DNA of 64,000 nt from Gemmatimonadaceae bacterium (GCA_035606695.1 DATNEW010000033.1:1-64000), one strand, 5' to 3'. Positions 1 through 64,000 are shown, counted from the first letter of the stretch. Notes: generated by a model from the sequence alone, not told the origin. Made by a program: numbers and translations.

Positions 1-173
1 AGCGGCATCGGCGGTCGCCCCCGCTTCCCGGCGGTGGGATAGTACGGCGCGATCAACGCGCCAAGCGCGGCCCAGGGAATCACCGCATCCATCTCGGCCA
101 GGAATCGCTCGCGCCGCGTGACGCGCTTCTTCGTGCTCCACCCTTCGCCGGCGAACGTCCGCTGCTCTCCCAT
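1..173 (-). CDS. IS5 family transposase, N-terminal part (partial)
   Basis: The first 57 codons of a transposase start at the ATG complementary to 171-173. The product begins MGEQRTFAGEGW and continues with AEMDAVIPWAALGALIAPYY followed by the basic stretch GKRGRPPMP. That pattern is characteristic of the IS5-group N-terminal helical domain (DUF772-like). The DDE catalytic domain would lie to the left of base 1. The enzyme would cut and paste its own element. Whether the element is intact cannot be judged here. Confidence 0.8.
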   Translation of the reverse strand, partial: MGEQRTFAGEGWSTKKRVTRRERFLAEMDAVIPWAALGALIAPYYPTAGKRGRPPMP

Positions 174-268
174 GGGGCGCGCTCCGAAAAGAGAAAGGAC
201 TTCGACGCGGCAATACCGCATCGAAGCCCATTCCGCACAAGAGAAAACTCTATTAAATCAGACCTTCC
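1..268 (-). mobile_element. End of an IS5-type insertion sequence, cut by the window edge
   Basis: The 5' part of a transposase gene reads leftward off the edge. Behind its start lies about 95 bp ending in GGAAGGTCTGATTTAATAG (read on the minus strand, from 268 inward), which looks like an IS5-family terminal inverted repeat. The next four bases, CTAG at 269-272, fit the short target duplication typical of this family. The other end and the second CTAG are outside the window, so the exact boundary is inferred from one end only. Confidence 0.6.
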
Positions 269-314
269 CTAGGGCCTTGTGCGGAGAGTCAGGCAAGCTG
301 CTGGGTCTGGTTAC

Positions 315-668
315 TCAGCTGCCGGAATGGGCGAGGTCACCGAGGTTTGAGATTCGAACCTCGCCGTCAGGGAAGGTTGCGACAATGTCAAGTCGTCCGC
401 CCATTGCCTCGACATAGCGGCGGAGCGTACTGACAAGCATATCGGCGCGTCGCTCAAGCTTCGAAATCTCATCCTGACCACACTCCATCGTTTCAGCGAG
501 CGTCGCTTGGGTTAGTTCACGCGCGTGTCTTAGCTCTTGTAGCGGCAACTCAGCGAGCATCGCCTTCGTACGCTCCGTCGCACGCGCACGACGCTCCGGC
601 GACATCTTCGCCCGCAGCTCACTGAACTTCTTGTGCCCGACATTACGGCCCTTGTCCTGTCCCTTCAT
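315..668 (-). CDS. XRE-family antitoxin (HigA-like)
   Basis: This 117-aa cytoplasmic protein has a helix-turn-helix of XRE type at about residues 45-100 (ELTQATLAETMECGQDEISK is the turn region), followed by RRYVEAMGGRLDIVATF, the usual continuation in HigA-type antitoxins. It should neutralise the product of the upstream gene and repress the shared promoter. Its start overlaps the toxin gene by 26 bp, so the pair is one transcript in the order toxin then antitoxin, as in higBA loci. Length and sequence look intact. Confidence 0.85.
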   Translation of the reverse strand: MKGQDKGRNVGHKKFSELRAKMSPERRARATERTKAMLAELPLQELRHARELTQATLAETMECGQDEISKLERRADMLVSTLRRYVEAMGGRLDIVATFPDGEVRISNLGDLAHSGS

Positions 669-1026
669 AGTTACCGTCCTTCCGACTCAAGGCTTCGAGG
701 TGTTCGTCGTAGAGATCATCGGCGTGCGCGATCATGCGTTCGTAGAATCGATCGTCGCCGGTCTTGTCGCCGCCGATAAGCAACAAGCACACGCGGCGCG
801 GGTCCCACGCGTAAAAGACTCGAATAGGCCGCCCGCGATGCTGGATGCGCAATTCGCGCATGCGACCATGCCGCGAGTTCTTCACATCCGAGCTGTGCGG
901 ATAGCCCAGCGCCGGTCCGCGCTCTTCGAGCAGACCAACGGATGCCGTTATCGATTCCTGCTCGTCCTCGTCCAGTTCGAGCCACCAGGCTTCAAACTCA
1001 TCGGTGTATTCGACTTCCCAAGCCAT
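643..1026 (-). CDS. RelE/HigB-type toxin (phage Gp49-like family)
   Basis: The 127-aa protein carries the compact RelE/ParE-superfamily fold. It has an N-terminal EVEYTDEFEAWWLELDEDEQ, central RMRELRIQHRGRPIRVFYAW, and C-terminal LLLIGGDKTGDDRFYERMI, matching the Gp49-like mRNA interferase group. By family it would cleave mRNA on the ribosome; the basic residues in the central strands are the expected active-site ones. It is the first gene of a two-gene operon with the XRE antitoxin. It sits between an IS element and tRNA-derived repeats, which suits acquired DNA. Confidence 0.85.
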   Translation of the reverse strand: MAWEVEYTDEFEAWWLELDEDEQESITASVGLLEERGPALGYPHSSDVKNSRHGRMRELRIQHRGRPIRVFYAWDPRRVCLLLIGGDKTGDDRFYERMIAHADDLYDEHLEALSRKDGNYEGTGQGP

Positions 1027-1080
1027 CTCATAGGGTCTCCGGCCCGTGATCCAAAGTCGCTTGCCGACCTGCTACAGCTA

Positions 1081-1114
1081 ATGCATGTCAGTGCATATGC
1101 AGTATAATGCATGT
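1081..1114 (-). promoter_or_regulatory. Probable operator/promoter of the toxin-antitoxin operon
   Basis: ATGCATGT occurs at 1081-1088 and again at 1107-1114, with the palindrome GCATATGC at 1093-1100 between them. On the minus strand the sequence TATACT (1101-1106) could serve as a -10 box reading into the toxin gene. Repeated ATGCAT-type elements just upstream of the first gene are what an autoregulating XRE antitoxin would bind. No convincing -35 hexamer is visible. Confidence 0.5.
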
Positions 1115-1275
1115 TACGAGATGCGGCAGTGGCTTACTAGTCGGTCAAGCCTGGGGACCGTTGGGGACCGTTGACGCTCGATTTTGCGCTAATTCGTTAG
1201 CGCGTACCGAAGCAAGCTGGCCGTCCGCCGCAGAAAATCAACGACTTACGCAACGACCCCCTTAGCTTCGCCACG

Positions 1276-1319
1276 CTTCCCAAGCTGGACGTCGTGGGTT
1301 CGAGTCCCATCGCCCGCTC
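1276..1319 (+). repeat. 3' half of tRNA-Gly(CCC), attachment-site-like copy 1
   Basis: These 44 bp are identical to 2409-2452. They contain an anticodon loop TTCCCAA (anticodon CCC), a T-arm GTGGG-TTCGAGT-CCCAT and the 3' acceptor strand CGCCCGC followed by T. No matching D-arm or 5' acceptor strand lies upstream, so this is not a functional tRNA. Tyrosine integrases commonly recombine at exactly this part of a tRNA gene and leave such copies. A tandem pair TGGGGACCGT lies at 1152-1171; the rest of 1115-1275 shows no gene. Confidence 0.75.
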
Positions 1320-1338
1320 TTCACGAGAGCTATATGTA

Positions 1339-1379
1339 CCCCCTGGACCGCTCCTCGCGGACTCAGGGGGTTCGTGTTT
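1339..1379 (+). terminator. Possible terminator behind the tRNA fragment
   Basis: CCCCCTG at 1339-1345 pairs with CAGGGGG at 1364-1370, with a smaller hairpin in the loop, and is followed by TTCGTGTTT. It may be the terminator that originally followed the tRNA gene. The 77 bp up to the next gene hold no recognised signal. Confidence 0.5.
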
Positions 1380-1480
1380 CTCGGATAGTAAGCTCGGCGT
1401 CGGTCCAGGGTGGCTCAACCACACACCGTGGCGTACCTTGACCGAACAGTGCGCCTGTGACGCGCTCTGAACCCATTCAG

Positions 1481-2212
1481 ATGTCGACCCTTTTGAAGAT
1501 GGCGACGCTGCTCGCCACTGCTGGCGGCCTGCTGACGGCCCAAACCGCCCGCGGCACTATTGCGGTACCGAACGTGACGTTCGATTACTCGCCCATCGAT
1601 CAATCTTTTTTTGCGCTCGCCAAGTTGCCGCCCGACAGCGCTCGAATCGCCGCGACGATGCGGCACCTTCCGGCGTGGCGGGATTCGTGGTCGCGACAGG
1701 GCCCGGAGCTGTTTCGTGCGACGGTGATCATCACTCACAGTGCATTCAAGTTCTCCGAAGCGAAGGCGGCGCTCATCAGCTGTCCAGGGTATCCCTCGAC
1801 GAGCTTTCCACTCATGATCAACGTGCGGCTGCTGTTCGACAGTGCCGGTGTTCCAGTCGCGAGGGATACCGCGCGGTTCGCTTCGTACCTGTTTCACGAG
1901 ACCCTGCACCGGTACATCAGCGACATCATCGAATCGCGGCCCGATTCAACGACGCCGTTGCTGAGGAAGTATGCCCGCGAGCACCCGCCCGTTCTCGCGC
2001 ACCTCCATCTGTACGCACTGATGGACACGGTCTATCGCCAGTTGCGCAGAGGCAACAACGTTCTGCAGCCAACGGGACCGACGGCGCCGACCGCCGGAGG
2101 CGTGCTCGGCGTGAACGACCTGGACCGCGCGCGCGAAATCGTCAGGGCCGAAGGCGTTGCGGCCTTCGTACGCGAGCTGCAGCCGACGGGAAAAACGTCG
2201 CCGAACGATTGA
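1481..2212 (+). CDS. Secreted HExxH metallopeptidase-like protein of unknown family
   Basis: From the ATG at 1481 the product is 243 aa; a GTG at 1457 would add eight residues. It starts with a signal peptide (MSTLLKMATLLATAGGLLTA) and so is exported. Near residue 140 it has FHETLHRYISDII, an HExxH zinc-binding motif as in gluzincin-type peptidases, but the third zinc ligand is not obvious. I do not recognise the family. It is the only gene between the two tRNA-derived repeats and may be cargo of a small integrated segment. Confidence 0.6.
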   Translation: MSTLLKMATLLATAGGLLTAQTARGTIAVPNVTFDYSPIDQSFFALAKLPPDSARIAATMRHLPAWRDSWSRQGPELFRATVIITHSAFKFSEAKAALISCPGYPSTSFPLMINVRLLFDSAGVPVARDTARFASYLFHETLHRYISDIIESRPDSTTPLLRKYAREHPPVLAHLHLYALMDTVYRQLRRGNNVLQPTGPTAPTAGGVLGVNDLDRAREIVRAEGVAAFVRELQPTGKTSPND

Positions 2213-2408
2213 TGACAATCGGGTGCCGTTTCACCATCTGGCGAACCGCGTTCGGGATGGTGTTACAGGCACGATGCCTCAGGGTCCACCGGGGGGCCAC
2301 CAACTCAGTTTTCCGGTCGGGATTCACCGTTTTCCTGTCAGGGTGTGCTGGTCGTAAGCCGTTCGAGTACCGTGCTATTCAGCATAGTGGGTCCGGTAGA
2401 CCGGTCTC

Positions 2409-2452
2409 CTTCCCAAGCTGGACGTCGTGGGTTCGAGTCCCATCGCCCGCTC
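2409..2452 (+). repeat. 3' half of tRNA-Gly(CCC), attachment-site-like copy 2
   Basis: Exact 44-bp copy of 1276-1319, again without a tRNA 5' half; the 40 bp before it cannot fold into the matching D-arm or acceptor strand. It ends in CGCCCGCTCC. The two copies bound 1.1 kb containing one gene. The sequence 2213-2408 holds no other recognisable feature. Confidence 0.75.
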
Positions 2453-2480
2453 CTTCAGAGTTGTTGAACGACAAGATGTT

Positions 2481-2512
2481 GAGAGCCCCGGCGCGATCGC
2501 GCCGGGGCTCTT
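2481..2512. terminator. Strong bidirectional terminator
   Basis: A perfect 30-bp palindrome (AGAGCCCCGGCGCGA and its complement, 2482-2511) is followed on the plus strand by TTCTCATT. It lies 29 bp behind the second tRNA fragment and 75 bp beyond the stop codon of the minus-strand permease gene, so it could serve both directions. Confidence 0.8.
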
Positions 2513-2586
2513 CTCATTCCGCCTGACGCTCTGGACGGCGTCGCAGCGAGCGAGGGCGCATCGATATGGCCCGCACGCCCTCGTCG

Positions 2587-5112
2587 TTACTCGTATCTCA
2601 GCGCCTGCATTGGATCGACCCGCGAGGCTCTGAGCGCCGGAAGAAAGCCCGCGGCGAAGGCGACCATCGTCAGCACGGCCGCCGCCCCCGCGATCACCAC
2701 CGGATCGTATCCCTGGAGCTCGTACAGGAGCGACCGGGCGGCCCGGCCCAGCCCCAGCGCGGCGGCGATCCCGATGGCCCCGCCAATCAATGTCATCACG
2801 CCCACCCGGCGCAACACGAGCCAGCGCACGGAACCCGCGTTCGCGCCCAGTGCCATGCGCACGCCGATCTCGCGCGTGCGCTGCGCGACCGAGTACGCCA
2901 GCACGCCGTACAGGCCGATCGCCGCCAGCAGCGTCGCCAGCAGCGCGAACGCCACCGTCAACGTGCTGATCATGCGGTCGAGATAGACGTTCTCGCGTAC
3001 CTGCTGCGGCAGCGGTTCGAACGATGCGAGGGGCAAATTCGGGTCGATCGTCTGCATCGCCGCTCGGATGGCGCGAATGCTCTGGTCCGTGGGCAAGCCG
3101 GTTCGCACGTAGAACGTGTTCTCGCCCTGGAGCTCCGACTGCGCCAATGGAAGGAAGTAGACGGGCGGAATCTTGTCCTTCACCTGCGAATATTTCGAAT
3201 TTGTGGCTAATCCAATGATCTCGATGTTTAAAGAATCATTATACACGGACATGTGCTTGCCCACCGCAGTGCGGCCGAGATTGAACTTCTTCGCGAACGC
3301 CTCGTTCACGATGGCCACTCTCGTGGCGCCCGCCTTGTCCGCCGCGGTGAAGTCGCGCCCCGCGAGGAGCGGCACGCCGAGCACGTGGAAATAGTTCGAC
3401 CCCACGTTGCTGTAGCGCGAGCCGTCATCGGTGTCGGCCACTTTCCTGAATCCTTCGACCGACACGGACCGGCCCCGGTTGTTGCCTCCGAGCAGCGGAA
3501 CGGTGGACGACGTCACGCCTCGCACGCCGGGGAGCGCCGCGAGCGTTTGCTCGACACGGTCGTACAGCGCCATGGTGCGAGTGCTGTCGTACCCGCTGCG
3601 CGCCGGCGAGATGCCGAACTGCACGACGTTCGCGATGTCGATGCCAAGATCGACGCGGCTGATGTTCCGGAGGCTCTCGATGAACAGTCCCGCCCCGATC
3701 AGGAGCGCCATCGACAGCGCGATCTGGACGGTGACGAGCGACGCGCGGAAGCGTTCCGCGCCGCGATCGCCGGCGAGCTTGCCGGAGTTGTTGCGCAGCG
3801 CTGTCACCAGGTCGGGCCGCGTGCTCGAGAGCGCGGGCGCGAGCCCGAAGAGCACTCCGGTCGCCAGCGAGACGACCGCGGTGAACACGAAGACCTGCGT
3901 GCTCAGATGAAAGTCGTACGCCCGTGCGGCCTCGGCCGACAACAGGGCGGTGATTCCGCCCAGCGTCCAGTATGCGATGACGATGCTCACGATCCCGCCA
4001 AGCACGGCGAGCAGCAGTGACTCGGTGAGGACCTGAGTGACGAGCTGCCGCCGCGTTGCGCCGAGCGAGAGGCGCACCGCCATCTCCGTGGTGCGGTTCG
4101 CGGCGCGCGCCAGCAGCAGATTGGCAATGTTGGCGCAGGCGATGAGCAGCACGATGCCGGTGACGGCGAAGAGCAGTGTGAGCGGCAGCCGTGACGCCGT
4201 GATGGCCGAGCTCTGGCCTCTCCGCCCGTCGCTGAGCGTGATGACCTGGGCGCGGAAGCGAGCCGCGGTCTGGACGCCCAGGCCCTTGATGCGCGGCGCC
4301 TCGACGTCGTTGATGATCGCGTGATACGTGGGGTTGAGCGACGCGGCCGCCTGTTCCATCGTCGCGCCCGGCGCGAGGCGACCGAAGATGTACACGAAGT
4401 GCTCGTCGCGGTCGGTTTCGACGCCCTTCCATCCGTCGATCATGAGGCCGGCCATGCTGATCGGGACGAACACGTCGGGCCGCGCACCCAGGGTCGTGCC
4501 GCTGAACCCTCGCGGTGCAACGCCGATGATCGTCAGCCGCTGGCCATTCACCGTGATCTGTTTGCCGAGCACCGCCGGGTTCCCCCCGAGGGCGTTTTGC
4601 CAGAACGCGTAACTCAGCACCGTCACGTAATTCGCCTCGATGGGCTGATCGACCGTTCGGTCGAGCAGGCGCCCGAGCGCCGGCTGGAGGCCGAGGACCG
4701 GGAAGTAGGATCCCGATACGAGAACCCCATCGCCGGTGACCGGGGTCTGTCCAGGCATGGCGACGCTGACGTTGAACGGCATGTGCCCGGCGATCCCGCT
4801 GAACGTCGTCCTCCGTCCTTTCGGCGCCGCCCGCTCGAGGTCGCGGAACATCGGGTAGTCGTAGGCCGCGTCGCAGTCCCCGGCCGCGCCGCAGTTGTAA
4901 TACATCACTTGCGGGCCCGGACTGGCGAAGTTGACCAGCCGTTCGGGATGGGCAACCGGCAGCGGCGCGAGCAGGATCTCGTTGAACAGCGAGTAGATCC
5001 CGGCGTTCGCGCCGATCCCCAGCCCGAGCGACAGGATGGCGACGATCGTCACGAAGGGAGTCCTGAACAGCGTGCGGAAGGGGAGCTCGAGACGGCGTAT
5101 GGCGGAATGCAT
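2587..5112 (-). CDS. ADOP-type ABC transporter permease (MacB/FtsX family)
   Basis: The 841-aa inner-membrane protein begins directly with the first membrane helix (FVTIVAILSLGLGIGANAGI, residues 20-40). A large periplasmic MacB-like core follows, then an FtsX domain around residues 310-430 with the characteristic ANIANLLLARAANR and LGATRRQL, a second core, and a second FtsX unit at the C-terminus (REIGVRMALGANAGSVRWLV, ending RVDPMQALRYE). This is the duplicated-permease layout common in Acidobacteria and Gemmatimonadota. It lacks the PadR-linked N-terminal domain seen in the permease at 25934. No ATPase gene adjoins it; substrate unknown. Confidence 0.9.
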   Translation of the reverse strand: MHSAIRRLELPFRTLFRTPFVTIVAILSLGLGIGANAGIYSLFNEILLAPLPVAHPERLVNFASPGPQVMYYNCGAAGDCDAAYDYPMFRDLERAAPKGRRTTFSGIAGHMPFNVSVAMPGQTPVTGDGVLVSGSYFPVLGLQPALGRLLDRTVDQPIEANYVTVLSYAFWQNALGGNPAVLGKQITVNGQRLTIIGVAPRGFSGTTLGARPDVFVPISMAGLMIDGWKGVETDRDEHFVYIFGRLAPGATMEQAAASLNPTYHAIINDVEAPRIKGLGVQTAARFRAQVITLSDGRRGQSSAITASRLPLTLLFAVTGIVLLIACANIANLLLARAANRTTEMAVRLSLGATRRQLVTQVLTESLLLAVLGGIVSIVIAYWTLGGITALLSAEAARAYDFHLSTQVFVFTAVVSLATGVLFGLAPALSSTRPDLVTALRNNSGKLAGDRGAERFRASLVTVQIALSMALLIGAGLFIESLRNISRVDLGIDIANVVQFGISPARSGYDSTRTMALYDRVEQTLAALPGVRGVTSSTVPLLGGNNRGRSVSVEGFRKVADTDDGSRYSNVGSNYFHVLGVPLLAGRDFTAADKAGATRVAIVNEAFAKKFNLGRTAVGKHMSVYNDSLNIEIIGLATNSKYSQVKDKIPPVYFLPLAQSELQGENTFYVRTGLPTDQSIRAIRAAMQTIDPNLPLASFEPLPQQVRENVYLDRMISTLTVAFALLATLLAAIGLYGVLAYSVAQRTREIGVRMALGANAGSVRWLVLRRVGVMTLIGGAIGIAAALGLGRAARSLLYELQGYDPVVIAGAAAVLTMVAFAAGFLPALRASRVDPMQALRYE

Positions 5113-5312
5113 TGCCGAACGGGTTGAGGAACGGGGCTGAAGGCGGCGGGTGCCGGATCGAGCAGCGGCGTCGGTCGAACGTCATCGGTCGGTGAGACAC
5201 TCTAGCTGGCTCGAAGGTTTGAGCTTGGCCGAGAGCGGGGTGTGGAATCGGGGGTTGTCCTTACTAGGAGACGATTGTAGGATATAACAGACAAACGTCT
5301 ATTACGACAGAC

Positions 5313-6317
5313 ATGCGCCCACCCCGCCGCTCCCAGAACGCGGTCCAGACGCTGCTCAACACCATCCTCGGTACCGAGGCGAACGTGCGTCTCCTCCGCG
5401 TCCTGTCCCGCACCGACACACCGATGACTGCTGGCGAGCTCGCGCGCCGAGCACTGCTCGGTCGGACGTCGGTGTACCCGGCGCTCGAAGCGTTGGAGAG
5501 CACCGGCATCGTCGAATTCATTGGCGCCGGCGCGCGTCGGCAACTCCGCTTCCGCTCCGCGCATCCCCTCGGCGGCGCGCTGGTCGAATTGTTCAACGCC
5601 GAGGCGCAGCGAGTGGCGGCGATGGTCGGAGCGCTCCGCGTATCGTTCGCGGCCGTCTCGCCGCGTCCCTCGGCGGCGTGGCTCGAGGGGTTGAACGATG
5701 AGCGCGGCGGCGAGGAGTCGCTGAGCCTATGGGTCGTCGCTGATTCGAGGTCGCTGACGCGGCTCACCGATGCGCTCACGGACCGAATCAGCGACATCGA
5801 GCGCCGATTCGGCGTACAGATCGCGGTGAGCGGTCTCACTCGCACCGAAATCGAGCGACGGGCGAGTGCCGAACCTGACCGATTTGCGCAGGTTGTGCCT
5901 CTCGACGGCGTCCCGCCAATGGCGTTCGTTACGCCCGCGGGCAGACGTTCCTCATCAGAATCGTTAGGCTCACATGGCGAGCATGACACGCGCGCACGTC
6001 GCCTCGCGATCGCCGTCGCGGCGAAGCTCAAACGTGATCCAATGCTCGTGCAGCGTGCGCGTGCGCGCATCGCCGAGCGAGAGAAGCATGCGTCGTCTGG
6101 CGAACGCCGCGCGCTGCGCGAATGGCTGAGAATGCTGGACACGGCGTCGCCCGGGAAGCTCGAGCGGATTCTCACCGACCGAAGCGAACGCGCCACGCGA
6201 CTTCGCCAGACGCTTCTCGCGCTCGACTTGCTCACGCCGTCCGAGCGCAAGGCCGTTCTCGCGAGCGAGACGGATGAGGAAGCACGTGCGGTGGTCGCGA
6301 GGACCAAGCGCCGGTGA
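5313..6317 (+). CDS. Winged-helix regulator with a nucleotidyltransferase-like domain
   Basis: The 334-aa protein has an N-terminal winged helix (about residues 20-85, GELARRALLGRTSVYPALEA as recognition region), a middle region resembling MNT-type nucleotidyltransferase-fold proteins (SLSLWVVADSRSLTRLTDAL onward) and a basic helical tail. Such proteins pair with DUF6036-like nucleotidyltransferase genes in an arrangement reminiscent of AbiE-type toxin-antitoxin loci. Here its stop overlaps the start of exactly such a gene (6314), but only 22 codons of that partner remain. It is probably an orphaned antitoxin/repressor. The assignment is from sequence pattern, not a search. Confidence 0.6.
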   Translation: MRPPRRSQNAVQTLLNTILGTEANVRLLRVLSRTDTPMTAGELARRALLGRTSVYPALEALESTGIVEFIGAGARRQLRFRSAHPLGGALVELFNAEAQRVAAMVGALRVSFAAVSPRPSAAWLEGLNDERGGEESLSLWVVADSRSLTRLTDALTDRISDIERRFGVQIAVSGLTRTEIERRASAEPDRFAQVVPLDGVPPMAFVTPAGRRSSSESLGSHGEHDTRARRLAIAVAAKLKRDPMLVQRARARIAEREKHASSGERRALREWLRMLDTASPGKLERILTDRSERATRLRQTLLALDLLTPSERKAVLASETDEEARAVVARTKRR

Positions 6318-6382
6318 CGCGCGAAGAGTTGGAGCACGCGATCCGCGCCGCATGCGACGTCACGCGGGACAACGCCGTGTAG
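6314..6382 (+). pseudogene. First 22 codons of a DUF6036-like nucleotidyltransferase gene
   Basis: A GTG at 6314 overlaps the TGA of the preceding gene and opens a frame reading MTREELEHAIRAACDVTRDN before running into TAG at 6380-6382. That beginning is typical of DUF6036-type proteins, which then continue to a nucleotidyltransferase core; here the core is absent. From 6383 on, the sequence belongs to another gene on the opposite strand. A deletion has therefore removed most of the partner gene. I infer the family from this short N-terminus only. Confidence 0.55.
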
Positions 6383-7022
6383 GTGTTCGCCGAGAGTTTC
6401 CGTCCGGCGGCGTTGGCCGCCATCGATGCTTCCGCTTCGAGCTCTTCAACGATCTCGCTGACCTCGACACGTTCCCGATGTTGCACGCCTGCATCCACCC
6501 GAACCTCAGCGAGCGATTGGGTGATGAGGTCCTGTAAGCCGCCGAGGCCGCGGCCGAGGACGGCACCGGTGCTGCCTCCGAGTCCAAGCTGGCCTTGCTT
6601 CAGGACCCCGTACGCGAGCATCGCCGTGTGTACCTTGTTGCGCAGCTCATGTGCGAGGTAGCCGAGTCGCTCCGTTGCATCCCGATCACGCGAGCGTTCA
6701 CGGAGGCGCTGGTATTCCGTCACGGCACCGGCGATGGCGTCGTCGAGCACTTGTTCAGAACACGAAAATCGTCAGTCGAGATGGGCGCGCCCTGGCCAAG
6801 AGCCACGCCCGTGATCGCTTGACAGACGTCGCCATAATCGTGGACGACTTGGGCGATCGAGAAACCCATCCTCAACAGGTCGCCACCGTGCTTCGTCGCG
6901 CCGGGAGCGAACGCAGCATCTTCATTTGGATCGGCCATCCATTCGGACAACTGGTCGAGGAACAGAGGAATGCCTTTTTCCAACTCGGTGTCGGTTGGCA
7001 GGGGCGCTGAGCGCTTGGCCAC
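6383..7022 (-). pseudogene. Truncated and frameshifted RsbRD-N/histidine kinase gene
   Basis: Reading leftward from a GTG at 7022, the first 91 codons resemble the RsbRD-type N-terminal sensor region (LFLDQLSEWMADPNEDAAF, MGFSIAQVVHDYGDVCQAI). At about 6752 a 1-nt loss shifts the frame; the next segment continues with DRDATERLGYLAHELRNKVH, a HisKA dimerisation motif with the phospho-His. The gene then ends abruptly at 6383 with no ATPase domain, joined to the stump of the DUF6036-like gene. It cannot encode an active kinase. Confidence 0.75.
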
Positions 7023-7120
7023 TCTCTCGCGGGATCGCTCCGGAATCTCAGTGCGGTTCTGCTTGATAAATCGCCTAGCATCAGCCTTGGATCGCCGGAC
7101 TCGGTGGACAGATGTTGTCT

Positions 7121-7167
7121 CGCAGATTCTCGCAGATTCTCGCAGATTCTTCGCAGATTCTCGCAGC
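7121..7167. repeat. Tandem 10-bp repeat (CGCAGATTCT x4)
   Basis: CGCAGATTCT is repeated at 7121, 7131, 7141 and 7152 (one extra T before the last), followed by a partial copy. It lies in the 5' region of the broken kinase gene. No palindromic symmetry is seen. Confidence 0.9.
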
Positions 7168-7183
7168 AGAACGACAAAGCGAG

Positions 7184-7213
7184 GGCCGTGGCCGTGGCCG
7201 TGGCCGTGGGCGT
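7184..7213. repeat. Tandem hexamer GGCCGT
   Basis: Four copies of GGCCGT (7184-7207) plus a variant GGGCGT. With the adjacent 10-bp repeat it makes up much of the roughly 300-bp gene-free stretch 7023-7323, in which no other feature is visible. Confidence 0.9.
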
Positions 7214-7323
7214 GGGTTCGCGGCCCAGGCAGGGGAGCGGCGCGGATCGGCTCGGGCGAAGCATGCTGCCGCCGACGTCCGGTGGCTGGTGGTTTGCGAT
7301 GCTGAGCACTATCCGAGGCCTAC

Positions 7324-7614
7324 ATGAACGACGAGCAGAAGAACGAGAAGCAGCAGTACGTCGAGGACCAGACGCGCGAATTTCATGACGCGGGCGGCAA
7401 CATCTGGTCCGCCCGTATCGTTCAAGGCGGTGGCGGGCCCGCGAACACCACCGATGGGCCGCCGATCGCCCGCATTCTTTTTCAGCGCGTCGGATCGGTC
7501 GAGAAGGCGTCGGCGACGGTCAAGGATCCTGGGAGCTGGGATTTGGCTTCGTACTCGGAAGAGCATCTCCGCGCGTTGCTCGACGCCGCCAAGCCGCGCT
7601 CCACGGCCTCGTAG
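7324..7614 (+). CDS. Small soluble protein of unknown function
   Basis: A 96-aa hydrophilic protein rich in Glu, Gln and Asp at its N-terminus (MNDEQKNEKQQYVEDQTREF), then a stretch with probable beta character (GGNIWSARIVQGGGGPANTT, PIARILFQRVGSVEKAS) and a helical C-terminus. No signal peptide or membrane segment. The stop lies 3 bp before the start of the hemolysin III gene, so the two are probably one operon. I do not recognise a family. Confidence 0.65.
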   Translation: MNDEQKNEKQQYVEDQTREFHDAGGNIWSARIVQGGGGPANTTDGPPIARILFQRVGSVEKASATVKDPGSWDLASYSEEHLRALLDAAKPRSTAS

Positions 7615-7617
7615 GAA

Positions 7618-8313
7618 GTGCCGCTCGCCATCGTGAGTCAGCGAACGGCCGCCTTGGTCAACCGTTCCGAGATCGGCGGCCGCCGCGAGCCAGTCAATGG
7701 CTGGTTTCATTTCGCCGGCGCGGCCCTCGCGTGTATCGGGCTAATCCTGCTCATTCGCGAAGCGCACGCTCGCGGTACCATCCGTCACCTGGTCAGCGCG
7801 ACGACCTTCGGCGCCACCGCGTTTTTCATGTTCGCGGCGAGTGCGCTCTACCACCTGCGACCGGCCTCACCGCGGCAACGGCTGTATCAGCGTCTCGACC
7901 ACGCGATGATCTACGTGTTCATCGCCGGGACCTACACGCCTCTATGCCTGATAACGCTCTGGCCCGGCACGGACGCCGTCCTCCTGCTCCTCTCCGTCTG
8001 GATGCTCGCGGCCATTGGAATGCTGCTCGATCTGACGGGTCGGCCGTTGCGCCGCGGTCAGGCGACGGCGTTCTATCTCGCGATGGGCTGGGCCGTGTTG
8101 TTTCTTCTGCCGGCACTTCGCGGACATCCTCGGCTCGTCGACTGGCTGCTCACCGGCGGATTGTTCTACACGGTGGGCGCGCTCGCGTATTGGCGGCAAC
8201 GGCCGCGCCGGCGCGTGGGACCGATTGGTTTTCACGAGTTCTGGCACCTGTGCGTCATTGTGGCCAGCGCGAGCCACTTCTGGGCGATCTTCGCGTATGT
8301 GATCGCACGCTAG
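7618..8313 (+). CDS. Hemolysin III family membrane protein (PAQR-like)
   Basis: This 231-aa integral membrane protein has seven predicted helices and the three family signatures: SALYHLRPAS after the second helix, LDHAMIYVFIAGTYTPLCL in the third and GFHEFWHLCVI near the C-terminus. The conserved Ser, Asp and three His residues of these motifs are the metal-binding set known in PAQR proteins. The family's bacterial role is unsettled; no enzymatic function is claimed. The start is uncertain: GTG 7618 directly abuts an AGGA, while the in-frame GTG 7633 has that AGGA farther upstream. Confidence 0.88.
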   Translation: MPLAIVSQRTAALVNRSEIGGRREPVNGWFHFAGAALACIGLILLIREAHARGTIRHLVSATTFGATAFFMFAASALYHLRPASPRQRLYQRLDHAMIYVFIAGTYTPLCLITLWPGTDAVLLLLSVWMLAAIGMLLDLTGRPLRRGQATAFYLAMGWAVLFLLPALRGHPRLVDWLLTGGLFYTVGALAYWRQRPRRRVGPIGFHEFWHLCVIVASASHFWAIFAYVIAR

Positions 8314-8343
8314 CGACCGCAGCGGCGTGTCGTCGGAACACCG

Positions 8344-8673
8344 TCAGACGGTCTCTCCCCCGACGGCGTTTCCGCCGAGGTGGCCGAAGTATGCTTCGAC
8401 GCACCACAGGATGGCGCGCCGCGTCAACTCGTGGCGAGCGGCGGCGGGAATACCGGCCGCGTCATCGATCAGATCGTTGAGAACGAGAATGACTTGCCCC
8501 GGAGATGTTCCTGCCGCGCGCTCCAGCCCAACGTACGTCCAGACTCCGCGCTGGAGCATCGTGTCGTCGACGGGCCTCGCGGCAAGCGCTTGTTGAATGA
8601 CGGATCGGAGATCGTTGGCATCCGCGATCTCCTCGACCGTGCGCGGAACGGACTCATCACGAGATCTCGGCAC
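8344..8673 (-). CDS. Small conserved protein, paralogue of the gene at 24792
   Basis: I choose the GTG complementary to 8671-8673 because an AGGA lies 6-7 nt upstream and because the paralogue starts at the same place. The 109-aa product shares with it ALAARPxDxxMLxxGVWTYV, GTSPGxVI and the C-terminal ILWCVEAYFGHLG. The pattern suggests a small all-helical soluble protein. Family and function are unknown. The two paralogues flank locus A (9-25 kb) on either side, in opposite orientation. Confidence 0.75.
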   Translation of the reverse strand: MPRSRDESVPRTVEEIADANDLRSVIQQALAARPVDDTMLQRGVWTYVGLERAAGTSPGQVILVLNDLIDDAAGIPAAARHELTRRAILWCVEAYFGHLGGNAVGGETV

Positions 8674-9070
8674 AGTTCCTCGGGATTGGCTGAGTTGACC
8701 ACATCGATGAATCGAAGCTCCTGCTTGCATAACGCGCACCTCTACTGCCAGCGAGGCGCACCGGCTTTGCTCGCGGCGCGGTTCGGTGATCCCCGCATGT
8801 GTCTGAAGACGTGCCGGTGGAGTTCGAACAACGAACAACGGGATAATTAGAGTTATCTAACAGCGAGTCGACGCGCGCGCGCGATCCCGTCGCTTGCCCG
8901 GCCCAGGGTCGACATCGGCCGGCCGCGACAGGACGACGATGCGGCTGTGCGTATGCACGGGCATGCGGTGTGCACGCTGCTGTCGGTGTGGAGTGCCCGC
9001 GGACGACTGGGGCCGTCTTGCTCACCCTCACTCGCGACGGCGCCGTCGAGAACGCGCCGAGGATGGTTTC
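8674..9070. other. Gene-free stretch between divergent genes
   Basis: About 400 bp without a convincing coding region. It must contain the promoters of the divergent neighbours (8344 leftward, 9071 rightward). An AT-richer patch, GATAATTAGAGTTATCTAACA near 8840-8860, is the best candidate for promoter DNA, but no paired -35/-10 boxes stand out. Confidence 0.5.
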
Positions 9071-9562
9071 ATGACAGCGGCGCCCAATGTTGGTCCATCC
9101 CAGTTTCTGGACACGCCGATGACGACGGCCGAGTGCGAGGCCCTGCTGCGGCGCGCTTGCTTCGGCCACTTGGCGTTCTCCACGGGGCGCCACGCGGATG
9201 TTCGGCCCATCCGGTACGCGTATCGCGAGGACTGGGTGTATTTTCGCGCGGACGTCGGCCTGCGGAAGATCATTGCGGCAAGTCCTTGGCTCCTGCTGTC
9301 CGCTACGGAGCTGCAGGATCCGACTCGGGTCTCGAGCGTCATCGTTCGCGGCGGCTGCTACGAGGCCGAAAGCACCGGGAGCACGCTGGGTGACGCGGTA
9401 GCGCTGCAAGGCATCATGGAGTTGCGGGATCGCGCCAGCGTGAACCCGCGACGCGCGCCGCGAGTCCGCCGTTCGTCGACGGTGTTTCGACTCCACGTCG
9501 ACGAGTTGCGCGGTGTCACGGCGTTCGTGCCGTGTCCGGCGGGCGGGGAACAGCGCGGTTAG
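9071..9562 (+). CDS. PNPOx-fold flavin-binding protein
   Basis: The 163-aa product starts at ATG 9071, preceded by GAGGA. Its sequence fits the pyridoxamine-5'-phosphate-oxidase-like split barrel: MTTAECEALLRRACFGHLAF at the N-terminus, VRPIRYAYREDWVYFRA for the flavin-contacting strands, then GLRKIIAASPWLLL. These small proteins bind FMN or F420 and often reduce small substrates; they are frequently annotated as nitroreductase-like or Nim-like. The catalytic substrate cannot be told from sequence. It is cytoplasmic. The convergent kinase gene ends 3 bp behind it. Confidence 0.8.
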   Translation: MTAAPNVGPSQFLDTPMTTAECEALLRRACFGHLAFSTGRHADVRPIRYAYREDWVYFRADVGLRKIIAASPWLLLSATELQDPTRVSSVIVRGGCYEAESTGSTLGDAVALQGIMELRDRASVNPRRAPRVRRSSTVFRLHVDELRGVTAFVPCPAGGEQRG

Positions 9563-9565
9563 AGT

Positions 9566-10942
9566 TTACTCATTACCGGCATGCGGAGCGCGCCCACGGG
9601 GAAGGGCAAGGGTAAACGCGGAGCCGACCCCTTCCTGGCTGACGACGGACACCTCGCCGCCCATCGCGCGCGCCAGCTTGCGGCTGATCGCGAGTCCGAG
9701 CCCGCGCCCTTCGCGCCTGCCTTCTTCGGCGCGCGCCAGCGCGTTGCGTCCACGGACGAACGGCTGAAACACCAGCCCGAGATCTTCCTCGGCGATCCCG
9801 ATCCCGGTATCGGTGACGCGGATCCAGACACAATCGCCGACGACCCGCGCGTCGACCGTGACCGTCGCACCGGGGCGCGAGAAGCGCACGGCGTTGGTCA
9901 TGAGCTGCAGCAGGATTTCCTCAAGGCGCGTGGCGTCGGCGCGAACGTAGATGTCCCGATCGACCGAATCGCCCGACACGCCGCTGATGATGTGCCTGGC
10001 GGCGGCGCTTGCTTCCGTCGCTCGCCTGGCGCTCGCCACCGCGTCATGCACGGGCACGTCTTCAGTGATGAGGTTCTCGCCGTCATCCCACCGCGCGAAC
10101 GCGATCACCGAGTCCACCAGATTCAGCAGGTGGCGTTCGTTCGCCTGAATCCGCTGCACGTCGTGCTGTTGGTCGCCGGTGAGCGGGCCGCGAACGCCCT
10201 CGGCGAGCAGCTGTGCGTATCCGAAGATCGCGTGCAGCGGCGTTCGAAGCCCGTGGCTCAACGACGACATGAAGGCGAGACGCTCGGCCAACGCCACCTC
10301 GGCGGCGGCGATCGACCTGGCGCGTTCATCCGCGCGCATCGCGTTGTCGATCGCGAACGCGGCGCCCGCCGCGATCTGCTCCGCCAGCACGCGATCCGCA
10401 TTGTCGAACGCGCGGCCGCCGCGCGGGCCGATGAACGTCAACGAGCCGATCGTGTCGTCGCGAACGCGCAACGGCACGACCATCACGGCCCCCACGTGCA
10501 GGGCGCGCAAGGCGGTCAGCTGCTCGCGCGAGCCGGCGACTTTGGCGAGCGCGTCGTCGGAGAGCTCGGCGATGATCTCGGTGCGGCCCGTGCGCCAGAC
10601 GCTTGGCGCTCCTCTCCGATCGCGAGGAGGCGGCCAACCGTCGATCAGTGTGGCGGCCGCCGACTGGACGAGCGGGTCAGGATGCAACACCGCGACGCGG
10701 CGCGGTGGCGAATCGTGTCCCTCGCCGTGGCGCAGGTCGAGGATGCTCCAGACATTCGGATGCGGCAGCGTGAACCGGGCAACCGACGCGAGCGTTTCGT
10801 CGAGGCCGTGCGCGTTCATGGCGAGCGTGGTCGCGCTCGCGACGAGCCGGCTGGCGTTTTTCAGAAAATCCGCTTGCTCCTCGTGCGCGTGCAGGCGCTC
10901 GATCAATTGGGAGCGAAGCTCGGTCGTGTCTCGGCTGAGCAT
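9566..10942 (-). CDS. Cytosolic GAF-domain sensor histidine kinase
   Basis: From the ATG at 10942 (GAGGG four bases upstream) the product is 458 aa; an upstream start at 11038 is possible. Residues about 45-205 form a GAF domain, then comes a HisKA dimer with phospho-acceptor H230 (SLSHGLRTPLHAIFGYAQLL) and a HATPase_c domain with the N, G1 and G2 boxes (LMTNAVRFS, VTDTGIGIA, GRGLGLAISRKLA). There is no membrane segment, so it senses a cytoplasmic signal. It is divergent from the similar kinase at 11219 and belongs to the locus A signalling group. Confidence 0.9.
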   Translation of the reverse strand: MLSRDTTELRSQLIERLHAHEEQADFLKNASRLVASATTLAMNAHGLDETLASVARFTLPHPNVWSILDLRHGEGHDSPPRRVAVLHPDPLVQSAAATLIDGWPPPRDRRGAPSVWRTGRTEIIAELSDDALAKVAGSREQLTALRALHVGAVMVVPLRVRDDTIGSLTFIGPRGGRAFDNADRVLAEQIAAGAAFAIDNAMRADERARSIAAAEVALAERLAFMSSLSHGLRTPLHAIFGYAQLLAEGVRGPLTGDQQHDVQRIQANERHLLNLVDSVIAFARWDDGENLITEDVPVHDAVASARRATEASAAARHIISGVSGDSVDRDIYVRADATRLEEILLQLMTNAVRFSRPGATVTVDARVVGDCVWIRVTDTGIGIAEEDLGLVFQPFVRGRNALARAEEGRREGRGLGLAISRKLARAMGGEVSVVSQEGVGSAFTLALPRGRAPHAGNE

Positions 10943-11218
10943 GGTGCCCTCGAAAAGCAAACGGGGCGACGGAGCCGGCGGAACCGAGTTGTTCGATTGG
11001 CAAGGCTGCGACGGAAGGGGCACGGTCATCGGTCGCACGCAACGTGCCGTTCACGCGCCGCGTGCCGCATTCCGACTACATTCCGGCTGAACGCCGCGCG
11101 ATGGCCACGATTGTGCTCGTCATGATGACGACGTAGATACAAGTGCAGAGGAGCCGTGCGTCATGATCAGCGCGAGGGCAGTGACCGGCCGGACGCGTCG
11201 AAGCGCCGCCCGGATCGC

Positions 11219-12589
11219 ATGACGACGATCAGCCAGCAGACCATCGCCGGTCGGTTGATCGTTGCCGCGCTCGCTGAAACCGATCGCGCCGACGCGGCGG
11301 AGCGACTCTCGGATCGCCTCGACTACCTCGCGGGACTTCAGGAACGGTTGGCTGCATCGCTCGACGAGACGGAGATGCGCACGACGTTGTCGGGCGTCTG
11401 CCTTCCCGGCGCCGACTCGTGGGCCATTGTTGATCTCGTCGAGGCCGACGATCATCTGCTGCGCCTCGCCATCCCGAGAGCCGATCCCGCCGACCAGGCC
11501 ATCGCGGATGAGTTGAACGGTCAATGGGCTCCGCGCGACGACGACCCGTTCGGCTATCCGGCCGTCAAGCGTGCTGGAGAAACGATCGCCCTGACCGAGC
11601 ATGTGGACGACGTGCTCGCCGCGGCGGCGCACCGGCCGGAGAACATCGCGGTTCTCCGTGCGCTCGGATTCGCCGCGTGCCTGGTGGTGCCCATTCGCGC
11701 GAACGGCCGCATCACGGGCGCCATCACGTTCGTTGCGCGCCGCGCTCGTGCCGCGTACACGGCCGACGAGATCGAGTTCGCCGAGCAGGTGGCGGCGGCA
11801 TGCGGACGCGCGCTGGACAACGTGCGTCAATTCGCGGCGATGGATCGGCGCCGGAAGGTCGCCGAGGACTCCGACCGCGCGAAGGTCGACGCCTTGGGGC
11901 AGGTGACGCACGAGCTGCGCACGCCGCTCAGCGCCATCGGCGGCTACGCGGAGCTGATGGAAATGGGCGTGCGCGGGCCGATCACGAACGACCAACGTCG
12001 CGACCTCGAGCGCATTCGTTGGAATCAGCAGCACTTGCTGTCGTTGATCAGCCAGATTCTTGCGTACGTTCGCGTCGAAACCGGCCGCGCCGAGTTCACG
12101 CTCGCCGACGTCGATCTCGGACCGGCCGCGGTCGCGGCCGCGGAGATGGTCGCGCCGCTCATCGAGGCGAAGGGGCAAGTCGTAACCTACGAAGCATGCG
12201 AAGCAGGAGCTGCGGTGGCGCTCGGCGACATCGACAAGATTCGGCAAATTCTCATCAACCTCATCACGAACGCGATGAAGTATTCACCCGACCAGGCGCG
12301 GCTCGTGGTGCGCTGTGGAACGAGCCGAACCGCCCGCTTCGTCGAAGTGTGCGACGAGGGCGAAGGTATTGCCGCGGACAAGCTCGACTCCATCTTCGAG
12401 CCGTTCGTGCAACTGCCGGGCACGGCGGCGAAGCGCGGCGGCGGTGTCGGGTTGGGCCTGGCGATCGCCCGCCAGCTCGCGCGCGGCATGCACGGCGAGC
12501 TTTCCGTCGCGAGCGAGCTCCACGTCGGCTCCGCGTTTCGTTTGACGCTTCCGAGCGCTGAACAGGCGCGGCGCGCCACGGATTCGTGA
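11219..12589 (+). CDS. Cytosolic GAF-domain sensor histidine kinase of locus A
   Basis: This 456-aa protein has a helical N-terminus (QQTIAGRLIVAALAETDRAD), a GAF domain at about 50-205, HisKA with H231 (QVTHELRTPLSAIGGYAELM) and a complete HATPase_c domain (LITNAMKYSPDQ, GGGVGLGLAIARQLA). The start at 11219 is favoured because the frame of the homologous fragment at 34287 begins at the same residue and the DNA upstream has indels there. It overlaps the next gene by one base (TGATG), so kinase and response regulator are coupled. In-frame translation could also start at 11156. Confidence 0.88.
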   Translation: MTTISQQTIAGRLIVAALAETDRADAAERLSDRLDYLAGLQERLAASLDETEMRTTLSGVCLPGADSWAIVDLVEADDHLLRLAIPRADPADQAIADELNGQWAPRDDDPFGYPAVKRAGETIALTEHVDDVLAAAAHRPENIAVLRALGFAACLVVPIRANGRITGAITFVARRARAAYTADEIEFAEQVAAACGRALDNVRQFAAMDRRRKVAEDSDRAKVDALGQVTHELRTPLSAIGGYAELMEMGVRGPITNDQRRDLERIRWNQQHLLSLISQILAYVRVETGRAEFTLADVDLGPAAVAAAEMVAPLIEAKGQVVTYEACEAGAAVALGDIDKIRQILINLITNAMKYSPDQARLVVRCGTSRTARFVEVCDEGEGIAADKLDSIFEPFVQLPGTAAKRGGGVGLGLAIARQLARGMHGELSVASELHVGSAFRLTLPSAEQARRATDS

Positions 12590-12963
12590 TGACGACGTCA
12601 CCAGCGGCGACGTTGCTCATCATCGAGGATAACGAAGACAATTGCGTGATCATGTCCGTGTGGCTCAAGCACGCCGGCTATCAGGTCGTGCTGGCGCACG
12701 ACGGCGTGCGGGGCGTCGCGCTGGCGCGTTCGATCGTGCCCAGTGTGATCCTGATGGACGTCGAGCTACCGGGGATGGACGGATGGACCGCCGCGCGAGC
12801 GTTGCGCGACGATCCGGCGACCAAGGACATCCCCATCATCGCGCTGACGGCGATGGCGCTGCCGCAAGACGAGGAGCGTGCGCGCGAGGCCGGCGTGGAA
12901 CTGTATCTGACGAAGCCGGTGAGCCTGGCTCGCGTGCTCGAGAGCGTGCAACAGGTTCTGTGA
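12589..12963 (+). CDS. Single-domain response regulator (CheY-like)
   Basis: The 124-aa receiver has all canonical residues: acidic pair in LLIIEDNEDN, phospho-acceptor D57 in ILMDVELPGMDGW, T in IIALTAMAL and K in LYLTKPVSL. It has no output domain, so it should signal through protein contacts. Its ATG overlaps the stop of the GAF kinase at 11219, its obvious phosphodonor. The KaiC-like ATPase downstream is a plausible target (inference from gene order). Confidence 0.92.
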   Translation: MTTSPAATLLIIEDNEDNCVIMSVWLKHAGYQVVLAHDGVRGVALARSIVPSVILMDVELPGMDGWTAARALRDDPATKDIPIIALTAMALPQDEERAREAGVELYLTKPVSLARVLESVQQVL

Positions 12964-12965
12964 AC

Positions 12966-13005
12966 GGTTCCAGTCGGTTCCAGTCGGTTCCAGTCGGTTC
13001 CAGTC
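12966..13005. repeat. Tandem 10-bp repeat (GGTTCCAGTC x4)
   Basis: Four perfect, contiguous copies begin two bases after the response-regulator stop codon. A short palindrome CTCGTTTGAACGAG follows at 13015-13028. The array lies in the 180-bp gap before the next gene. Confidence 0.95.
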
Positions 13006-13142
13006 GTACTCGTTCTCGTTTGAACGAGAGTTCGACGTTGCCGTGATAGCGCGTGCCTGGGAGGTACGCTAGTCTCAGGAAGCGCACGACGCCCTCCACA
13101 CGCGCCGGTAGCGCCAACGACCCATCCAGGAGTGCCATTCAC

Positions 13143-13547
13143 ATGTCGCGCGACGGAGGTTCTGTCAACGCGAAAGCGGTGGCGCGACGGCTCGTGGAGC
13201 GCGGAGCGGACGGCGAGGTGCAGGCAGAGGCACTCGGCGCGGCGATGCAGCGGGCTGCCGGGCAAGTCGTCGACGATCTCAGAAGTGTCGTCGGCGCCGA
13301 CGGACTCGACGCGTTGCTCGATCGCGCGATTGCGCGTGCTCAGCACGAACACCCGGCGGTCGCGAGCATGCGGCGCGCCGACGACAGCGCCGGCATTCCA
13401 CTGAACGTCATGCCGGCGATCGAGGCGCACGGAGCCGCAGCCGCTCGCGCGGGGCTCGAAGCCGTCCTCGCGGCGCTCGTCGACATTCTCACCGCCCTCA
13501 TCGGAGCGGACATGGTACGTAATCTCCTTCACGCCGACGATTCATGA
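13143..13547 (+). CDS. Unknown 134-aa protein coupled to the KaiC-like gene
   Basis: The start ATG 13143 has AGGAG upstream. The protein is Ala-rich and helical with conserved-looking segments AGQVVDDLRSVVGADGLDAL and NVMPAIEAHGAAAARAGLEA, and ends LIGADMVRNLLHADDS. No signal peptide. Its stop overlaps the ATG of the KaiC-like gene (ATGA at 13544-13547), which implies a functional link with that ATPase. It has no counterpart in locus B, where this region is deleted. Family not recognised. Confidence 0.7.
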   Translation: MSRDGGSVNAKAVARRLVERGADGEVQAEALGAAMQRAAGQVVDDLRSVVGADGLDALLDRAIARAQHEHPAVASMRRADDSAGIPLNVMPAIEAHGAAAARAGLEAVLAALVDILTALIGADMVRNLLHADDS

Positions 13548-15040
13548 CCGCTTCTCCATCCGTGTCCGACGATTCGGTGATGCGGAACATCGCCACCGGT
13601 GTTCCGGGGCTCGATGCCGTGCTTGGCGGCGGCCTCTGCGAGTATGCGTTCAACCTCATCGCGGGCGCCCCGGGCGCGGGCAAGACGACGCTGGTGCAAC
13701 AGATCTTGTTCGCCAACGCGACGCGCGAACGGTCGGCGCTCTATTTCACGGTACTCGGCGAACCGACGGTGAAGATGCTGCGCTACCAGCGGCAATTCGA
13801 GTTCTTTGATGCAGCCCGGGTGCCGACGGCCGTGCGATTCGTCAATCTCGCCGCGGAAGCCGCGAGTGGCGACCTCGAGGCCGTGCTGCAGCGCGTCATC
13901 GCCGAGGTCGCGGCCGCCCAGCCGGCGTTCGTCGCGGTCGACTCGTTTCGCACCATCGTCGGCGGACGTCGAGCGGGGGAATCGCACGAGTCGCTGGACA
14001 TGGCGCATTTCGTCAACCGCCTGGCGCAACAACTCACCACGTGGGAAGTCACGTCGTTTCTGATCGGCGAGTATTCGGACACCGAGCAGCGCCAGCCGGT
14101 GTTCACGATCGCCGACACCATCCTGTGGTTGTCCGAGGACGTCGACCGCAACTCGGCGACGCGCAAACTGCGCGTGGTGAAAGTACGCGGTCGAAATCCG
14201 ATGCCGGGACTGCACACCTTTCGACTCAGCACGGCGGGCGTACAAGTCTTTCCGCGGATTCCCGAGCAGGCGCGGCCGCGCCTGCTCCAGCCGGTCGTCC
14301 GTCTCAGCACCGGCGTGCCTGGGCTGGATGAGATGACGGGCGGCGGCATTCCGGCGGGCGACGTGGTGCTCCTCACCGGGCCGGCGGGCAGTGGCAAGAC
14401 GACCTTCGCGACGCACTTCGTCGCGCAGGGCCTGGTCGACGGCGAGGCCTGCGTCGTCGCCGTGTTCGAGGAATACCCCGACGCGTATCTGATGCGCGCC
14501 AAGACGGTGTCCGCCGGCTTGGAACACATGATCGACATCGGACGATTGGTCGTGACGTATCTGCGTCCGCTGGATTTGTCGGTGGACGAGATGCTCGCCG
14601 AGATCGAGCGCGCCGTCCAGCGCGTCGGCGCCACGCGCGTCGTCATCGACTCGCTCTCGGGATTCGAGGTGGCGCTCGCGCCCAGCTATCGCACAGACTT
14701 TAGAGAATCATTATACCGGCTGGTCGGCGCGCTCACCGTGTCGGGCGTGACGGTGCTGATGACGGACGAGGTGATGGACGCGAGCCCGGGCGGCCGCTTC
14801 ACGCACGAGCGCGTGTCGTTCATCACCGACGACATTCTCGTGCAGCGCTACGTCGAGATCGGCGGCGCGCTGCACAAGGTGCTGTCGGTGGTCAAGATGC
14901 GCGGGAGCGAGCACGCGACTGACTTCCGCACCTATCGACTCACGGCGAGCGGCGCGGTCATCGGCGAGTCGCTCGAGCGGTATCACGGAATCACGACGGG
15001 AGTCCCGACGCTGGCGGCGCGGGCGGACAAAAGTCCGTGA
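13544..15040 (+). CDS. KaiC-like double-domain ATPase (RecA fold)
   Basis: The 498-aa protein is two tandem RecA/KaiC domains, each introduced by the family hallmark (TGVPGLDAVLGGGL near 18 and TGVPGLDEMTGGGIPAG near 256). Walker A motifs are GAPGAGKTT (41-49) and GPAGSGKTT (279-287); Walker B strands are PAFVAVDSF and TRVVIDSLSGFE. Length is close to that of cyanobacterial KaiC (about 519 aa), but no KaiA or KaiB gene is near. Expected to be a hexameric ATPase or autokinase. It is the last gene of kinase-regulator-unknown-KaiC, each joined tightly. Confidence 0.92.
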   Translation: MTASPSVSDDSVMRNIATGVPGLDAVLGGGLCEYAFNLIAGAPGAGKTTLVQQILFANATRERSALYFTVLGEPTVKMLRYQRQFEFFDAARVPTAVRFVNLAAEAASGDLEAVLQRVIAEVAAAQPAFVAVDSFRTIVGGRRAGESHESLDMAHFVNRLAQQLTTWEVTSFLIGEYSDTEQRQPVFTIADTILWLSEDVDRNSATRKLRVVKVRGRNPMPGLHTFRLSTAGVQVFPRIPEQARPRLLQPVVRLSTGVPGLDEMTGGGIPAGDVVLLTGPAGSGKTTFATHFVAQGLVDGEACVVAVFEEYPDAYLMRAKTVSAGLEHMIDIGRLVVTYLRPLDLSVDEMLAEIERAVQRVGATRVVIDSLSGFEVALAPSYRTDFRESLYRLVGALTVSGVTVLMTDEVMDASPGGRFTHERVSFITDDILVQRYVEIGGALHKVLSVVKMRGSEHATDFRTYRLTASGAVIGESLERYHGITTGVPTLAARADKSP

Positions 15041-15041
15041 A

Positions 15042-15085
15042 CTCTCCATGAGCTCTCCATGAGCTCTCCATGAGCTCTCCATGAG
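15042..15085. repeat. Tandem 11-bp repeat (CTCTCCATGAG x4)
   Basis: Four perfect contiguous copies begin two bases behind the KaiC stop codon. Each carries the near-palindrome CTCTCCATGAGCTC across the junction. It is the third tandem array of 10-11 bp within 8 kb and lies at the same place relative to the stop codon as the array at 12966. Confidence 0.95.
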
Positions 15086-15140
15086 CTCGCGCGTCGAGCC
15101 GGCGCGTGGCGCCGCCGCGCGTCGCGTCCGCTTGTTTTGC

Positions 15141-15313
15141 GTTTTCTAAAGTCCGCCGGCATTCCGGTGCCGCGGAGCCAAAGACCCGCCGCCGGTGTAT
15201 ATTACGAATGCTGGTGTGTGGCCTGTGCGCCACCTCCCCCTGGTCTCGCGGGCGTTACCGCCCCCGGCGACTCGAGAGCCTCTCGGTCCAGCTGTCCTCT
15301 GATCGGGAGCGCC
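15141..15313 (+). promoter_or_regulatory. Conserved leader of the pseudo-receiver gene, copy A
   Basis: The 173 bp before the start are strongly similar to 40756-40932, including GTTTTCTAAAGTC, GGTGTATATTACGA and TGCTGGTGTGTGGCCT. From GTATATT to the ATG the two copies have equal length. A hairpin TGGC-(loop)-GCGCCA differs mainly in its loop. CACCTCCCCC (15231-15240) is complementary to the ribosome site GGGAG (15305-15309), so the leader may fold over the start. Alternatively the same frame encodes an N-terminal extension; both fit. Confidence 0.55.
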
Positions 15314-15697
15314 ATGCGCAGAGTCGCCGGCCGAACCGTCCTCATCGTCGAGCCGGATGCCGACTCGCGCGCGCAACTTCGCGCGACGCTCGAATCCGAC
15401 GGCTACACCGTCATCGCGACCAGCGGCGGCGACGACGCACTGTCCTTGATCGACAATCCGCGAATCAATCTCGTGGTGACCGAGCTCTACCTCGGAAATC
15501 GCAAGAGTCGTTGCCTGCTGAACGCGATCTGCACTCCGGCGCCGCGGCGGCGCGCCAAGGTATTGGCATACACCACGCATGGCCAACCGAAAGACCGCGC
15601 GTGGGCGGCCGCCTCCGGCGCGGATGCCTACGTGCTCAAAAAGAACGGCGCGGCGCGACTGCTCGAAGTTGCGGACCGGCTCGGACGAGCGCGATGA
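15314..15697 (+). CDS. Pseudo-receiver protein (Glu in place of phospho-Asp)
   Basis: ATG 15314 follows GGGAG with good spacing. The 127-aa receiver-like protein keeps the fold pattern (VLIVEPDADSRAQL, LAYTTHG, AYVLKKNGAARLLE with the conserved Lys) but has E57 where the phospho-Asp belongs (NLVVTELYLGN), and one of the two metal-binding acids is Pro. It should not be phosphorylated normally; Glu may mimic the active state. It is over 80 percent identical to the copy at 40933. The stop overlaps a short frame at 15694. Confidence 0.85.
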   Translation: MRRVAGRTVLIVEPDADSRAQLRATLESDGYTVIATSGGDDALSLIDNPRINLVVTELYLGNRKSRCLLNAICTPAPRRRAKVLAYTTHGQPKDRAWAAASGADAYVLKKNGAARLLEVADRLGRAR

Positions 15698-15768
15698 GCC
15701 GCGGTTGCGCGCGGCGCTGTCGGCCGGCGGTAACAATGACGAACCCGTCATGGAGGCGGTCGGCATGA
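15694..15768 (+). pseudogene. Remnant of the small gene intact at 41313
   Basis: An ATG at 15694 overlaps the pseudo-receiver stop (ATGA), exactly as the 79-aa gene at 41313 does in locus B, but here the frame ends after 24 codons. Only the start position and coupling are kept; the protein body is missing. The TGA lies inside the start codon of the next gene. It could still act as a tiny coupling frame. Confidence 0.45.
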
Positions 15769-16058
15769 TCCGTCGCAGCTTCACCGACCGCGACGGCGTG
15801 GCATGGACGGTGGCGGAGTCGCCGCCGCGCGTGCTCACGCTCATTCGCGCGCGCGAGCGGCGTGGCGAGCCGCGCTCACGCGGCCGCGTCGCCGGCGCCG
15901 CGAGATTCGCGACGCGCGATCTCGATATGCCGTGCTTGCGCTTCGAGTCGGCGCGCCAGCGGCGCCAGGTCACTCCGATTCCATCCGGGTGGGAGGAGAT
16001 GCCGGAGGATGAGCTCGAGGACTTGCTCGGCACGTCGACGTTGATGCGCGAGGCGTGA
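15765..16058 (+). CDS. Small conserved protein before the glucan synthase
   Basis: ATG 15765 is preceded by GGAGG at a suitable distance. The 97-aa soluble protein contains RSFTDRDGVAWTVAESPPRV near the N-terminus, RPRRRxR-type basic residues in the middle and an acidic tail (GWEEMPEDELEDLLGTSTLM). A close paralogue lies at 41584. Its stop overlaps the GTG of the glucan synthase, in both loci, so it is probably made together with that enzyme. Function unknown. Confidence 0.8.
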   Translation: MIRRSFTDRDGVAWTVAESPPRVLTLIRARERRGEPRSRGRVAGAARFATRDLDMPCLRFESARQRRQVTPIPSGWEEMPEDELEDLLGTSTLMREA

Positions 16059-19000
16059 CGACCGCTTCGCGTACGCTGTCCCTGGACGCACCGGATGTGC
16101 CCGACGACCACGGCTCCGCCGAGCGGAGTCCCATCAAGGGCGAGATCTTTGGTGCGGCGCGGCTAGGTTCGCACGCGCGACGGTTGGCGCGCCGGCACAC
16201 GCTGGCACCTGTCGCGGCGACGCAATGGCTCCGTCGCCGAGACCGCGGGCCGCTGATCGCGCAGCTCGACGCCACCGAGCGCGCCTTGAACGCGGCGCGC
16301 GATACGCTCGCGGCCGCGTCGGCGAGTGGCGCCGACGTTGGACCGGCGGGCGCCTGGTTGCTCGACAACTTTTTCGTCGTGATGGAGCAACTGCCGGAGA
16401 TCCGCTCCATGCTCCCGGCCGGCTACTACCGCGAGTTGCCGAAGCTCGCGGGCGGCGGACCGCGCGCGGGCTATCCGCGGATCTACGACATCATCGTCGA
16501 GTTGATCACGCACACGGACGGCCGCCTCGATGACGCGAGCGTGTGCATGATTCTCACGGAATACCAACGCGTGAGCGCGCTCACCCTGGGAGAGCTGTGG
16601 GCGATTCCGGCGATGTTGCGCATTGGATACCTCGAGAACGTTCGGCGCATGGCGCTTCGCGCGTCGCGCGAGGTTGCCGACCGGGCGTCCGCCGATGCGT
16701 GGGTGTCGCGTCTCATTGCCGCGAGTCCGGTGGATGACGACGAGCTCGCGGCATTCGTGCATCGCGGTCCGCCATTGTCGGCCGCATTTCTCACGCGCTT
16801 CCTCCAGCAGATTCGCAGCCGGCGCGCCGACTTCATGCCGCTGCTCTGGCTCGAGCAGTGGCTCGCCGAAGACATCATGACGGTGGAAGACGCGGCGCAG
16901 CGCTCGGCACAAGAGCTCGCGCTCACGCAGCTCGTGATGGCGAACTCCATCGCCAGCCTCCGCCACGTCGCGAACATCGATTGGACGACGCTCGTCGAGG
17001 CCGTGAGCATCGTGGAGACGACACTGCGCGAGGATCCGGCGCAGGCGTACGCCCACATGACGCGCTCGACACGCGACCAATACCGGCACGCCGTCGAACG
17101 GATCGCCAAGGGCTCGGCGCTCGACGAACACCACGTCGCGGCCGAAGCCGTTCGTGCCGCACGGACCGCGGCGGACGCCGACGGGATCGACGCGCGTCGT
17201 GATCACGTTGGTCACTATTTGATCGGCGACGGGCGGCCCGCATTCGAGCGCGCGTGTGAATTTCGCGGCGGACACGCGGCGCGGTTTCGCGAGCTCATCC
17301 TCGCGCATCCGGCCGCGTCGTATTTCGGCGCGCTGTCAGTCGTTTTCGCCGCGACGCTTGGCGTGTTGCTCTCGCCGTTCCTGCTCGTCGCGGTGTCCGC
17401 CGACCGCGCGTTGTGGTTCGTGATCGCGGCCGCGTTCGCGTGCCTTCCGGCCGCGGACGCGGCCGTCGCGATCGTGCATCAGCTCGTGAACCTCGTCATC
17501 CCCGCATCCCGTCTTGCGCGTCTCGACTATGCGGACGGCGTTCCCGAGCGCCACCGCACGGTCGTCGTTGTGCCATTGCTCCTGGGAAGTCCCGAGGCGG
17601 TGACGCGTGCGCTCGATCACATCGAAGTGCAGTTCTTGGCCAATCGCGATCGCGAGGTGCGCTTCGCGCTACTGAGCGATTTCCTCGATGCGGCCACCGA
17701 GCACACCGCGGAGGATGCGGCGATCGTCGACGCCGCGGTCGCGGGCATTCGGGCGCTGAACGAAGCGTATCGCGGCGAACACGGCGAATCGTACGCGCCC
17801 TTCTACATCCTGCATCGCGCGCGAAAATGGAATGACGCCGACGGTGTGTGGATGGGCTGGGAGCGGAAGCGCGGCAAGCTCGTCGAGTTCAACGAATTCA
17901 TACGCGGCGCGGCGGCGCAAGCGTTCGCGGTCACCGAAGGCGATCTCGAATGGCTGCGCGATGCGCGCTACGTCATCACGCTCGATGCCGACACGATGCT
18001 TCCGCGATCCGCCGCGGCGGCACTGATCGGAACGATCGCGCACCCGCTGAACGGTGCCCTGTACGATGCGGCGCGCGGTCGCGTGGTTCGCGGTTATGGA
18101 ATTCTCCAGCCGCGCGTGAGCGTGTCGCTGCCGAGCGCGAGCGAGTCGCGATTCGCCGCGATCTACGCGGGCCACCCGGGTGTCGACCCGTACACGACCG
18201 CGGTGTCGGACGTCTACCAGGACCTCTTCGGCGAAGGCACGTTTACGGGAAAGGGCATCTACGACGTCGACATCGTTCGCCAGGCGACGGACGGCCGATT
18301 TCCCGAAAACAGTTTGCTCAGCCACGACTTGCTCGAGGGAACGTTCGCCCGCGCCGGACTGGTCACCGACATCGAAGTGTTCGACGACTACCCGTCGCGC
18401 TATCTCACATCGGCTCGCCGCGCGCATCGATGGATGCGCGGAGACTGGCAGTTACTGCGCTGGCTGACGACACGTGTGCCCGGTCATGCCGGCGCCAATC
18501 GCCATCCGCTGTCGGCACTCTCGCGCTGGAAGATCGCCGACAATCTGCGCCGCAGCACGACACCGGTCGCGGTGCTGATGTGGCTCGTTGGCGGATGGAC
18601 GATTCTTCCCGGAACATGGATGACGTGGACGGCGGCCGCCCTCGCCGCCTTCGCCACGCCGTGGATCACCCCGCTGGTGTTCGCGGCCGCGCGCCCGCCG
18701 CGCGATCAAGCTTGGCATCCGTACTACACGGCCATCGCCCGCGATGCGTCGCGCGCGCTCGAGCAGATCGTTTTGGCCGTCGTGCTGCTCCCCGACCAGG
18801 CGTTGTTGGCCGTCGACGCGATCGCGCGGACGTTGATTCGCGTGCGGTGGACGCGCCGTGACATGCTCGAGTGGCAAACGGCGTCGCACGCCGAACAAAC
18901 GACAGGACACGGTCGGCGATCGGTGTGGCGCCGCATGTGGCCGTCAGTGCTGCTCGGCGCGAGCATCATGGCGATCGTCGCGTGGCATGCGGGCGTCGCT

Positions 19001-22000
19001 CCAATGACGCGCGGCGTCATGTGGTGGTCCGTCGCGGCCGCAGGGACGATGCTGACACTCATATGGATGCTCGTACCGGAAGCGGTGCTGGCACTGAGCG
19101 CGCCGGTTCGGCGCCGCTCGCTCGTGCTCGACGGCGCGGAGCGAGCCTCGGCGCTGCGCTACGCACTCCATCATTGGCGCTACTTCGATCGCTTCGTCAC
19201 CGAGGAAACGCACTGGCTCGCGCCGGACAACTTCCAGGAGACGCCGAAGCCGCTCATCGCATCGCGGACGTCACCGACGAACATCGGTCTCCAACTGCTC
19301 GCCACCGCGTCGGCGGCGGATCTCGGATTTCTGACGCGCGGCGAGACGATCGATCGGCTCGAGCGCGCGTTGGACGCGATGGAGAAGATGCCGCGCATTC
19401 ACGGCCACTTCTACAATTGGTACGGCCTGTCCGATCTCGCGGTGCTCGATCCCCCGTATGTCTCAACGGTCGATTCGGGTAACCTCGCCGGGCACCTCAT
19501 CGCGCTCGCGCAGGGGTGTTTGGAGATGACGCTCGCGCCGATCGATGACGGTCGCGTCTGGGCGGCGATCGAAATCGAAGGCGGACCGCGCGAGAAAGTC
19601 AAAGGCACTTGGATCGGCGAACGGCTGCTCGCGTATCAGTCGGCCAACCTCGAGTTGCGCCGCCGAGCGGCGACGGTCGATTCGGACAGCGCCGCGGCCG
19701 TGCTTTGGGAGCGGCAGCGTCTGCAAGCGACGGCGGACGAGTTGTCGAGCCTCGATCTCGATCCCGAATGCGATGCGTCGGTTTCGCTTCGCGAGATCGC
19801 GGCGTCATCGTCGGCCGCGGCGGCGCTCGTCGCGCGACTCGAGGCGCTCGCCGCGCGATCGCGCGAGATGGCGACGGCCATGGATTTCCGTCTCGTGTAT
19901 GACGAACGCCGCCGGCTGTTCTCCATCGGCTACGACGCGCGCGCCGGAACGCGCGACGAGTCGTTGTACGATCTGCTCGCGTCGGAGTCGCGGCTCGCGA
20001 GCTTCATGGCGATCTCGAAGAACGACGTGCCGGTCGAACATTGGTTTCATCTTGGCCGATCGCTCAGCGTCGCCGACGGCGCGACGGCGCTCGTCTCGTG
20101 GAGCGGCACGATGTTCGAGTATCTCATGCCGCTGCTCGTGATGCCGGCGCGGCCCTTCTCGCTGCTCGATCAAACGTGCCATGCGGCGGTGCGCCGCCAG
20201 ATCGCCTATGGCGACGCGCGCGACGTCCCATGGGGGATCTCCGAGTCCGCGTACAATCTGCGCGATCGCCATGAGACGTATCAGTATCGCGCCTTCGGTG
20301 TGCCCGACCTCGCGCTCAAACGCGGGCTTGCTTCGGATCTCGTCGTCGCGCCGTACGCGACGGCATTGGGGCTGACCGTCGACGCCCACGCGGCGTTGCA
20401 CAATTTCTCTCGCCTCGAGCGCCGCGGAGCGCTTGGCCTCTACGGCTTTTACGACGCGCTCGACTACACGCGACACGACGAGGATGAGCGATTCGCCGTC
20501 GTCCGCACGCACATGGCCCATCATGTCGGCATGAGTCTCGTCGCGTTCGATAATGCGTTGAGCGTTGCTGCTCGTGAGCGTGAGGGCATCTGGCAGCGGC
20601 GGTTCATGGCCGATGCGGCGGTTCGCGCGACCGCCCTCCTGCTCGACGAGCGTATTCCGCGCCGGTACGTTCCGCGGCCGGCGCAGTCCAACGCCCCCGT
20701 GGCGACGCCGGCCGCCGCGTCGGCGACGCGAATCGCCGTGCACGAGGTCAACACGCCGCACACGCCAGATCCGCACGTGGCGCTGCTTGGCGGCAACGGG
20801 TACAGCGTGCTGCTCACGAACGCGGGAAGCGGCTACAGCAGAGCGAACGACATCGACGTGTTGCGCTGGCGCGCCGACGGTACGCGTGACGACACCGGGC
20901 AGTGGATCTACATCAAGGATCTCACTGCGGCGACGCTGTGGTCCGCCGGATACCAGCCGACCTGCGCCCAGCCGTCGTCCTACCGCGCCTCCTTCGCCGC
21001 CGATCGCGTCGTGTTCGAGCGGCGCGACGGAGCGGTGGAAACGCATACGGAGATCGTCGTTGTCGCCAGCGAGCAGGCCGAAGTGCGCCGCGTGACGCTC
21101 GTCAACCGCTCGCGTGCCACCCGCGAGCTGGAGCTGACGAGCTATGGCGAAGTCGTCCTCTGTCCCGCAAACGCGGATCGCGCTCACCCGGCGTTCCAGA
21201 AGCTGTTCGTGGAGACGGAACGGGCGCAGGACGGTGCGCTGCTCGCGAGCCGCCGCCCGCGCTCCGCCGACGAAGCGTGGCCGTGGTGCGTGCACGTGGT
21301 CGCGGCGGGTCCGGAACTGATCGGCGACATTACCTGCGAAACCGATCGCGCACGCTTCCTCGGCCGCGGGAGAACGGCTCGTGCGCCACTCGCGCTCGAT
21401 CGCGATGGCGCGTTGTCCGGAACCGTCGGCGCCGTGCTGGACCCGGTCGTCGCGCTGCGCGTCCGCGTTCGAGTCGAGCCGGGCCGCTCCGCGGTGATCG
21501 CGTTCACGACGGCGGTGGCCTCGACGCGAGAGGCGGCGCTTCAACTCGCCGATCGGTATCGCGACAGCGCCGCCGGCGATCGTGCCCTGAGCTTGGCGCG
21601 CACGGAAGCCGAAGTCGAGCTGCGCGATCTCGACATCGCGCCGGCCGACGTCGCGCTCTTTCAGGAGCTCGCCGGGGCCCTGATCTATCCGCACGAGGCG
21701 CTCCGCGCGCCCGCCGCCGAACGCGCGCTCGTGACGTCCGGGCAGGCCGCCCTCTGGGCGCAGGGGATCTCCGGCGACTGGCCCATCGTGCTCGCGACGA
21801 TCCGCACGCCGGCTGGATTGGCGAGCGTACGCCAGCTCCTCGTGGCCCACCGGTATTGGCGCATGAAGGGCATTCGGTCGGATCTCGTTATTCTGAACAC
21901 GAAGGCGCATTCCTACGCGCAGGAGCTGCACGATCAGCTGATGACCGTCGCGATGTCGTCGAGCGAAGGCGGTGTGCTCGAGCAACCAGGGGGCGTGTTC

Positions 22001-24637
22001 GTTCGCCGCGCCGATCACCTGTCCGCCGACGAGACCGCGCTGCTGCGCTCCGTGGCGCGCATTCACGTCGCATGCGACGGCGTCGGGCTCGGTGAGATCG
22101 TGGCCGCCAATCTCCTGAGCCACGCCACGCGCGCGCCCGCCGAACCCAGGACGAACAAAGACGACGAGCCGCCGCGGCCCGCGCTCGCCGTCGATGCGCG
22201 CGCGGTTGCTCTGCCCGCGAACGGGTATGGTGGTCTGACCGCGGCTGGTGATTACGCGGTCGATGTGGCGGGCGAGCGCGTGCCGCCGGCGCCGTGGTCG
22301 AACGTCATCGCGAATCCGGCCATCGGGTTTTGCGTCACCGAACGCGGCGGCGGTTTTTCGTGGGCCGAGAACAGCTACTTCTTTCGGCTGACGCCGTGGT
22401 CGAATGATCCCATCTCGGACCCGTGCGGTGAAGTCATCTACCTGCGCGACACCGAGACGGGGGAAACGTGGTCGCCGACACCGGGGCCGAACGCCGCCGC
22501 CGGCCGCGCGTCGCAGTCGCCGCGCTACGAGGTGACGCACGCGCCCGGCGTGACGCGGTTCTCGCACACGCGCGGAAACATCGCGACCGAGCTCACGCTC
22601 GGCGTGCCGCGCGCCGACGCGGTAAAGATCTCACATTTACGAATTGTGAATCGCGGCCCGACCTCGCGGCATCTGTCCCTGACGAGCTACGTCGAATGGG
22701 TGCTCGGCGCGGAACGCGAGCATACGCGACATCAGCTGCATACGCGATACGACGCGGCCTCGGGCGCCGTGCTCGCGCAGAACTGCTTCGCGCCCGACTT
22801 CGCGAATCGCACGGCGTTCTCCTGGATCAGCGAACGCGTCACGAGTCACACGGCGCGGCGCGATCACTTCATCGGGCGGACCGGCGACCTGGTGTCGCCC
22901 GCTGGGCTGCGGGCGCCGCAGCTCTCTGGCGCGAGCGGCGCCGGCTACGATCCGTGCGCGGCGCTGCGGTGCGCGATCACCCTGGCGCCGAACGAGACGC
23001 GCGATGTCGTCGTGCTGCTCGGCGTCGCGGAAACTGATGCCGCGGCCCGCGAGCTGATCGAGCGATACACGTCGCCCGAGGCCGCCGCCGCCGCCGTTCA
23101 CACTGCCGCCGACGCGTGGAACGACCGGCTGTCGGTCATCACCGCGCGAACACCCGACGCCGACTTCGACGCCCTCGTCAATCGCTGGTCCTTGTATCAA
23201 GCACTCTCCTGTCGCATGTGGGCGCGATCGGCGTTCTATCAATCGAGTGGAGCGTACGGCTTTCGCGACCAGCTCCAGGATTCGATGGCGTTCGTGTACG
23301 CCGAACCTGCGATCGCTCGCGCCCATCTGCTGCGCGCCGCAAGCCGCCAGTTCGTCGAGGGGGACGTGCAGCACTGGTGGCATGAGCCGTCCGGACGCGG
23401 CGTGCGAACGCGGTTCTCCGACGATCTCGCCTGGTTGCCGTTCGTCGCCGCGCACTACGTGCGCGTCACGGGCGACAGCGGCGTCTTGGACGAACGCGTC
23501 GCGTATCTGGAGATGCGTGAGCTCGTCCCCGGCGAGCAGGAAGCGTATGATCTCCCCACCGTGAGCGCGCACACCGGATCGCTGTACGAACACTGCGTAC
23601 GTGCGATCGACCGCGCCTGCACGGTGGGCGATCACGGATTGCCGCTCATCGGCGCGGGGGATTGGAACGACGGCATGAATCGCGTCGGCGTGGGAGGGAA
23701 GGGCGAGAGCGTGTGGCTGGCGTGGTTCCTCGCGACGACGCTGCGTGAGTTCTCGGCACACGCCGAGGGGCGCAGCGACGTCGATGCCGCGACGCGGTGG
23801 CGCGCGCGCGCCGATGACTACGCCGCCGCGGCCGAGCGCAGCGCGTGGGACGGCGCGTGGTATCGCCGCGCGTTCTACGACGACGGTACAGCGCTCGGCA
23901 CGGCCGCGAACGACGAATGCCGCATCGACGCCATCGCGCAGAGCTGGGCCGTGTTGTCCGGCGCCGCGGATCCGGAGCGCGCTCGCGCCGCCATGCAATC
24001 CGTGAACGAGCACTTGATTCGCGACGACACCGGCCTCGTCCTGTTGCTTGCCCCGCCGTTCGATCGGTCGCCGCGCGATCCGGGGTACATCAAGGGATAT
24101 CTGCCGGGCATACGCGAGAACGGGGCTCAGTATACGCACGCGGCGTTCTGGACCGTGCTCGCGTTCGCGCGGCTCGGCGACGGTGACCGTGCGGTGGCGC
24201 TTATGAGAATGCTCAATCCGCTGGCGCGCACGCGGACGCCGGAGGATGCGCGCCGCTACGCGACGGAGCCGTACGTCATCGCCGGCGACGTGTATGCGGC
24301 GTCCGGCCACGAAGGCCGCGGCGGATGGTCGTGGTACACCGGTGCGGCAAGCTGGAGCTACCGCGTCGCGCTGGAAGGGATCCTCGGCTTCGAGAAGCGC
24401 GGCGCACAACTCAGGTTCGACCCGTGCATTCCCGCGGTGTGGCCGGGCTTCGAGGTCGACTATCGGTTTGGCGGCAGCCTCTACGCCGTCAGCGTGAAGA
24501 ATTCAACGAGCGCATCACGCGGCATTCTGTCGATGACCGTGGACGGCACGGCGGTGACCGACGGGTGGATCAGTCTGGTCGACGACGGCGTGCGCCACTC
24601 CGTGGTCATCCTGCTTGGCGCCGACCGAGCGCCGTAG
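16055..24637 (+). CDS. ndvB: Cyclic beta-1,2-glucan synthase (NdvB/ChvB type, GT84-GH94)
   Basis: At 2860 aa it has the full length of this family (about 2800-2900). Order: helical N-terminus with LDNFFVVMEQLPEIRSMLP; membrane helices near 430-480; GT84 glycosyltransferase with DADTMLP (D644, D646) and RRAHRWMRGDWQLLRW; more membrane helices to about 1020; Glycoamylase-like region; and C-terminal GH94-type phosphorylase domains with GAGDWNDGMN (D2536, D2539) as catalytic loop. It initiates on protein, elongates, trims and cyclises beta-1,2-glucan at the inner membrane; the product acts in the periplasm. Translation starts at GTG 16055, coupled to the upstream small gene. Confidence 0.95.
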   Translation: MTTASRTLSLDAPDVPDDHGSAERSPIKGEIFGAARLGSHARRLARRHTLAPVAATQWLRRRDRGPLIAQLDATERALNAARDTLAAASASGADVGPAGAWLLDNFFVVMEQLPEIRSMLPAGYYRELPKLAGGGPRAGYPRIYDIIVELITHTDGRLDDASVCMILTEYQRVSALTLGELWAIPAMLRIGYLENVRRMALRASREVADRASADAWVSRLIAASPVDDDELAAFVHRGPPLSAAFLTRFLQQIRSRRADFMPLLWLEQWLAEDIMTVEDAAQRSAQELALTQLVMANSIASLRHVANIDWTTLVEAVSIVETTLREDPAQAYAHMTRSTRDQYRHAVERIAKGSALDEHHVAAEAVRAARTAADADGIDARRDHVGHYLIGDGRPAFERACEFRGGHAARFRELILAHPAASYFGALSVVFAATLGVLLSPFLLVAVSADRALWFVIAAAFACLPAADAAVAIVHQLVNLVIPASRLARLDYADGVPERHRTVVVVPLLLGSPEAVTRALDHIEVQFLANRDREVRFALLSDFLDAATEHTAEDAAIVDAAVAGIRALNEAYRGEHGESYAPFYILHRARKWNDADGVWMGWERKRGKLVEFNEFIRGAAAQAFAVTEGDLEWLRDARYVITLDADTMLPRSAAAALIGTIAHPLNGALYDAARGRVVRGYGILQPRVSVSLPSASESRFAAIYAGHPGVDPYTTAVSDVYQDLFGEGTFTGKGIYDVDIVRQATDGRFPENSLLSHDLLEGTFARAGLVTDIEVFDDYPSRYLTSARRAHRWMRGDWQLLRWLTTRVPGHAGANRHPLSALSRWKIADNLRRSTTPVAVLMWLVGGWTILPGTWMTWTAAALAAFATPWITPLVFAAARPPRDQAWHPYYTAIARDASRALEQIVLAVVLLPDQALLAVDAIARTLIRVRWTRRDMLEWQTASHAEQTTGHGRRSVWRRMWPSVLLGASIMAIVAWHAGVAPMTRGVMWWSVAAAGTMLTLIWMLVPEAVLALSAPVRRRSLVLDGAERASALRYALHHWRYFDRFVTEETHWLAPDNFQETPKPLIASRTSPTNIGLQLLATASAADLGFLTRGETIDRLERALDAMEKMPRIHGHFYNWYGLSDLAVLDPPYVSTVDSGNLAGHLIALAQGCLEMTLAPIDDGRVWAAIEIEGGPREKVKGTWIGERLLAYQSANLELRRRAATVDSDSAAAVLWERQRLQATADELSSLDLDPECDASVSLREIAASSSAAAALVARLEALAARSREMATAMDFRLVYDERRRLFSIGYDARAGTRDESLYDLLASESRLASFMAISKNDVPVEHWFHLGRSLSVADGATALVSWSGTMFEYLMPLLVMPARPFSLLDQTCHAAVRRQIAYGDARDVPWGISESAYNLRDRHETYQYRAFGVPDLALKRGLASDLVVAPYATALGLTVDAHAALHNFSRLERRGALGLYGFYDALDYTRHDEDERFAVVRTHMAHHVGMSLVAFDNALSVAAREREGIWQRRFMADAAVRATALLLDERIPRRYVPRPAQSNAPVATPAAASATRIAVHEVNTPHTPDPHVALLGGNGYSVLLTNAGSGYSRANDIDVLRWRADGTRDDTGQWIYIKDLTAATLWSAGYQPTCAQPSSYRASFAADRVVFERRDGAVETHTEIVVVASEQAEVRRVTLVNRSRATRELELTSYGEVVLCPANADRAHPAFQKLFVETERAQDGALLASRRPRSADEAWPWCVHVVAAGPELIGDITCETDRARFLGRGRTARAPLALDRDGALSGTVGAVLDPVVALRVRVRVEPGRSAVIAFTTAVASTREAALQLADRYRDSAAGDRALSLARTEAEVELRDLDIAPADVALFQELAGALIYPHEALRAPAAERALVTSGQAALWAQGISGDWPIVLATIRTPAGLASVRQLLVAHRYWRMKGIRSDLVILNTKAHSYAQELHDQLMTVAMSSSEGGVLEQPGGVFVRRADHLSADETALLRSVARIHVACDGVGLGEIVAANLLSHATRAPAEPRTNKDDEPPRPALAVDARAVALPANGYGGLTAAGDYAVDVAGERVPPAPWSNVIANPAIGFCVTERGGGFSWAENSYFFRLTPWSNDPISDPCGEVIYLRDTETGETWSPTPGPNAAAGRASQSPRYEVTHAPGVTRFSHTRGNIATELTLGVPRADAVKISHLRIVNRGPTSRHLSLTSYVEWVLGAEREHTRHQLHTRYDAASGAVLAQNCFAPDFANRTAFSWISERVTSHTARRDHFIGRTGDLVSPAGLRAPQLSGASGAGYDPCAALRCAITLAPNETRDVVVLLGVAETDAAARELIERYTSPEAAAAAVHTAADAWNDRLSVITARTPDADFDALVNRWSLYQALSCRMWARSAFYQSSGAYGFRDQLQDSMAFVYAEPAIARAHLLRAASRQFVEGDVQHWWHEPSGRGVRTRFSDDLAWLPFVAAHYVRVTGDSGVLDERVAYLEMRELVPGEQEAYDLPTVSAHTGSLYEHCVRAIDRACTVGDHGLPLIGAGDWNDGMNRVGVGGKGESVWLAWFLATTLREFSAHAEGRSDVDAATRWRARADDYAAAAERSAWDGAWYRRAFYDDGTALGTAANDECRIDAIAQSWAVLSGAADPERARAAMQSVNEHLIRDDTGLVLLLAPPFDRSPRDPGYIKGYLPGIRENGAQYTHAAFWTVLAFARLGDGDRAVALMRMLNPLARTRTPEDARRYATEPYVIAGDVYAASGHEGRGGWSWYTGAASWSYRVALEGILGFEKRGAQLRFDPCIPAVWPGFEVDYRFGGSLYAVSVKNSTSASRGILSMTVDGTAVTDGWISLVDDGVRHSVVILLGADRAP

Positions 24638-24791
24638 TCGAGCGGCAAGCCGCGCCAGCGATTAGATTACCATGTAGCTGGTGAGCAGCCTCCGGCGGCT
24701 CCCTTTCGGCGCTCCCTGTCGCGCTTCGTGCGCGCGGTACGCCTCGAGCCATTTTCTGGCCAGCGTCTTCGCGTCCAGTCAGGGAGGCTCG

Positions 24792-25130
24792 ATGAGTCGG
24801 TCTCGAACCCCGCGCGTCGAACCGCGCACGCTCGCGCAGCTCGAGGACACGCAGGATCTCGAGGCGGTCATCTGCGCGGCGCTCGCGGCCCGGCCGATCG
24901 ACGAATCGATGCTGCGCCGAGGCGTCTGGACGTACGTCCGGGAGGAGCATCACGCCGGAACGTCGCCCGGGCGCGTCATCTTCGCGCTCACGGAGCTGAT
25001 CGAGAAGTCGATGGCGAAGGCGACGTCGAAGATGGAGCAACAGGCCGTCATGCGCCGCGTCATCCTGTGGTGCGTCGAAGCCTACTTCGGACATCTCGGG
25101 GATCGGATGGATGGACGCGCCCGTGTCTAG
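24792..25130 (+). CDS. Small conserved protein, paralogue of the gene at 8344
   Basis: ATG 24792 has AGGGAGG upstream. The 112-aa product shares GVWTYV, AGTSPGRVIFALTELIE and VILWCVEAYFGHLG with the gene at 8344. It is predicted helical and soluble; family and role are unknown. In the leader, AGCCTCC (24687-24693) is complementary to the ribosome-binding GGAGGCT (24783-24789), so a stem could hide the start. It follows the glucan synthase by 154 bp, perhaps as a separate transcript. Confidence 0.78.
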   Translation: MSRSRTPRVEPRTLAQLEDTQDLEAVICAALAARPIDESMLRRGVWTYVREEHHAGTSPGRVIFALTELIEKSMAKATSKMEQQAVMRRVILWCVEAYFGHLGDRMDGRARV

Positions 25131-25138
25131 CTAGCGGC

Positions 25139-25327
25139 GTGATCCTGATCGTCGAGCGGGACCGGCGGGTTCGAGCGCTGCAATCATTCTTCTTGAACAG
25201 GACGATCGACGGACTGACCCTGTGCCGGCTCGTGCGGAGCGACCCGGCACTCGATGACGTTCCGGTCATCGTCTTCAGCATCCTCGCCGCGGCGATCCGC
25301 GCGAAGGACGCCGGCCCCGACCCGTGA
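25139..25327 (+). pseudogene. Response-regulator remnant with internal deletion
   Basis: From GTG 25139 the frame gives VILIVERDRRVRALQSFF, then jumps to DGLTLCRLVRSDPALDDVPV and ends at AIRAKDAGPDP. Alignment by eye with the intact regulator at 40149 shows that about 33 residues containing the phospho-acceptor site are missing and the C-terminal third is cut off. It is 8 bp behind the preceding gene. It is a decayed copy of the locus B regulator type. Confidence 0.8.
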
Positions 25328-25552
25328 TCCACTGTCGCTCGGCGATTTGTCGCCGGTTCGATCGGCGCAAACGCATGACGATGCGCGATTTAGAGTTCTC
25401 GCATTCCTCGTGAGCATGCGAGGATCTCGCGAGGTCGGACCGACGACGTCCAAATGCGTTGTCCGGGCTTCCGGGGCCAGTGCCGGCGCGCGTCAGGCAA
25501 ACCTTCGCCGATCGGTTCGACCCACCGGGGAACGCGACGACTGCAATGTCAC

Positions 25553-25591
25553 TTGACACGCACGGCGGACCGTAACATAGCCTATCTATGT
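25553..25591 (+). promoter_or_regulatory. PadR-type operator with TTGACA box
   Basis: TTGACA at 25553-25558 is followed by the palindrome ACATAG-CCTAT-CTATGT (25575-25591), which occupies the expected -10 position. It lies just before the PadR gene, so autoregulation is likely. The remaining 25328-25552 shows no gene. Confidence 0.65.
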
Positions 25592-25636
25592 CATGACGCG
25601 CCCGCGCCACGAAATCCCGCCCCAGGAACACTGGAC

Positions 25637-25930
25637 ATGCTGATTCTCGGCACGCTCACACGCGGTGATGCCCTACACGGAGTCGAGATCGCTGGGGCCG
25701 TTCAGCGGGCCTCCCCGGACGTGCTGCCTGTCGAGGACGGTTCGTTGTATCCGGCACTTCAGCGAATGCTCATCAAAGGTTGGATTCGCGGGACATGGGG
25801 CCGCACGGCGGACAGCCGCCGCGCCCGGCCCTCCCGACTCAGGCCCGCCGGGCGGCGGCAGTTCAACCGCAAGGTCGTGGACTACACGACTGTCTCAGCC
25901 GCCATCGTCCGCATCCTCCGCCCCGCTTGA
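25637..25930 (+). CDS. PadR-family transcriptional regulator (N-terminus displaced)
   Basis: From ATG 25637 (AGGAA upstream) the 97-aa protein has the PadR winged helix: MLILGTLTRGDALHGVEIAG, then EDGSLYPALQRMLIKGWI as recognition helix and RLRPAGRRQFNRKVVDY. Family members normally start about ten residues earlier with an RPRHxIPPGTLDML-like leader. That leader is present from ATG 25593 (MTRPRHEIPPQ) but in another frame, so a frameshift has separated it. The short form may still work. It is 3 bp before an ADOP permease, the usual pairing. Confidence 0.75.
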   Translation: MLILGTLTRGDALHGVEIAGAVQRASPDVLPVEDGSLYPALQRMLIKGWIRGTWGRTADSRRARPSRLRPAGRRQFNRKVVDYTTVSAAIVRILRPA

Positions 25931-25933
25931 CCG

Positions 25934-28624
25934 ATGTCGTTCCCTGGTGAGTTCTGGCGGCGCCTCGTGTTTCTCCTGCGCCGAGACCGAATGGCGGCCG
26001 ATCTCGAAGAGGAGATGCGGCTCCACGTCGCGATGCGCGCGGAGTCGCTCCAACGCGCCGGCGTGGCCGAAGGTGAAGCGCGACTGGCGGCGCGCCGCAG
26101 GTTCGGCAACCGGACCACCATCCAGCAAGAGAGTCACGACATGTGGGGAATGATCGGCCTCGAACAGCGCGCGCAGGACCTTCGCTTCGCCGTGAGGGGG
26201 CTCATGCGGAGGCCGGCGCTCACGGCCGTCGCCGTACTCTCGCTTGCCCTCGGCATCGGCGCGACAACGGCCCTCTTCAGCGCGACGAACGCGCTCTTGT
26301 TTCGCTCCCTGCCGTACGCGGCGCCCGACGAGTTGATGAAAGTCACATTGGTGAAACCGCCGCGAGGCGACCGGCCCGCTGACGACCAGTCGGTCTGGTC
26401 GTATCCCAAGTTCCTCACGTTCCGGGCCGCACAACGAGTGTTCTCCGAGCTCGCGCTCTACGGGCCGGACCGGTTCCGAGTGACGAGCGGAACGGCGGAG
26501 AGCATCGGGGCGGAGTCCGTCAGCGCCAGCTACCTTCGCACGTTGGGGATTGCGCCCGTCTTGGGCCATGACTTCGATCGCGATCTCGACACGCAGTTCG
26601 GCGTGTCCGGAGTGACGATTCTTTCATATGAGTTTTGGGTGCGCCGCTTCAACGGCGACTCTCTGGTCATTGGGAAGACGATTGACCTGAACCGAGATCC
26701 GTTCGTGATCATCGGCGTCACACCACCCGGCTTCCGCGGCCTGACCGGGCAAGCCGACATCTTCGTCCCCATCACGGTCCAGCCGGCGACGAGACTCACC
26801 GCACAGTCGCACAGCTTCTGGCTTGTCGCGCGTCGCGCGGCGGGTGTCGCCACCCCGCAAGCCACCGCGGAGGTCAAGCGGCTTGGCGTTGTAGTGAACG
26901 ACGCTCATCCCAACGACTGGGACAAGGTGAAGTGGGGCGCGGCTTCGGAGCCGCTCGACAACGCGCGTGTCGCTCCGCTCGTCAGACGCTCCGTGCTGGT
27001 GCTCTTCGCCGCAGTCGCGCTCGTGCTGTTGATCACCTGCGCCAATGTTGGCAACCTGCTCCTGGGCCGCGCTCGAGCACGGCAGCGCGAAATGGCTATC
27101 CGCTTCGCGATGGGCGCGAATCGCACGCGCGTTGTGCGCCTTCTGCTCACGGAGGGATTGCTCCTCGCACTCCTTGGCGGCGCGGGCGGCGCGCTGGTCG
27201 CGTGGTTCGGCGTGCGCGCACTCTCGTCCCTGAACCCGGCGACGATTCTCCGTGTCGACCGGCCCGGCGCGGTCGGTGCGATCACAATGTCCTCAATCTC
27301 TTTGGATTGGGTTGCGCTGGCGTTCGCCTTCGGCGTTGCGCTCGTCATTGGCGCCGCCTTCGGACTTGCTCCTGCAATCCCCATAACGCATTCCTCTCTC
27401 GCGGATGCGCTGAAGGCTGGCGCCTCCGAGGCGAAGCGCGGCGCCGGTCACGCGCTGGTCGGGCGGCGCGTATTGGTGATCGCGGAGTTCGCGCTTGCTC
27501 TCATCCTGCTTGCCGGTTCGGGTTTGATGATCCGAAGCCTCGGCAAGTTGCTTTCGGTGGATACGGGATTCGACGGGCACGACGTGCTCACCGTTCGCCT
27601 CAGCGTCGCCGGCGACACGGTCAAACGCGAATCGGTGCCTCCGCTCTTCACGGAAGTTCTCGAGCGCATCGCGGCCCTGCCGGGCGTTGCCGACGCGTCA
27701 CTCAACAACTGCCCGCCGCTCGCCGGAGCGTGCAACTCGACCAACATCCGCTTCCTCGACCGCCGCGAGGTGGATATCGCAAACAGCCCGAGCGTGGGCA
27801 TAGACTGGGCATCGCCCACATGGTTCGCGACGATGCGCGTTCCGCTCGAACGCGGCCGCATCTTCAGTGCGGCGGACCGCGCAGGCACGCAGCAGGTGGT
27901 AGTCGTGAACGAAGCGGCCGTTCGAAAATTCTGGCCGAACGAGGATCCGATTGGAAAGCACATCGAGCTTGGGATGGGCGGCCTGAAGGACGCCGAAGTG
28001 ATCGGTGTCGTCGGCGACGTGCGCCGGCGCGCGGACTCCGCGGCCACCGCGAGCGTCTACGCGTCGGTCTACCAGTCGCCGTTCACGGATATGACGCTCT
28101 TCGTTCGCGCGACGGTCGATCCGTCGTCGCTCGGTGGAGCGGTGCGCCGCGCGATTCGCGCTGTCGCGCCCTCCTCGGTCCTGTCAGATATGCGGCCGAT
28201 GCGTGACCGCGCGGCCGACGCCACGGCACGGGCGCGCTTCAGTGCCGTGCTGTTGACGTTGTTCGCGATCACGGCCCTGCTGCTTGCTGCAATCGGCATC
28301 TACGGAGTCATGTCGTTGGCGGTCGCGACGCGCACTCGCGAAATTGGAATTCGCATTGCGTTGGGGGCGGATGGCGCGCGGGTGCAGCGACTCATCGTAG
28401 GCGAAGGCGCGGCCCTCGTAGCAATCGGCAGTGCCCTCGGGATCGCCGGTGCCCTCGCGACGACGCGAGTGTTACGGGCGTTGCTGTTCGACCTCTCGCC
28501 GTTCGACCCCGGCACGTACGCCGGAGTCGTCGCGATTCTTGCGAGCGCCGCACTGCTTGCGGTTTGGATTCCGGCGCGACGTGCATCACGCGTGGACCCA
28601 TTATCAGCGACGCGGGTCGATTGA
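25934..28624 (+). CDS. ADOP-type ABC transporter permease, full length
   Basis: This 896-aa protein has the complete ADOP layout: an N-terminal cytoplasmic domain of about 90 residues (DLEEEMRLHVAMRAESLQRA, ARRRFGNRTTIQQESHDMWG), first membrane helix (TAVAVLSLALGIGATTALFS), MacB-like periplasmic core, FtsX segment (ANVGNLLLGRARARQREMAI), a second core with the motif VVVVNEAAVRKFWPNEDPIG, and a C-terminal FtsX segment ending RVDPLSATRVD. PadR-ADOP pairs are typical of Acidobacteria and Gemmatimonadota. No ATP-binding subunit is encoded nearby and the substrate is unknown. Confidence 0.93.
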   Translation: MSFPGEFWRRLVFLLRRDRMAADLEEEMRLHVAMRAESLQRAGVAEGEARLAARRRFGNRTTIQQESHDMWGMIGLEQRAQDLRFAVRGLMRRPALTAVAVLSLALGIGATTALFSATNALLFRSLPYAAPDELMKVTLVKPPRGDRPADDQSVWSYPKFLTFRAAQRVFSELALYGPDRFRVTSGTAESIGAESVSASYLRTLGIAPVLGHDFDRDLDTQFGVSGVTILSYEFWVRRFNGDSLVIGKTIDLNRDPFVIIGVTPPGFRGLTGQADIFVPITVQPATRLTAQSHSFWLVARRAAGVATPQATAEVKRLGVVVNDAHPNDWDKVKWGAASEPLDNARVAPLVRRSVLVLFAAVALVLLITCANVGNLLLGRARARQREMAIRFAMGANRTRVVRLLLTEGLLLALLGGAGGALVAWFGVRALSSLNPATILRVDRPGAVGAITMSSISLDWVALAFAFGVALVIGAAFGLAPAIPITHSSLADALKAGASEAKRGAGHALVGRRVLVIAEFALALILLAGSGLMIRSLGKLLSVDTGFDGHDVLTVRLSVAGDTVKRESVPPLFTEVLERIAALPGVADASLNNCPPLAGACNSTNIRFLDRREVDIANSPSVGIDWASPTWFATMRVPLERGRIFSAADRAGTQQVVVVNEAAVRKFWPNEDPIGKHIELGMGGLKDAEVIGVVGDVRRRADSAATASVYASVYQSPFTDMTLFVRATVDPSSLGGAVRRAIRAVAPSSVLSDMRPMRDRAADATARARFSAVLLTLFAITALLLAAIGIYGVMSLAVATRTREIGIRIALGADGARVQRLIVGEGAALVAIGSALGIAGALATTRVLRALLFDLSPFDPGTYAGVVAILASAALLAVWIPARRASRVDPLSATRVD

Positions 28625-28821
28625 ACTACAAGCGACGCTCACCTTCGTTCGATTCGACGGCGGGCTATCTCGGTGATCAACCCGCGTCCGCCGTCAACTA
28701 GGGCGCTACGGCGGGCCGCGAACGCAGACGGCGACAATACTCTCGGGATCCATCGACGCTTCGCGACGAGAGCGTTTGAGGAGAACGAGGTTGGCCGCAA
28801 TGAGCCTCGATTGTTCCGAAC

Positions 28822-28850
28822 GGCCCGCCGATCCCGGCGGGCCATTTTCT
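28822..28850 (+). terminator. Rho-independent terminator
   Basis: GGCCCGCC (28822-28829) pairs with GGCGGGCC (28836-28843) and is followed by ATTTTCTT. It would end the PadR-ADOP transcript. The rest of the 477-bp gap 28625-29101 has no recognisable gene. Confidence 0.8.
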
Positions 28851-29101
28851 TAGCCGGTCGGAGCGCCAACCCGGACCGTAACCGCGTTCGAGAGCCGGTG
28901 GTGACCGTTGGGCGTGGCGGAACTACCAAGTCCGTGATCGGCCCGTTGCTTCGCGCAGTCGAACGCTGTAACGGACGACCAACGCGAGCGTCCGGTTGAT
29001 CGTCTCCCAACAGGATTACTCCTTAGGTGTGATGGTTTCCGGTCCCCGATGAGGGCTACCATGCGTGCGAGGCAGCACTTCCCCGAATCCCGGAGGGATT
29101 C

Positions 29102-29881
29102 ATGTCACATTCGACGTCAGCACGCTGGATCGTCACCACGGCATTGACCGTGTTCGCCTCCGCACCGATGCTCCACGCGCAAGGCGCTCCCGACTCCACG
29201 AAGATGAAGGCCACGTCGGCGCAGCGGATTCACATCACCAAAGAGACCGGTCCGGGCGCCGAGGTCGTAGTCGCTCGCCGCGACACCGTCACCGTGTACC
29301 GAACGCGCGCCGATGCCGGCGCCCTCCATAGTGCGCGTGCTTGATGGGCTCTACTTCGGCCTCGCGGCGGGGACGACATCGCCGACCGGCTCACTCTTTC
29401 AAGCGAATAACGCCGGTATGGGCGGGCAGGTGCAGCTGGGATGGAACGTTCCCGGGGTGCCGCTCGGCATCAGAGTCGACATGAACTACGCGCGCTTTGG
29501 CCAGGACGCGGCATACGCGCAGGCACATGTCAACGGACAGCTGCTTACGGGCAACGCGGATCTGCGTCTCGCGCTTCCGGTGCTGACGCACCTTCTCGGC
29601 CTCTCACCGCGCTTCGGGTTGTTGGCGTCGGCGGCCTCACCTACGCGTCGTATCGAAACCTGCAAATGGATATGCGCGCGGATGTCTGCTGCGGCACGGG
29701 TCCGACGAACACCTCGGCGCCAAGCAGCGCGAACCAGCTCGGATGGAACGGCGGCGCCGGCGCGACACTCTCGTTCGGCCACAAGGAGCTGTTCGTCGAA
29801 TCACGCCTGATCGACTTCAAGTCTCCGAATGCGCTCTCGGCGCGTGCGGTGCCGATCCTCCTCGGGATGAACTGGTTCTAA
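29102..29881 (+). pseudogene. Outer-membrane beta-barrel protein gene with two frameshifts
   Basis: The ATG at 29102 follows GGAGGG and opens a signal peptide (RWIVTTALTVFASAPMLHAQ). Near 29315-29335 the coding frame shifts: LYFGLAAGTTSPTGSLFQAN and GIRVDMNYARFGQDAAYAQA, typical barrel strands, lie in another frame. Near 29600-29630 it shifts back, giving GGVTYASYRN-like sequence and the C-terminal strand ending LLGMNWF, with the final Phe usual for barrels. About 260 aa if restored. The shifts compensate each other, so sequencing error or recent decay are both possible. Confidence 0.75.
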
Positions 29882-29971
29882 CCAGTCAACGACGGACGGC
29901 ACGTCGCGGGGATGGTTGACGAGAATCGCGAGCCGTCCCCGTTTCGTTTCTCGAAGGAACTGGAGGGATTC

Positions 29972-30721
29972 ATGTTCACGCATCGAACGGGACGAACGCG
30001 CGCGAAGTCGGTGCTCGCCATCGCGCTGGTGCTCATGCTCGCCGCGCTGTGCGGTCTCAGCGCGCAGGCGCCGCTGGCAGTCTCACCGGCCGCGGCGGAG
30101 CGCATGGCGAAGCACGCATCGGGATTCCGCATCGTCGTGTCGCTCGCCGAGCGGCGGCTCTGGGTGATCGAGGCTGACGGAGACACGGTGCGTTCGTCGA
30201 GCGTCGCGATCGGCGTCGGCACGAGGCTGCGCTATCGCGGGCAGAAGTGGAAGTTCGACACGCCGCGCGGCGAGCGACGAGTGATCGCGAAAGATTCCGG
30301 GCCGGTGTGGGTGCCGCCCGAATGGTTCTACGTGCAGACGGCGGAAGAGAATGATCTCAAGCTCGCGAAGATTGACGCGGGGCGGGGGATCGTGCTCGCG
30401 GATGGCCGCCGACTCGAGATCCAGAATGGCGTCGTGGGCGTGTCGAGCGACAGCATTGCGTTCGACGCGCTACCAATCGATGAGCACATCGTGTTCGACG
30501 AAACCTTGTACATGCCGCCGATCGGCACGCAGAACCGCCGGGTCGTCGGTGCGCTCGGGAGGTATCGTCTCGACCTCGGCGAGGGGTACTTGTTGCACGG
30601 CACACCGGACAAGCAGAGCATCGGGACCGCCGCCACGCACGGCTGCATCCGTCTCGGCGACGATGATATCAAGTGGCTGTACGACAACGTGCCGGTCGGG
30701 GCGCGGATCTACATCTACTAA
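29972..30721 (+). CDS. Exported L,D-transpeptidase (YkuD domain)
   Basis: ATG 29972 follows GGAGGGATTC, the same leader as at 29102. The 249-aa product has a signal sequence (SVLAIALVLMLAALCGLSAQ) and a YkuD catalytic domain at about 52-249. The active-site signature is YLLHGTPDK followed by TAATHGCIRL, giving H209, H223 and catalytic C225. Such enzymes form 3-3 crosslinks in peptidoglycan or attach proteins to it, in the periplasm. Length and motifs are complete. A longer start at 29912 is in frame but less likely. Confidence 0.92.
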   Translation: MFTHRTGRTRAKSVLAIALVLMLAALCGLSAQAPLAVSPAAAERMAKHASGFRIVVSLAERRLWVIEADGDTVRSSSVAIGVGTRLRYRGQKWKFDTPRGERRVIAKDSGPVWVPPEWFYVQTAEENDLKLAKIDAGRGIVLADGRRLEIQNGVVGVSSDSIAFDALPIDEHIVFDETLYMPPIGTQNRRVVGALGRYRLDLGEGYLLHGTPDKQSIGTAATHGCIRLGDDDIKWLYDNVPVGARIYIY

Positions 30722-30856
30722 CGCCGCGCCATCACGCGAAAGAAGCAGGTCGGGCGTCATTCCTTCAGGCGATGGCTGCGCCGAGGCCGCCGCGCGTACG
30801 CTCCAAGTCATATCACGGCTGCTGTATGAGTTCTCGAATGTCGCGAGGAATGCCTG

Positions 30857-30964
30857 ATGGCCCGTCATCATCTTGCCATCAACAACGACGCTATCCACAC
30901 CACCGATGCAGCGCGGGGCGGCGTCGTCGGCCTGCGTGGCCCATGGAATTGCGTGAATCGGTAG
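30857..30964 (+). CDS. Possible 35-aa peptide
   Basis: An ATG with AGGAA upstream opens a 36-codon frame (starting MARHHLAINNDAIHTTDAAR). It has no hydrophobic stretch and no relative that I recognise. It lies in the 538-bp interval between the transpeptidase and the NarL-type regulator. Could be chance. Confidence 0.25.
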   Translation: MARHHLAINNDAIHTTDAARGGVVGLRGPWNCVNR

Positions 30965-31002
30965 TAACACTTTTCTCTTTTCTCTCCGCACGGCGGAATG
31001 AC

Positions 31003-31159
31003 ATGCTCAGACTGATTCGTTCGAGTATGTTCGCGTTCGTGCTGGTGTCCGTGCTCGTGGCGTGCGGCCGCGGTGCGATATGCGTACCGAGACGTGGTGG
31101 TGCCGATTGGTACGTCCATCACGTCGACGCTCGAGGACGAGCTCGTAGCCGCGAAGTGA
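31003..31159 (+). pseudogene. Frameshifted small lipoprotein gene
   Basis: ATG 31003 opens a lipoprotein signal (SMFAFVLVSVLVACG, lipobox LVAC). Shortly after the Cys, a change of frame near 31079 yields YAYRDVVVPIGTSITSTLED, which resembles the start of a periplasmic beta domain, and then a stop at 31157-31159. In the original frame the sequence becomes Arg-rich and unconvincing. It is probably the degraded 5' part of a longer lipoprotein gene. Confidence 0.4.
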
Positions 31160-31259
31160 ACGAAGTGAACATGTGAGTCGAGCCGTGTATGTTTGATGTG
31201 GCGGTCCGCGCACCGCGGATCGGCACACATCGCTCGCTGAACGCTGCACGAGGCGGCTC

Positions 31260-31925
31260 ATGACGTCGATTTTTTCTGACGGCGATCGCACGATCACCGT
31301 GGCGGTGGTCGACGACAATCGACTCGTGCGCGAAGCATTGGCCACGATGCTGAGCGCCGTTCCCGACTTGACCGTTGTCGCCGCCGCCGTCGCAGACCCG
31401 GCGTTCATCGAACAAACGAGGCCGGATGTCGTGCTCCTCGACGTCGGATTGGCCGACGATGACAGCCTGAGTGTGGCGACGGCACTCGTGAAGCGGTGTC
31501 CCTCCGTCAGGATCATCGTCATGGACCTCCTCCCGATGAGCGACGACACCATGGCGTTCGTCAATGCGGGCGTGTGCGGGTTCATGCTCAAGGACGCGAC
31601 GTTCGACGAATTCGTCGCCACCATCCGGTCCGTCGCCGCCGGCGACAAGGTGTTGCCCGCGCGCATGACGCAGTCGCTCTTCTCGCAAATCGCGAAGGTC
31701 GTCGAAACCGCAGAACCCGCCCGGATCATCGACGATGTGCGCATGACCCGGCGCGAGCGCGAGGTGATCGAGCTGATCGGCGAAGGCCTGAGCAACAAGG
31801 AAATCGCGCAGCGGCTCAACATCGCGTCGCACACCGTGAAGAGTCATGTGCGAAACGTGATGGACAAGCTGGCGCTGCACACTCGGCTGCAGATCGCCGC
31901 GTACCTTCGCCGGGACGGCGCGTGA
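31260..31925 (+). CDS. NarL/FixJ-type response regulator
   Basis: The 221-aa protein has a receiver (VAVVDDNRLVREAL, phospho-acceptor D61 in VVLLDVGLADDD, Lys in FMLKDATFDEF) and a LuxR-type helix-turn-helix at about 160-215 (MTRREREVIELIGEGLSNKE, HTVKSHVRNVMDKLALHT). It binds DNA as a dimer after phosphorylation. No kinase gene adjoins it, so the partner is elsewhere. The convergent AI-2E gene ends 11 bp behind it. Confidence 0.9.
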   Translation: MTSIFSDGDRTITVAVVDDNRLVREALATMLSAVPDLTVVAAAVADPAFIEQTRPDVVLLDVGLADDDSLSVATALVKRCPSVRIIVMDLLPMSDDTMAFVNAGVCGFMLKDATFDEFVATIRSVAAGDKVLPARMTQSLFSQIAKVVETAEPARIIDDVRMTRREREVIELIGEGLSNKEIAQRLNIASHTVKSHVRNVMDKLALHTRLQIAAYLRRDGA

Positions 31926-31936
31926 CGGCGTCCGAT

Positions 31937-33031
31937 TCAGTTGTCGAGTAGCTCGCCCACGTGCCCGAGCGCCGGGACATAATCGCACACGAGGCGAACG
32001 CAGACCGTGAGCGGCACGGCGAGCACGGCCCCGGGAATTCCCCACATCCACCCGAAGAACAACAGGCCGAGAAAGATCGCGACCGTATTCAGCGGGAGGT
32101 GGCGTCCCAACGCGAACGGCGTCACGACGTTGCTCTCCGTGAGGTGAATCGCGAGAAACACGGCGGGCGCGACGAGCGCATGGGGTAGCGAGTCGATGCT
32201 CGCGGTGGCCGCGATCGTGATGAGCGTGAGCGTCACCGTCGCGCCAAGGTAGGGGACGAAGTTCAACACGGCGGCGATCGATCCCCACAGCACCGCGTTC
32301 GGAACCCCGATCAACGCGAGAGCGAGCGCGGTCGCGACGCCGACACAGAGATTGACGAGTGACACCGTCACGAGAAAATGAGACGCCGCCATCTCGATCT
32401 GATCGAGCAGGCGCTCACGGCGGTCGAGCTCGACCGGGCCAGGCAACAAACCGGCGAGCTTTCGCCGGCCGAGCGCGTCGTTCGCGAGCAGAAAGTACGT
32501 CAGAAAGACAACGCTGAGCGTGGCGGGAATGGCCGTCAGCGAGCCGGTGGTGAGGCGCTCCACCATGCCCGGGCTCACGACCTGCACCATAGTCGGCGGC
32601 CTTGTCCCCGGCGTTCCCGCCGCCTGCTGCATACGGTCGGCGGATTGCTCGAGCGCGTTGAGGGGCTTCATGACGCGGCGAACCTTCGCCTCGACCGTTT
32701 GGATGGTTCGTGGCGCGGAGGCAATCCACTCCATCGCGGGCGACGCGACCAGCGCCGTCGCGCCGCCGACCAGTCCAATCACTCCGAAGACGACGAGTGC
32801 CGCCCCGAGGCGGGCGGGGATGCGGTGGCGCGCGAGCCAGCGAACAGGTGCCCGAAACGTGAGGGTCAGCAGGACCGCGATCACGATCGGTAGGGCGAGG
32901 GCACGTCCCAATCGGAGCGTCGCGATGACGACGACGATGCAAATCACGACTGCAATGGGCGACGACCGCCGGGTGCGTCCCGCGGGCAGGTCGGCGGCGA
33001 GCAGCTTCTGCACCTCTTGCAGCATCGCCAT
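31937..33031 (-). CDS. AI-2E family transporter (PerM-like permease)
   Basis: Start ATG 33031 lies 4 bp behind the stop of the upstream regulator. The 364-aa membrane protein has a double hairpin of helices at the N-terminus (IAVVICIVVVIATLRLGRAL), a soluble middle section and a C-terminal block of helices with the family pattern (VPNAVLWGSIAAVLNFVPYL, PLNTVAIFLGLLFFGWMWGI). Members export small solutes or antiport ions; autoinducer export is documented for few. Substrate cannot be assigned. It is likely cotranscribed with the CheY-like regulator. Confidence 0.88.
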   Translation of the reverse strand: MAMLQEVQKLLAADLPAGRTRRSSPIAVVICIVVVIATLRLGRALALPIVIAVLLTLTFRAPVRWLARHRIPARLGAALVVFGVIGLVGGATALVASPAMEWIASAPRTIQTVEAKVRRVMKPLNALEQSADRMQQAAGTPGTRPPTMVQVVSPGMVERLTTGSLTAIPATLSVVFLTYFLLANDALGRRKLAGLLPGPVELDRRERLLDQIEMAASHFLVTVSLVNLCVGVATALALALIGVPNAVLWGSIAAVLNFVPYLGATVTLTLITIAATASIDSLPHALVAPAVFLAIHLTESNVVTPFALGRHLPLNTVAIFLGLLFFGWMWGIPGAVLAVPLTVCVRLVCDYVPALGHVGELLDN

Positions 33032-33035
33032 TCGC

Positions 33036-33503
33036 TTACGGCGCCGTCGGTCGCGATTCCAGCAGCTCAAAGCCGAACCGCCCGAGCACGTTCATCGCGC
33101 CGACGAACCCCGAGAACGTCAGCGGCTTCGTGATGAACGAGCTGGCGCCGAGTCGATGGCTGTCGATGACGTCGGAGTCGAGCCGGGACGTCGTGAGCAT
33201 CATCATGGGAATGTCGACGAGCGTTGGATCGGCTTTGATCCGCTCGATGGTTTCGAGGCCGTCCATTCGCGGCAGGTCGAGGTCGAGCAGAATCAGCCCC
33301 GGGCGCGGCGCGGCTCCCGTCTCGCCGGCGTACGCGCCGCGGCGTTGCAAGTAGTCGAGCAGCTGCTCGCCATCTTCGACGAATCGCAGGTCGTTGACGA
33401 TGTGCGCGTCCTGGAGTGCCTGCTGCGTGCACATCCGATCACCTTCATCGTCGTCACAGATGAGAATCGTGATCGGGATCGTGTACGTGTCCTGGGTCAT
33501 CAT
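33036..33503 (-). CDS. Rcp1-like single-domain response regulator
   Basis: From ATG 33503 (GGAG upstream) the 155-aa protein is a receiver of the phytochrome-associated Rcp1 type: ILICDDDEGDRMCTQQAL, an extended loop before phospho-acceptor D74 (GLILLDLDLPRMDGLETI), T in MMLTTSRLD, K in FITKPLTF. No output domain. All catalytic residues are present. It precedes the AI-2E permease by 4 bp. The in-frame extension upstream to 33659 is Arg-rich and probably not translated. Confidence 0.88.
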   Translation of the reverse strand: MMTQDTYTIPITILICDDDEGDRMCTQQALQDAHIVNDLRFVEDGEQLLDYLQRRGAYAGETGAAPRPGLILLDLDLPRMDGLETIERIKADPTLVDIPMMMLTTSRLDSDVIDSHRLGASSFITKPLTFSGFVGAMNVLGRFGFELLESRPTAP

Positions 33504-33744
33504 GATGCGTACTCCGCGTCCGTGGGCGTGGCGGGCAGGGTGAGAACGGCGAGTCGAGACGATCCTACGATGCAGCGTAGGATTCGACGCCGAGCGGCGC
33601 AATCGCACGAAGGGGCTAGACCGCATCCCGTGGTCTCGCGTCCGCATGCGAGATGGCACTGCTCCAGTCCGGTCGGCGGTGCGTGACGCGTCTCGCCCAT
33701 TCGTGCGATAGCGGTGCCGAGGCAGCGAGCGTTACCATTCGATC

Positions 33745-34098
33745 ATGAACCGTGCAATCACTACCATCCCCGACCTTTCCTCCCGTGCCGACCGGCTCAC
33801 GATGAGCACGCGCGGCCGATTCGGCCGTGCACTCATCGATGCGCTACGCGGCCGCCGACACATGTCGCGCCGGCAGCTCAGCGATGCCGTCGGCGACGCG
33901 AGCCACGAGCTCCGATGCGGCGGCCTCGATGATCCGGCCGTTCTCGCCTTTCTGGGCGCGGTCGTCGAGGACACGGGGCGGGCGTGCGGCGCCGACCGCC
34001 CGTCGCTCCTGTCCGGCCAGCTCCGATGGATGCCGGTTCGTGCGCAAGTGCTCGAGGCCGCGACCTTCGCACTGGCCATCCCACAGGTAGACTCTTGA
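33745..34098 (+). CDS. Hypothetical 117-aa protein
   Basis: A soluble, mostly helical protein with RGRFGRALIDALRGRRHMSR and FLGAVVEDTGRACGADRPS. No signal or membrane segment and no convincing ribosome site. The composition fits a real gene of this genome, yet I recognise no family. It lies between a minus-strand operon and locus B, with its own promoter if expressed. Confidence 0.45.
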   Translation: MNRAITTIPDLSSRADRLTMSTRGRFGRALIDALRGRRHMSRRQLSDAVGDASHELRCGGLDDPAVLAFLGAVVEDTGRACGADRPSLLSGQLRWMPVRAQVLEAATFALAIPQVDS

Positions 34099-34286
34099 CG
34101 CCGACCGGCATGTCGCTCGCCGAATAATCGCGCTCCCGGCGCTGATTCTTTATTTACCCGTTCGCGCGATACCAAGTCGAGCCGACCGAGCATAGTGTTC
34201 ATAGGCGCGGGACGATATCGATGTGAAGGAGCGGTGCGCCTTACGATCAACGCGACGGCGGGAAGTGACGCGGCTCGGCAGACCGC

Positions 34287-34740
34287 GTGACGGCGTACAC
34301 CGAGCAGACCATTGCCGGCCGGTTGATTTCCGCGGCGCTCGCTGAAACCGATCGTGCCGATGCCGCCGAGCGCCGGTCCGCTCGACTCGACTATTTGGCG
34401 GGCTTACAGGAACGACTGGCTGCATCGCTCGACGAATCGGAGATGCGCAAGACGCTGTCCGGGGTCTGCCTGCCGGGCGCGGACTCGTGGGCGATCGTCG
34501 ATTTGGCGGAGTCTGACGGGCGACTCATTCGCCTCGCGATTCCACGCGCCGACGCGGCCGATCAGGCGATCGCCACGTTGCTCAACGACCAGCGGGCTCC
34601 GCGGGACGACGACCCGTTCGGATATCCCGCCGTGATGGCTACAGGGAAACCGATCGTACTCGTCGAGGACGTGGACGTGGACGCGGCGCTTGCCGCGGCG
34701 GCGCACAGCCCCGAGAACCTCGCGATCCTGCACGCCGGCC
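34287..34740 (+). pseudogene. N-terminal fragment of a GAF histidine kinase (locus B)
   Basis: From GTG 34287 about 150 codons closely match the kinase at 11219 (EQTIAGRLISAALAETDRAD, LSGVCLPGADSWAIVDLAES, RDDDPFGYPAV). Identity stops after SPENLAIL, in the middle of the GAF domain; the HisKA and ATPase parts are gone. The following DNA is the interior of a KaiC-like gene in another frame, and the kinase frame runs on meaninglessly to 34823. A deletion therefore joined kinase to KaiC gene. Confidence 0.9.
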
Positions 34741-36072
34741 GAGCGGAGCGCGCTCTACTTCACGGTGTTGGGGGAGCCGACCGTAAAGATGCTTCGCTAC
34801 CAGCGGCAATTCGAGTTCTTTGATGCCGCGCGTGTTCCGGCATCGGTGCGGTTCGTCAACCTCGCCGTCGAGGCGGCGAGCGGCAACTTGGACGCGGTGC
34901 TCGAGCGCGTCGTCACCGAGGTCGCGGCGTCCGAGCCCGCGTTCGTCGCCGTGGATTCATTCCGCACCATCGTCGGCGGACATCGAGCCGGCGAGCTCGA
35001 CGGCTCGCTCGAGATGGCGCACTTCGTGAACCGTCTCGCGCAACAACTCACGACGCGGGAAGTGACGTCGTTCCTGATCGGCGAGTATTCGGACACCGAA
35101 CAGCGCCAGCCGGTGTTCACCATCGCCGATACGATTCTGTGGTTGTCGGAAGACGTGGACCGGAATTCGGCGACGCGCAAACTGCGCGCGGTCAAAGTGC
35201 GCGGTCGAGGCCCGATGCCGGGATTACACACGTTCCGCGTGAGCGCCGCGGGCGTGCAGGTGTTTCCGCGCATCCCCGAGCAGGAGCGCCCGCGCCGCAT
35301 GGAGCCCGCCGTTCGTCTCGGCACGGGCGTGCCCGGACTCGATGAAATGACCGGCGGCGGCATTCCCGCCGGCTACGTGGTGCTGCTCACGGGGCCGGCG
35401 GGCAGCGGCAAGACGACCTTCGCCACGCATTTCGTCGCGCAAGGCTTGGTCGACGGCGAAGCATGCGTCGTCGCCGTGTTCGAGGAGTATCCGGACGCGT
35501 ATCTGACGCGCGCCAAAACGGTGTCGGCCGATTTGGATCACATGATCGACATCGGGCGGTTGGTCGTCACCTATTTGCGTCCGCTGGATTTGTCCGTCGA
35601 CGAGATGCTGGCCGAGATCCAGCGTGCCGTGCAGCGCGTCGGCGCCACGCGGGTCGTCATCGACTCGCTGTCCGGCTTCGAGGTGGCCCTCGCGCCGACG
35701 TATCGCGCCGACTTTAGAGAATCATTATACCGGCTCGTCGGGGCGCTCACGGTCACGGGGGTGACGGTCCTCATGACGGACGAGGTGATCGATGCGCACC
35801 CGGGCGGCCGTTTCACGCAGGAGCGCGTGTCGTTCATCACCGACGACATCCTCGTGCAGCGCTACGTCGAGATCGGCGGCGCGCTGCAAAAGGTCCTGTC
35901 GGTGGTGAAGATGCGCGGTAGCGAGCACGCCACCGATTTCCGCACTTATCGGCTCACGGCGACGGGCGCCGTCATCGGCGAGTCGCTCACGCAGTACCAC
36001 GGAATCACCACCGGCATCCCGACGCTGACAGGATCAGCGCCACTTCACGGCGCCGAACCGGTCGGCGCCTAG
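34741..36072 (+). pseudogene. KaiC-like ATPase lacking the first Walker A (locus B)
   Basis: The sequence picks up at residue 62 of the locus A KaiC (ERSALYFTVLGEPTVKMLRY) and runs to the end with about 90 percent identity, keeping the second-domain Walker A GPAGSGKTT and VVIDSLSGFE. The first 61 residues with GAPGAGKTT are deleted. An open frame from TTG 34690 covers it, so a 440-460-aa truncated protein could in principle be made, but no good start is seen. Its last 39 bp overlap the convergent DUF3943 gene. Confidence 0.85.
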
Positions 36073-37521
36073 GAACGTGTACGCGATGGTGAACGCGCCC
36101 TCCGACGACGTGAGGTTCGGCAACTTCCCGTACCGCGCGTCGCGCGTCGATTCGACGAACCGCACGCCGAGCGCGTGCCCCCCGACGAACCGCACGTTGA
36201 AGCCGATGTTGCCGCGGAAGATCGTCTCGGACCCGTGGACGTCGTCGGAGCCCAAGCCGCTCACGTAGTACTCGCGTGCGGCCATATCAAGCATCAGCCG
36301 ATCGCCGGCAATGAACCGCAGTGTCACGAGCGCTTGCGGCGTCACGCCAAAATGGTAGTCGCGAATGGCGGCGTTGGTCGGCGTGCTGGGAATGATCGTC
36401 GTCGAGCCCGCGGCGCCATACCCCACGCCGCCGAGCGCCGTGCCCTGCATCGCGAGCGCGGGCGTGAGCCAGTACTGGCGCGTCGTGCCGAGCGACGCCG
36501 CGGTGCTCGACACACGAAACAGGAACGGCGAGATGTAGTCGTACGTTCCATACACTCCCCACACGCCGCGCGACGTCGGCGTCTCCTTCGTCGGCGCGCC
36601 CTTGAGCAGGCCGCGAATCATCACGTTCTCGATGGGGTTGCTCGAGTTGGACAAGAGCGACATCTGCAAGTCGAAGTAGTCGAGCGGACGCGTGTACGCA
36701 TAGCCCGGTTTTCCCGGCAGGCCGTACGACGCCCAGACCTCCGCCGTCGCGCCGCGATTGAGCAGCGTTCCGGGCACGGCGGTATTGTGCGCGACGGCGT
36801 CGAGCGATGCGCCCAATCGCACCTGCCACGACGTTGCCGGCGTGCTGTCGGGCAATTCGGCGCGAAACCGCTCGCCGAACACGCGGCGATTCACCGCGCG
36901 CGGCTGCGAGATCGCGTCGGCGACGAAGTCGTGCCAACGCGGCGCCTTGCCGCCACCCGCCGGCCGATCCTTGAGCACGAGATCCGCCACGCGATAGAGC
37001 GCTTCGCCAAGCAGGCTTCCCGCTTGGCCCGTCGTGATCATGTCGTTGATCGACGGCGGATCGGTCTCGCCGGCCATCTTCCAGATGAAGCTGCCGATGT
37101 TGGCGTGCGCGAGCGACGTCCAGAACGTGTGGCCGCTCGAGCGCGCCAGACCATACATCATCGCGCCCTGATAGGGATGCTCGAATTGATTGACGTTGAA
37201 CGGATCCTGGTCGTGCACCCAGCGCTGCGTGCGGAGATGGTCCCACGTGCTCGCGAACGTCGCGCTGTACACGCGCTTGCCGTCCTGCATCTCGTTCGCG
37301 TACGCAACGCGATCGTAGACGCTGAGGACGGTGAGGAAGCTCGCGATCTCGACGACGGGAAGTACGTTGCTCTTGCCGCCCGTGGTATCGGCCGACGCGC
37401 CCGCCTGCGCCGCGGCGAAACGCGTGCCAGCCGTGACGAGCGCGGCGAACCACACGAGCGATCGCAGGACCAGTCCCGCTCCAGGAGAGGATTGATAGAA
37501 CGCTGATGAAAGGCTCGTCAT
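36034..37521 (-). CDS. DUF3943 outer-membrane-type protein
   Basis: From ATG 37521, 4 bp behind the kinase stop, the 495-aa protein begins with a signal sequence (SLVWFAALVTAGTRFAAAQA). It contains the DUF3943 pattern: QDPFNVNQFEHPYQGAMMYG, SSGHTFWTSLAHANIGSFIW and MAGETDPPSINDMITT. The C-terminal half alternates like barrel strands and ends LGADRFGAVKWR. Likely located in the outer membrane; function unknown. It is the last gene of the four-gene minus-strand operon and overlaps the end of the KaiC fragment on the other strand by 39 bp. Confidence 0.8.
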   Translation of the reverse strand: MTSLSSAFYQSSPGAGLVLRSLVWFAALVTAGTRFAAAQAGASADTTGGKSNVLPVVEIASFLTVLSVYDRVAYANEMQDGKRVYSATFASTWDHLRTQRWVHDQDPFNVNQFEHPYQGAMMYGLARSSGHTFWTSLAHANIGSFIWKMAGETDPPSINDMITTGQAGSLLGEALYRVADLVLKDRPAGGGKAPRWHDFVADAISQPRAVNRRVFGERFRAELPDSTPATSWQVRLGASLDAVAHNTAVPGTLLNRGATAEVWASYGLPGKPGYAYTRPLDYFDLQMSLLSNSSNPIENVMIRGLLKGAPTKETPTSRGVWGVYGTYDYISPFLFRVSSTAASLGTTRQYWLTPALAMQGTALGGVGYGAAGSTTIIPSTPTNAAIRDYHFGVTPQALVTLRFIAGDRLMLDMAAREYYVSGLGSDDVHGSETIFRGNIGFNVRFVGGHALGVRFVESTRDARYGKLPNLTSSEGAFTIAYTFLGADRFGAVKWR

Positions 37522-37525
37522 GCGG

Positions 37526-38728
37526 TCAGATGGTGACCGCCATCGGCAAGCGGATCGAGAAGCGCGACCCGGCGCCAAGTTCGCTTGCAACCTCCATCCG
37601 TCCGTTCATTTGTCTGACGAGTGCGTCCGAGATCGCCAACCCAAGCCCCACGCCCGGCGCCGCCGCCGTCGTCTCGCTTCGGTAATAGGGCTCGAAGATC
37701 GACGCTTGATCGGCGTGCGAGATACCGGGACCATTGTCCGACACGAGGACTTCTCCGCACGGGCCCGAGTCGGTCACGCCCTCCGCGGTGCTGAGCGTAA
37801 TCGACCCCTCGGCGTGGGTAAACTTCACGGCGTTGCCGACGAGATTGACGAGCACCTGGCGCAGCCGCGCCCCGTCGCCGACGACCACGACGTCCGGTCC
37901 GCCAACCAGCTGGAGCCGCTGCCGTTTCGCGTACGAGGCCGGGGTGAGCAGATCCACCGCTTCCCTCGCGACCTCGAGGAGACGCACCGGTTCGCTGCGG
38001 ACGTTGATGGCGCCCGCGCTGAGCCGCGCCATGTCCATGACGTTGTCGAGCAGCGAGAGGAGATGCCGCCCGGCCATGCGAATGCGGCCCAGGCCTTCCC
38101 GCTGTTTGGCGGAGATCTCCCCATACAACCCATCTTCCATGATCGTACAGTATCCCTCGATCGCGCCGAGCGGACTGCGGATGTCGTGCGCGAGGGTGGA
38201 GAGCGCGCGATCCTTCGCGTCGGTCGCGCCTTTGCTCGCGCGAAGCTGATCCGCCAACTCCACACGCACCTCGCCAAAGAGGCGCGCGTTCTCCAGCGCG
38301 GACGCCGCTTGATCCGCGAGGGCCGAGAGCAGCCATTCATCGATGTCGACGGCCGGCCGGTCGAGCGCGAGAGCGAGGAGCCCGATCACCGTGCCGCGCG
38401 CGATGAGCGGCACCGCGAGCAATTGGTCGCCGGGCACGTCGAGCAGTCCGCCGAGACGTGCCACGACCTCGTCCGACAACGGCGCGCCGAAGCGAGCCAC
38501 TCGATCCGCCGCGACGCCATGGGACGCGCGCACCTGCAGCAGATCGTCGGCATCCTGGAGCATCAGGACTGCCGACGGCGCCGACAGCAGATCGGCCCCC
38601 TGTTCCACCGTGAGGCGAGCAACTTCGTCGAGCGACGTCGTATACGAGAATGCGCGGTTGATGCCGGAAAGCTTTCGCAGTTGGCCCACCCGCGGCGCCA
38701 CGCCGCGGGGCTGACTTCCGATCATCAC
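37526..38728 (-). CDS. Cytosolic GAF-domain sensor histidine kinase of the minus-strand operon
   Basis: About 400 aa: GAF at roughly 25-155 (INRAFSYTTSLDEVARLTVE), HisKA with H181 (LSTLAHDIRSPLGAIEGYCT) and HATPase_c (LVGNAVKFTHAEG, VSDNGPGISHADQA, GVGLGLAISDALV). No membrane helix. The start (GTG 38728 or ATG 38725) overlaps the KaiC stop, so the two are coupled. Kinase next to KaiC repeats the locus A arrangement, but the sequence is clearly different from the kinase at 11219. Confidence 0.9.
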   Translation of the reverse strand: MMIGSQPRGVAPRVGQLRKLSGINRAFSYTTSLDEVARLTVEQGADLLSAPSAVLMLQDADDLLQVRASHGVAADRVARFGAPLSDEVVARLGGLLDVPGDQLLAVPLIARGTVIGLLALALDRPAVDIDEWLLSALADQAASALENARLFGEVRVELADQLRASKGATDAKDRALSTLAHDIRSPLGAIEGYCTIMEDGLYGEISAKQREGLGRIRMAGRHLLSLLDNVMDMARLSAGAINVRSEPVRLLEVAREAVDLLTPASYAKRQRLQLVGGPDVVVVGDGARLRQVLVNLVGNAVKFTHAEGSITLSTAEGVTDSGPCGEVLVSDNGPGISHADQASIFEPYYRSETTAAAPGVGLGLAISDALVRQMNGRMEVASELGAGSRFSIRLPMAVTI

Positions 38729-40152
38729 GTGACGATCTCGACGCCCGCGCCGCTGATGGCGATTTCTCGAATCCGGAGGTCGTGTGCGCTGCCACGCGTC
38801 TTGAGAATCCGGATCGTACGGCGCGTGGTTTCCTCGCCACCGACCGTGAGCAACAGGACATTGTCCGACAGATAGCTCATGGCGTTCTGCACGCCCTGAA
38901 TGGACACGGAGTTTGCCGTCGTCTCGAAGTTGAGGATGCTCGTGATGGTGCTCACGGCGAAATGCTGCACGAGCGCATAGAGATAATCGTGCAGCCGCTG
39001 TTGATCCGTCGCCGCGCTCGCGAGATCGCCGAGCGCGTCGATGACGACTCGACGAATCTTGCCCTGTTGAATGCGACGGAACATGTCGACGATGATGCTG
39101 TCGATCTGCAGTTCGACCGGCGACGCGTACACGAGCTGGAGTCCGTGCGCCTGCGCTTCTTCCAAGTCGACGCCCAGGCTGCGGATGGTGCGCATGAGCT
39201 GCGACGGATTTTCCTGAAAGTTCATATAGAGACTGGGCTCGCCTTCGCGGGCTCCCTCCAGCGCGAACTGCAAGCCGATCGTCGTCTTCCCGGCGCCCGA
39301 CGGTCCGGCCAGCAGCGTGGTCGTACCGCGCCAGACGCCGCCGTCGAGCATGCGATCGAGGCCCGCGATGCCGGTCGAGATCCGTTCGTCCGGTGGTTCG
39401 TAGCCTTCCGGCATCGACGGGCTGACGAGCCGCGGATACATGTCCAAGCCCGCATCGGTGATCCGGAATGCGTGTGCGCCTTCGAGATACTTGCTGCCGC
39501 GCAGTTTGTAGACGCGGAAGTATCGTTCATCGCGGTTGCCGAGCCGCCGTCGCGACATCTCGACGATGCCGTCCGCGATGGCGAACTCGGGGTAGCGCAG
39601 GATGTCGTCCTCGGTGTATTCGCCGAGGAGGAAGGCGGTCGTTCCATACGCCGTGAGCAACGCCGTGAGCTCGTACACGAGCCGGCGCCGGTCGCCGTCG
39701 GACGGCATGAGATCGTGCACGGCCTTGAATGAATCGATGACGATGATCTTCGGCGCGAGCGAGCGAATCGCTTCCTTGAGCACCGGAATCAAGATGGCGG
39801 GTCCCTCCTTCGACAACTGTTCGCCGACGTCCTCGTAGATCACTTGCGTGCCGAGCTTGGTCTCGTCGAAAAAGCGAAAGCCCTGGAGATAGCGCACGAC
39901 TTTGGAGAGCGGCTCCGACAACGTCGTGAAATAGAGGATCGGCCGGTCGTCGGCCGCGTTGTCGAAGATCAGTTGTTCGGCGAAGATCGTCTTGCCGGAG
40001 CCCGGGTGACCCATGATGATGTTGATCGAATTCGTCGGGAATCCGCCGCCGAGGATGTAGTCGGCCTCGCGATTGCCCGACCGCATGCGGTCGCCTGTTT
40101 CGCCGTCGACGTCTCGCACCAGGCGGCGATCGGGAGGTAATAGAATGCTCAT
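38725..40152 (-). CDS. KaiC-like double-domain ATPase of the minus-strand operon
   Basis: The 475-aa protein has two RecA/KaiC domains: Walker A GHPGSGKTI (48-56) and GPSGAGKTT (283-291), Walker B KIIVIDSFKAV and RVVIDALGDLA, and the domain starter STGIAGLDRMLDGGVWRG. The first domain start is unusual (SGNREADYILGGGFPTNSIN). It is only distantly like the KaiC of loci A/B. Its ATG overlaps the stop of the regulator at 40149 (ATGA). Probable hexameric ATPase working with the kinase and pseudo-receiver on either side of it. Confidence 0.92.
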   Translation of the reverse strand: MSILLPPDRRLVRDVDGETGDRMRSGNREADYILGGGFPTNSINIIMGHPGSGKTIFAEQLIFDNAADDRPILYFTTLSEPLSKVVRYLQGFRFFDETKLGTQVIYEDVGEQLSKEGPAILIPVLKEAIRSLAPKIIVIDSFKAVHDLMPSDGDRRRLVYELTALLTAYGTTAFLLGEYTEDDILRYPEFAIADGIVEMSRRRLGNRDERYFRVYKLRGSKYLEGAHAFRITDAGLDMYPRLVSPSMPEGYEPPDERISTGIAGLDRMLDGGVWRGTTTLLAGPSGAGKTTIGLQFALEGAREGEPSLYMNFQENPSQLMRTIRSLGVDLEEAQAHGLQLVYASPVELQIDSIIVDMFRRIQQGKIRRVVIDALGDLASAATDQQRLHDYLYALVQHFAVSTITSILNFETTANSVSIQGVQNAMSYLSDNVLLLTVGGEETTRRTIRILKTRGSAHDLRIREIAISGAGVEIVT

Positions 40153-40553
40153 GTTACAACCGTCATGACATGGTCCTGGACTGTGGTCAGCTGGCTGACC
40201 GTTGCGATGAAACTGGATTCGATGAACGGCTTGCGCAGGAACCCGCGGGCGCCGGCGTCTTCGGCCCGCGTCGCGGCCGCGAGAATACTGAACACGAGCA
40301 CGGGGACGTGGCGCGTCGCCGGCTCGGCGCGCAGCCGGCGGCAGAGCGTCAGGCCGTCGAGCTTGGGAATGAGGATCTCGGTGATGATCAGCGCGATCGC
40401 GTTCGACGTCGCATAGGCGAACGCCGCCTCGCCGTCGTCGACAAATGCCACGACGAAGCCGGCGGCCTCGAGTGCGAATGATTGAAGATCGCGGACGTTG
40501 CGATCGCGCTCGGCAATGAGAATCAGCCGACCAGCCAACTGGTCCGTCAGCAT
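40149..40553 (-). CDS. Receiver-like protein with Glu at the phosphorylation site
   Basis: A 134-aa single receiver starting the minus-strand operon. The fold signature is complete (LILIAERDRNVRDLQSFALE, DGLTLCRRLRAEPATRHVPV, FLRKPFIESSF with the Lys), but the acceptor strand reads ALIITEILIPKLDG, so E59 replaces Asp, and the acidic pair is Glu-Arg. It resembles the pseudo-receivers at 15314 and 40933 in this substitution though not closely in sequence. It is coupled to KaiC by ATGA. A decayed relative lies at 25139. Confidence 0.85.
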   Translation of the reverse strand: MLTDQLAGRLILIAERDRNVRDLQSFALEAAGFVVAFVDDGEAAFAYATSNAIALIITEILIPKLDGLTLCRRLRAEPATRHVPVLVFSILAAATRAEDAGARGFLRKPFIESSFIATVSQLTTVQDHVMTVVT

Positions 40554-40755
40554 TCGCGACGACGCCGAACCATGGTGCCTCCGCCAACGCAGGAGTGGGC
40601 TGACCAGTCATGGCTCGGGAGGGCCGGCGCGTCTGCCGCGATGCCGAAGCCCCAAACGGGCAGCCACCAGGCTGCCCACCAGCAACGTCGTAATCTAGCA
40701 CATTACAGGCCGCGCCGCTCGACACCTCGCTCGTGCACCGCGCGGCCTCATTTCG

Positions 40756-40932
40756 GTTTTCTAAAGTCTTCCGAATTGTGTGTCGGCGCCGCCGAGCGCC
40801 AGATCCGCGGCCGGTGTATATTACGACTGCTGGTGTGTGGCCTCGGCGCCACCTCCCCCTGGTCGCGCGGCTCTCAGCGCCGCGACGACTCGAGAGCCCC
40901 TCGGTCCAGCGTGTCCTCTGATCGGGAGCGCG
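40756..40932 (+). promoter_or_regulatory. Conserved leader of the pseudo-receiver gene, copy B
   Basis: Homologous to 15141-15313. It shares GTTTTCTAAAGTC, GGTGTATATTACGA, the TGGC...GCGCCA hairpin and CACCTCCCCC (40850-40859), complementary to the ribosome site GGGAG at 40924-40928. The hairpin loop differs (CTCG versus CTGT) while the stem is kept. It lies 200 bp from the divergent operon start at 40553, so part of it may serve as a two-way promoter region. Confidence 0.55.
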
Positions 40933-41316
40933 ATGCGCCGAACCGCCGACCGAACGGTCCTCATCGTCGAGCCGGACGCCGACTCACGCGCTCAGCTTCG
41001 CGCGACGCTCGAATGTGATGGATACACCGTCATCGCGACCAGCGGCCGCGATGACGCGCTGTCGCTGATCGACAACCCGCGGATCAACCTCGTAGTCACC
41101 GAGCTCTATCTCGGGAATCGCGAGAGTCGTTGCCTGCTGAATGCGATCTGTTCGCCAACGCCGCGACGGAGCGCGAAGGTGTTGGCGTATACCACGCACG
41201 GCCGTCCGAAAGACCGCGCGTGGGCGGCGGCATCGGGAGCCGACGCGTACGTGCTGAAAAAGAACGGCGCGGCGCGGCTGCTCGAGGTAGCGGCCAAGCT
41301 CCGTCGCACACGATGA
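40933..41316 (+). CDS. Pseudo-receiver protein, locus B copy
   Basis: Close paralogue of the gene at 15314: 127 aa, same start context (GGGAGCG then ATG), E57 in NLVVTELYLGN, VLKKNGAARLLEVA at the C-terminus. Substitutions are mostly conservative, and there is no frameshift, so selection has kept this gene although its neighbours on both sides decayed. It is probably coupled to the 79-aa gene behind it through ATGA at 41313-41316. Confidence 0.85.
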   Translation: MRRTADRTVLIVEPDADSRAQLRATLECDGYTVIATSGRDDALSLIDNPRINLVVTELYLGNRESRCLLNAICSPTPRRSAKVLAYTTHGRPKDRAWAAASGADAYVLKKNGAARLLEVAAKLRRTR

Positions 41317-41552
41317 GCGGCGACCCGCGCGACGCACAGCGATCATTCATACGCGCGCCGCTGGCAACGCCGTCCGAGATCGCGAAGCAAGACCCCGCGT
41401 ATCCCGCGACCGACGCCACACAGCCGAACGAGTCATTGTTCGCCGACTGGCGTCAGCGGTTGGCGCGAAACCTCTCGCGGCGCAGCGACGGCCGATGGGA
41501 TCCGTTGACGTACGTTCATGACGCGCGGCGCGATCCTGTCGAGGACGAATGA
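41313..41552 (+). CDS. Small 79-aa protein coupled to the pseudo-receiver
   Basis: ATG 41313 overlaps the previous stop. The product is hydrophilic, with PSEIAKQDPAYPATDATQPN, then ESLFADWRQRLARNLSRRSD and GRWDPLTYVHDARRDPVEDE, suggesting a disordered N-terminus and one basic helix. In locus A only a 24-codon remnant remains at the same place. I recognise no family. Confidence 0.6.
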   Translation: MSGDPRDAQRSFIRAPLATPSEIAKQDPAYPATDATQPNESLFADWRQRLARNLSRRSDGRWDPLTYVHDARRDPVEDE

Positions 41553-41583
41553 TCCCGGCGAGTCGGTCATCGGAACGATCGCC

Positions 41584-41877
41584 ATGATCCGTCGCACTTT
41601 CACCGACCGCGACGGCCTTGCATGGACGGTGGCGGAGTCGCCGCCGCGCGTGCTCACGCTCATTCGGCCGCGCGAGCGGCGTCACGAGCCCCGCTCGCGT
41701 GAACGCGTCGTCGGTGCCGCGAGATTCGCGACACGCGACCTCGGTCTGGCGTGCTTGCACTTCGAGCCGGCGCGCCAGCGGCGCCAACTCACGCCAATTC
41801 CGTCGGGGTGGGAAGAGATGCCGGAGGACGAGCTCGAGGATCTTCTCGGTGCGTCGACGCTGTTGCCCGACGCGTGA
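41584..41877 (+). CDS. Small conserved protein, locus B copy
   Basis: 97-aa paralogue of the gene at 15765, with TFTDRDGLAWTVAESPPRVL, RPRERRHEPRSRERVVGAAR and the acidic tail GWEEMPEDELEDLLGAS. An upstream in-frame ATG at 41518 exists, but the locus A start matches 41584. Its stop still overlaps a GTG (41874) that once began a glucan synthase gene, now a remnant. Confidence 0.75.
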   Translation: MIRRTFTDRDGLAWTVAESPPRVLTLIRPRERRHEPRSRERVVGAARFATRDLGLACLHFEPARQRRQLTPIPSGWEEMPEDELEDLLGASTLLPDA

Positions 41878-42199
41878 CGACCGAGTCGCGCGCGCTGGCC
41901 GCGGCCGCACGCAGCTGGTTCGGGACGGCGCCGGCCTTCTGCTGTTGCTCGCGCGGCCGTCGACCGGTCGCCGCGCGATCCGGACTACATCAGGGTGAAT
42001 CTGCTGGGTATACGCGAGAATGGGGCGCGGTACACCCACGCCGCACTCTCGACCGTGCTCGCCATGGTTCGCCATGGCGCGGCTGGGCGCGGAAGACGGT
42101 GACGGCGCACTTATGAGAATGCTCAATCCGCTCGCTCGCGCCGGTACGCCGGAGGACGCGCGCCGCTACGCGACGGAGCGGTATGTCATCGCCGGCGCG
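41874..42199 (+). pseudogene. Remnant of a second cyclic beta-1,2-glucan synthase gene
   Basis: After a GTG and a few codons like the locus A start (TTESRAL), the sequence jumps to the C-terminal region: it matches 24022-24290 (VDRSPRDPDYIRVNLLGIRE, NGARYTHAALSTVLA, RMLNPLARAGTPEDARRYAT). About 2600 codons are missing, and at least two small indels break the frame. Near 42199, after VIAGA, the similarity ends and an ADOP permease begins. No active enzyme can be made. Confidence 0.9.
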
Positions 42200-42646
42200 G
42201 ACCCGCCGGACGTCATAACCATGGAGCAAGCGCATGAGGATGAGCTCCGGCCGTGGCGGCTTGGCGCTCAGCTCTTCGCGCTTCCGGGAATCATCGCGTT
42301 GATCGTCGCCACCTTCGGCATGTACAGCGCAATGGCGTACGTCGTGAGTCAGCGCACGCGCGAGCTCGGCGTCCGAATCGCGCTCGGAGCGCAGCGACGG
42401 CGAATCGTCACCGACGTCGTGGCCTCAGGAGTGCGCCCGCTCGCCGCCGGTCTGGCCATCGGCCTCAGCGTCGCGATCGCGTTCGGGAGTCTCGTCGAGA
42501 CGATGCTCTATGCCACAACGCCGCGCGATCCGCTGACGTTAGCCGCCGTCTCGCTTCTGCTGTTGGCGTCCGGAGTTGGCGGGATGCTCGCGCCGACCTA
42601 CCGCGCGCTGCGCGTCGATCCGATGACCGCGTTGAGAGCCGAGTAG
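42200..42646 (+). pseudogene. C-terminal ADOP permease fragment fused in frame to the glucan synthase remnant
   Basis: About 148 codons match the last FtsX unit of ADOP permeases: EDELRPWRLGAQLFALPGII, GMYSAMAYVVSQRTRELGVR, IALGAQRRRIVTDVV and the terminal RALRVDPMTALRAE. The rest of the permease is absent. The reading frame continues from the glucan synthase piece (in-frame ATG at 42113), so a chimeric membrane protein of about 177 aa could be made, probably without function. Confidence 0.88.
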
Positions 42647-42703
42647 GTCACTCGCGCCAGGTACGAATCTCCAGAACTCGCTGGCCACGCGCGGCGCGGC
42701 GAG

Positions 42704-43987
42704 TCAACGCGTCTGGCTGATCCGGCGAAAATCGTCGAAGTATGCCGGATATGTCTTGGATGTTACGCCCGGATTTCGAATTACCTGCGGCACGTCTCCA
42801 AGCGCGGCTAGCGAAAAGGCCATCGCCATTCGGTGATCGCCATACGTATCGATGACCGCGGAGGTCAGGCGGTCCGGAGGCGTGATGTGTAGATCGCCGG
42901 CTCCCTCCACGACCGTTGCTCCCACCTTCCGGAGCTCGGTTGCCATGGCCGCCAGCCTGTCAGTTTCCTTGATTCTCCAATTCCCGATCCCACGAATCGA
43001 TGTCGGCCCCGTGGCGAACAAGGCGGTGGTGGCGAGCGTCATCGCCGCATCCGGAAAATCGCGCGCATCGACGTCAATACCGTGGAGCGTGCCGCGGCTG
43101 ACTTCGACCCAATCGTCGCCGCGACGAGTGAATGCCCCCATGTCGCGGAGCGCATCGAGAAACTTCACGTCGCCCTGCGAGGTGTTTCGCTCGAGCCCGG
43201 CGACCCGAACGGTGCCACCGCGAATTGCTCCGGCCGCAAGAAAATAGGATGCGGATGACCAGTCGCCCTCGATCGAGATTCGCCCGGGCGACCGATAGGT
43301 CTGGCCTCCCTCGACGAGATACGACGACTCACCGGCAAACTGCACGTCGATACCAAACCGCTTCATGACATCGATCGTCATGGAGACGTACGGCAATGAC
43401 ACGGGGTCGTTGACGGTGTGAATCAGCGAACGGCCACGCGCCAATGGCGCGGCGAGCAACAGCGCGCTCGTGAACTGGCTCGACACGCTTCCATCGATGT
43501 GAACTTCGCCGCCATCCAGACCAGCGGCGTCGATCCGGAGCGGGGGATAGCCGGCGATCGCGAGGTATTCAATGTGTGCGCCGAGCGCGGCGAGTGCGTC
43601 GACGAGCGGACCGATGGGCCGTTCGTGCATGCGCGGATCGCCGCGCAGTGTGAAGGAGCCGGCCCCCGTCGTGAGCATGGCCGTCAGTGGGCGCATGGCG
43701 GTTCCGGCGTTTCCCAGAAAGAGATCCGCGTGGCGGACGCGAAACGGCCCGCCGACGCCCGCGATTTCCAGCGATGTCGCGTTTGGTGGTCGTCGGGTCT
43801 CTACTCCTAGATGGGCCAGCGCGTCGAGCATGCGGCTCGTGTCGTCGGCGACCAGAACGTTGTCGACCTGCGTGACTCCAACGGCGATTCCCGCGAGCAA
43901 CACGACCCGATTGGTGAGGCTCTTCGAACCGGGGACCTGAACGACACCTGCGACGGCGCGAACGGGTTCCAGGCGCAGGATTTCCAT
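42704..43987 (-). CDS. aroA: 3-phosphoshikimate 1-carboxyvinyltransferase (EPSP synthase)
   Basis: The 427-aa enzyme joins shikimate-3-phosphate and phosphoenolpyruvate in the aromatic amino acid pathway. Visible landmarks: PGSKSLTNRVVLLAGIAVG near the N-terminus with the substrate-binding Lys22, GNAGTAMRPLTA (92-103) in the phosphoenolpyruvate site, GDPRMHERPIGPLVDAL, DWSSASYFLA, RIKETDRLAAMATELRK and YGDHRMAMAFSLAAL. Length is standard and the motifs fit the class I enzymes. It stands alone, convergent with the permease fragment. The start lies at ATG 43987. Confidence 0.95.
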   Translation of the reverse strand: MEILRLEPVRAVAGVVQVPGSKSLTNRVVLLAGIAVGVTQVDNVLVADDTSRMLDALAHLGVETRRPPNATSLEIAGVGGPFRVRHADLFLGNAGTAMRPLTAMLTTGAGSFTLRGDPRMHERPIGPLVDALAALGAHIEYLAIAGYPPLRIDAAGLDGGEVHIDGSVSSQFTSALLLAAPLARGRSLIHTVNDPVSLPYVSMTIDVMKRFGIDVQFAGESSYLVEGGQTYRSPGRISIEGDWSSASYFLAAGAIRGGTVRVAGLERNTSQGDVKFLDALRDMGAFTRRGDDWVEVSRGTLHGIDVDARDFPDAAMTLATTALFATGPTSIRGIGNWRIKETDRLAAMATELRKVGATVVEGAGDLHITPPDRLTSAVIDTYGDHRMAMAFSLAALGDVPQVIRNPGVTSKTYPAYFDDFRRISQTR

Positions 43988-44138
43988 GTCGCCAGTATAA
44001 ACTACAGCGCAACATGCACCATCTGGACGAGCAGCGTTGACGGCAGCCGTCCTCTGTCGTGATTCGAGACGGCCTTGCCTTGATCCGATGCCTGTGGTCG
44101 ACTTCCGTCACTCGGCGCACGGTACTGTAAGTGATTTA

Positions 44139-44167
44139 TTGACAATATATTACACGGACCCTGTATT
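44139..44167 (+). promoter_or_regulatory. Candidate sigma-70-type promoter
   Basis: TTGACA (44139-44144), 17 bp, then TGTATT (44162-44167), in the AT-rich part of the 370-bp gap between aroA and the lipoprotein gene. It points toward the lipoprotein. The remainder of the gap has no gene. Confidence 0.5.
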
Positions 44168-44357
44168 CGGACGTTTGCGGTCCGGTGCTTGCCAATACGG
44201 AGTCGGCAAAGGGTATCGCACCGAGTAGAATCCCCGGCTTGTCAAAACGGAGTGCGCGCGTGAAATTACTTTACGTGTTAATTATTTACCTGAGTAGTTA
44301 AGAAACTTCTGTTTCCCACGCTCCGCCCCTTTTCAATCCCCCCCCGGAGAAAACCCC

Positions 44358-44894
44358 ATGTCACTCGCTTCCAAGCTCCTACCACTCGCGGTCCTCGCGA
44401 CGGCGTTCGTCGCCGCTTGCTCGGACGTCTCATCGCCCGCCCAAACCCTTTCCCCGGCCAGCGCCTCGATGGCAAAGGGCGGCACTGGCGGTGGCGGGGG
44501 TGGTGGCGGTGGTGGTGGTGGCGGCGTCACGACCAACCCGATTGTCATCACGACGCCTCCGACGGTGAACGCCTCCGGCAAGTGGTTCGGCACCACGGAC
44601 GGTCCGGACGTCGTGCACTTCTATACATACGACCTGAATCAACAGGGGTCTGGTATCGTGACCGGGTTCGGCACGATCAAGACGGGTTCGCTCACGTTGC
44701 CGACGTCGATCGTTCAGGAGCCGATCATCGGTACGGTGAACGGGGACACCCTCACGATGTACGTCGGCGTCTTGAGCTGCACGCCGGCGACGTGCGTGAT
44801 GACGCCTTTCTTCCGCGGCATCGTTTCCGGCACGTCGATCGACGGCAAGTTCCTGAACGGCGGTGTCTCGCCGATCACGCTGGCCAAACAGTAA
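44358..44894 (+). CDS. Lipoprotein with a polyglycine linker
   Basis: A 178-aa protein with a lipoprotein signal (KLLPLAVLATAFVAACSDVS, lipobox VAAC). Residues 41-57 are almost pure glycine (GGTG followed by a run of G), then a beta-rich domain with NASGKWFGTTDGPDVVHFYT, GSGIVTGFGTIKTGSL and FLNGGVSPITLAKQ. Two Cys in LSCTPATCVM may form a disulfide. The Gly run probably acts as a flexible tether between membrane anchor and domain. Family not recognised. It is monocistronic, with its own terminator. Confidence 0.75.
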   Translation: MSLASKLLPLAVLATAFVAACSDVSSPAQTLSPASASMAKGGTGGGGGGGGGGGGGVTTNPIVITTPPTVNASGKWFGTTDGPDVVHFYTYDLNQQGSGIVTGFGTIKTGSLTLPTSIVQEPIIGTVNGDTLTMYVGVLSCTPATCVMTPFFRGIVSGTSIDGKFLNGGVSPITLAKQ

Positions 44895-44940
44895 GCCGCC
44901 GTCATCCTCATCGCTCGCGCGCGCGAAGCGAGCCGCTCAC

Positions 44941-44982
44941 AACGCCGCCGGAATCACCGATTCCGGCGGCGTTGTCATTTCT
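44941..44982 (+). terminator. Rho-independent terminator
   Basis: A perfect 15-bp stem, AACGCCGCCGGAATC (44941-44955) with its complement at 44959-44973, three-base loop ACC, followed by GTCATTTCT. It ends the lipoprotein transcript. Confidence 0.85.
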
Positions 44983-45108
44983 CACGAAACGATCGCGAGC
45001 GATCGCGAACCAACTCCGGCATGAAGTCGGCCGGTCTCGCCCTGACCGCTCCGGGAAAAGCAGACGTTGATTCGGATAACCGCGAGCGCGCGCGACGCCG
45101 TGCGCAAT

Positions 45109-46263
45109 TTAGTGTGTCTTGACGGTTCCCACGATCGGATCGGTCATGTCCTGGACCATGAGCGCGAATGCGTCCATCGGCACGCCGTGTACGGCATGCG
45201 TTCCGTTCCAGGTTCCCTCGCCGCTGCAGTCGCTCACCGGATTCAGACTATACGCGGCGACCTGCGACGGCGACGTGAAGTGAGCGAAATACAGCGCACC
45301 GAGCGGGCCCGCCGGGACGTCGAACGCCGTGCACAGCCACGCTGAAACGGCGGTCTGCGGAAAGTTGATGAAGACGGATCCATCCCGGTCGACGATGCTC
45401 ATGGCGCGCAGCGCATCCAACTCGCTCGGCGTGGGAGGATGTGTCTCATCGCTGCAACTGGCGATACCCGAATATGTGCGCATCTCGTTCGCATGCATTT
45501 CGCCCAATTCCGGACTCGCCGTCCACGGACCACCCTCGGTGCACCCGAATTGACCAGCGGCACAAATCTCGATCGGTTTCGGCGGCACCTCGCACGCCTT
45601 GGACAGGTCTGAAAAGACTGGTCCGGACGAAAACATGGCCTTATCGAGATAACTGCCGGCCCCGTACCACGAGAGCGCGTAGCCCAACGCTCCGGTACCG
45701 CCGCTGTGTCCCAGGGCGCCCATTCCACCCGAGGCGCTCTGGCCGCCATGAACATTCTCATAAATGAATTTCATGAGCGTCGCCGGTCTGCATGCGGCAA
45801 CTCGCAGGTTCTTTTGCGGCAGTCCGGTGTCTTCCCAGTCCGTCGCCCATGCCAGCTGAACGATGCGATAGCCGGCATTTAAAAAACTCTCAGCAAACGT
45901 TCGCCCGTCGCGCGGACCGTGATCGAAGGGCGTCGTTCCGCCGCCTCCATCGTGCATGAGAATGGTGCCCTTCACGGCGCCCGGCGGGGTTCGGTAGCCA
46001 TACGTGACGAGGAGAGGCGCCGTCGCGGGACAACTCACGGTCGATTGAAAGCAACTGGATCCTGCGTAAAAACCAGAGGGACAGCGCGAGAGCGCGGTCG
46101 GACTGCTCGCCGTTCCCAGCGGCAAGATGCCTGAATTCGTGGAGGGAATCTCGGGTGCAGTCGCGGGCGATGACGATCCGCAGCCGGCCGCCAGGATCAA
46201 CGAAGCGAACGCCAGCAGTGAAATGGCGATGGGGTCTTTCGACAAACGTCCTCCGCTCGGCAT
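45109..46263 (-). CDS. Lipoprotein with alpha/beta-hydrolase fold
   Basis: 384 aa with a lipoprotein signal (ISLLAFASLILAAGCGSSS, lipid Cys28). The hydrolase core shows strand-turn VKGTILMHDGGGGTTPFDHG and nucleophile elbow GALGHSGGTGALGYA with Ser187, typical of the PHB depolymerase or lipase-like branch. Several Cys pairs fit an extracytoplasmic protein. It probably acts on esters outside the inner membrane; substrate unknown. Acidic and His partners of the triad cannot be fixed with certainty. Confidence 0.8.
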   Translation of the reverse strand: MPSGGRLSKDPIAISLLAFASLILAAGCGSSSPATAPEIPSTNSGILPLGTASSPTALSRCPSGFYAGSSCFQSTVSCPATAPLLVTYGYRTPPGAVKGTILMHDGGGGTTPFDHGPRDGRTFAESFLNAGYRIVQLAWATDWEDTGLPQKNLRVAACRPATLMKFIYENVHGGQSASGGMGALGHSGGTGALGYALSWYGAGSYLDKAMFSSGPVFSDLSKACEVPPKPIEICAAGQFGCTEGGPWTASPELGEMHANEMRTYSGIASCSDETHPPTPSELDALRAMSIVDRDGSVFINFPQTAVSAWLCTAFDVPAGPLGALYFAHFTSPSQVAAYSLNPVSDCSGEGTWNGTHAVHGVPMDAFALMVQDMTDPIVGTVKTH

Positions 46264-46272
46264 CGGCTGCGT

Positions 46273-46476
46273 CTAAACGTTCCCGGTCACCACCAGTGAC
46301 GAAGACGGCGGCAAAACGTTAAGGCCTCGCGGGCCTCGGCCTCCTGCGAAATCGGCTCCTTGCACAACCTGATGGTAGGACGCGAGCACTTCGTCGCACA
46401 GTTCGCGGAGGCGGAGCTTGGTGCGGCGATCCGTCGCCCGATTCGCTTGCTGAGTGGTGGTATCGGCGTGTGTCAT
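46273..46476 (-). CDS. Small hypothetical protein
   Basis: Starting from ATG 46476 (GGAAC about nine bases upstream) the 67-aa product reads MTHADTTTQQANRATDRRTK, then LRLRELCDEVLASYHQVVQG, a plausible amphipathic helix. The frame is open farther upstream to 46644. It ends 9 bp upstream of the lipoprotein hydrolase start, so the two may be one transcript. No family recognised. Confidence 0.4.
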   Translation of the reverse strand: MTHADTTTQQANRATDRRTKLRLRELCDEVLASYHQVVQGADFAGGRGPRGLNVLPPSSSLVVTGNV

Positions 46477-46740
46477 GTTGCTGGTTCCGAGGATGAGTTG
46501 TGCCGTCGTGGTCGGCTCGAGTCCCCCACCAAGGCAGAACCTGGGCCACCATTCTGCTGCGACCGAGCGTCGTACGCCTGTGCGTTCGTCGAGATCGACG
46601 ACGTCTCGAGTGAGTGGGCTATTCATTAGAAGATCCGCCGGCAATCCGCCGCATCATGCGAACGAAACACTTCCCTGAGTCGAGTGTATCTTTCGGGACG
46701 TATATGCGCACTGGGTTGGCGCATGGTGCGGAGGAGAGAC

Positions 46741-47169
46741 ATGAGGAAACTCGCAGGCACCCTCAACGTGATGCCGTCCGCTTCGCGATCGTTTTCGCGG
46801 AGCTCGCGCACGCGTGCGAACCTCCAGCACGCTGTGACGCGCCTGATCACCGGCGTTGTCGCGGTTGCCTCCCTCGTATTTGCGGCGCAAACGCTGGATC
46901 GGCCGCGTGCCGATGCTTCGCTCGACACGCTGCATTCAGTATCGCCGCCGGCGCCGTCGTCCCTCTTGCGATCGGTGCCATCCTCCCGGATCGCGCTCGA
47001 ATCGCGGTCACCGGCGCGTTCCGCGACCGGCCTCGGAGCCGCGCTGCCGGTATTCGCGCGGGCGACTTTCGCCAGCACCGTTGCGAGCAGTGCCGCCGCA
47101 GGCGCATCCGGCGCCGCCAGCGCGTCGATCATTGGTCGCGGGTACGACGCCACAGCGCCTCCGCGCTGA
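46741..47169 (+). CDS. Hypothetical exported or membrane-anchored protein
   Basis: ATG 46741 follows GGAGAGAC. The 142-aa product has a basic N-terminus, one hydrophobic helix (AVTRLITGVVAVASLVFAAQ, about residues 30-49), then a Ser/Ala/Pro-rich tail without clear structure. It may be a membrane-anchored protein or a Sec substrate with a late signal. No family recognised. It lies upstream of the UspA/cupredoxin cluster in the same direction, 159 bp before it. Confidence 0.5.
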   Translation: MRKLAGTLNVMPSASRSFSRSSRTRANLQHAVTRLITGVVAVASLVFAAQTLDRPRADASLDTLHSVSPPAPSSLLRSVPSSRIALESRSPARSATGLGAALPVFARATFASTVASSAAAGASGAASASIIGRGYDATAPPR

Positions 47170-47328
47170 GTTGATTGCTCGGCACCGCCGAGCGCGTTCC
47201 TTCTCGAATCCTGATGGGCACCGGCCTCGCGGCCTCGAATCGCGAGGAGCTCGCGGCTGCCTGTCGATCAACTCATCGCATCACGGGCGAGTCGGGGCTT
47301 GGCTGCTCCACTCGCAGGAGACGTATTC

Positions 47329-47616
47329 ATGTCAAAACATAAGAACCATCTTGCACAGTCTCACGAGGAAGACATTCCGCGCCTCGAGCCGTGGCTGTGG
47401 GTGCTGGCGAGCTCGGTCATCCCGGTTGTCCTCGCGCTGTATGCGCATTCTGGTTTTGTCATCCCCTCGATCGTGGCAACCGTCGCGCTGTTTCTCACCG
47501 GTCTCGCAATGCTTCGGCGCGACACGGTACGACGGCGTCGCGAGGAGGAATGCCAGCATCCGTTCAGGAAGGTTGGCGCGGAACCTTTCACACATCTGGA
47601 ATTGGAGGGCTTATGA
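47329..47616 (+). CDS. Small membrane protein coupled to UspA
   Basis: ATG 47329 is preceded by AGGAG. The 95-aa product has a charged N-terminus, two membrane helices (LWVLASSVIPVVLALYAHSG and IPSIVATVALFLTGLAML) and a basic cytoplasmic tail. Its stop overlaps the start of the UspA gene (ATGA at 47613-47616). Function unknown; it may anchor or regulate that stress protein. Confidence 0.7.
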   Translation: MSKHKNHLAQSHEEDIPRLEPWLWVLASSVIPVVLALYAHSGFVIPSIVATVALFLTGLAMLRRDTVRRRREEECQHPFRKVGAEPFTHLELEGL

Positions 47617-48614
47617 CTCGCGGACAACTCGCAACTCCGCGGTCGTCGCTCCCGGCGGCGACAGTGGGCACCCTTTTTTCGCGGATCATGCTGGCAATCG
47701 ACTTTGGCTCGGCATCGCTCGGCGCCGCGCGCTGGGCGACGACGTACATCGCGTCGGGTGGCGAGGCCGTGCTGATGCACGTCGCGCCGTGCGACGACGA
47801 TCTCGGGCGCGCAGACGGAGATGCAGACGGAGATGCAGACGGAGATGCAGACGGAGATCACGAGCATGGTGACGAATCAATTCGAGGAATGACGCCTGCA
47901 TTCGCCGGCGGCCTCGGGGGATTCGCGGCGACGCTCGGCGTCCGGGCCGCGAGAAACATCGTTCGCATCGGCCGCCCATCGAGCTGCCTGGCCGCGGTCA
48001 CCAATGACGTCGAAGCGCCGCTGCTTGTGCTCGGCCGGCGCATCGCGGCGAATCGTATCGGCATCGGCGAGCCGAACGTGATCGAGCGTGTCGCGCGGCG
48101 AACGAACGCATCCGTGCTGGTGGTTCCCGAGGGTACTGCCCGTGCGCCCGAGCACGTCGTGGCGGCGGTCGACGACAGTCCATTTGGACCACTCGCATTG
48201 CGCGCCGCGAGCAGGCTGGCGCGCCTTCACGAGATCCCGCTGACCGTCTTGCACGTGCTGTCGCCCGTCGTCGGCGCGTACGAGCGTGTGATTCGCTCGG
48301 CGAAGAAACTGCTCGCGTCGAACGAACATGCAACGCGGAGCGCGGGTGCGAGCCATGTGCATGTATCGCCGAACAAGGCACAGTGGCTGGTGAACCTGGG
48401 GCGTGCACACGGCGTGTTGGGTCGTGACTCGACTGAGATTGCCATGGGAGATCCGGCGCGCGAGATCACCCGCGCGGCCGCCGAGCGCGGTGCAGCGTTG
48501 GTCGTCGTCGGAATGCGCGGCTCGGATGAGGCGCCGGTCGGAAGCATCGGCTCGGTCGTGAGGGAATTGCTGACACGCGCCCCGGTGCCGGTACTGGCGG
48601 TCAACGGCATCTAG
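47613..48614 (+). CDS. Tandem-domain universal stress protein (UspA family) with an Asp-rich repeat
   Basis: The 333-aa cytoplasmic protein has two Usp domains: MLAIDFGSASLGAARWATTY opens the first and HVVAAVDDSPFGPLALRAAS the second, which ends with the nucleotide-loop-like VVVGMRGSDEAPVGSIGSVV followed by PVPVLAVNGI. Inside the first domain a four-fold repeat DADG (from 47811) adds a strongly acidic loop. It is coupled to the membrane protein upstream and lies 85 bp before the cupredoxin gene. Role probably in energy or redox stress (family knowledge). Confidence 0.85.
   Translation: MTRGQLATPRSSLPAATVGTLFSRIMLAIDFGSASLGAARWATTYIASGGEAVLMHVAPCDDDLGRADGDADGDADGDADGDHEHGDESIRGMTPAFAGGLGGFAATLGVRAARNIVRIGRPSSCLAAVTNDVEAPLLVLGRRIAANRIGIGEPNVIERVARRTNASVLVVPEGTARAPEHVVAAVDDSPFGPLALRAASRLARLHEIPLTVLHVLSPVVGAYERVIRSAKKLLASNEHATRSAGASHVHVSPNKAQWLVNLGRAHGVLGRDSTEIAMGDPAREITRAAAERGAALVVVGMRGSDEAPVGSIGSVVRELLTRAPVPVLAVNGI
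47811..47858 (+). repeat. In-frame tandem 12-bp repeat (GCAGACGGAGAT x4)
   Basis: Four perfect copies encode (Ala-Asp-Gly-Asp)4 within the UspA protein. Because the unit is a multiple of three the gene stays open. Copy number could vary between strains. Confidence 0.95.
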
Positions 48615-48699
48615 TGTCTGATTCGAGTGCCACGGCACCGACCGAGTGCGGCGCACCCGCATCCGGTCGGGGCCTGCCAACCTCCTCCAAGGGAAGACT

Positions 48700-49851
48700 G
48701 TGAACGAACCAGAATCTTCGACGGAAACTGACGCGGACGTCACGGATCGCCGGAGTTTTCTGAGCCGCGCGGCGGCGCTATCTCTCGCGATTCCCGGGAT
48801 GACGCTCGTCTCCTGTTCGACCGGTCAACAGCCGGCCGCCGATACGGCGAAGAAAGGAGCGGCGGGCAACGCGGCTTCAGGGGCGCGGCAGCCTCATAAC
48901 TCCGATAGCCGTCTCGATTCATCGCTGCTCAAGGGCGAGCATCACGGAGGCACATCCGCCACGGGGACGGCAACTCCGGGTGCTCAAAGCGTCGCATACC
49001 ATCGCTGGGATCCGGCGCTGCCGCCGGCGTCGACGAGTGGCCGAATTCAGTTGAACTGGCGCGCGCGAGAAGCCCCGGTGCGCACGTCGGACGACACCGT
49101 CATCGCCGGTTGGACGTTCGAGGGCGACATCCCGGGCCCAATCGTGCATTGCCGAGTCGGCGATACGGTCGAGTTTACGCTGACGAACGATGCCGACATT
49201 CCGCATTCCATGGATTTCCACGCCGCGCAGATCGATCCGAAGAACGCATTCAAGTCGGTGGCGAAAGGGCAGTCGGTGACATTCACGTTCACGCCAAAGT
49301 ATGCCGGCGCGTTCATGTATCATTGCGGCACGTCTCCGGTGCTCATGCACATCGGCAGCGGCATGTTCGGCTGCATTGTCGTGAGCCCGCGCGAGCCGCT
49401 GCCCGCCGCGAAAGAGTTCGTGCTCGTGCAGAACGAGTTCTATCTCGCGGAGGCGGCGAACGGCGTGCGGGCATCGGACTATCAGAAAATGCTCAACACG
49501 CTGCCGGACATCGTGTGCTTCAACGGCCGGCCGAATCAATACGTGAAAGAGCCGATCCACGTGCGAGTGGGGGATCGCGTTCGGTTCTGGGTGGTGAGCG
49601 CCGGGCCGTCACACCCGTGCAACTTCCACGTCGTCGGCGAGCAATTCGACAAGGTTTACCTGGGCGCGCCGCCCGGGAACGCGATTTCCGGCGTGCAGAC
49701 GTTCAGCATACCACCGGGCGGCGGCATGGGCTTTGAGCTCGTCTGTGATGTTCCTGGCGAGTTTCCGTTCGTGAATCACGGCTTCGGGCACGGCCAGAAG
49801 GGAGCAATTGGAATTTTGGTTGTCGACGGCGAACGCGTTCGAGTGAAATGA
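48700..49851 (+). CDS. Tat-exported NirK-like two-domain cupredoxin lipoprotein
   Basis: GTG 48700 has GGGAAG upstream. The 383-aa product has a Tat signal (DRRSFLSRAAALSLAIPG) followed by lipobox Cys39. Two cupredoxin domains resemble copper nitrite reductase: type 1 copper ligands H169, C209, H217, M222; type 2 ligands H174, H208 and, from the neighbour subunit, H310; the catalytic Asp is D172. The second catalytic His of NirK (in a xHVVFNG strand) appears to be I271 (DIVCFNG). It may be a nitrite reductase variant or another cupredoxin oxidase. It is coupled to the next UspA gene. Confidence 0.8.
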   Translation: MNEPESSTETDADVTDRRSFLSRAAALSLAIPGMTLVSCSTGQQPAADTAKKGAAGNAASGARQPHNSDSRLDSSLLKGEHHGGTSATGTATPGAQSVAYHRWDPALPPASTSGRIQLNWRAREAPVRTSDDTVIAGWTFEGDIPGPIVHCRVGDTVEFTLTNDADIPHSMDFHAAQIDPKNAFKSVAKGQSVTFTFTPKYAGAFMYHCGTSPVLMHIGSGMFGCIVVSPREPLPAAKEFVLVQNEFYLAEAANGVRASDYQKMLNTLPDIVCFNGRPNQYVKEPIHVRVGDRVRFWVVSAGPSHPCNFHVVGEQFDKVYLGAPPGNAISGVQTFSIPPGGGMGFELVCDVPGEFPFVNHGFGHGQKGAIGILVVDGERVRVK

Positions 49852-50729
49852 TGAACCTCCTTCGATTGAAAGTCGTGCTCGCCGCCATCGAGATCGACGA
49901 GACGGCGGTCACCACGCTGCGGACTGCATCCGCGCTCGCCGCTGCCGCCGGGGCGCGACTCGACCTGGTGCACGTAGTGCACGCGGCGCGCGACGACGAT
50001 GCGCGTGAATCGAAGAAGCGAGGCGAGCAAGCCGTGCGCGGGCTGCTCAGTCGCGCAGGAATTGACGTCGACAACACGCCCCTGCACGTGCTCGCCGGCG
50101 ACGCGGCGCATTCGATTCGCGTACTCGCGGACAAGATCCGCGCCGACGTCGTCGTGCTCGGACCGCACCGACAAGAAATCGATCGCGGGAACAGATTGGG
50201 AAGCACCGCACTGGCGATCGTCACGGCGTCGTGGGCGCCGTGCCTGATCGTCACCGAGAGGATGCGCCTGCCGCTCGAGCGCGTGCTCGTGCCGGTGGAC
50301 TTGTCGGACACCGCTCGGGGAGCGCTGGTGGTCGGGTTGTCGTGGGCATCGGCGCTTCGGTCGCAGAGGAGCGACACCGATCCTGGTGTCCGCTTGACGG
50401 CGCTGTACGCCGATCAGTCGTCCAGCGAACGCGGAACGGCGCCGGTCCCTCAGCTCGAGGCCGAGTTGATGCACGTTCGCGCCGCTGCCGGAACGTGGTC
50501 CGGCGTCGCGATCGAGGGCCCCGAAATCGTGCCCGGCGATCCCGCGACGGTCATCGCCGCATACGCAACCGAACAACCGGTCGGTCTGATTGTCATGGGG
50601 ACACGCGGACTCGGACTCGACACGCCGGGACGACTCGGGTCGGTTGCAGGCGATGTCGCCAACCGCGTCGACACACCGATCCTCCTCGTACCGCCGGCGG
50701 TGTGGCAGGCGCACGCCGATGCGTGGTGA
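49848..50729 (+). CDS. Tandem-domain universal stress protein
   Basis: 293 aa, start overlapping the cupredoxin stop. Two Usp domains: KVVLAAIEIDETAVTTLRTA first, LERVLVPVDLSDTARGALVV second, the latter ending LIVMGTRGLGLDTPGRLGSV and DTPILLVPPAVWQAHADAW with the ATP-loop pattern G-2x-G-9x-G. It closely resembles the minus-strand gene at 53175, including the VPPAVW tail. Cytoplasmic; coexpressed with the periplasmic cupredoxin, which suggests a common trigger such as low oxygen or nitrosative stress (inference). Confidence 0.87.
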   Translation: MMNLLRLKVVLAAIEIDETAVTTLRTASALAAAAGARLDLVHVVHAARDDDARESKKRGEQAVRGLLSRAGIDVDNTPLHVLAGDAAHSIRVLADKIRADVVVLGPHRQEIDRGNRLGSTALAIVTASWAPCLIVTERMRLPLERVLVPVDLSDTARGALVVGLSWASALRSQRSDTDPGVRLTALYADQSSSERGTAPVPQLEAELMHVRAAAGTWSGVAIEGPEIVPGDPATVIAAYATEQPVGLIVMGTRGLGLDTPGRLGSVAGDVANRVDTPILLVPPAVWQAHADAW

Positions 50730-50892
50730 GATGCTGTTCAAAGATTCGAATATTTGCCGTCTGCTCATGCCACACAAGCATGCCGGACGTGCGTGACGAA
50801 CGCGCGGGTCGTATGTTCGGCCATGGCCTTTCTGCGGACACCGCGAGACCGCGCCGGCCTGCTCATCCTCGTGTTGCCCCATCATACGCTCA

Positions 50893-52275
50893 ATGAACAT
50901 CACCTTTCTCGGCGCGGCGCGTGAAGTCACCGGATCGTGCCATCTCGTGCACGCCGGCCCATCGACGATCGCGCTGGACTTCGGAATGTTTCAGGGGCGC
51001 CGAAAGGACTCGAACGAGAAGAATCAGGCACTTCCGTTCGACGTAAAGGAACTGAACGCGGTCGTCTTGTCGCATGCGCACATCGATCACTCGGGACGCT
51101 TGCCGATGCTCGCCCGATACGGCTACGATGGCCCGATCTACGCCACTCCGGCGACGCACGATCTCTGCGCGATCATGCTCGCGGATTCGGCGCACATTCA
51201 AGCAAAGGACGCGGAGTTCCTGCAGCGACGGAACCGCGAGGTCGCGCCGCCATTGTACGACGCGCGCGACGTCGCCAAGGTCATGGGCCAAATGGTTTGT
51301 ATTCCCTATGACAAACCGTTCGACGTCGCGCCCGGGATGCGAGGCACATTCGTCGAAGCCGGACACATTCTTGGCTCGGCATCAGTCATCCTCGAGTGTA
51401 CCGAGGGCGCGACGAAACGCCGGCTCGTCTTCTCCGGGGACGTTGGCCGATGGGGGCTGCCGATCATCCGCGATCCGCATCCTCCGGAGGGCGCGGATGC
51501 CGTCATTCTCGAATCGACCTACGGAAATCGGGATCATACTCCGGTCGATGAGATGCCGAACCGTCTCGCGGAGATCGTCCGCGAGACCGCGGCGAAGGGA
51601 GGGCGTGTCATCGTACCCGCATTTGCGGTCGGGCGCGCGCAGGAGCTCATGTACGATCTGCATCGGCTCTCGCGCGCGAACGCGATTCCACCCATTCCGA
51701 TCGTTCTCGACAGCCCGCTCGCCATCGCCGCGACGACGATCTTCGCGACAAATCCTGAGGCGTGCGATCAGCGGGAAGAGCTCGTGAACGAGGTCGACGA
51801 CCTGTTCGACTTCGAGCAGCTCGAGTTTACGCGCGATGCGAACGCGTCGAAGGCGCTCAATACGCGGCATGGTCCGATGATCATCATTGCGGCATCCGGC
51901 ATGGCCGAGGCCGGACGCATTCTGCATCACCTTGCCCACGGCGCGCCCGATCCGAGAAACACGATCCTGATCGTCGGTTTTCAGGCCGAGCACACGCTGG
52001 GGCGTCGGATCGTCGAGCGGCGAGAGACGCTCAAGATCTACGGTGAGGAGGTCCCGCTGAGGGCGCGCGTCGAGATTCTCAACGGCTACAGCGCGCACGC
52101 CGATCGCGGGGAGCGGCGGCGGTGGATCGACGCGGTGCGCGGGCCTTCGAGGCGCGATCTGCCTGTGCATCTCGTGCACGGCGAGCCGGAAGCGCAGGAC
52201 GCCTTCGCCGCGAGTTTGCGCGCGGACGGTTACGCCGTCACTACGCCGGAGCGGGGAGCGACGACTTCGTTCTGA
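50893..52275 (+). CDS. Beta-CASP metallo-beta-lactamase-fold nuclease
   Basis: 460 aa with the metallo-beta-lactamase signature HAHIDH (61-66), AGHILGSASVIL, FSGDVGRWG, and the beta-CASP motifs PAFAVGRAQELMYDL, SGMAEAGRILHHL, GFQAEHTLGRRI and GYSAHAD. This is the layout of the RNA-processing exonuclease family related to CPSF-73 (YsiA/YmdB-like names are used variably). It needs two zinc ions. It stands between UspA genes in the same direction as the first two, 163 bp behind the second, a combination also common in other stress islands. Confidence 0.92.
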   Translation: MNITFLGAAREVTGSCHLVHAGPSTIALDFGMFQGRRKDSNEKNQALPFDVKELNAVVLSHAHIDHSGRLPMLARYGYDGPIYATPATHDLCAIMLADSAHIQAKDAEFLQRRNREVAPPLYDARDVAKVMGQMVCIPYDKPFDVAPGMRGTFVEAGHILGSASVILECTEGATKRRLVFSGDVGRWGLPIIRDPHPPEGADAVILESTYGNRDHTPVDEMPNRLAEIVRETAAKGGRVIVPAFAVGRAQELMYDLHRLSRANAIPPIPIVLDSPLAIAATTIFATNPEACDQREELVNEVDDLFDFEQLEFTRDANASKALNTRHGPMIIIAASGMAEAGRILHHLAHGAPDPRNTILIVGFQAEHTLGRRIVERRETLKIYGEEVPLRARVEILNGYSAHADRGERRRWIDAVRGPSRRDLPVHLVHGEPEAQDAFAASLRADGYAVTTPERGATTSF

Positions 52276-52359
52276 TCTTGTGAGAAATATCTAATACCGA
52301 ACGGTAGCTTCAACGGATTGATCGCGTCATCGTCGTGCTTGGCTTCAGATGCCACCGCG

Positions 52360-53191
52360 TCACGGACCGCCCTCTCCGGAGCGGGCAGTGACGAGCAGCA
52401 CCGGAACCTCGCTGTGCGTGACCACATGCTCCGCGACGCTCCCAAGTACCAGTCTGCGTAACCCGCTCGCGCCGCGTGTCGACATTGCAATGAGCTCTAC
52501 GAGCTCGTTGCGGATGGAGTCGACGATGACAGATCCAACATCGGCGGACTCGATGACACGCACCTCGGCGTGACTTCCGCGCGCGCGAAGGCGCTCCGCG
52601 ATCGCACCCAGGCGCTGGTCGGCGACGGCGGCTCCGACATGCGTCCATTCGCCGCCATCCGGCGCTTCGTCACCCGACGTCGGCGTCCCCGGCGGCATGA
52701 CGTGACCGCCGACGCGCTCGCGTCGCACGACTTGAAGGAACACGAATTCCAGCATCTCTGCCCGCGCGAGCGCGAGCAGCCTGGGAATGACACGCAATGC
52801 GGCTGACGATCCATCGAGAGGCACGAGTACCCGGCGAAGTGTGACCTGTTTGCCGCGCATGTACTCGCCTCGCGGAGGAACGACGACCACGGGCCGAGGC
52901 GATTCGCGAACGAGGCGGTCGGCGACACTTCCTTGAATTGCGCGGCCCACCGGGCCGGCCGCGTTCGTGGCCACGACCACGAACGCCGCATCGTGCGTTT
53001 CAAGATCGTGGAGCAACGTCGCGGCGACGTCGGCGCCATCGATGACGTCTCCCGTGACGTATCGCCGAATCCGCGAGCTCGGCCAGCGCGACGGCCACCG
53101 CAATCGCGCGCTCGTCCTTGTCCGACCCGTCGACGGTCAGCAGGATCGTCGGCGTCAGGGGTCTCTCGTTCGCATCAGAATGGGTCGACAT
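52360..53191 (-). pseudogene. Broken tandem universal stress protein gene
   Basis: The first 45 codons from ATG 53191 give a normal Usp start (TILLTVDGSDKDERAIAVAV). At about 53060 the frame shifts and roughly 65-70 residues of the first domain are missing; the second frame resumes at VTGDVIDGADVAATLLHDLE and continues through a complete second domain (RRVLVPLDGSSAALRVIPRL, LIAMSTRGASGLRRLVLGSV, VPVLLVTARSG) to 52360. The open frame from 53103 could still yield a 247-aa protein with one intact domain. Its start overlaps the end of the upstream UspA gene by 17 bp. Confidence 0.75.
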
Positions 53192-54065
53192 CGCGCACGT
53201 GGTCTCGCCAGACGGCGGGTGGCACCAGGAGGATCGGGACCGACAACCGGCGAGTGACGGCGGCGGAGACAGATCCCCAGATCGATAAGCCGTGGTCCGC
53301 GGATGATCGCGTTCCCAGGATCACGAGCTCGCTGCCAGAGTCGATTGCGTGCCGCGAAATCGTAGCAGCGGGATCTGAATTCCTGATCGTGAGCCGCTCG
53401 ACGGCGACGCCGGCCCAACCGGGCGCATTGCGCTGGAGAACATCGGCGTCGTGGACAACCGATCGCCGCATGTGCGCTGCGTCGTCCGTCGGATCTGCGT
53501 CGGTATCGACGTGAAGGACGGTTAGCGTAGCGTCGGTCGAGCTTTGATCTCGAAGCGCGGATGACCATGAGACGGCCACGAGCAGCGATCCTCGCGCGGC
53601 CTCGGACATGTCGACAGCGACGAGCGCGTTACGCAGCGGTAGCGTCAATGCCTCTGCGACGACCAAGACGGGAATGAGCGTACACGTCACGCACGCGTAG
53701 GCCATACTGCCGACCGGACGGTCGGATGCTGCCTTCGATTGTCCGTCCCGGCGCCCAAGAATTACGACGTCTGCTTTGAGCGTATGGGCGAGCGACGAGA
53801 GCGCGTGAGGCGGGTCGCCGAATACGACATGCGCCTGCGGTCGCGTTGCGCTCTTCACCAACGGCAGCGCCTTCTCGATATCCCTGTCGTATTCGCGGCG
53901 GCGGTCCGGTGTCACGCTGAGTTCGTCCCGCTCCGACGCGACGTACGCAACGTGCAATGTCGCACCGATTGCCGCCGCCAGGCGCGCGCCGGTTTCAACC
54001 GCTCCCGCCGACGTCTTGGTCAGATCGGTCGCGACGAGAATTTTCTCAATTTTCAGCAGACGCAT
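53175..54065 (-). CDS. Tandem-domain universal stress protein
   Basis: From ATG 54065 the product is 296 aa; an alternative start at 54095 adds ten. Two Usp domains: IEKILVATDLTKTSAGAVET first and LRNALVAVDMSEAARGSLLV second, ending LVILGTRSSADHGLSIWGSV and VPILLVPPAVWRDHVRDVDPF. The C-terminal VPPAVW stretch is shared with the gene at 49848, so the two are paralogues facing each other across the nuclease gene. Intact. Confidence 0.86.
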   Translation of the reverse strand: MRLLKIEKILVATDLTKTSAGAVETGARLAAAIGATLHVAYVASERDELSVTPDRRREYDRDIEKALPLVKSATRPQAHVVFGDPPHALSSLAHTLKADVVILGRRDGQSKAASDRPVGSMAYACVTCTLIPVLVVAEALTLPLRNALVAVDMSEAARGSLLVAVSWSSALRDQSSTDATLTVLHVDTDADPTDDAAHMRRSVVHDADVLQRNAPGWAGVAVERLTIRNSDPAATISRHAIDSGSELVILGTRSSADHGLSIWGSVSAAVTRRLSVPILLVPPAVWRDHVRDVDPF

Positions 54066-54165
54066 GGGCGGGATCACCAACCCGTCGTGAAACAACCACG
54101 ATATGAACTACGTGCCATCCAGGGCTATTGGACGACGTGCGTATGCCGATCGTTCAGGCCCGTGT

Positions 54166-54603
54166 TCAGCCAAGACCAATCTGTTTCATGAACGTTACGA
54201 GATCATAAAAGAGATTTTCTTCGATGATTTGTCCGTTCTCATCCCAACGCGCGACGGTGCAGAAGTCCACTTCGAACGACTTGCCGGTCGGTTTGATCTC
54301 CGTTCCATCGGGTCCCGTCATCGGTCCAGTCATGGTTCCCGTGAAGTGCGCGATCGAGCAGGTCCAATCGCCCGAGGCGAAGAAGACGCGATAGGGACGA
54401 TTGTCGAGGTGCTGATTCGGGAAGGCCTTGAAGAAATCGATGGCCTCCTGGTTATGCGCCTTCAGGCCGTTGGTCGGCGGCTTGCCGGGCCAGGTGACGA
54501 CGACGTCGGGCCGATGCCGCTTTTCGAACGTTTCGAGATCCTGCGAGTTCCAGGCGTCGTCGAGCGTTTGCATCAACTCCATGTTTCTCTTTTCGTTGCT
54601 CAT
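54166..54603 (-). CDS. SnoaL-like/ester-cyclase-family protein
   Basis: ATG 54603 follows GAGGG. The 145-aa protein fits the NTF2-like SnoaL fold: MELMQTLDDAWNSQDLETFE, KRHRPDVVVTWPGKPPTNGL, FFKAFPNQHLDNRPYRVFFA, GDWTCSIAHFTGTMTGPM and CTVARWDENGQIIEENLFYD. Members include polyketide cyclases and many small enzymes of unknown substrate. Cytoplasmic. It is probably monocistronic; the UspA gene follows 100 bp downstream on the same strand. Confidence 0.85.
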   Translation of the reverse strand: MSNEKRNMELMQTLDDAWNSQDLETFEKRHRPDVVVTWPGKPPTNGLKAHNQEAIDFFKAFPNQHLDNRPYRVFFASGDWTCSIAHFTGTMTGPMTGPDGTEIKPTGKSFEVDFCTVARWDENGQIIEENLFYDLVTFMKQIGLG

Positions 54604-55122
54604 GCCGCCCTCGTGTGATAGGAACGACAGCCGCGCTGCAAGACAAGCGCCGTCCAGCATCGCTATACTGCGAGTCGGCACATAGTTCCGCAGTCGGCAA
54701 AAGGTCCAACCCCGGAACACTCGCATCTCTCCTTGAGGGATTGACGATCGGCGCGTGGCCGGGCAGCGGATAATGTTCCCGTACCTTCGTCTATGACGCC
54801 TGTACTAGCGACGCACCGCCAGTCAACTGATAGACTGTATAATGCGGCGATTGATCCAGCCTGTGGTCGGCGACGATCAAACGGTATGCTCGCGCTGTCT
54901 GGTCCCCGGCCTGCGGCGGTGCCCGAGGAGTCCTGGTGCGTGGCGTTCGATACCCCCTGACTATGCGGGGGTCGTCGTTGTGCCGACTGCTTCAGATCTC
55001 GGGAGTCGCGATTGCCTCATTCGACGCGGCCGGTCCTTCGATCCGCCGACGGACAATCTCACGAGGCAGGAGGAGAGCGCCTCCAGAAGCGGCGTCGTAA
55101 ACAGCGGAACCAGGAGGCTGGC
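54604..55122. other. Gene-free interval upstream of the membrane kinase
   Basis: No supported gene. TATAAT at 54838-54843 could be a -10 box pointing right, but no good -35 is found at the proper distance. The interval must contain promoters for the divergent SnoaL-like gene and the kinase gene. Confidence 0.5.
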
Positions 55123-57135
55123 TTGACCGGCACCGAGCGGGACGAATCAGCCTCGGCCCGAGCCTTCGATGGCGAGCGTCGAATCGCCGCTCAAGGAACG
55201 TTCCGAGTCGCGTCCATGTCCACGGGATTCATCGCGCTCGCGTTGGTCGTCGTTGCGCTGGTCTTGTCGGTGTTGATCCCGGCGCGACAGACCTGGCTCA
55301 TCACGAAGCTGCTCCGCGAAACCACTGAGGTTCTGAGCCCTGCTCGCTTGCTTCAGGCCGAGTTGCAGTCGGGACTCGCAGAGGAAATTGGCGCGCTTCA
55401 GAGTTATGCACTGTCGGGAGACACCACGTTCCTGGCGCGATATGGGGTGATGTCTGCGCGGGACGATAAACGCCTCGCCGCCCTCGACGCGGTCGCCGGC
55501 CGCTTCGGCGCGCACTCGGCAGCACATCTCGACACGGTTCGACAACGAATCGAAACCTGGCGACGCACGGCCGGCGCGTCGATCGCGCAACGGGCGGCTC
55601 GCGACGACGTCGCGGCGGCGTTTCGGAACGGTCGCGGCGACTACTACGCCTTTCAGGTCGCGATCGCCGACTTGTCGGCGGACTTTGCCGCCGAAGCCTC
55701 TGCGCGAGACGATCGGGTTCAGTCGCTGGAGCACCTCGGTCTGATCTGGAACGCCGCGATGGTGCTCGCGGCCTTTGTCGCGCTTTGTGCGGTGGTGATG
55801 CTGACCGTTCGAGAGCGCCGGCTCGCGGCATCGCTTCGGAGGCGCGTCAAACAAGAGTCGATGCGTGCGCGGCAGGAGTTGGCGCTGCGCGAATTTGCCG
55901 AAGCATTGGCGGGCGCGTTCACGATCGACGACGTGACGCAACGCATTGCCGATGCTGCCTTGGCAACCGTCGGGGGCCGCGGCGCCTTCGTCGAATGGAT
56001 CTCGATGCAACCGGATGAACCAGCCTCCGTCAGTGTCAGAGCCGTCGCGGGCGCGGGCGTACCACCACTTTCCAGCGTATGTGAATATGCTGGTTCGTAT
56101 ACGGAGCAGGTGGCGGTGAATCCGAAGCCCGCGCTCATTCCGAACCTCGGTCAGGCTGATTCCAGTGCGCGCACCACGCTGAGTGGACCGCAAGGTCCGG
56201 CTATCGTCGTGCCGCTTCGATCAGGAGGGAAGCCCCTCGGCGCCCTCTTCGTGCTGAGTAGCCGCGACCATTTTCGTGCGGACGATGTGGCGCGGGCGGC
56301 GATCTTCAGTCATCTGGCAGCCCTTGCCTACGAGAAGGTGCGGTTACTAGACGAAGCCATTCAAGGGCGGCGGAGACTCGAGCGCGTGATCACGAGCCGG
56401 TCGCGCTTGATGCGTGGATTCAGCCACGATGTGAAAAACCCCATTGGCGCCGCGGACGGATACGCCGAATTGCTCAGCGACGGCGTGTATGGCGACTTGA
56501 ACGCACGCCAACAAGAGAGCGTCACGCGCTTGCGTCGCTGCGTTCGCGAGGCGCTCGACTTGATCGACGACCTCCACGAGCTCGCGCGGGCCGAGACAGG
56601 TCATCTGGCGCTCTCGCCGGATCCGGTCGATGTCGCGGAGCTAGTGTGCGGCGCGGTCGAGGAATATCAGGCGAGTGCGGCGTCGCGCCGGCTATCGCTC
56701 ACCGTCGAAATCGCGGACGATTTGCCAATGCTCACCACGAGCCGAACGCGGGTCCGTCAGATCCTTGCCAACCTGCTCTCGAACGCCCTCAAGTACGCGG
56801 ACGCGGGATCAGTCGCCGTGAGCGCCGGTCGCGCGTCAACGGGTCCATTCGGCGCCGGAGGGGATTGGGTGTACATCCAGGTTCGCGATACAGGCCGCGG
56901 CATTCCGGCCGACAAACTGGACTTCATCTTCGAGGAGTTCGGCAGAATCGGCGACAGCGATCAGACGGGTGCCGGCCTCGGACTCGCGATCAGCCGGCTA
57001 CTCGCGCAAGCGCTCGGTGGTCAGATCTCCGTCGCCAGCCGGATTGGAGTCGGTTCCACGTTCAGTCTTTGGCTACCGTTGACGTCTCAGGAGGTTTTGG
57101 AGACCGCCGCGGCCGTCCACGAGGGGTCGGGATAG
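55123..57135 (+). CDS. Membrane histidine kinase with CHASE3-like and GAF domains
   Basis: TTG 55123 is chosen because AGGAGG lies five bases upstream; the in-frame region before it has no ribosome site. 670 aa: membrane helix 33-53, a periplasmic four-helix sensor of CHASE3 type (about 54-208, with GALQSYALSGDTTFLARYGV), second helix 210-228, GAF domain about 255-410, HisKA with H435 (RGFSHDVKNPIGAADGYAEL) and HATPase_c (LLSNALKYADAG, VRDTGRGIPADKLD, GAGLGLAISRLLA). No response regulator adjoins, so its partner is unlinked. Confidence 0.9.
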   Translation: MTGTERDESASARAFDGERRIAAQGTFRVASMSTGFIALALVVVALVLSVLIPARQTWLITKLLRETTEVLSPARLLQAELQSGLAEEIGALQSYALSGDTTFLARYGVMSARDDKRLAALDAVAGRFGAHSAAHLDTVRQRIETWRRTAGASIAQRAARDDVAAAFRNGRGDYYAFQVAIADLSADFAAEASARDDRVQSLEHLGLIWNAAMVLAAFVALCAVVMLTVRERRLAASLRRRVKQESMRARQELALREFAEALAGAFTIDDVTQRIADAALATVGGRGAFVEWISMQPDEPASVSVRAVAGAGVPPLSSVCEYAGSYTEQVAVNPKPALIPNLGQADSSARTTLSGPQGPAIVVPLRSGGKPLGALFVLSSRDHFRADDVARAAIFSHLAALAYEKVRLLDEAIQGRRRLERVITSRSRLMRGFSHDVKNPIGAADGYAELLSDGVYGDLNARQQESVTRLRRCVREALDLIDDLHELARAETGHLALSPDPVDVAELVCGAVEEYQASAASRRLSLTVEIADDLPMLTTSRTRVRQILANLLSNALKYADAGSVAVSAGRASTGPFGAGGDWVYIQVRDTGRGIPADKLDFIFEEFGRIGDSDQTGAGLGLAISRLLAQALGGQISVASRIGVGSTFSLWLPLTSQEVLETAAAVHEGSG

Positions 57136-57160
57136 GATCGCAACGTCGCGACAGGCACGA

Positions 57161-57550
57161 TCATCGTGCTCGCGACCTCGTGCTGCGCTTCGCTTGCGTG
57201 CGCTTCATACGCGCGCGAATGACATCCGCGAGAACAATGGCGTCGTTGTGTTCTTCGTCCCGAGCCCCGAACACGAGCGTAACACGTTGTCTCGAGGCCC
57301 ATCGCGCGAGTTGATCGACGAGCTGCGCGTGTTCGCGGAGCTCGCGTTTGTATCGCCGTCGAAACTCGATCCATTTCTCGGGGTCGTGTTGGAACCAACG
57401 CCTCAGCTCCGACGAGGGCGAGAGCTCTTTCATCCAGTCGTGAATCGCGAGCCGCCGCTTGCTCAGCCCTCTCGGCCACAGGCGGTCGACAAGGATGCGT
57501 CGGCCATCCGACGCCTCCGCCCGTTCATACGCGCGCTTTAGCCGTATCAC
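57161..57550 (-). CDS. DUF488 family protein (YeaO-like)
   Basis: GTG 57550 has GGAAGG six bases upstream and aligns with the usual start of the family. The 129-aa protein shows IRLKRAYERAEASDGRRILV, DRLWPRGLSKRRLAIHDWMK, LSPSSELRRWFQHDPEKWIE and FRRRYKRELREH, all conserved in YeaO-like DUF488 proteins. The C-terminal tail is Lys/Arg-rich (RMKRTQAKRSTRSRAR). Cytoplasmic; biochemical role unknown. It ends 26 bp from the convergent kinase gene. Confidence 0.88.
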   Translation of the reverse strand: MIRLKRAYERAEASDGRRILVDRLWPRGLSKRRLAIHDWMKELSPSSELRRWFQHDPEKWIEFRRRYKRELREHAQLVDQLARWASRQRVTLVFGARDEEHNDAIVLADVIRARMKRTQAKRSTRSRAR

Positions 57551-57766
57551 GCTGAACCTTCCGTGAGATCGAGGAATCTGTCGTGCGGGCTGAGTGCTCA
57601 CAGCCGGTTCTTGGGCCTCCGACGGGTAAGGTGTCGGCCGCGAGGCGCTGTGTCGTTGGTACGTCCGTCGAGCATCATGGTACACGCGCGTCATTTTGAA
57701 GCATCGACGCTGACGACAACTTGTCAATCCCGGCCGTTCACCACGTAGTGAGGAGGATGGAGAATC

Positions 57767-58231
57767 ATGACTGCGTCGCAGATCTTGTCGCTGCAGCCGC
57801 CACGCCGCCACAACGCACGGCGAGAAGGCGTGCGCCTCGGGTTGATCATGGCCACGGCAACGTGGCTCTGGGTTGCGCTGGTCGACGCCGTGTTCGGACA
57901 TGCTTTTCACACGTTCACCGCACTCGGCGGCATCGCGGGCTTCACTGTGATGCACTATCTGTTGAACATCACGTACGCGGTGGTGGTTCTCTCCGTGATT
58001 CACGGCGCCGCGCGCGCCCCGAGCCTGATGTTCGCCGTGATTTTCGGAGTGCTGATGCTCGAAGGAGGGATCGCGATGATGACGAACCTCGTGGCAGAAG
58101 CAGCGGTCGGAGATATCGCCTGGGTCGGGATTTTCGGCGGCAGCCTCATCGCGACGGCTATCGCCCTTGCTCTGCTGGTTCGAACGCATCCGCTCGCGAC
58201 GTACCTGCGGCGGGCCGAGGAAGAAACGTAA
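57767..58231 (+). CDS. Hypothetical membrane protein with four helices
   Basis: ATG 57767 follows GGAGGATGGAGAATC. The 154-aa product has a basic N-terminus and four hydrophobic helices (LGLIMATATWLWVALVDAVF, MHYLLNITYAVVVLSVIHGA, SLMFAVIFGVLMLEGGIAMM, AWVGIFGGSLIATAIALALL). His residues lie in FGHAFHTF between helices one and two. The charged tail ends RRAEEET. No family recognised. The convergent PAS-LuxR gene ends 22 bp behind it. Confidence 0.75.
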   Translation: MTASQILSLQPPRRHNARREGVRLGLIMATATWLWVALVDAVFGHAFHTFTALGGIAGFTVMHYLLNITYAVVVLSVIHGAARAPSLMFAVIFGVLMLEGGIAMMTNLVAEAAVGDIAWVGIFGGSLIATAIALALLVRTHPLATYLRRAEEET

Positions 58232-58252
58232 ATGTGCTCAAGGCGGGACGGG

Positions 58253-58984
58253 TCAGTCGATCAGGCCGCGACGTTGGGCGTGTGTCACGGCTTCGAGTCG
58301 ATTGTGCGTACGGAGCTTGCGATTGATGTGATGCAGGTGATTCCGCAATGTCTGTGGCGAGATCTTCAGTTTGCGCGCGATACTCGTCGCGTTTTTTCCC
58401 TGGGCAAACAACGCGAGAATGCGGCGCTCCTGCTCGGAGAGCGGTTCGACCGGCGCATGATCCGACACGGGATCGGTGACCGCCACGACTTGGCGCGCCA
58501 GGTCCGACAACTTCGTCACGAGCGCCTCCCGCTGGCGTCGTTCGGTCATGTCCCGCGCCAGCCTCACGAAGAGCCGTCGGCCAGTCCGCGAATTGTCGAA
58601 GACGATCGTCGACACGTTGATCCATATGCGCTCGCCCGGCTTCGTCGAGACCTCCAAGTCGAAGTTCGGAATACCTCGCTCGTCGTTCCAATGGCGCGCG
58701 GCGGCCTCGAGGCCGCCGGCGAGCGCGTCGGTGCCCAGCGCGTCCCTCGCGTTGAGCACACTGTCGATGTTTCGGCGGACAACGTCCGCGCTCGCGTGAC
58801 CGAGCAGACGCTCGGCGGCTCTGTTCCACGAGCAAATCTCGCCGTCGGACGTCACGGTGTATGCGGCATCCGCAGTGTGCTCGAGCAATGCAAACAGTTC
58901 CGATTCGAGCATGTGTCTCAGCGTTCCCGGCGTGAGATGCTTGGTAAGGTACGTCGCCGCCGGCTCGAGCGGTGCGTCGGACAT
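58253..58984 (-). CDS. PAS-domain LuxR-type transcriptional regulator
   Basis: 243 aa. A PAS domain covers about 30-150 (LFALLEHTADAAYTVTSDGE, CSWNRAAERLLGHASADVVR, IWINVSTIVFD, LFVRLARDMTERRQ) and a LuxR helix-turn-helix lies at about 180-240 (PLSEQERRILALFAQGKNAT, SIARKLKISPQTLRNHLHHI). No receiver domain, so it senses a ligand or redox state through PAS directly. Cytoplasmic DNA-binding protein; targets unknown. It is transcribed away from the DoxX gene region. Confidence 0.88.
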   Translation of the reverse strand: MSDAPLEPAATYLTKHLTPGTLRHMLESELFALLEHTADAAYTVTSDGEICSWNRAAERLLGHASADVVRRNIDSVLNARDALGTDALAGGLEAAARHWNDERGIPNFDLEVSTKPGERIWINVSTIVFDNSRTGRRLFVRLARDMTERRQREALVTKLSDLARQVVAVTDPVSDHAPVEPLSEQERRILALFAQGKNATSIARKLKISPQTLRNHLHHINRKLRTHNRLEAVTHAQRRGLID

Positions 58985-59174
58985 ATTCGCCCGTGGTACC
59001 GTGGCGGCCGGGCCCGCGGACGAGCAGATCGGAATGCGTGCGTACGAAATCTACCGCGAGCGCGGAGGCCGAGTCGGCGACGCGCGAGCACGAACGCGCC
59101 CATCGTGTCACGTTTGCGCGAGATCGATTCGACGCTGTCGTGGTGCGGAATGACTGTATTCGCGGAAGTATTAC

Positions 59175-59606
59175 CTATGCTTCCGCGTCACCGCTGTTCC
59201 GCGTGGCTGACCGTTCACGTTCGCCGCGCGACATGAGCGCACGAATGTCGTACGATGGTTCGTGCAATCCGACCACGACGGCAATGCCGCCGAGGACGAG
59301 AGGGATGATCACAGCGAGCGGATCGCGCAAGACCGTCACGTGTGCGATCGCGGCACCGAGCATCGTTGCAGCGAGGAGCAGCGCGCCGTATCGGCTCGTC
59401 CGCGGCGGCGCCATCAGCACGCCGCCGAGCACCTCGACGACGCCGGTGAACACGCGAAACCATTGGCCGAGGCCGATGCGAGCGAAAATCAGCACCCATT
59501 CGCTGCCAGGGCGCGAGTCGAACTTGCCCAGGCCGATCGAAACGAAGATGAGCGCGACGCCGACTCGGATCACCCAAAATGCGGATGGTGGCCCGGAGGG
59601 CTTCAT
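59175..59606 (-). CDS. DoxX-like membrane protein
   Basis: From ATG 59606 the 143-aa product has four helices: FWVIRVGVALIFVSIGLGKF, RIGLGQWFRVFTGVVEVLGG, GALLLAATMLGAAIAHVTVL and AVIIPLVLGGIAVVVGLHEP. The pattern RVGVALIFVSIGLGKF with a later GVVEVLGGVLM is that of DoxX/DoxD-related proteins, which are linked to quinone-dependent redox processes in some species. The frame is open upstream to 59774, but that part is not hydrophobic and lacks a ribosome site. Confidence 0.75.
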   Translation of the reverse strand: MKPSGPPSAFWVIRVGVALIFVSIGLGKFDSRPGSEWVLIFARIGLGQWFRVFTGVVEVLGGVLMAPPRTSRYGALLLAATMLGAAIAHVTVLRDPLAVIIPLVLGGIAVVVGLHEPSYDIRALMSRGERERSATRNSGDAEA

Positions 59607-59664
59607 GGTGGGCCCGCTGTTCTTCCGCGGCGCACCATCGCCGTGATTGCGCTGATCACGACGC

Positions 59665-60624
59665 TCAACGGCGCCGTACGCGTTCGACGACGTCGCGTAC
59701 CGCCCACACCACCGTATCGGGGAACTCCAGCGGAATGAAATGTCCGCTTTGTGCGATGACGACCGCGCGGCCATTCGTCGATGCAGCGGCGAGCTCCCGG
59801 TGAATGGCCAGCTTTTCCGTCAATGCGTCGGGCGGCAGCGCATCATGGCCTGCTGACAGCACGAGCACGGGCGTGCTTCCGAACCCGCCGGCTGCGCGCG
59901 CCTCGTCGCCCAGCGATTGATACGGTCCTTCGCCGCTGTTCGCGACGATGGCGCTCGGCTCCTGCTCGAGGGCGTTGAGCTCGCGCCAGTCACTGGCGGT
60001 CCAGGACGGCGGGCGCGAGGGAGTGGGCGCGCTGAAAAATCTAGGTACGCCAAAGAATCCCAACGTCCTGGCAACGCGCGCCATCCCCGCGGGAGACAGC
60101 GGGGGCGTTCGCCGCGGTGTGCTGCGCATGCGCGTCGCGATGTCCTCGCTTGCCGGGTCAATCAATACGAGTCCGGCAACTTCATCGCGATACGAGGCGT
60201 TGAACACGCGCGCATAGAATCCGCCGAGCGAGTGCGCGACGAGCACGTACGGTGGCCGCTCGCCGGCGGCGTGGAGCAGCGCGTGCAAATCGCTCGCGAT
60301 CTCGGCCGCCGTGCGCGGCGCCGGGGCCGGATCGCTCCAGCCCATGCCGGCGCGATCGTACCAGCAGGACCGCGCGAACGCCGACGTTCGCGTGAGGATC
60401 GGCGTCCAGAAGAAGCCTGGGATTTGCTTTCCCGCTTCATAGACGATCGTCGGCGCGCCGCTGCCGGCGCAATGCAGGTTGAGCTCGCGCGCGCCAATCG
60501 ATACGCGGTGGCCGACCGCGGGATACCGGCGACTGTCGCGCCATTCCGCGATACGCTCCGATCCTGCGCCGACGATGGCGAGCGCCGGAAGAGCCGCAAT
60601 GCCGGCCATGCCGAACCGGTTCAT
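59665..60624 (-). CDS. Alpha/beta-hydrolase, exported or membrane-anchored
   Basis: 319 aa. A short hydrophobic start (GMAGIAALPALAIVGAG) suggests a signal anchor. Core motifs: HCAGSGAPTIVYEAGKQIPG, SCWYDRAGMGWSD, nucleophile elbow VLVAHSLGGFYARVF with Ser132, acidic residue in LSAGHDALPP and His in QSGHFIPLEFPD. It fits the large hydrolase family close to haloperoxidase/esterase types; substrate unknown. It is divergent from the PadR gene and probably regulated by it through the two operators at 60657-60709. Confidence 0.87.
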   Translation of the reverse strand: MNRFGMAGIAALPALAIVGAGSERIAEWRDSRRYPAVGHRVSIGARELNLHCAGSGAPTIVYEAGKQIPGFFWTPILTRTSAFARSCWYDRAGMGWSDPAPAPRTAAEIASDLHALLHAAGERPPYVLVAHSLGGFYARVFNASYRDEVAGLVLIDPASEDIATRMRSTPRRTPPLSPAGMARVARTLGFFGVPRFFSAPTPSRPPSWTASDWRELNALEQEPSAIVANSGEGPYQSLGDEARAAGGFGSTPVLVLSAGHDALPPDALTEKLAIHRELAAASTNGRAVVIAQSGHFIPLEFPDTVVWAVRDVVERVRRR

Positions 60625-60656
60625 TTGGATGCTCCGTCACCTGAGAGGACGACGCC

Positions 60657-60709
60657 ACTATTCCCAAAACGAGAATAGTATGGCGCACTATACCCGGAAC
60701 GGGAATAGT
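60657..60709. promoter_or_regulatory. Two PadR-type operators in a divergent promoter
   Basis: Two 23-bp near-palindromes, ACTATTC-N9-GAATAGT (60657-60679) and ACTATAC-N9-GAATAGT (60687-60709), are centred 30 bp apart, about three helical turns. They lie between the hydrolase gene (leftward) and the PadR gene (rightward), so a PadR dimer pair could repress both. Confidence 0.8.
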
Positions 60710-60760
60710 CGTCAAGCCGTCGCCGCTTGACCTTCGCGGTACGGTCCCTGATACTTGGAC

Positions 60761-61102
60761 ATGACGAACAGTTCGCGCCCGCTGGGGCTCACGGCGATCC
60801 GGCTCCTGATCGGCCTGGCCGACGGTGAGCGGCACGGGTACGCGCTCATGCAGGAGCTGCGCGTTGACGGCTTCGGTCCGGCGCTCGGGCCCGGCGCGCT
60901 GTACCGTACCATTCAGCAACTCGTATCGCAGCACCTCGTCGCCGAGTCGGCGGGCGCGTCGAGCGACTCGTTTGACGAGCGGCGCCGCTACTTTCGTCTC
61001 ACCGCAGCCGGACGACGAGCGCTCGCGACCGAAGCGGATCGGATGTCCGAGCTGGTGCGCCGAGCGGCGAAGAAAGGCATCGTCGCGCGCGCGCGCGGCT
61101 AG
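60761..61102 (+). CDS. PadR-family transcriptional regulator
   Basis: 113 aa from ATG 60761. Winged helix with LTAIRLLIGLADGERHGYAL, MQELRVDGFGPALGPGALYR, TIQQLVSQHLVAES, then ERRRYFRLTAAGRRALATEA, and a short C-terminal dimerisation helix. The GYALMQEL and LYRTIQQL patterns are PadR-specific. Repressor of its own operon and probably of the divergent hydrolase. It is followed after 15 bp by a membrane protein gene. Confidence 0.9.
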   Translation: MTNSSRPLGLTAIRLLIGLADGERHGYALMQELRVDGFGPALGPGALYRTIQQLVSQHLVAESAGASSDSFDERRRYFRLTAAGRRALATEADRMSELVRRAAKKGIVARARG

Positions 61103-61117
61103 GGCGAGCGCCGTCAC

Positions 61118-61846
61118 GTGTCGCGTCCGTCAGAGAGCCGCTCCGTTGCCGTGTATCGGCGACTCGTGGGCGCGTACCCGTGGCGTTTTCGGTCGCGATA
61201 CGAGGAGGCGGTCGTCGCGGCGTTTGCTCTCGAACTGGAGCGCGTTCAGGGCTCGCGGTCCCGGCGCGCGTTGGCCGCGTTCTGGGCGTTCATGCTCGTT
61301 GATCTTGTCGCGAGCGTCGGACTGGCTCATCTCTGGGCTACGCGGCGGCGTTTGGCCTACGCCGCGCGATTGATTCACGAAAGCTCCGGATTCATGGCGG
61401 CGTTCGGGACGTTGATCATCGTTTCGGTATGGGCGTGGTCGCGCTTTGCGACCGATGACGGCACGCATACGCGCGCCGTCGCGCTCAGCTTCTGCGTCTC
61501 AGCGGTGGCGGCGGCTGTGAGCTGGGCCGTCTCACGATTGATTTGCGTATCGTACGGGGTGCGTCGGCTGCGTAGCCTGGTTCACTACGCCAGCGTACGA
61601 CGCGCACGAGTCCTGGCGGGTTTCGCAAAGGTGTCATTGACGACGCTCGTCGTGGCTTCGGCAATCGAGCTGCGACATCAGCGCGCGAGCGACGTGTTCA
61701 TCAACCAAGCGGTCTCGTTTACCTTCTGGGCCGGCCTCGCAGTCGCGCTGACCGCGCTCATCGGTTTGCATTTCGCGCTGGATAAGCTGCTGCAGTATTG
61801 TGGCCGCTGCGCGCGGCTCGTCAGCGACCCTTGGAAACGGATCTAG
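61118..61846 (+). CDS. Membrane protein encoded behind PadR
   Basis: 242 aa from GTG 61118. The N-terminus VYRRLVGAYPWRFRSRYEEA, followed by VVAAFALELERVQ, is the signature of membrane proteins that accompany PadR regulators in this type of genome. Five or six helices follow (AFWAFMLVDLVASVGLAHLW, GFMAAFGTLIIVSVWAWSRF, SFCVSAVAAAVSWAVSRLI and others). No enzymatic motif. It forms an operon with PadR. Its stop overlaps the stop of a hydrolase fragment on the other strand. Confidence 0.8.
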   Translation: MSRPSESRSVAVYRRLVGAYPWRFRSRYEEAVVAAFALELERVQGSRSRRALAAFWAFMLVDLVASVGLAHLWATRRRLAYAARLIHESSGFMAAFGTLIIVSVWAWSRFATDDGTHTRAVALSFCVSAVAAAVSWAVSRLICVSYGVRRLRSLVHYASVRRARVLAGFAKVSLTTLVVASAIELRHQRASDVFINQAVSFTFWAGLAVALTALIGLHFALDKLLQYCGRCARLVSDPWKRI

Positions 61847-62020
61847 TCCCGCTTCGACGACCGGAACGTTGCCTCGGCGCATGAGGACGCGGTTCCGTCG
61901 AGCAACGGGCTCGCTCGTCCACGGAGATAGCGATCGAAGAACGCCACCGTGTAGGCCGAAATGATCTCATGGTCGCGCCGCGCGTTCAACAGCGTCGAGA
62001 TTCTCCTGCGCGGCGGCCCG
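61843..62020 (-). pseudogene. C-terminal fragment of an alpha/beta-hydrolase gene
   Basis: Read leftward, the sequence gives TLLNARRDHEIISAYTVAFF, DRYLRGRASPLLDGTASSCA, then a stop at 61843. This FFDRYLRG-x-PLLDG ending is typical of dienelactone-hydrolase or carboxylesterase-like proteins. No start and no catalytic part exists; beyond about 62020 similarity is lost. It is a leftover of a gene whose rest was deleted. Nothing is seen in 62021-62112. Confidence 0.55.
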
Positions 62021-62112
62021 AAGCGCTTCGGGTGCGCCCGATGGACGCAGCCGTGAGCGCGCGGATGAATTGGTGCGGTCGAATGGTCATCATATGGGCC
62101 GTTGGGTTGGCA

Positions 62113-62745
62113 TTATTCTTCTCGAATGAGCCCCTGCTCGCGTGCCACGCGCACGGCCGCCGTGCGGTTGTCCACGCCCAGCTTTTCGAATATGTGCACG
62201 AGGTGCGCTTTGACCGTCGGCTCGGCGATCCCCAGTCCGGCCGCAATACTCTTGTTGCCATCGCCGCGTGCGACACGGTGGAGGACCTCGAGCTCCCGAT
62301 CGGTCAATGTCACGCGGGCCGGTTGCTGCCAACGCGCCATCAATCGTTCGGTAACGAGCGGTGCGAGATATCGCTCGTCACGCGCGACCGCGCGCAATGC
62401 GCGGAACAACTCATCGTGCGGGACATCCTTCAGTAGGTAACCGACCGCTCCCGCTTCGATCGCCCGCAGTACTTCGCCGTCGGACGCATACGTTGTCAAA
62501 ACGACGATGCGCGTCGACGGACGAGCGCGAAGAATCGCCGCCGCCGCCGCGACGCCGTCGCGGCCCGGCATTCGGAGGTCCATCAGCACCAGATCCGGCT
62601 CCAACCGTGCGGCGCCGGCAATCGCCTCATCTCCCGTTGCAGCCTCGCCCACGACGTCGAAATCCGCCTGCGTCGCGAGCACGCTCGTAATGCCACTGCG
62701 GACAATCGGATGATCGTCGACGACGAGAATACGAATTCGCGTCAT
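62113..62745 (-). CDS. NarL-type response regulator
   Basis: 210 aa: receiver with ILVVDDHPIVRSGITSVLAT, D56 in LVLMDLRMPGRDG, LTTYAS and Lys in YLLKDVPHDEL; LuxR helix-turn-helix about 145-205 (LTDRELEVLHRVARGDGNKS, EPTVKAHLVHIFEKLGVDNR). It pairs with the kinase gene just upstream; a three-fold 11-bp repeat (62737-62769) spans the junction and contains three possible ATG codons, of which only the last opens this frame. Confidence 0.93.
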   Translation of the reverse strand: MTRIRILVVDDHPIVRSGITSVLATQADFDVVGEAATGDEAIAGAARLEPDLVLMDLRMPGRDGVAAAAAILRARPSTRIVVLTTYASDGEVLRAIEAGAVGYLLKDVPHDELFRALRAVARDERYLAPLVTERLMARWQQPARVTLTDRELEVLHRVARGDGNKSIAAGLGIAEPTVKAHLVHIFEKLGVDNRTAAVRVAREQGLIREE

Positions 62746-62769
62746 GCGCGCGTCATGCGCGCGTCATGC
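62737..62769. repeat. Tandem 11-bp repeat at the kinase-regulator junction
   Basis: GCGCGTCATGC is present three times (first copy with one mismatch). On the coding strand each copy carries ATGACGCG. The copy nearest the kinase overlaps its stop codon in ATGA fashion. Confidence 0.9.
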
Positions 62770-63984
62770 TCGCGGCAGAGAGATCGCTGCCAACGGCAGC
62801 GCGACCGTGATACTCGTGCCGGTTCCACGATCGCTCTCGATGAGAACGTGCCCGCCGAACGGACGCACACGCTCGCGCATTCCGGTGAGGCCCATGTGCT
62901 CCACGCGCGAATCATCCGAATTGGTGAACCCACAACCGTCGTCTTCGACGCAGAGCAGCACGAGCTCGTCGACGCATTGCATCGAGACGCCCACGCGTGT
63001 CGCGTGCGCGTGACGGGCGACGTTGCTCAGCGACTCCTGCGTCGCGCGCAGAAAGATGACATCGGCGTCGGGCTGGAGGGGTGGCAGCACGCCGATCGTA
63101 CAGGTGGCGGCGACATCGTTCGCTTCGCTCCATTGCGCGACGATGCGCTCGAGCGCCGCAGGCAGCGTTGCTTCGACCAACTGTGGCGGTCGGAGTGCCC
63201 AAACGAGCCGGCGAATCTCCGCCAGGCTTTCTCTCGATACTGCCTGCGCGCTCGCGAGATGCGGACGCGCGCTCGCCATGATGTCGTCGAGAGAAGCGCC
63301 GGCTTCAGTGCTCGATCGGCCCACGACCAGCTCGACCGCCTCGAGATGCTTGATCACGCTCGTAAATCCCTGGGCGAGCGTGTCGTGAATGTCACGTGCC
63401 AGGCGTTGCCGCTCTTCCTGCACGCCCGACTCCCGCGACCGCTCGGCAAGATCACGCTGCGCATCGTCGAGCTGACGCAGCAGTTGCGACCGAACTGACG
63501 CGTCACGGTTGGAGCGATGGATGTAGAGCATGACCGTTCCCACGGTGAGCCCGGTGGCCAAGAGGCCTACGATCCGGGCAAGCGTCAGCTTCGCATCCCA
63601 TCCGTGGCGCCCGCTCTGGACGAGCAGATCGCCGAGGGAAAGCAGAACGATCAGCGTGAGCGTTGCGATGCCCCATCCAAAGGGGAGAAAGATGAATCCT
63701 TGAAGAATCGCGCCGAGGATCAACAGGCTGAATGCGGTATTCGTTGCAACCGCGGCGACGATGATCGCCCAGCCGAGCGTGACGAAGAGGGAGATTGCCC
63801 AGCGCCGCCGGAGTATCCAGGCATACGATGAAACGCCGACGGCGTGGTACGCGGCGATCAACACGACTGCGCCGATGGTTCGTGCCGAGCCCCGAGACAG
63901 GAGGAAGCGCTCGATTCCGCCGGAGGCGTCGAGGACGATGTAGCAGACGACGAGGAGAGCCGCCGCTTGCGTCCCTGCCCACAC
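62764..63984 (-). CDS. NarX/DesK-type sensor histidine kinase (start possibly beyond the window)
   Basis: At least 406 aa. N-terminal five or six membrane helices (LLVVCYIVLDASGGIERFLL, TIGAVVLIAAYHAVGVSSYA, FVTLGWAIIVAAVATNTAFS, LILGAILQGFIFLPFGWGIA), a linker with ERQRLARDIHDTLAQGFTSV (HisKA_3, phospho-His in RDIHD) and a HATPase domain with ESLSNVARHAHATRVGVSMQ and GFTNSDDSRVEHMGLTGMRE. The frame stays open to base 64000, so the true start may lie outside; GTG 63984 is the first candidate inside. Partner of the regulator at 62113. Confidence 0.9.
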   Translation of the reverse strand: MWAGTQAAALLVVCYIVLDASGGIERFLLSRGSARTIGAVVLIAAYHAVGVSSYAWILRRRWAISLFVTLGWAIIVAAVATNTAFSLLILGAILQGFIFLPFGWGIATLTLIVLLSLGDLLVQSGRHGWDAKLTLARIVGLLATGLTVGTVMLYIHRSNRDASVRSQLLRQLDDAQRDLAERSRESGVQEERQRLARDIHDTLAQGFTSVIKHLEAVELVVGRSSTEAGASLDDIMASARPHLASAQAVSRESLAEIRRLVWALRPPQLVEATLPAALERIVAQWSEANDVAATCTIGVLPPLQPDADVIFLRATQESLSNVARHAHATRVGVSMQCVDELVLLCVEDDGCGFTNSDDSRVEHMGLTGMRERVRPFGGHVLIESDRGTGTSITVALPLAAISLPRA

Positions 63985-64000
63985 GCGGAGCCAGAGGCGC

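Follow-up and report, generated by a model that had tools for sequence, protein, structure and literature searches.

Two diverged copies of a KaiC-like and cyclic-glucan-synthase-like gene cluster in a soil Gemmatimonadaceae genome, and the parts retained in the eroded one

In the genome of a soil Gemmatimonadaceae bacterium (5.9 Mb, 99% complete), a row of signalling genes leading into a very long synthase gene occurs twice within 64 kb, once whole and once in pieces. The locus raises the question of how the two copies are related, and whether the small genes that are still open in the eroded copy have a job of their own. The window analyzed here is the whole of that stretch, which opens a contig of 184 kb, and by KaiC its closest named relatives are Gemmatimonadaceae metagenome bins. 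The loci are compared mainly with the single-copy locus of a sister species in the same genus (G005) and with two other relatives (G001 and G004).

The whole copy, locus A, spans positions 11219-24637 on the plus strand. It begins with a GAF-HisKA-HATPase histidine kinase (11219-12589), which has orthologs in G005 and G001, followed by a single-domain response regulator (12586-12963), a small gene that precedes KaiC across the Gemmatimonadaceae (13134-13547) and an intact two-domain KaiC-like ATPase (13544-15040). Beyond KaiC lie a conserved leader (15196-15313), a gene for a receiver with glutamate at the phospho-acceptor site, here called pRec (pseudo-receiver; 15314-15697), a gene of 97 codons (15765-16058) and the gene for a cyclic-glucan-synthase-like protein of 2860 aa with GH94 catalytic, supersandwich and glucoamylase domains (16055-24637). 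As in G001, the left flank is a divergent GAF-histidine kinase gene (9566-11038, minus strand).

Locus B (34281-42197) was originally predicted to be a decayed duplicate of A, with kinase, KaiC, leader, pseudo-receiver, 97-aa gene and synthase repeated in the same order and on the same strand. The repetition is borne out by blastn of 8-27 kb against 32-45 kb of the window, which gives five collinear plus-strand blocks of 75-86% identity, alike in order and strand: the kinase N-terminus (11213-11650 in A, 34281-34724 in B; 75%, E = 2e-83), KaiC (13736-15013 and 34750-36027; 86%, E = 0), leader plus pRec (15141-15703 and 40756-41322; 84%), the 97-aa gene (15757-16091 and 41576-41910; 85%) and the synthase tail (24015-24287 and 41916-42197; 79%). 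The likeness is far above chance and spread beyond any single domain. A tblastx dot plot of the two loci was discarded, its signal drowned by chance matches at high G+C.

The kinase of locus B is cut after residue 148 (remnant at 34287-34736) and joined to KaiC near residue 62. Joining by deletion had been predicted correctly, with the correction that the fusion is out of frame: the kinase frame stops at 34823, and the KaiC frame is open from 34690. The missing segment, about 2.1 kb, takes with it the catalytic part of the kinase, the response regulator, the small gene and the first ~61 residues of KaiC, including the first Walker A motif. The remaining KaiC (34741-36072) is an open frame without a clear start, and shares 433 codons with A. 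Further downstream, the leader (40815-40932), pRec (40933-41316, 90% identical to that of A) and the 97-aa gene (41584-41877) are present, both genes open as predicted. The synthase is indeed reduced to scraps (41874-42197), consisting of its first dozen or so codons and a frameshifted 0.28-kb tail, in which 10 bases are inserted and one is lost and which then runs into the tail of a permease gene.

Inside locus B lies a four-gene operon on the minus strand, for which the real frames were picked by substitution periodicity against G005 together with Pfam. It encodes a DUF3943 protein (36034-37590), a GAF-histidine kinase (37526-38728), a second two-domain KaiC, KaiC2 (38725 to ~40080), and a response regulator (40149-40553) that is 87% identical to that of G005. 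Two open reading frames, 37518-38336 and 38337-38861, are wrong frames by the same periodicity, and a listed frame at 38725-40725 is too long for KaiC2, its 5' part having the periodicity of another frame. By these assignments, the operon is a second receiver-KaiC-kinase module with an added DUF3943 protein. G005 has the same four genes at the same site, between KaiC and the leader, with 3.9 kb extra between the kinase and DUF3943 genes; identity over the aligned blocks is 87-89%, rising to 90-92% inside the KaiC and DUF3943 genes, and dS is 0.29-0.40. Because the site is shared with G005, the operon is ancestral to the B position and missing from A, rather than an arrival in B. The predicted presence in B and absence from A thus hold, but the idea of an addition to B does not.

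The ages of the two copies can be judged from the genes that they share. In a maximum likelihood tree of KaiC (427 codons), the topology is ((A,G005),B),G001, with 100% bootstrap support for A plus G005; a sister relationship of A and B is rejected (AU p = 0.0016), as is a grouping of B with G001 (AU p = 0.011). The tree of the kinase fragment agrees, with B outside (A,G005) at a bootstrap of 97. Synonymous divergence (NG86) follows the same pattern: dS is 0.99 for A-B, 0.48 for A-G005 and 0.93 for A-G001 in the kinase, and 0.60, 0.34 and 0.65, respectively, in KaiC, so that A-B is about twice A-G005 and similar to A-G001. That G005 is a close relative is confirmed by DNA of the rpoB region, where the start of the gene and upstream sequence are 87-89% identical for G005 and 78-86% for G004; rpoB was set aside as a species baseline, since the family match in G005 does not extend beyond the initial part of the gene. 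The flanks of B are those of the single G005 locus, with an AI-2E-family transporter gene upstream (31937-33070, minus strand; directly 5' of the locus in G005) and the operon downstream, while A shares its left flank with G001.

From the KaiC tree and the agreeing kinase fragment, A and B are taken to be paralogs that predate the split from G005, and a recent in-genome duplication does not fit the kinase and KaiC data. The two loci are homologous duplicates of which B is the eroded one, as predicted, but B does not appear to derive from A, given both trees and the flanks that it has in common with the G005 locus. Its origin as a decayed copy of A made in this lineage, carrying the operon because it was added there, is very improbable: the collinear blocks on one strand of one contig would suit it, as would the 97-aa pair, which alone has an A-B dS (0.34; A-G005, 0.53) below the distance of either copy to G005, but it is contradicted by the KaiC AU test, by the kinase tree, by dS in both genes and by the site of the operon in G005.

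The leader-pRec segment gives a tree that does not resolve in the same way as kinase and KaiC, and together with the low A-B dS of the 97-aa gene this suggests that the history of the two loci is a mosaic, in which transfer from another lineage may have had a part. In one such scenario, the kinase-KaiC segment of B would be a xenolog whose donor lineage lay close to the split of G001; it would have replaced the native segment and then been truncated, while A was inherited vertically. Gene trees alone cannot tell an old paralog from a transfer, the dS of this segment to A or G005 is about that to G001, and its neighbours, the operon and the AI-2E flank, have the look of vertical inheritance. 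This scenario is nevertheless unlikely, given the rejected grouping of B KaiC with G001 and the lack of a donor among the family genomes searched; moreover, it would still require A to have left the flanks that G005 keeps.

The account favored here, with moderate confidence, is that A and B are old, diverged direct repeats of one cluster, duplicated before the split from G005, and that each copy has since had different losses. The ancestral cluster would have held a histidine kinase, a response regulator and KaiC and, as a unit of their own, leader, pRec, 97-aa gene and synthase. Locus A would have kept the line from kinase through KaiC to synthase, with the convergent receiver-KaiC-kinase operon missing, whereas what is left in B would be that operon, the leader with pRec and the 97-aa gene, and a KaiC cut short. 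The synthase of B was probably lost first and its kinase domain later, since the synthase scrap has no codon periodicity and the kinase scrap is still gene-like. The locus in G005, with A-type kinase and KaiC between B-type flanks, may best be read as the outcome of gene conversion between copies followed by loss of one.

It had also been proposed that the small genes of B survive selectively. In A-B comparisons, dN/dS is 0.09 for pRec and 0.27 for the 97-aa gene, neither near 1, and 0.11 for KaiC; yet the kinase scrap, which is dead, also has a low value (0.16), which indicates that the pairwise ratios mostly reflect constraint before truncation. A ratio below 1 is by itself no proof of survival by selection. 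Openness of the pRec and 97-aa frames is likewise weak evidence when taken alone, the chance of an unconstrained frame staying open being ~0.3-0.5: in simulations with substitutions only, at 10-13% neutral change, 28-37% of pRec frames, 39-47% of 97-aa frames and 2-4% of KaiC frames stayed open without constraint.

A more informative yardstick is the synthase scrap, which evolves without clear constraint, with 7, 12 and 16 B-specific changes at codon positions 1, 2 and 3, plus two indels. At positions 1 and 2, about 10% of its sites (19/182) carry B-specific changes, compared with 3-4% in pRec (7/252, p = 0.0016), the 97-aa gene (7/194, p = 0.013) and KaiC (36/866, p = 0.0015); these are small counts, the pRec test used a more distant outgroup, and genes vary in rate. 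The kinase scrap (34/296) does not differ from the synthase scrap (p = 0.77). A branch codon model agrees for two of the three genes, rejecting omega = 1 on the B branch for pRec (omega 0.045, 2dlnL 6.4) and KaiC (omega 0.032, 2dlnL 39); for the 97-aa gene, the estimate of 0.33 does not fall significantly short of 1 (2dlnL 1.1). Third positions are also low in the 97-aa gene (7/97 B-specific changes), and for this reason gene conversion could account for part of its A-B similarity. It is also conceivable, though not probable, that nothing in B works any longer. On this reading, the paralog was inactivated recently, and the frames still open owe this to chance and will decay in their turn. The low dN/dS of a kinase scrap that certainly does not work, the odds of a small frame staying open and a KaiC without its first Walker A or a clear start are all compatible with this. 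The 3-4% of change in the three open genes, against ~10% and two indels in the synthase scrap, speaks against it, as does the leader, kept together with the pRec start at 88% identity. Selection has thus probably retained pRec in B and possibly the 97-aa gene. KaiC looks constrained as well, so that the part of the prediction in which only the small genes survive has to be given up. The pattern is one of ordinary gene-duplicate erosion, informative in which parts survive.

The leader ahead of pRec is 117 nt long and unusually conserved, with a TATATT box at its start, near 15198 in A and 40817 in B, and a likely ribosome-binding site at its end. It is located 5' of pRec in most pRec loci of the genus, and at loci with a truncated pRec it still precedes the synthase. 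Among 148 genomes, strong covariance-model matches occur only in four members of the genus: the genome under study (twice), G005, G001 and G004. A weak but well-placed copy precedes a more distant pRec in G005. The model also matches in G127 (E = 1.6e-5) and G077 (E = 0.003), at sites that no pRec gene follows, and weakly in G093, downstream of the pRec there; a degenerate DNA pattern for the leader proved too loose beyond the genus. A coding peptide was rejected, as the copies are separated by single-base indels. The leader could form a closing stem (GCTGG/CCAGC) and a hairpin (GTGGC/GCCAC), and 95% of cells pair; there is one two-sided change in six sequences, and 85 of 500 shuffles are as good, so that covariation is no proof. 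Rfam has no gathering-level match in the window, the best weak one on the leader region (E = 0.85) being on the other strand. A structured RNA leader is a possibility.

The distribution of pRec in the relatives bears on whether it has its own job. In G005, where the neighbouring 97-aa gene and synthase are intact, pRec has a frameshift and has lost most of its sequence. The pRec at the synthase of G001 stops after ~47 residues of the receiver and is followed directly by the synthase gene; the 97-aa gene is absent, and a full pRec without a leader is present at another site. In G004, leader and pRec occur alone. This separability supports a job for pRec apart from the synthase, but the synthase does not seem to need it, since pRec is pseudogenised there in both G005 and G001. 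The predicted structure of the 97-aa protein (pLDDT 74) consists of two hairpins and one helix and has no match in the PDB at E <= 0.001.

A mechanism may be sketched on this basis. The module of kinase, regulator and KaiC could sense cytoplasmic state and set how much cyclic glucan synthase is made or how active it is, with the leader controlling the operon. pRec could be a receiver fixed in an "on-like" state, which would bind a partner instead of accepting phosphate, and the leader-pRec part of B might act in trans on the synthase of A, or with the adjacent second KaiC module. Control of the synthase by KaiC is suggested by gene neighbourhood only, and most sampled Gemmatimonadaceae KaiC loci have no synthase nearby. 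The boldest version, in which leader and Glu-receiver form an undescribed unit that controls a cyclic glucan synthase and is itself driven by two opposed KaiC-kinase modules, with a synthase-free B kept to regulate the synthase of A in trans, is a speculative and rather improbable one. Even so, the joining of a KaiC-kinase-regulator cluster to a cyclic-glucan-synthase-like gene, in Gemmatimonadaceae and in Ramlibacter, offers a concrete candidate for a KaiC output; the A/B pair reveals which parts of the cluster can go separately; and a small pseudo-receiver that brings its own conserved leader is a separable, testable part.

Among known systems, the protein of locus A resembles the cyclic beta-1,2-glucan synthases NdvB and ChvB in being very long (~2800 aa) and in its GH94 catalytic, supersandwich and glucoamylase-like domains. 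It has no Pfam glycosyltransferase match at E <= 0.001, and it is best described as cyclic-glucan-synthase-like, with a predicted product. The scraps in B are all that this locus holds of such an enzyme.

The function of non-cyanobacterial KaiC homologs is mostly unknown (PMC5520375). The KaiC of locus A has two PF06745 domains above cut-off with a P-loop in each; that of B has lost the first P-loop and has no complete domain but the second, so that it does not qualify as a two-domain protein. KaiC scores fall below the NCBIfam circadian cut-offs (249.5 against 408 for NF006799, 168.3 against 546 for TIGR02655). A two-domain KaiC beside a histidine kinase and a receiver is like the non-cyanobacterial KaiC-like ATPases with histidine kinases, such as the Rhodobacter kaiBC-kinase operon (PMC5520375). 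The difference is the link to a cyclic-glucan-synthase-like gene, a pairing with KaiC for which the literature searched contains no paper.

Many of 20 further Gemmatimonadaceae KaiC loci are ordered small gene, KaiC, kinase, and in one of the 20 (G097) a synthase gene lies within the stretch read, on the other strand. Close parallels are two loci of Ramlibacter (Betaproteobacteria; L063 and L064), with synthase, KaiC and kinase in one row. Like locus A, they have a synthase (~44% identical in L063), a small gene before KaiC (similar to that of A, as checked in one locus), KaiC (48%) and a kinase. Unlike A and B, they show no pRec, 97-aa gene or duplicate, and the synthase is upstream of KaiC.

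Finally, pRec has a receiver fold by profile (PDB chains of CheY, PhoB and FrzS), and the phospho-acceptor aspartate is replaced by glutamate, in the motif TELYL, in 5/5 full-length sequences (A, B and three homologs). Judged by this site, it is a predicted pseudo-receiver rather than a phosphorylatable receiver. It is like other pseudo-receivers, which have no phospho-accepting aspartate, in combining the receiver fold with this substitution, but it differs from them as a stand-alone protein of 127 aa with its own leader, and in both A and B the lysine and threonine positions are kept.

The leader of the two collinear loci (15196-15313 in A and 40815-40932 in B) shows unusually high conservation and is confined to the genus. 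An Rfam search with the leader at both positions returned no match, and it is possible that this is an unnamed regulatory element. Stand-alone pseudo-receiver genes bearing the leader, with a fatty-acid desaturase nearby, are found in both G004 and G005, relatives from the same genus (L091:6557-8871 and L097:4695-7038). In G093, from another genus, a pseudo-receiver homologue with the TELYL motif (L124:1492-2724) is followed by a gene that, judged from its translation, resembles initiation factor IF-1; the leader-like match there is weak and positioned after the pseudo-receiver.

In the KaiC-leader interval of A, short tandem repeats (15041-15095, approximately CTCTCCATGAG) occupy the place where the minus-strand operon would be. 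The operon-type KaiC has one more decayed copy, with 63-78% identity, an internal TGA and a broken frame, located 110 kb from the window loci (L046, G000:C33:152626-154770); beside it, the gene of 24681-25130 recurs. At 42020-42646 the synthase scrap of B passes into sequence for the C-terminal portion of an FtsX-type permease, and the contig encodes further FtsX-type permeases. In the betaproteobacterium Ramlibacter (L063 and L064), a KaiC-kinase cluster is directly preceded by a cyclic-glucan-synthase-like gene.
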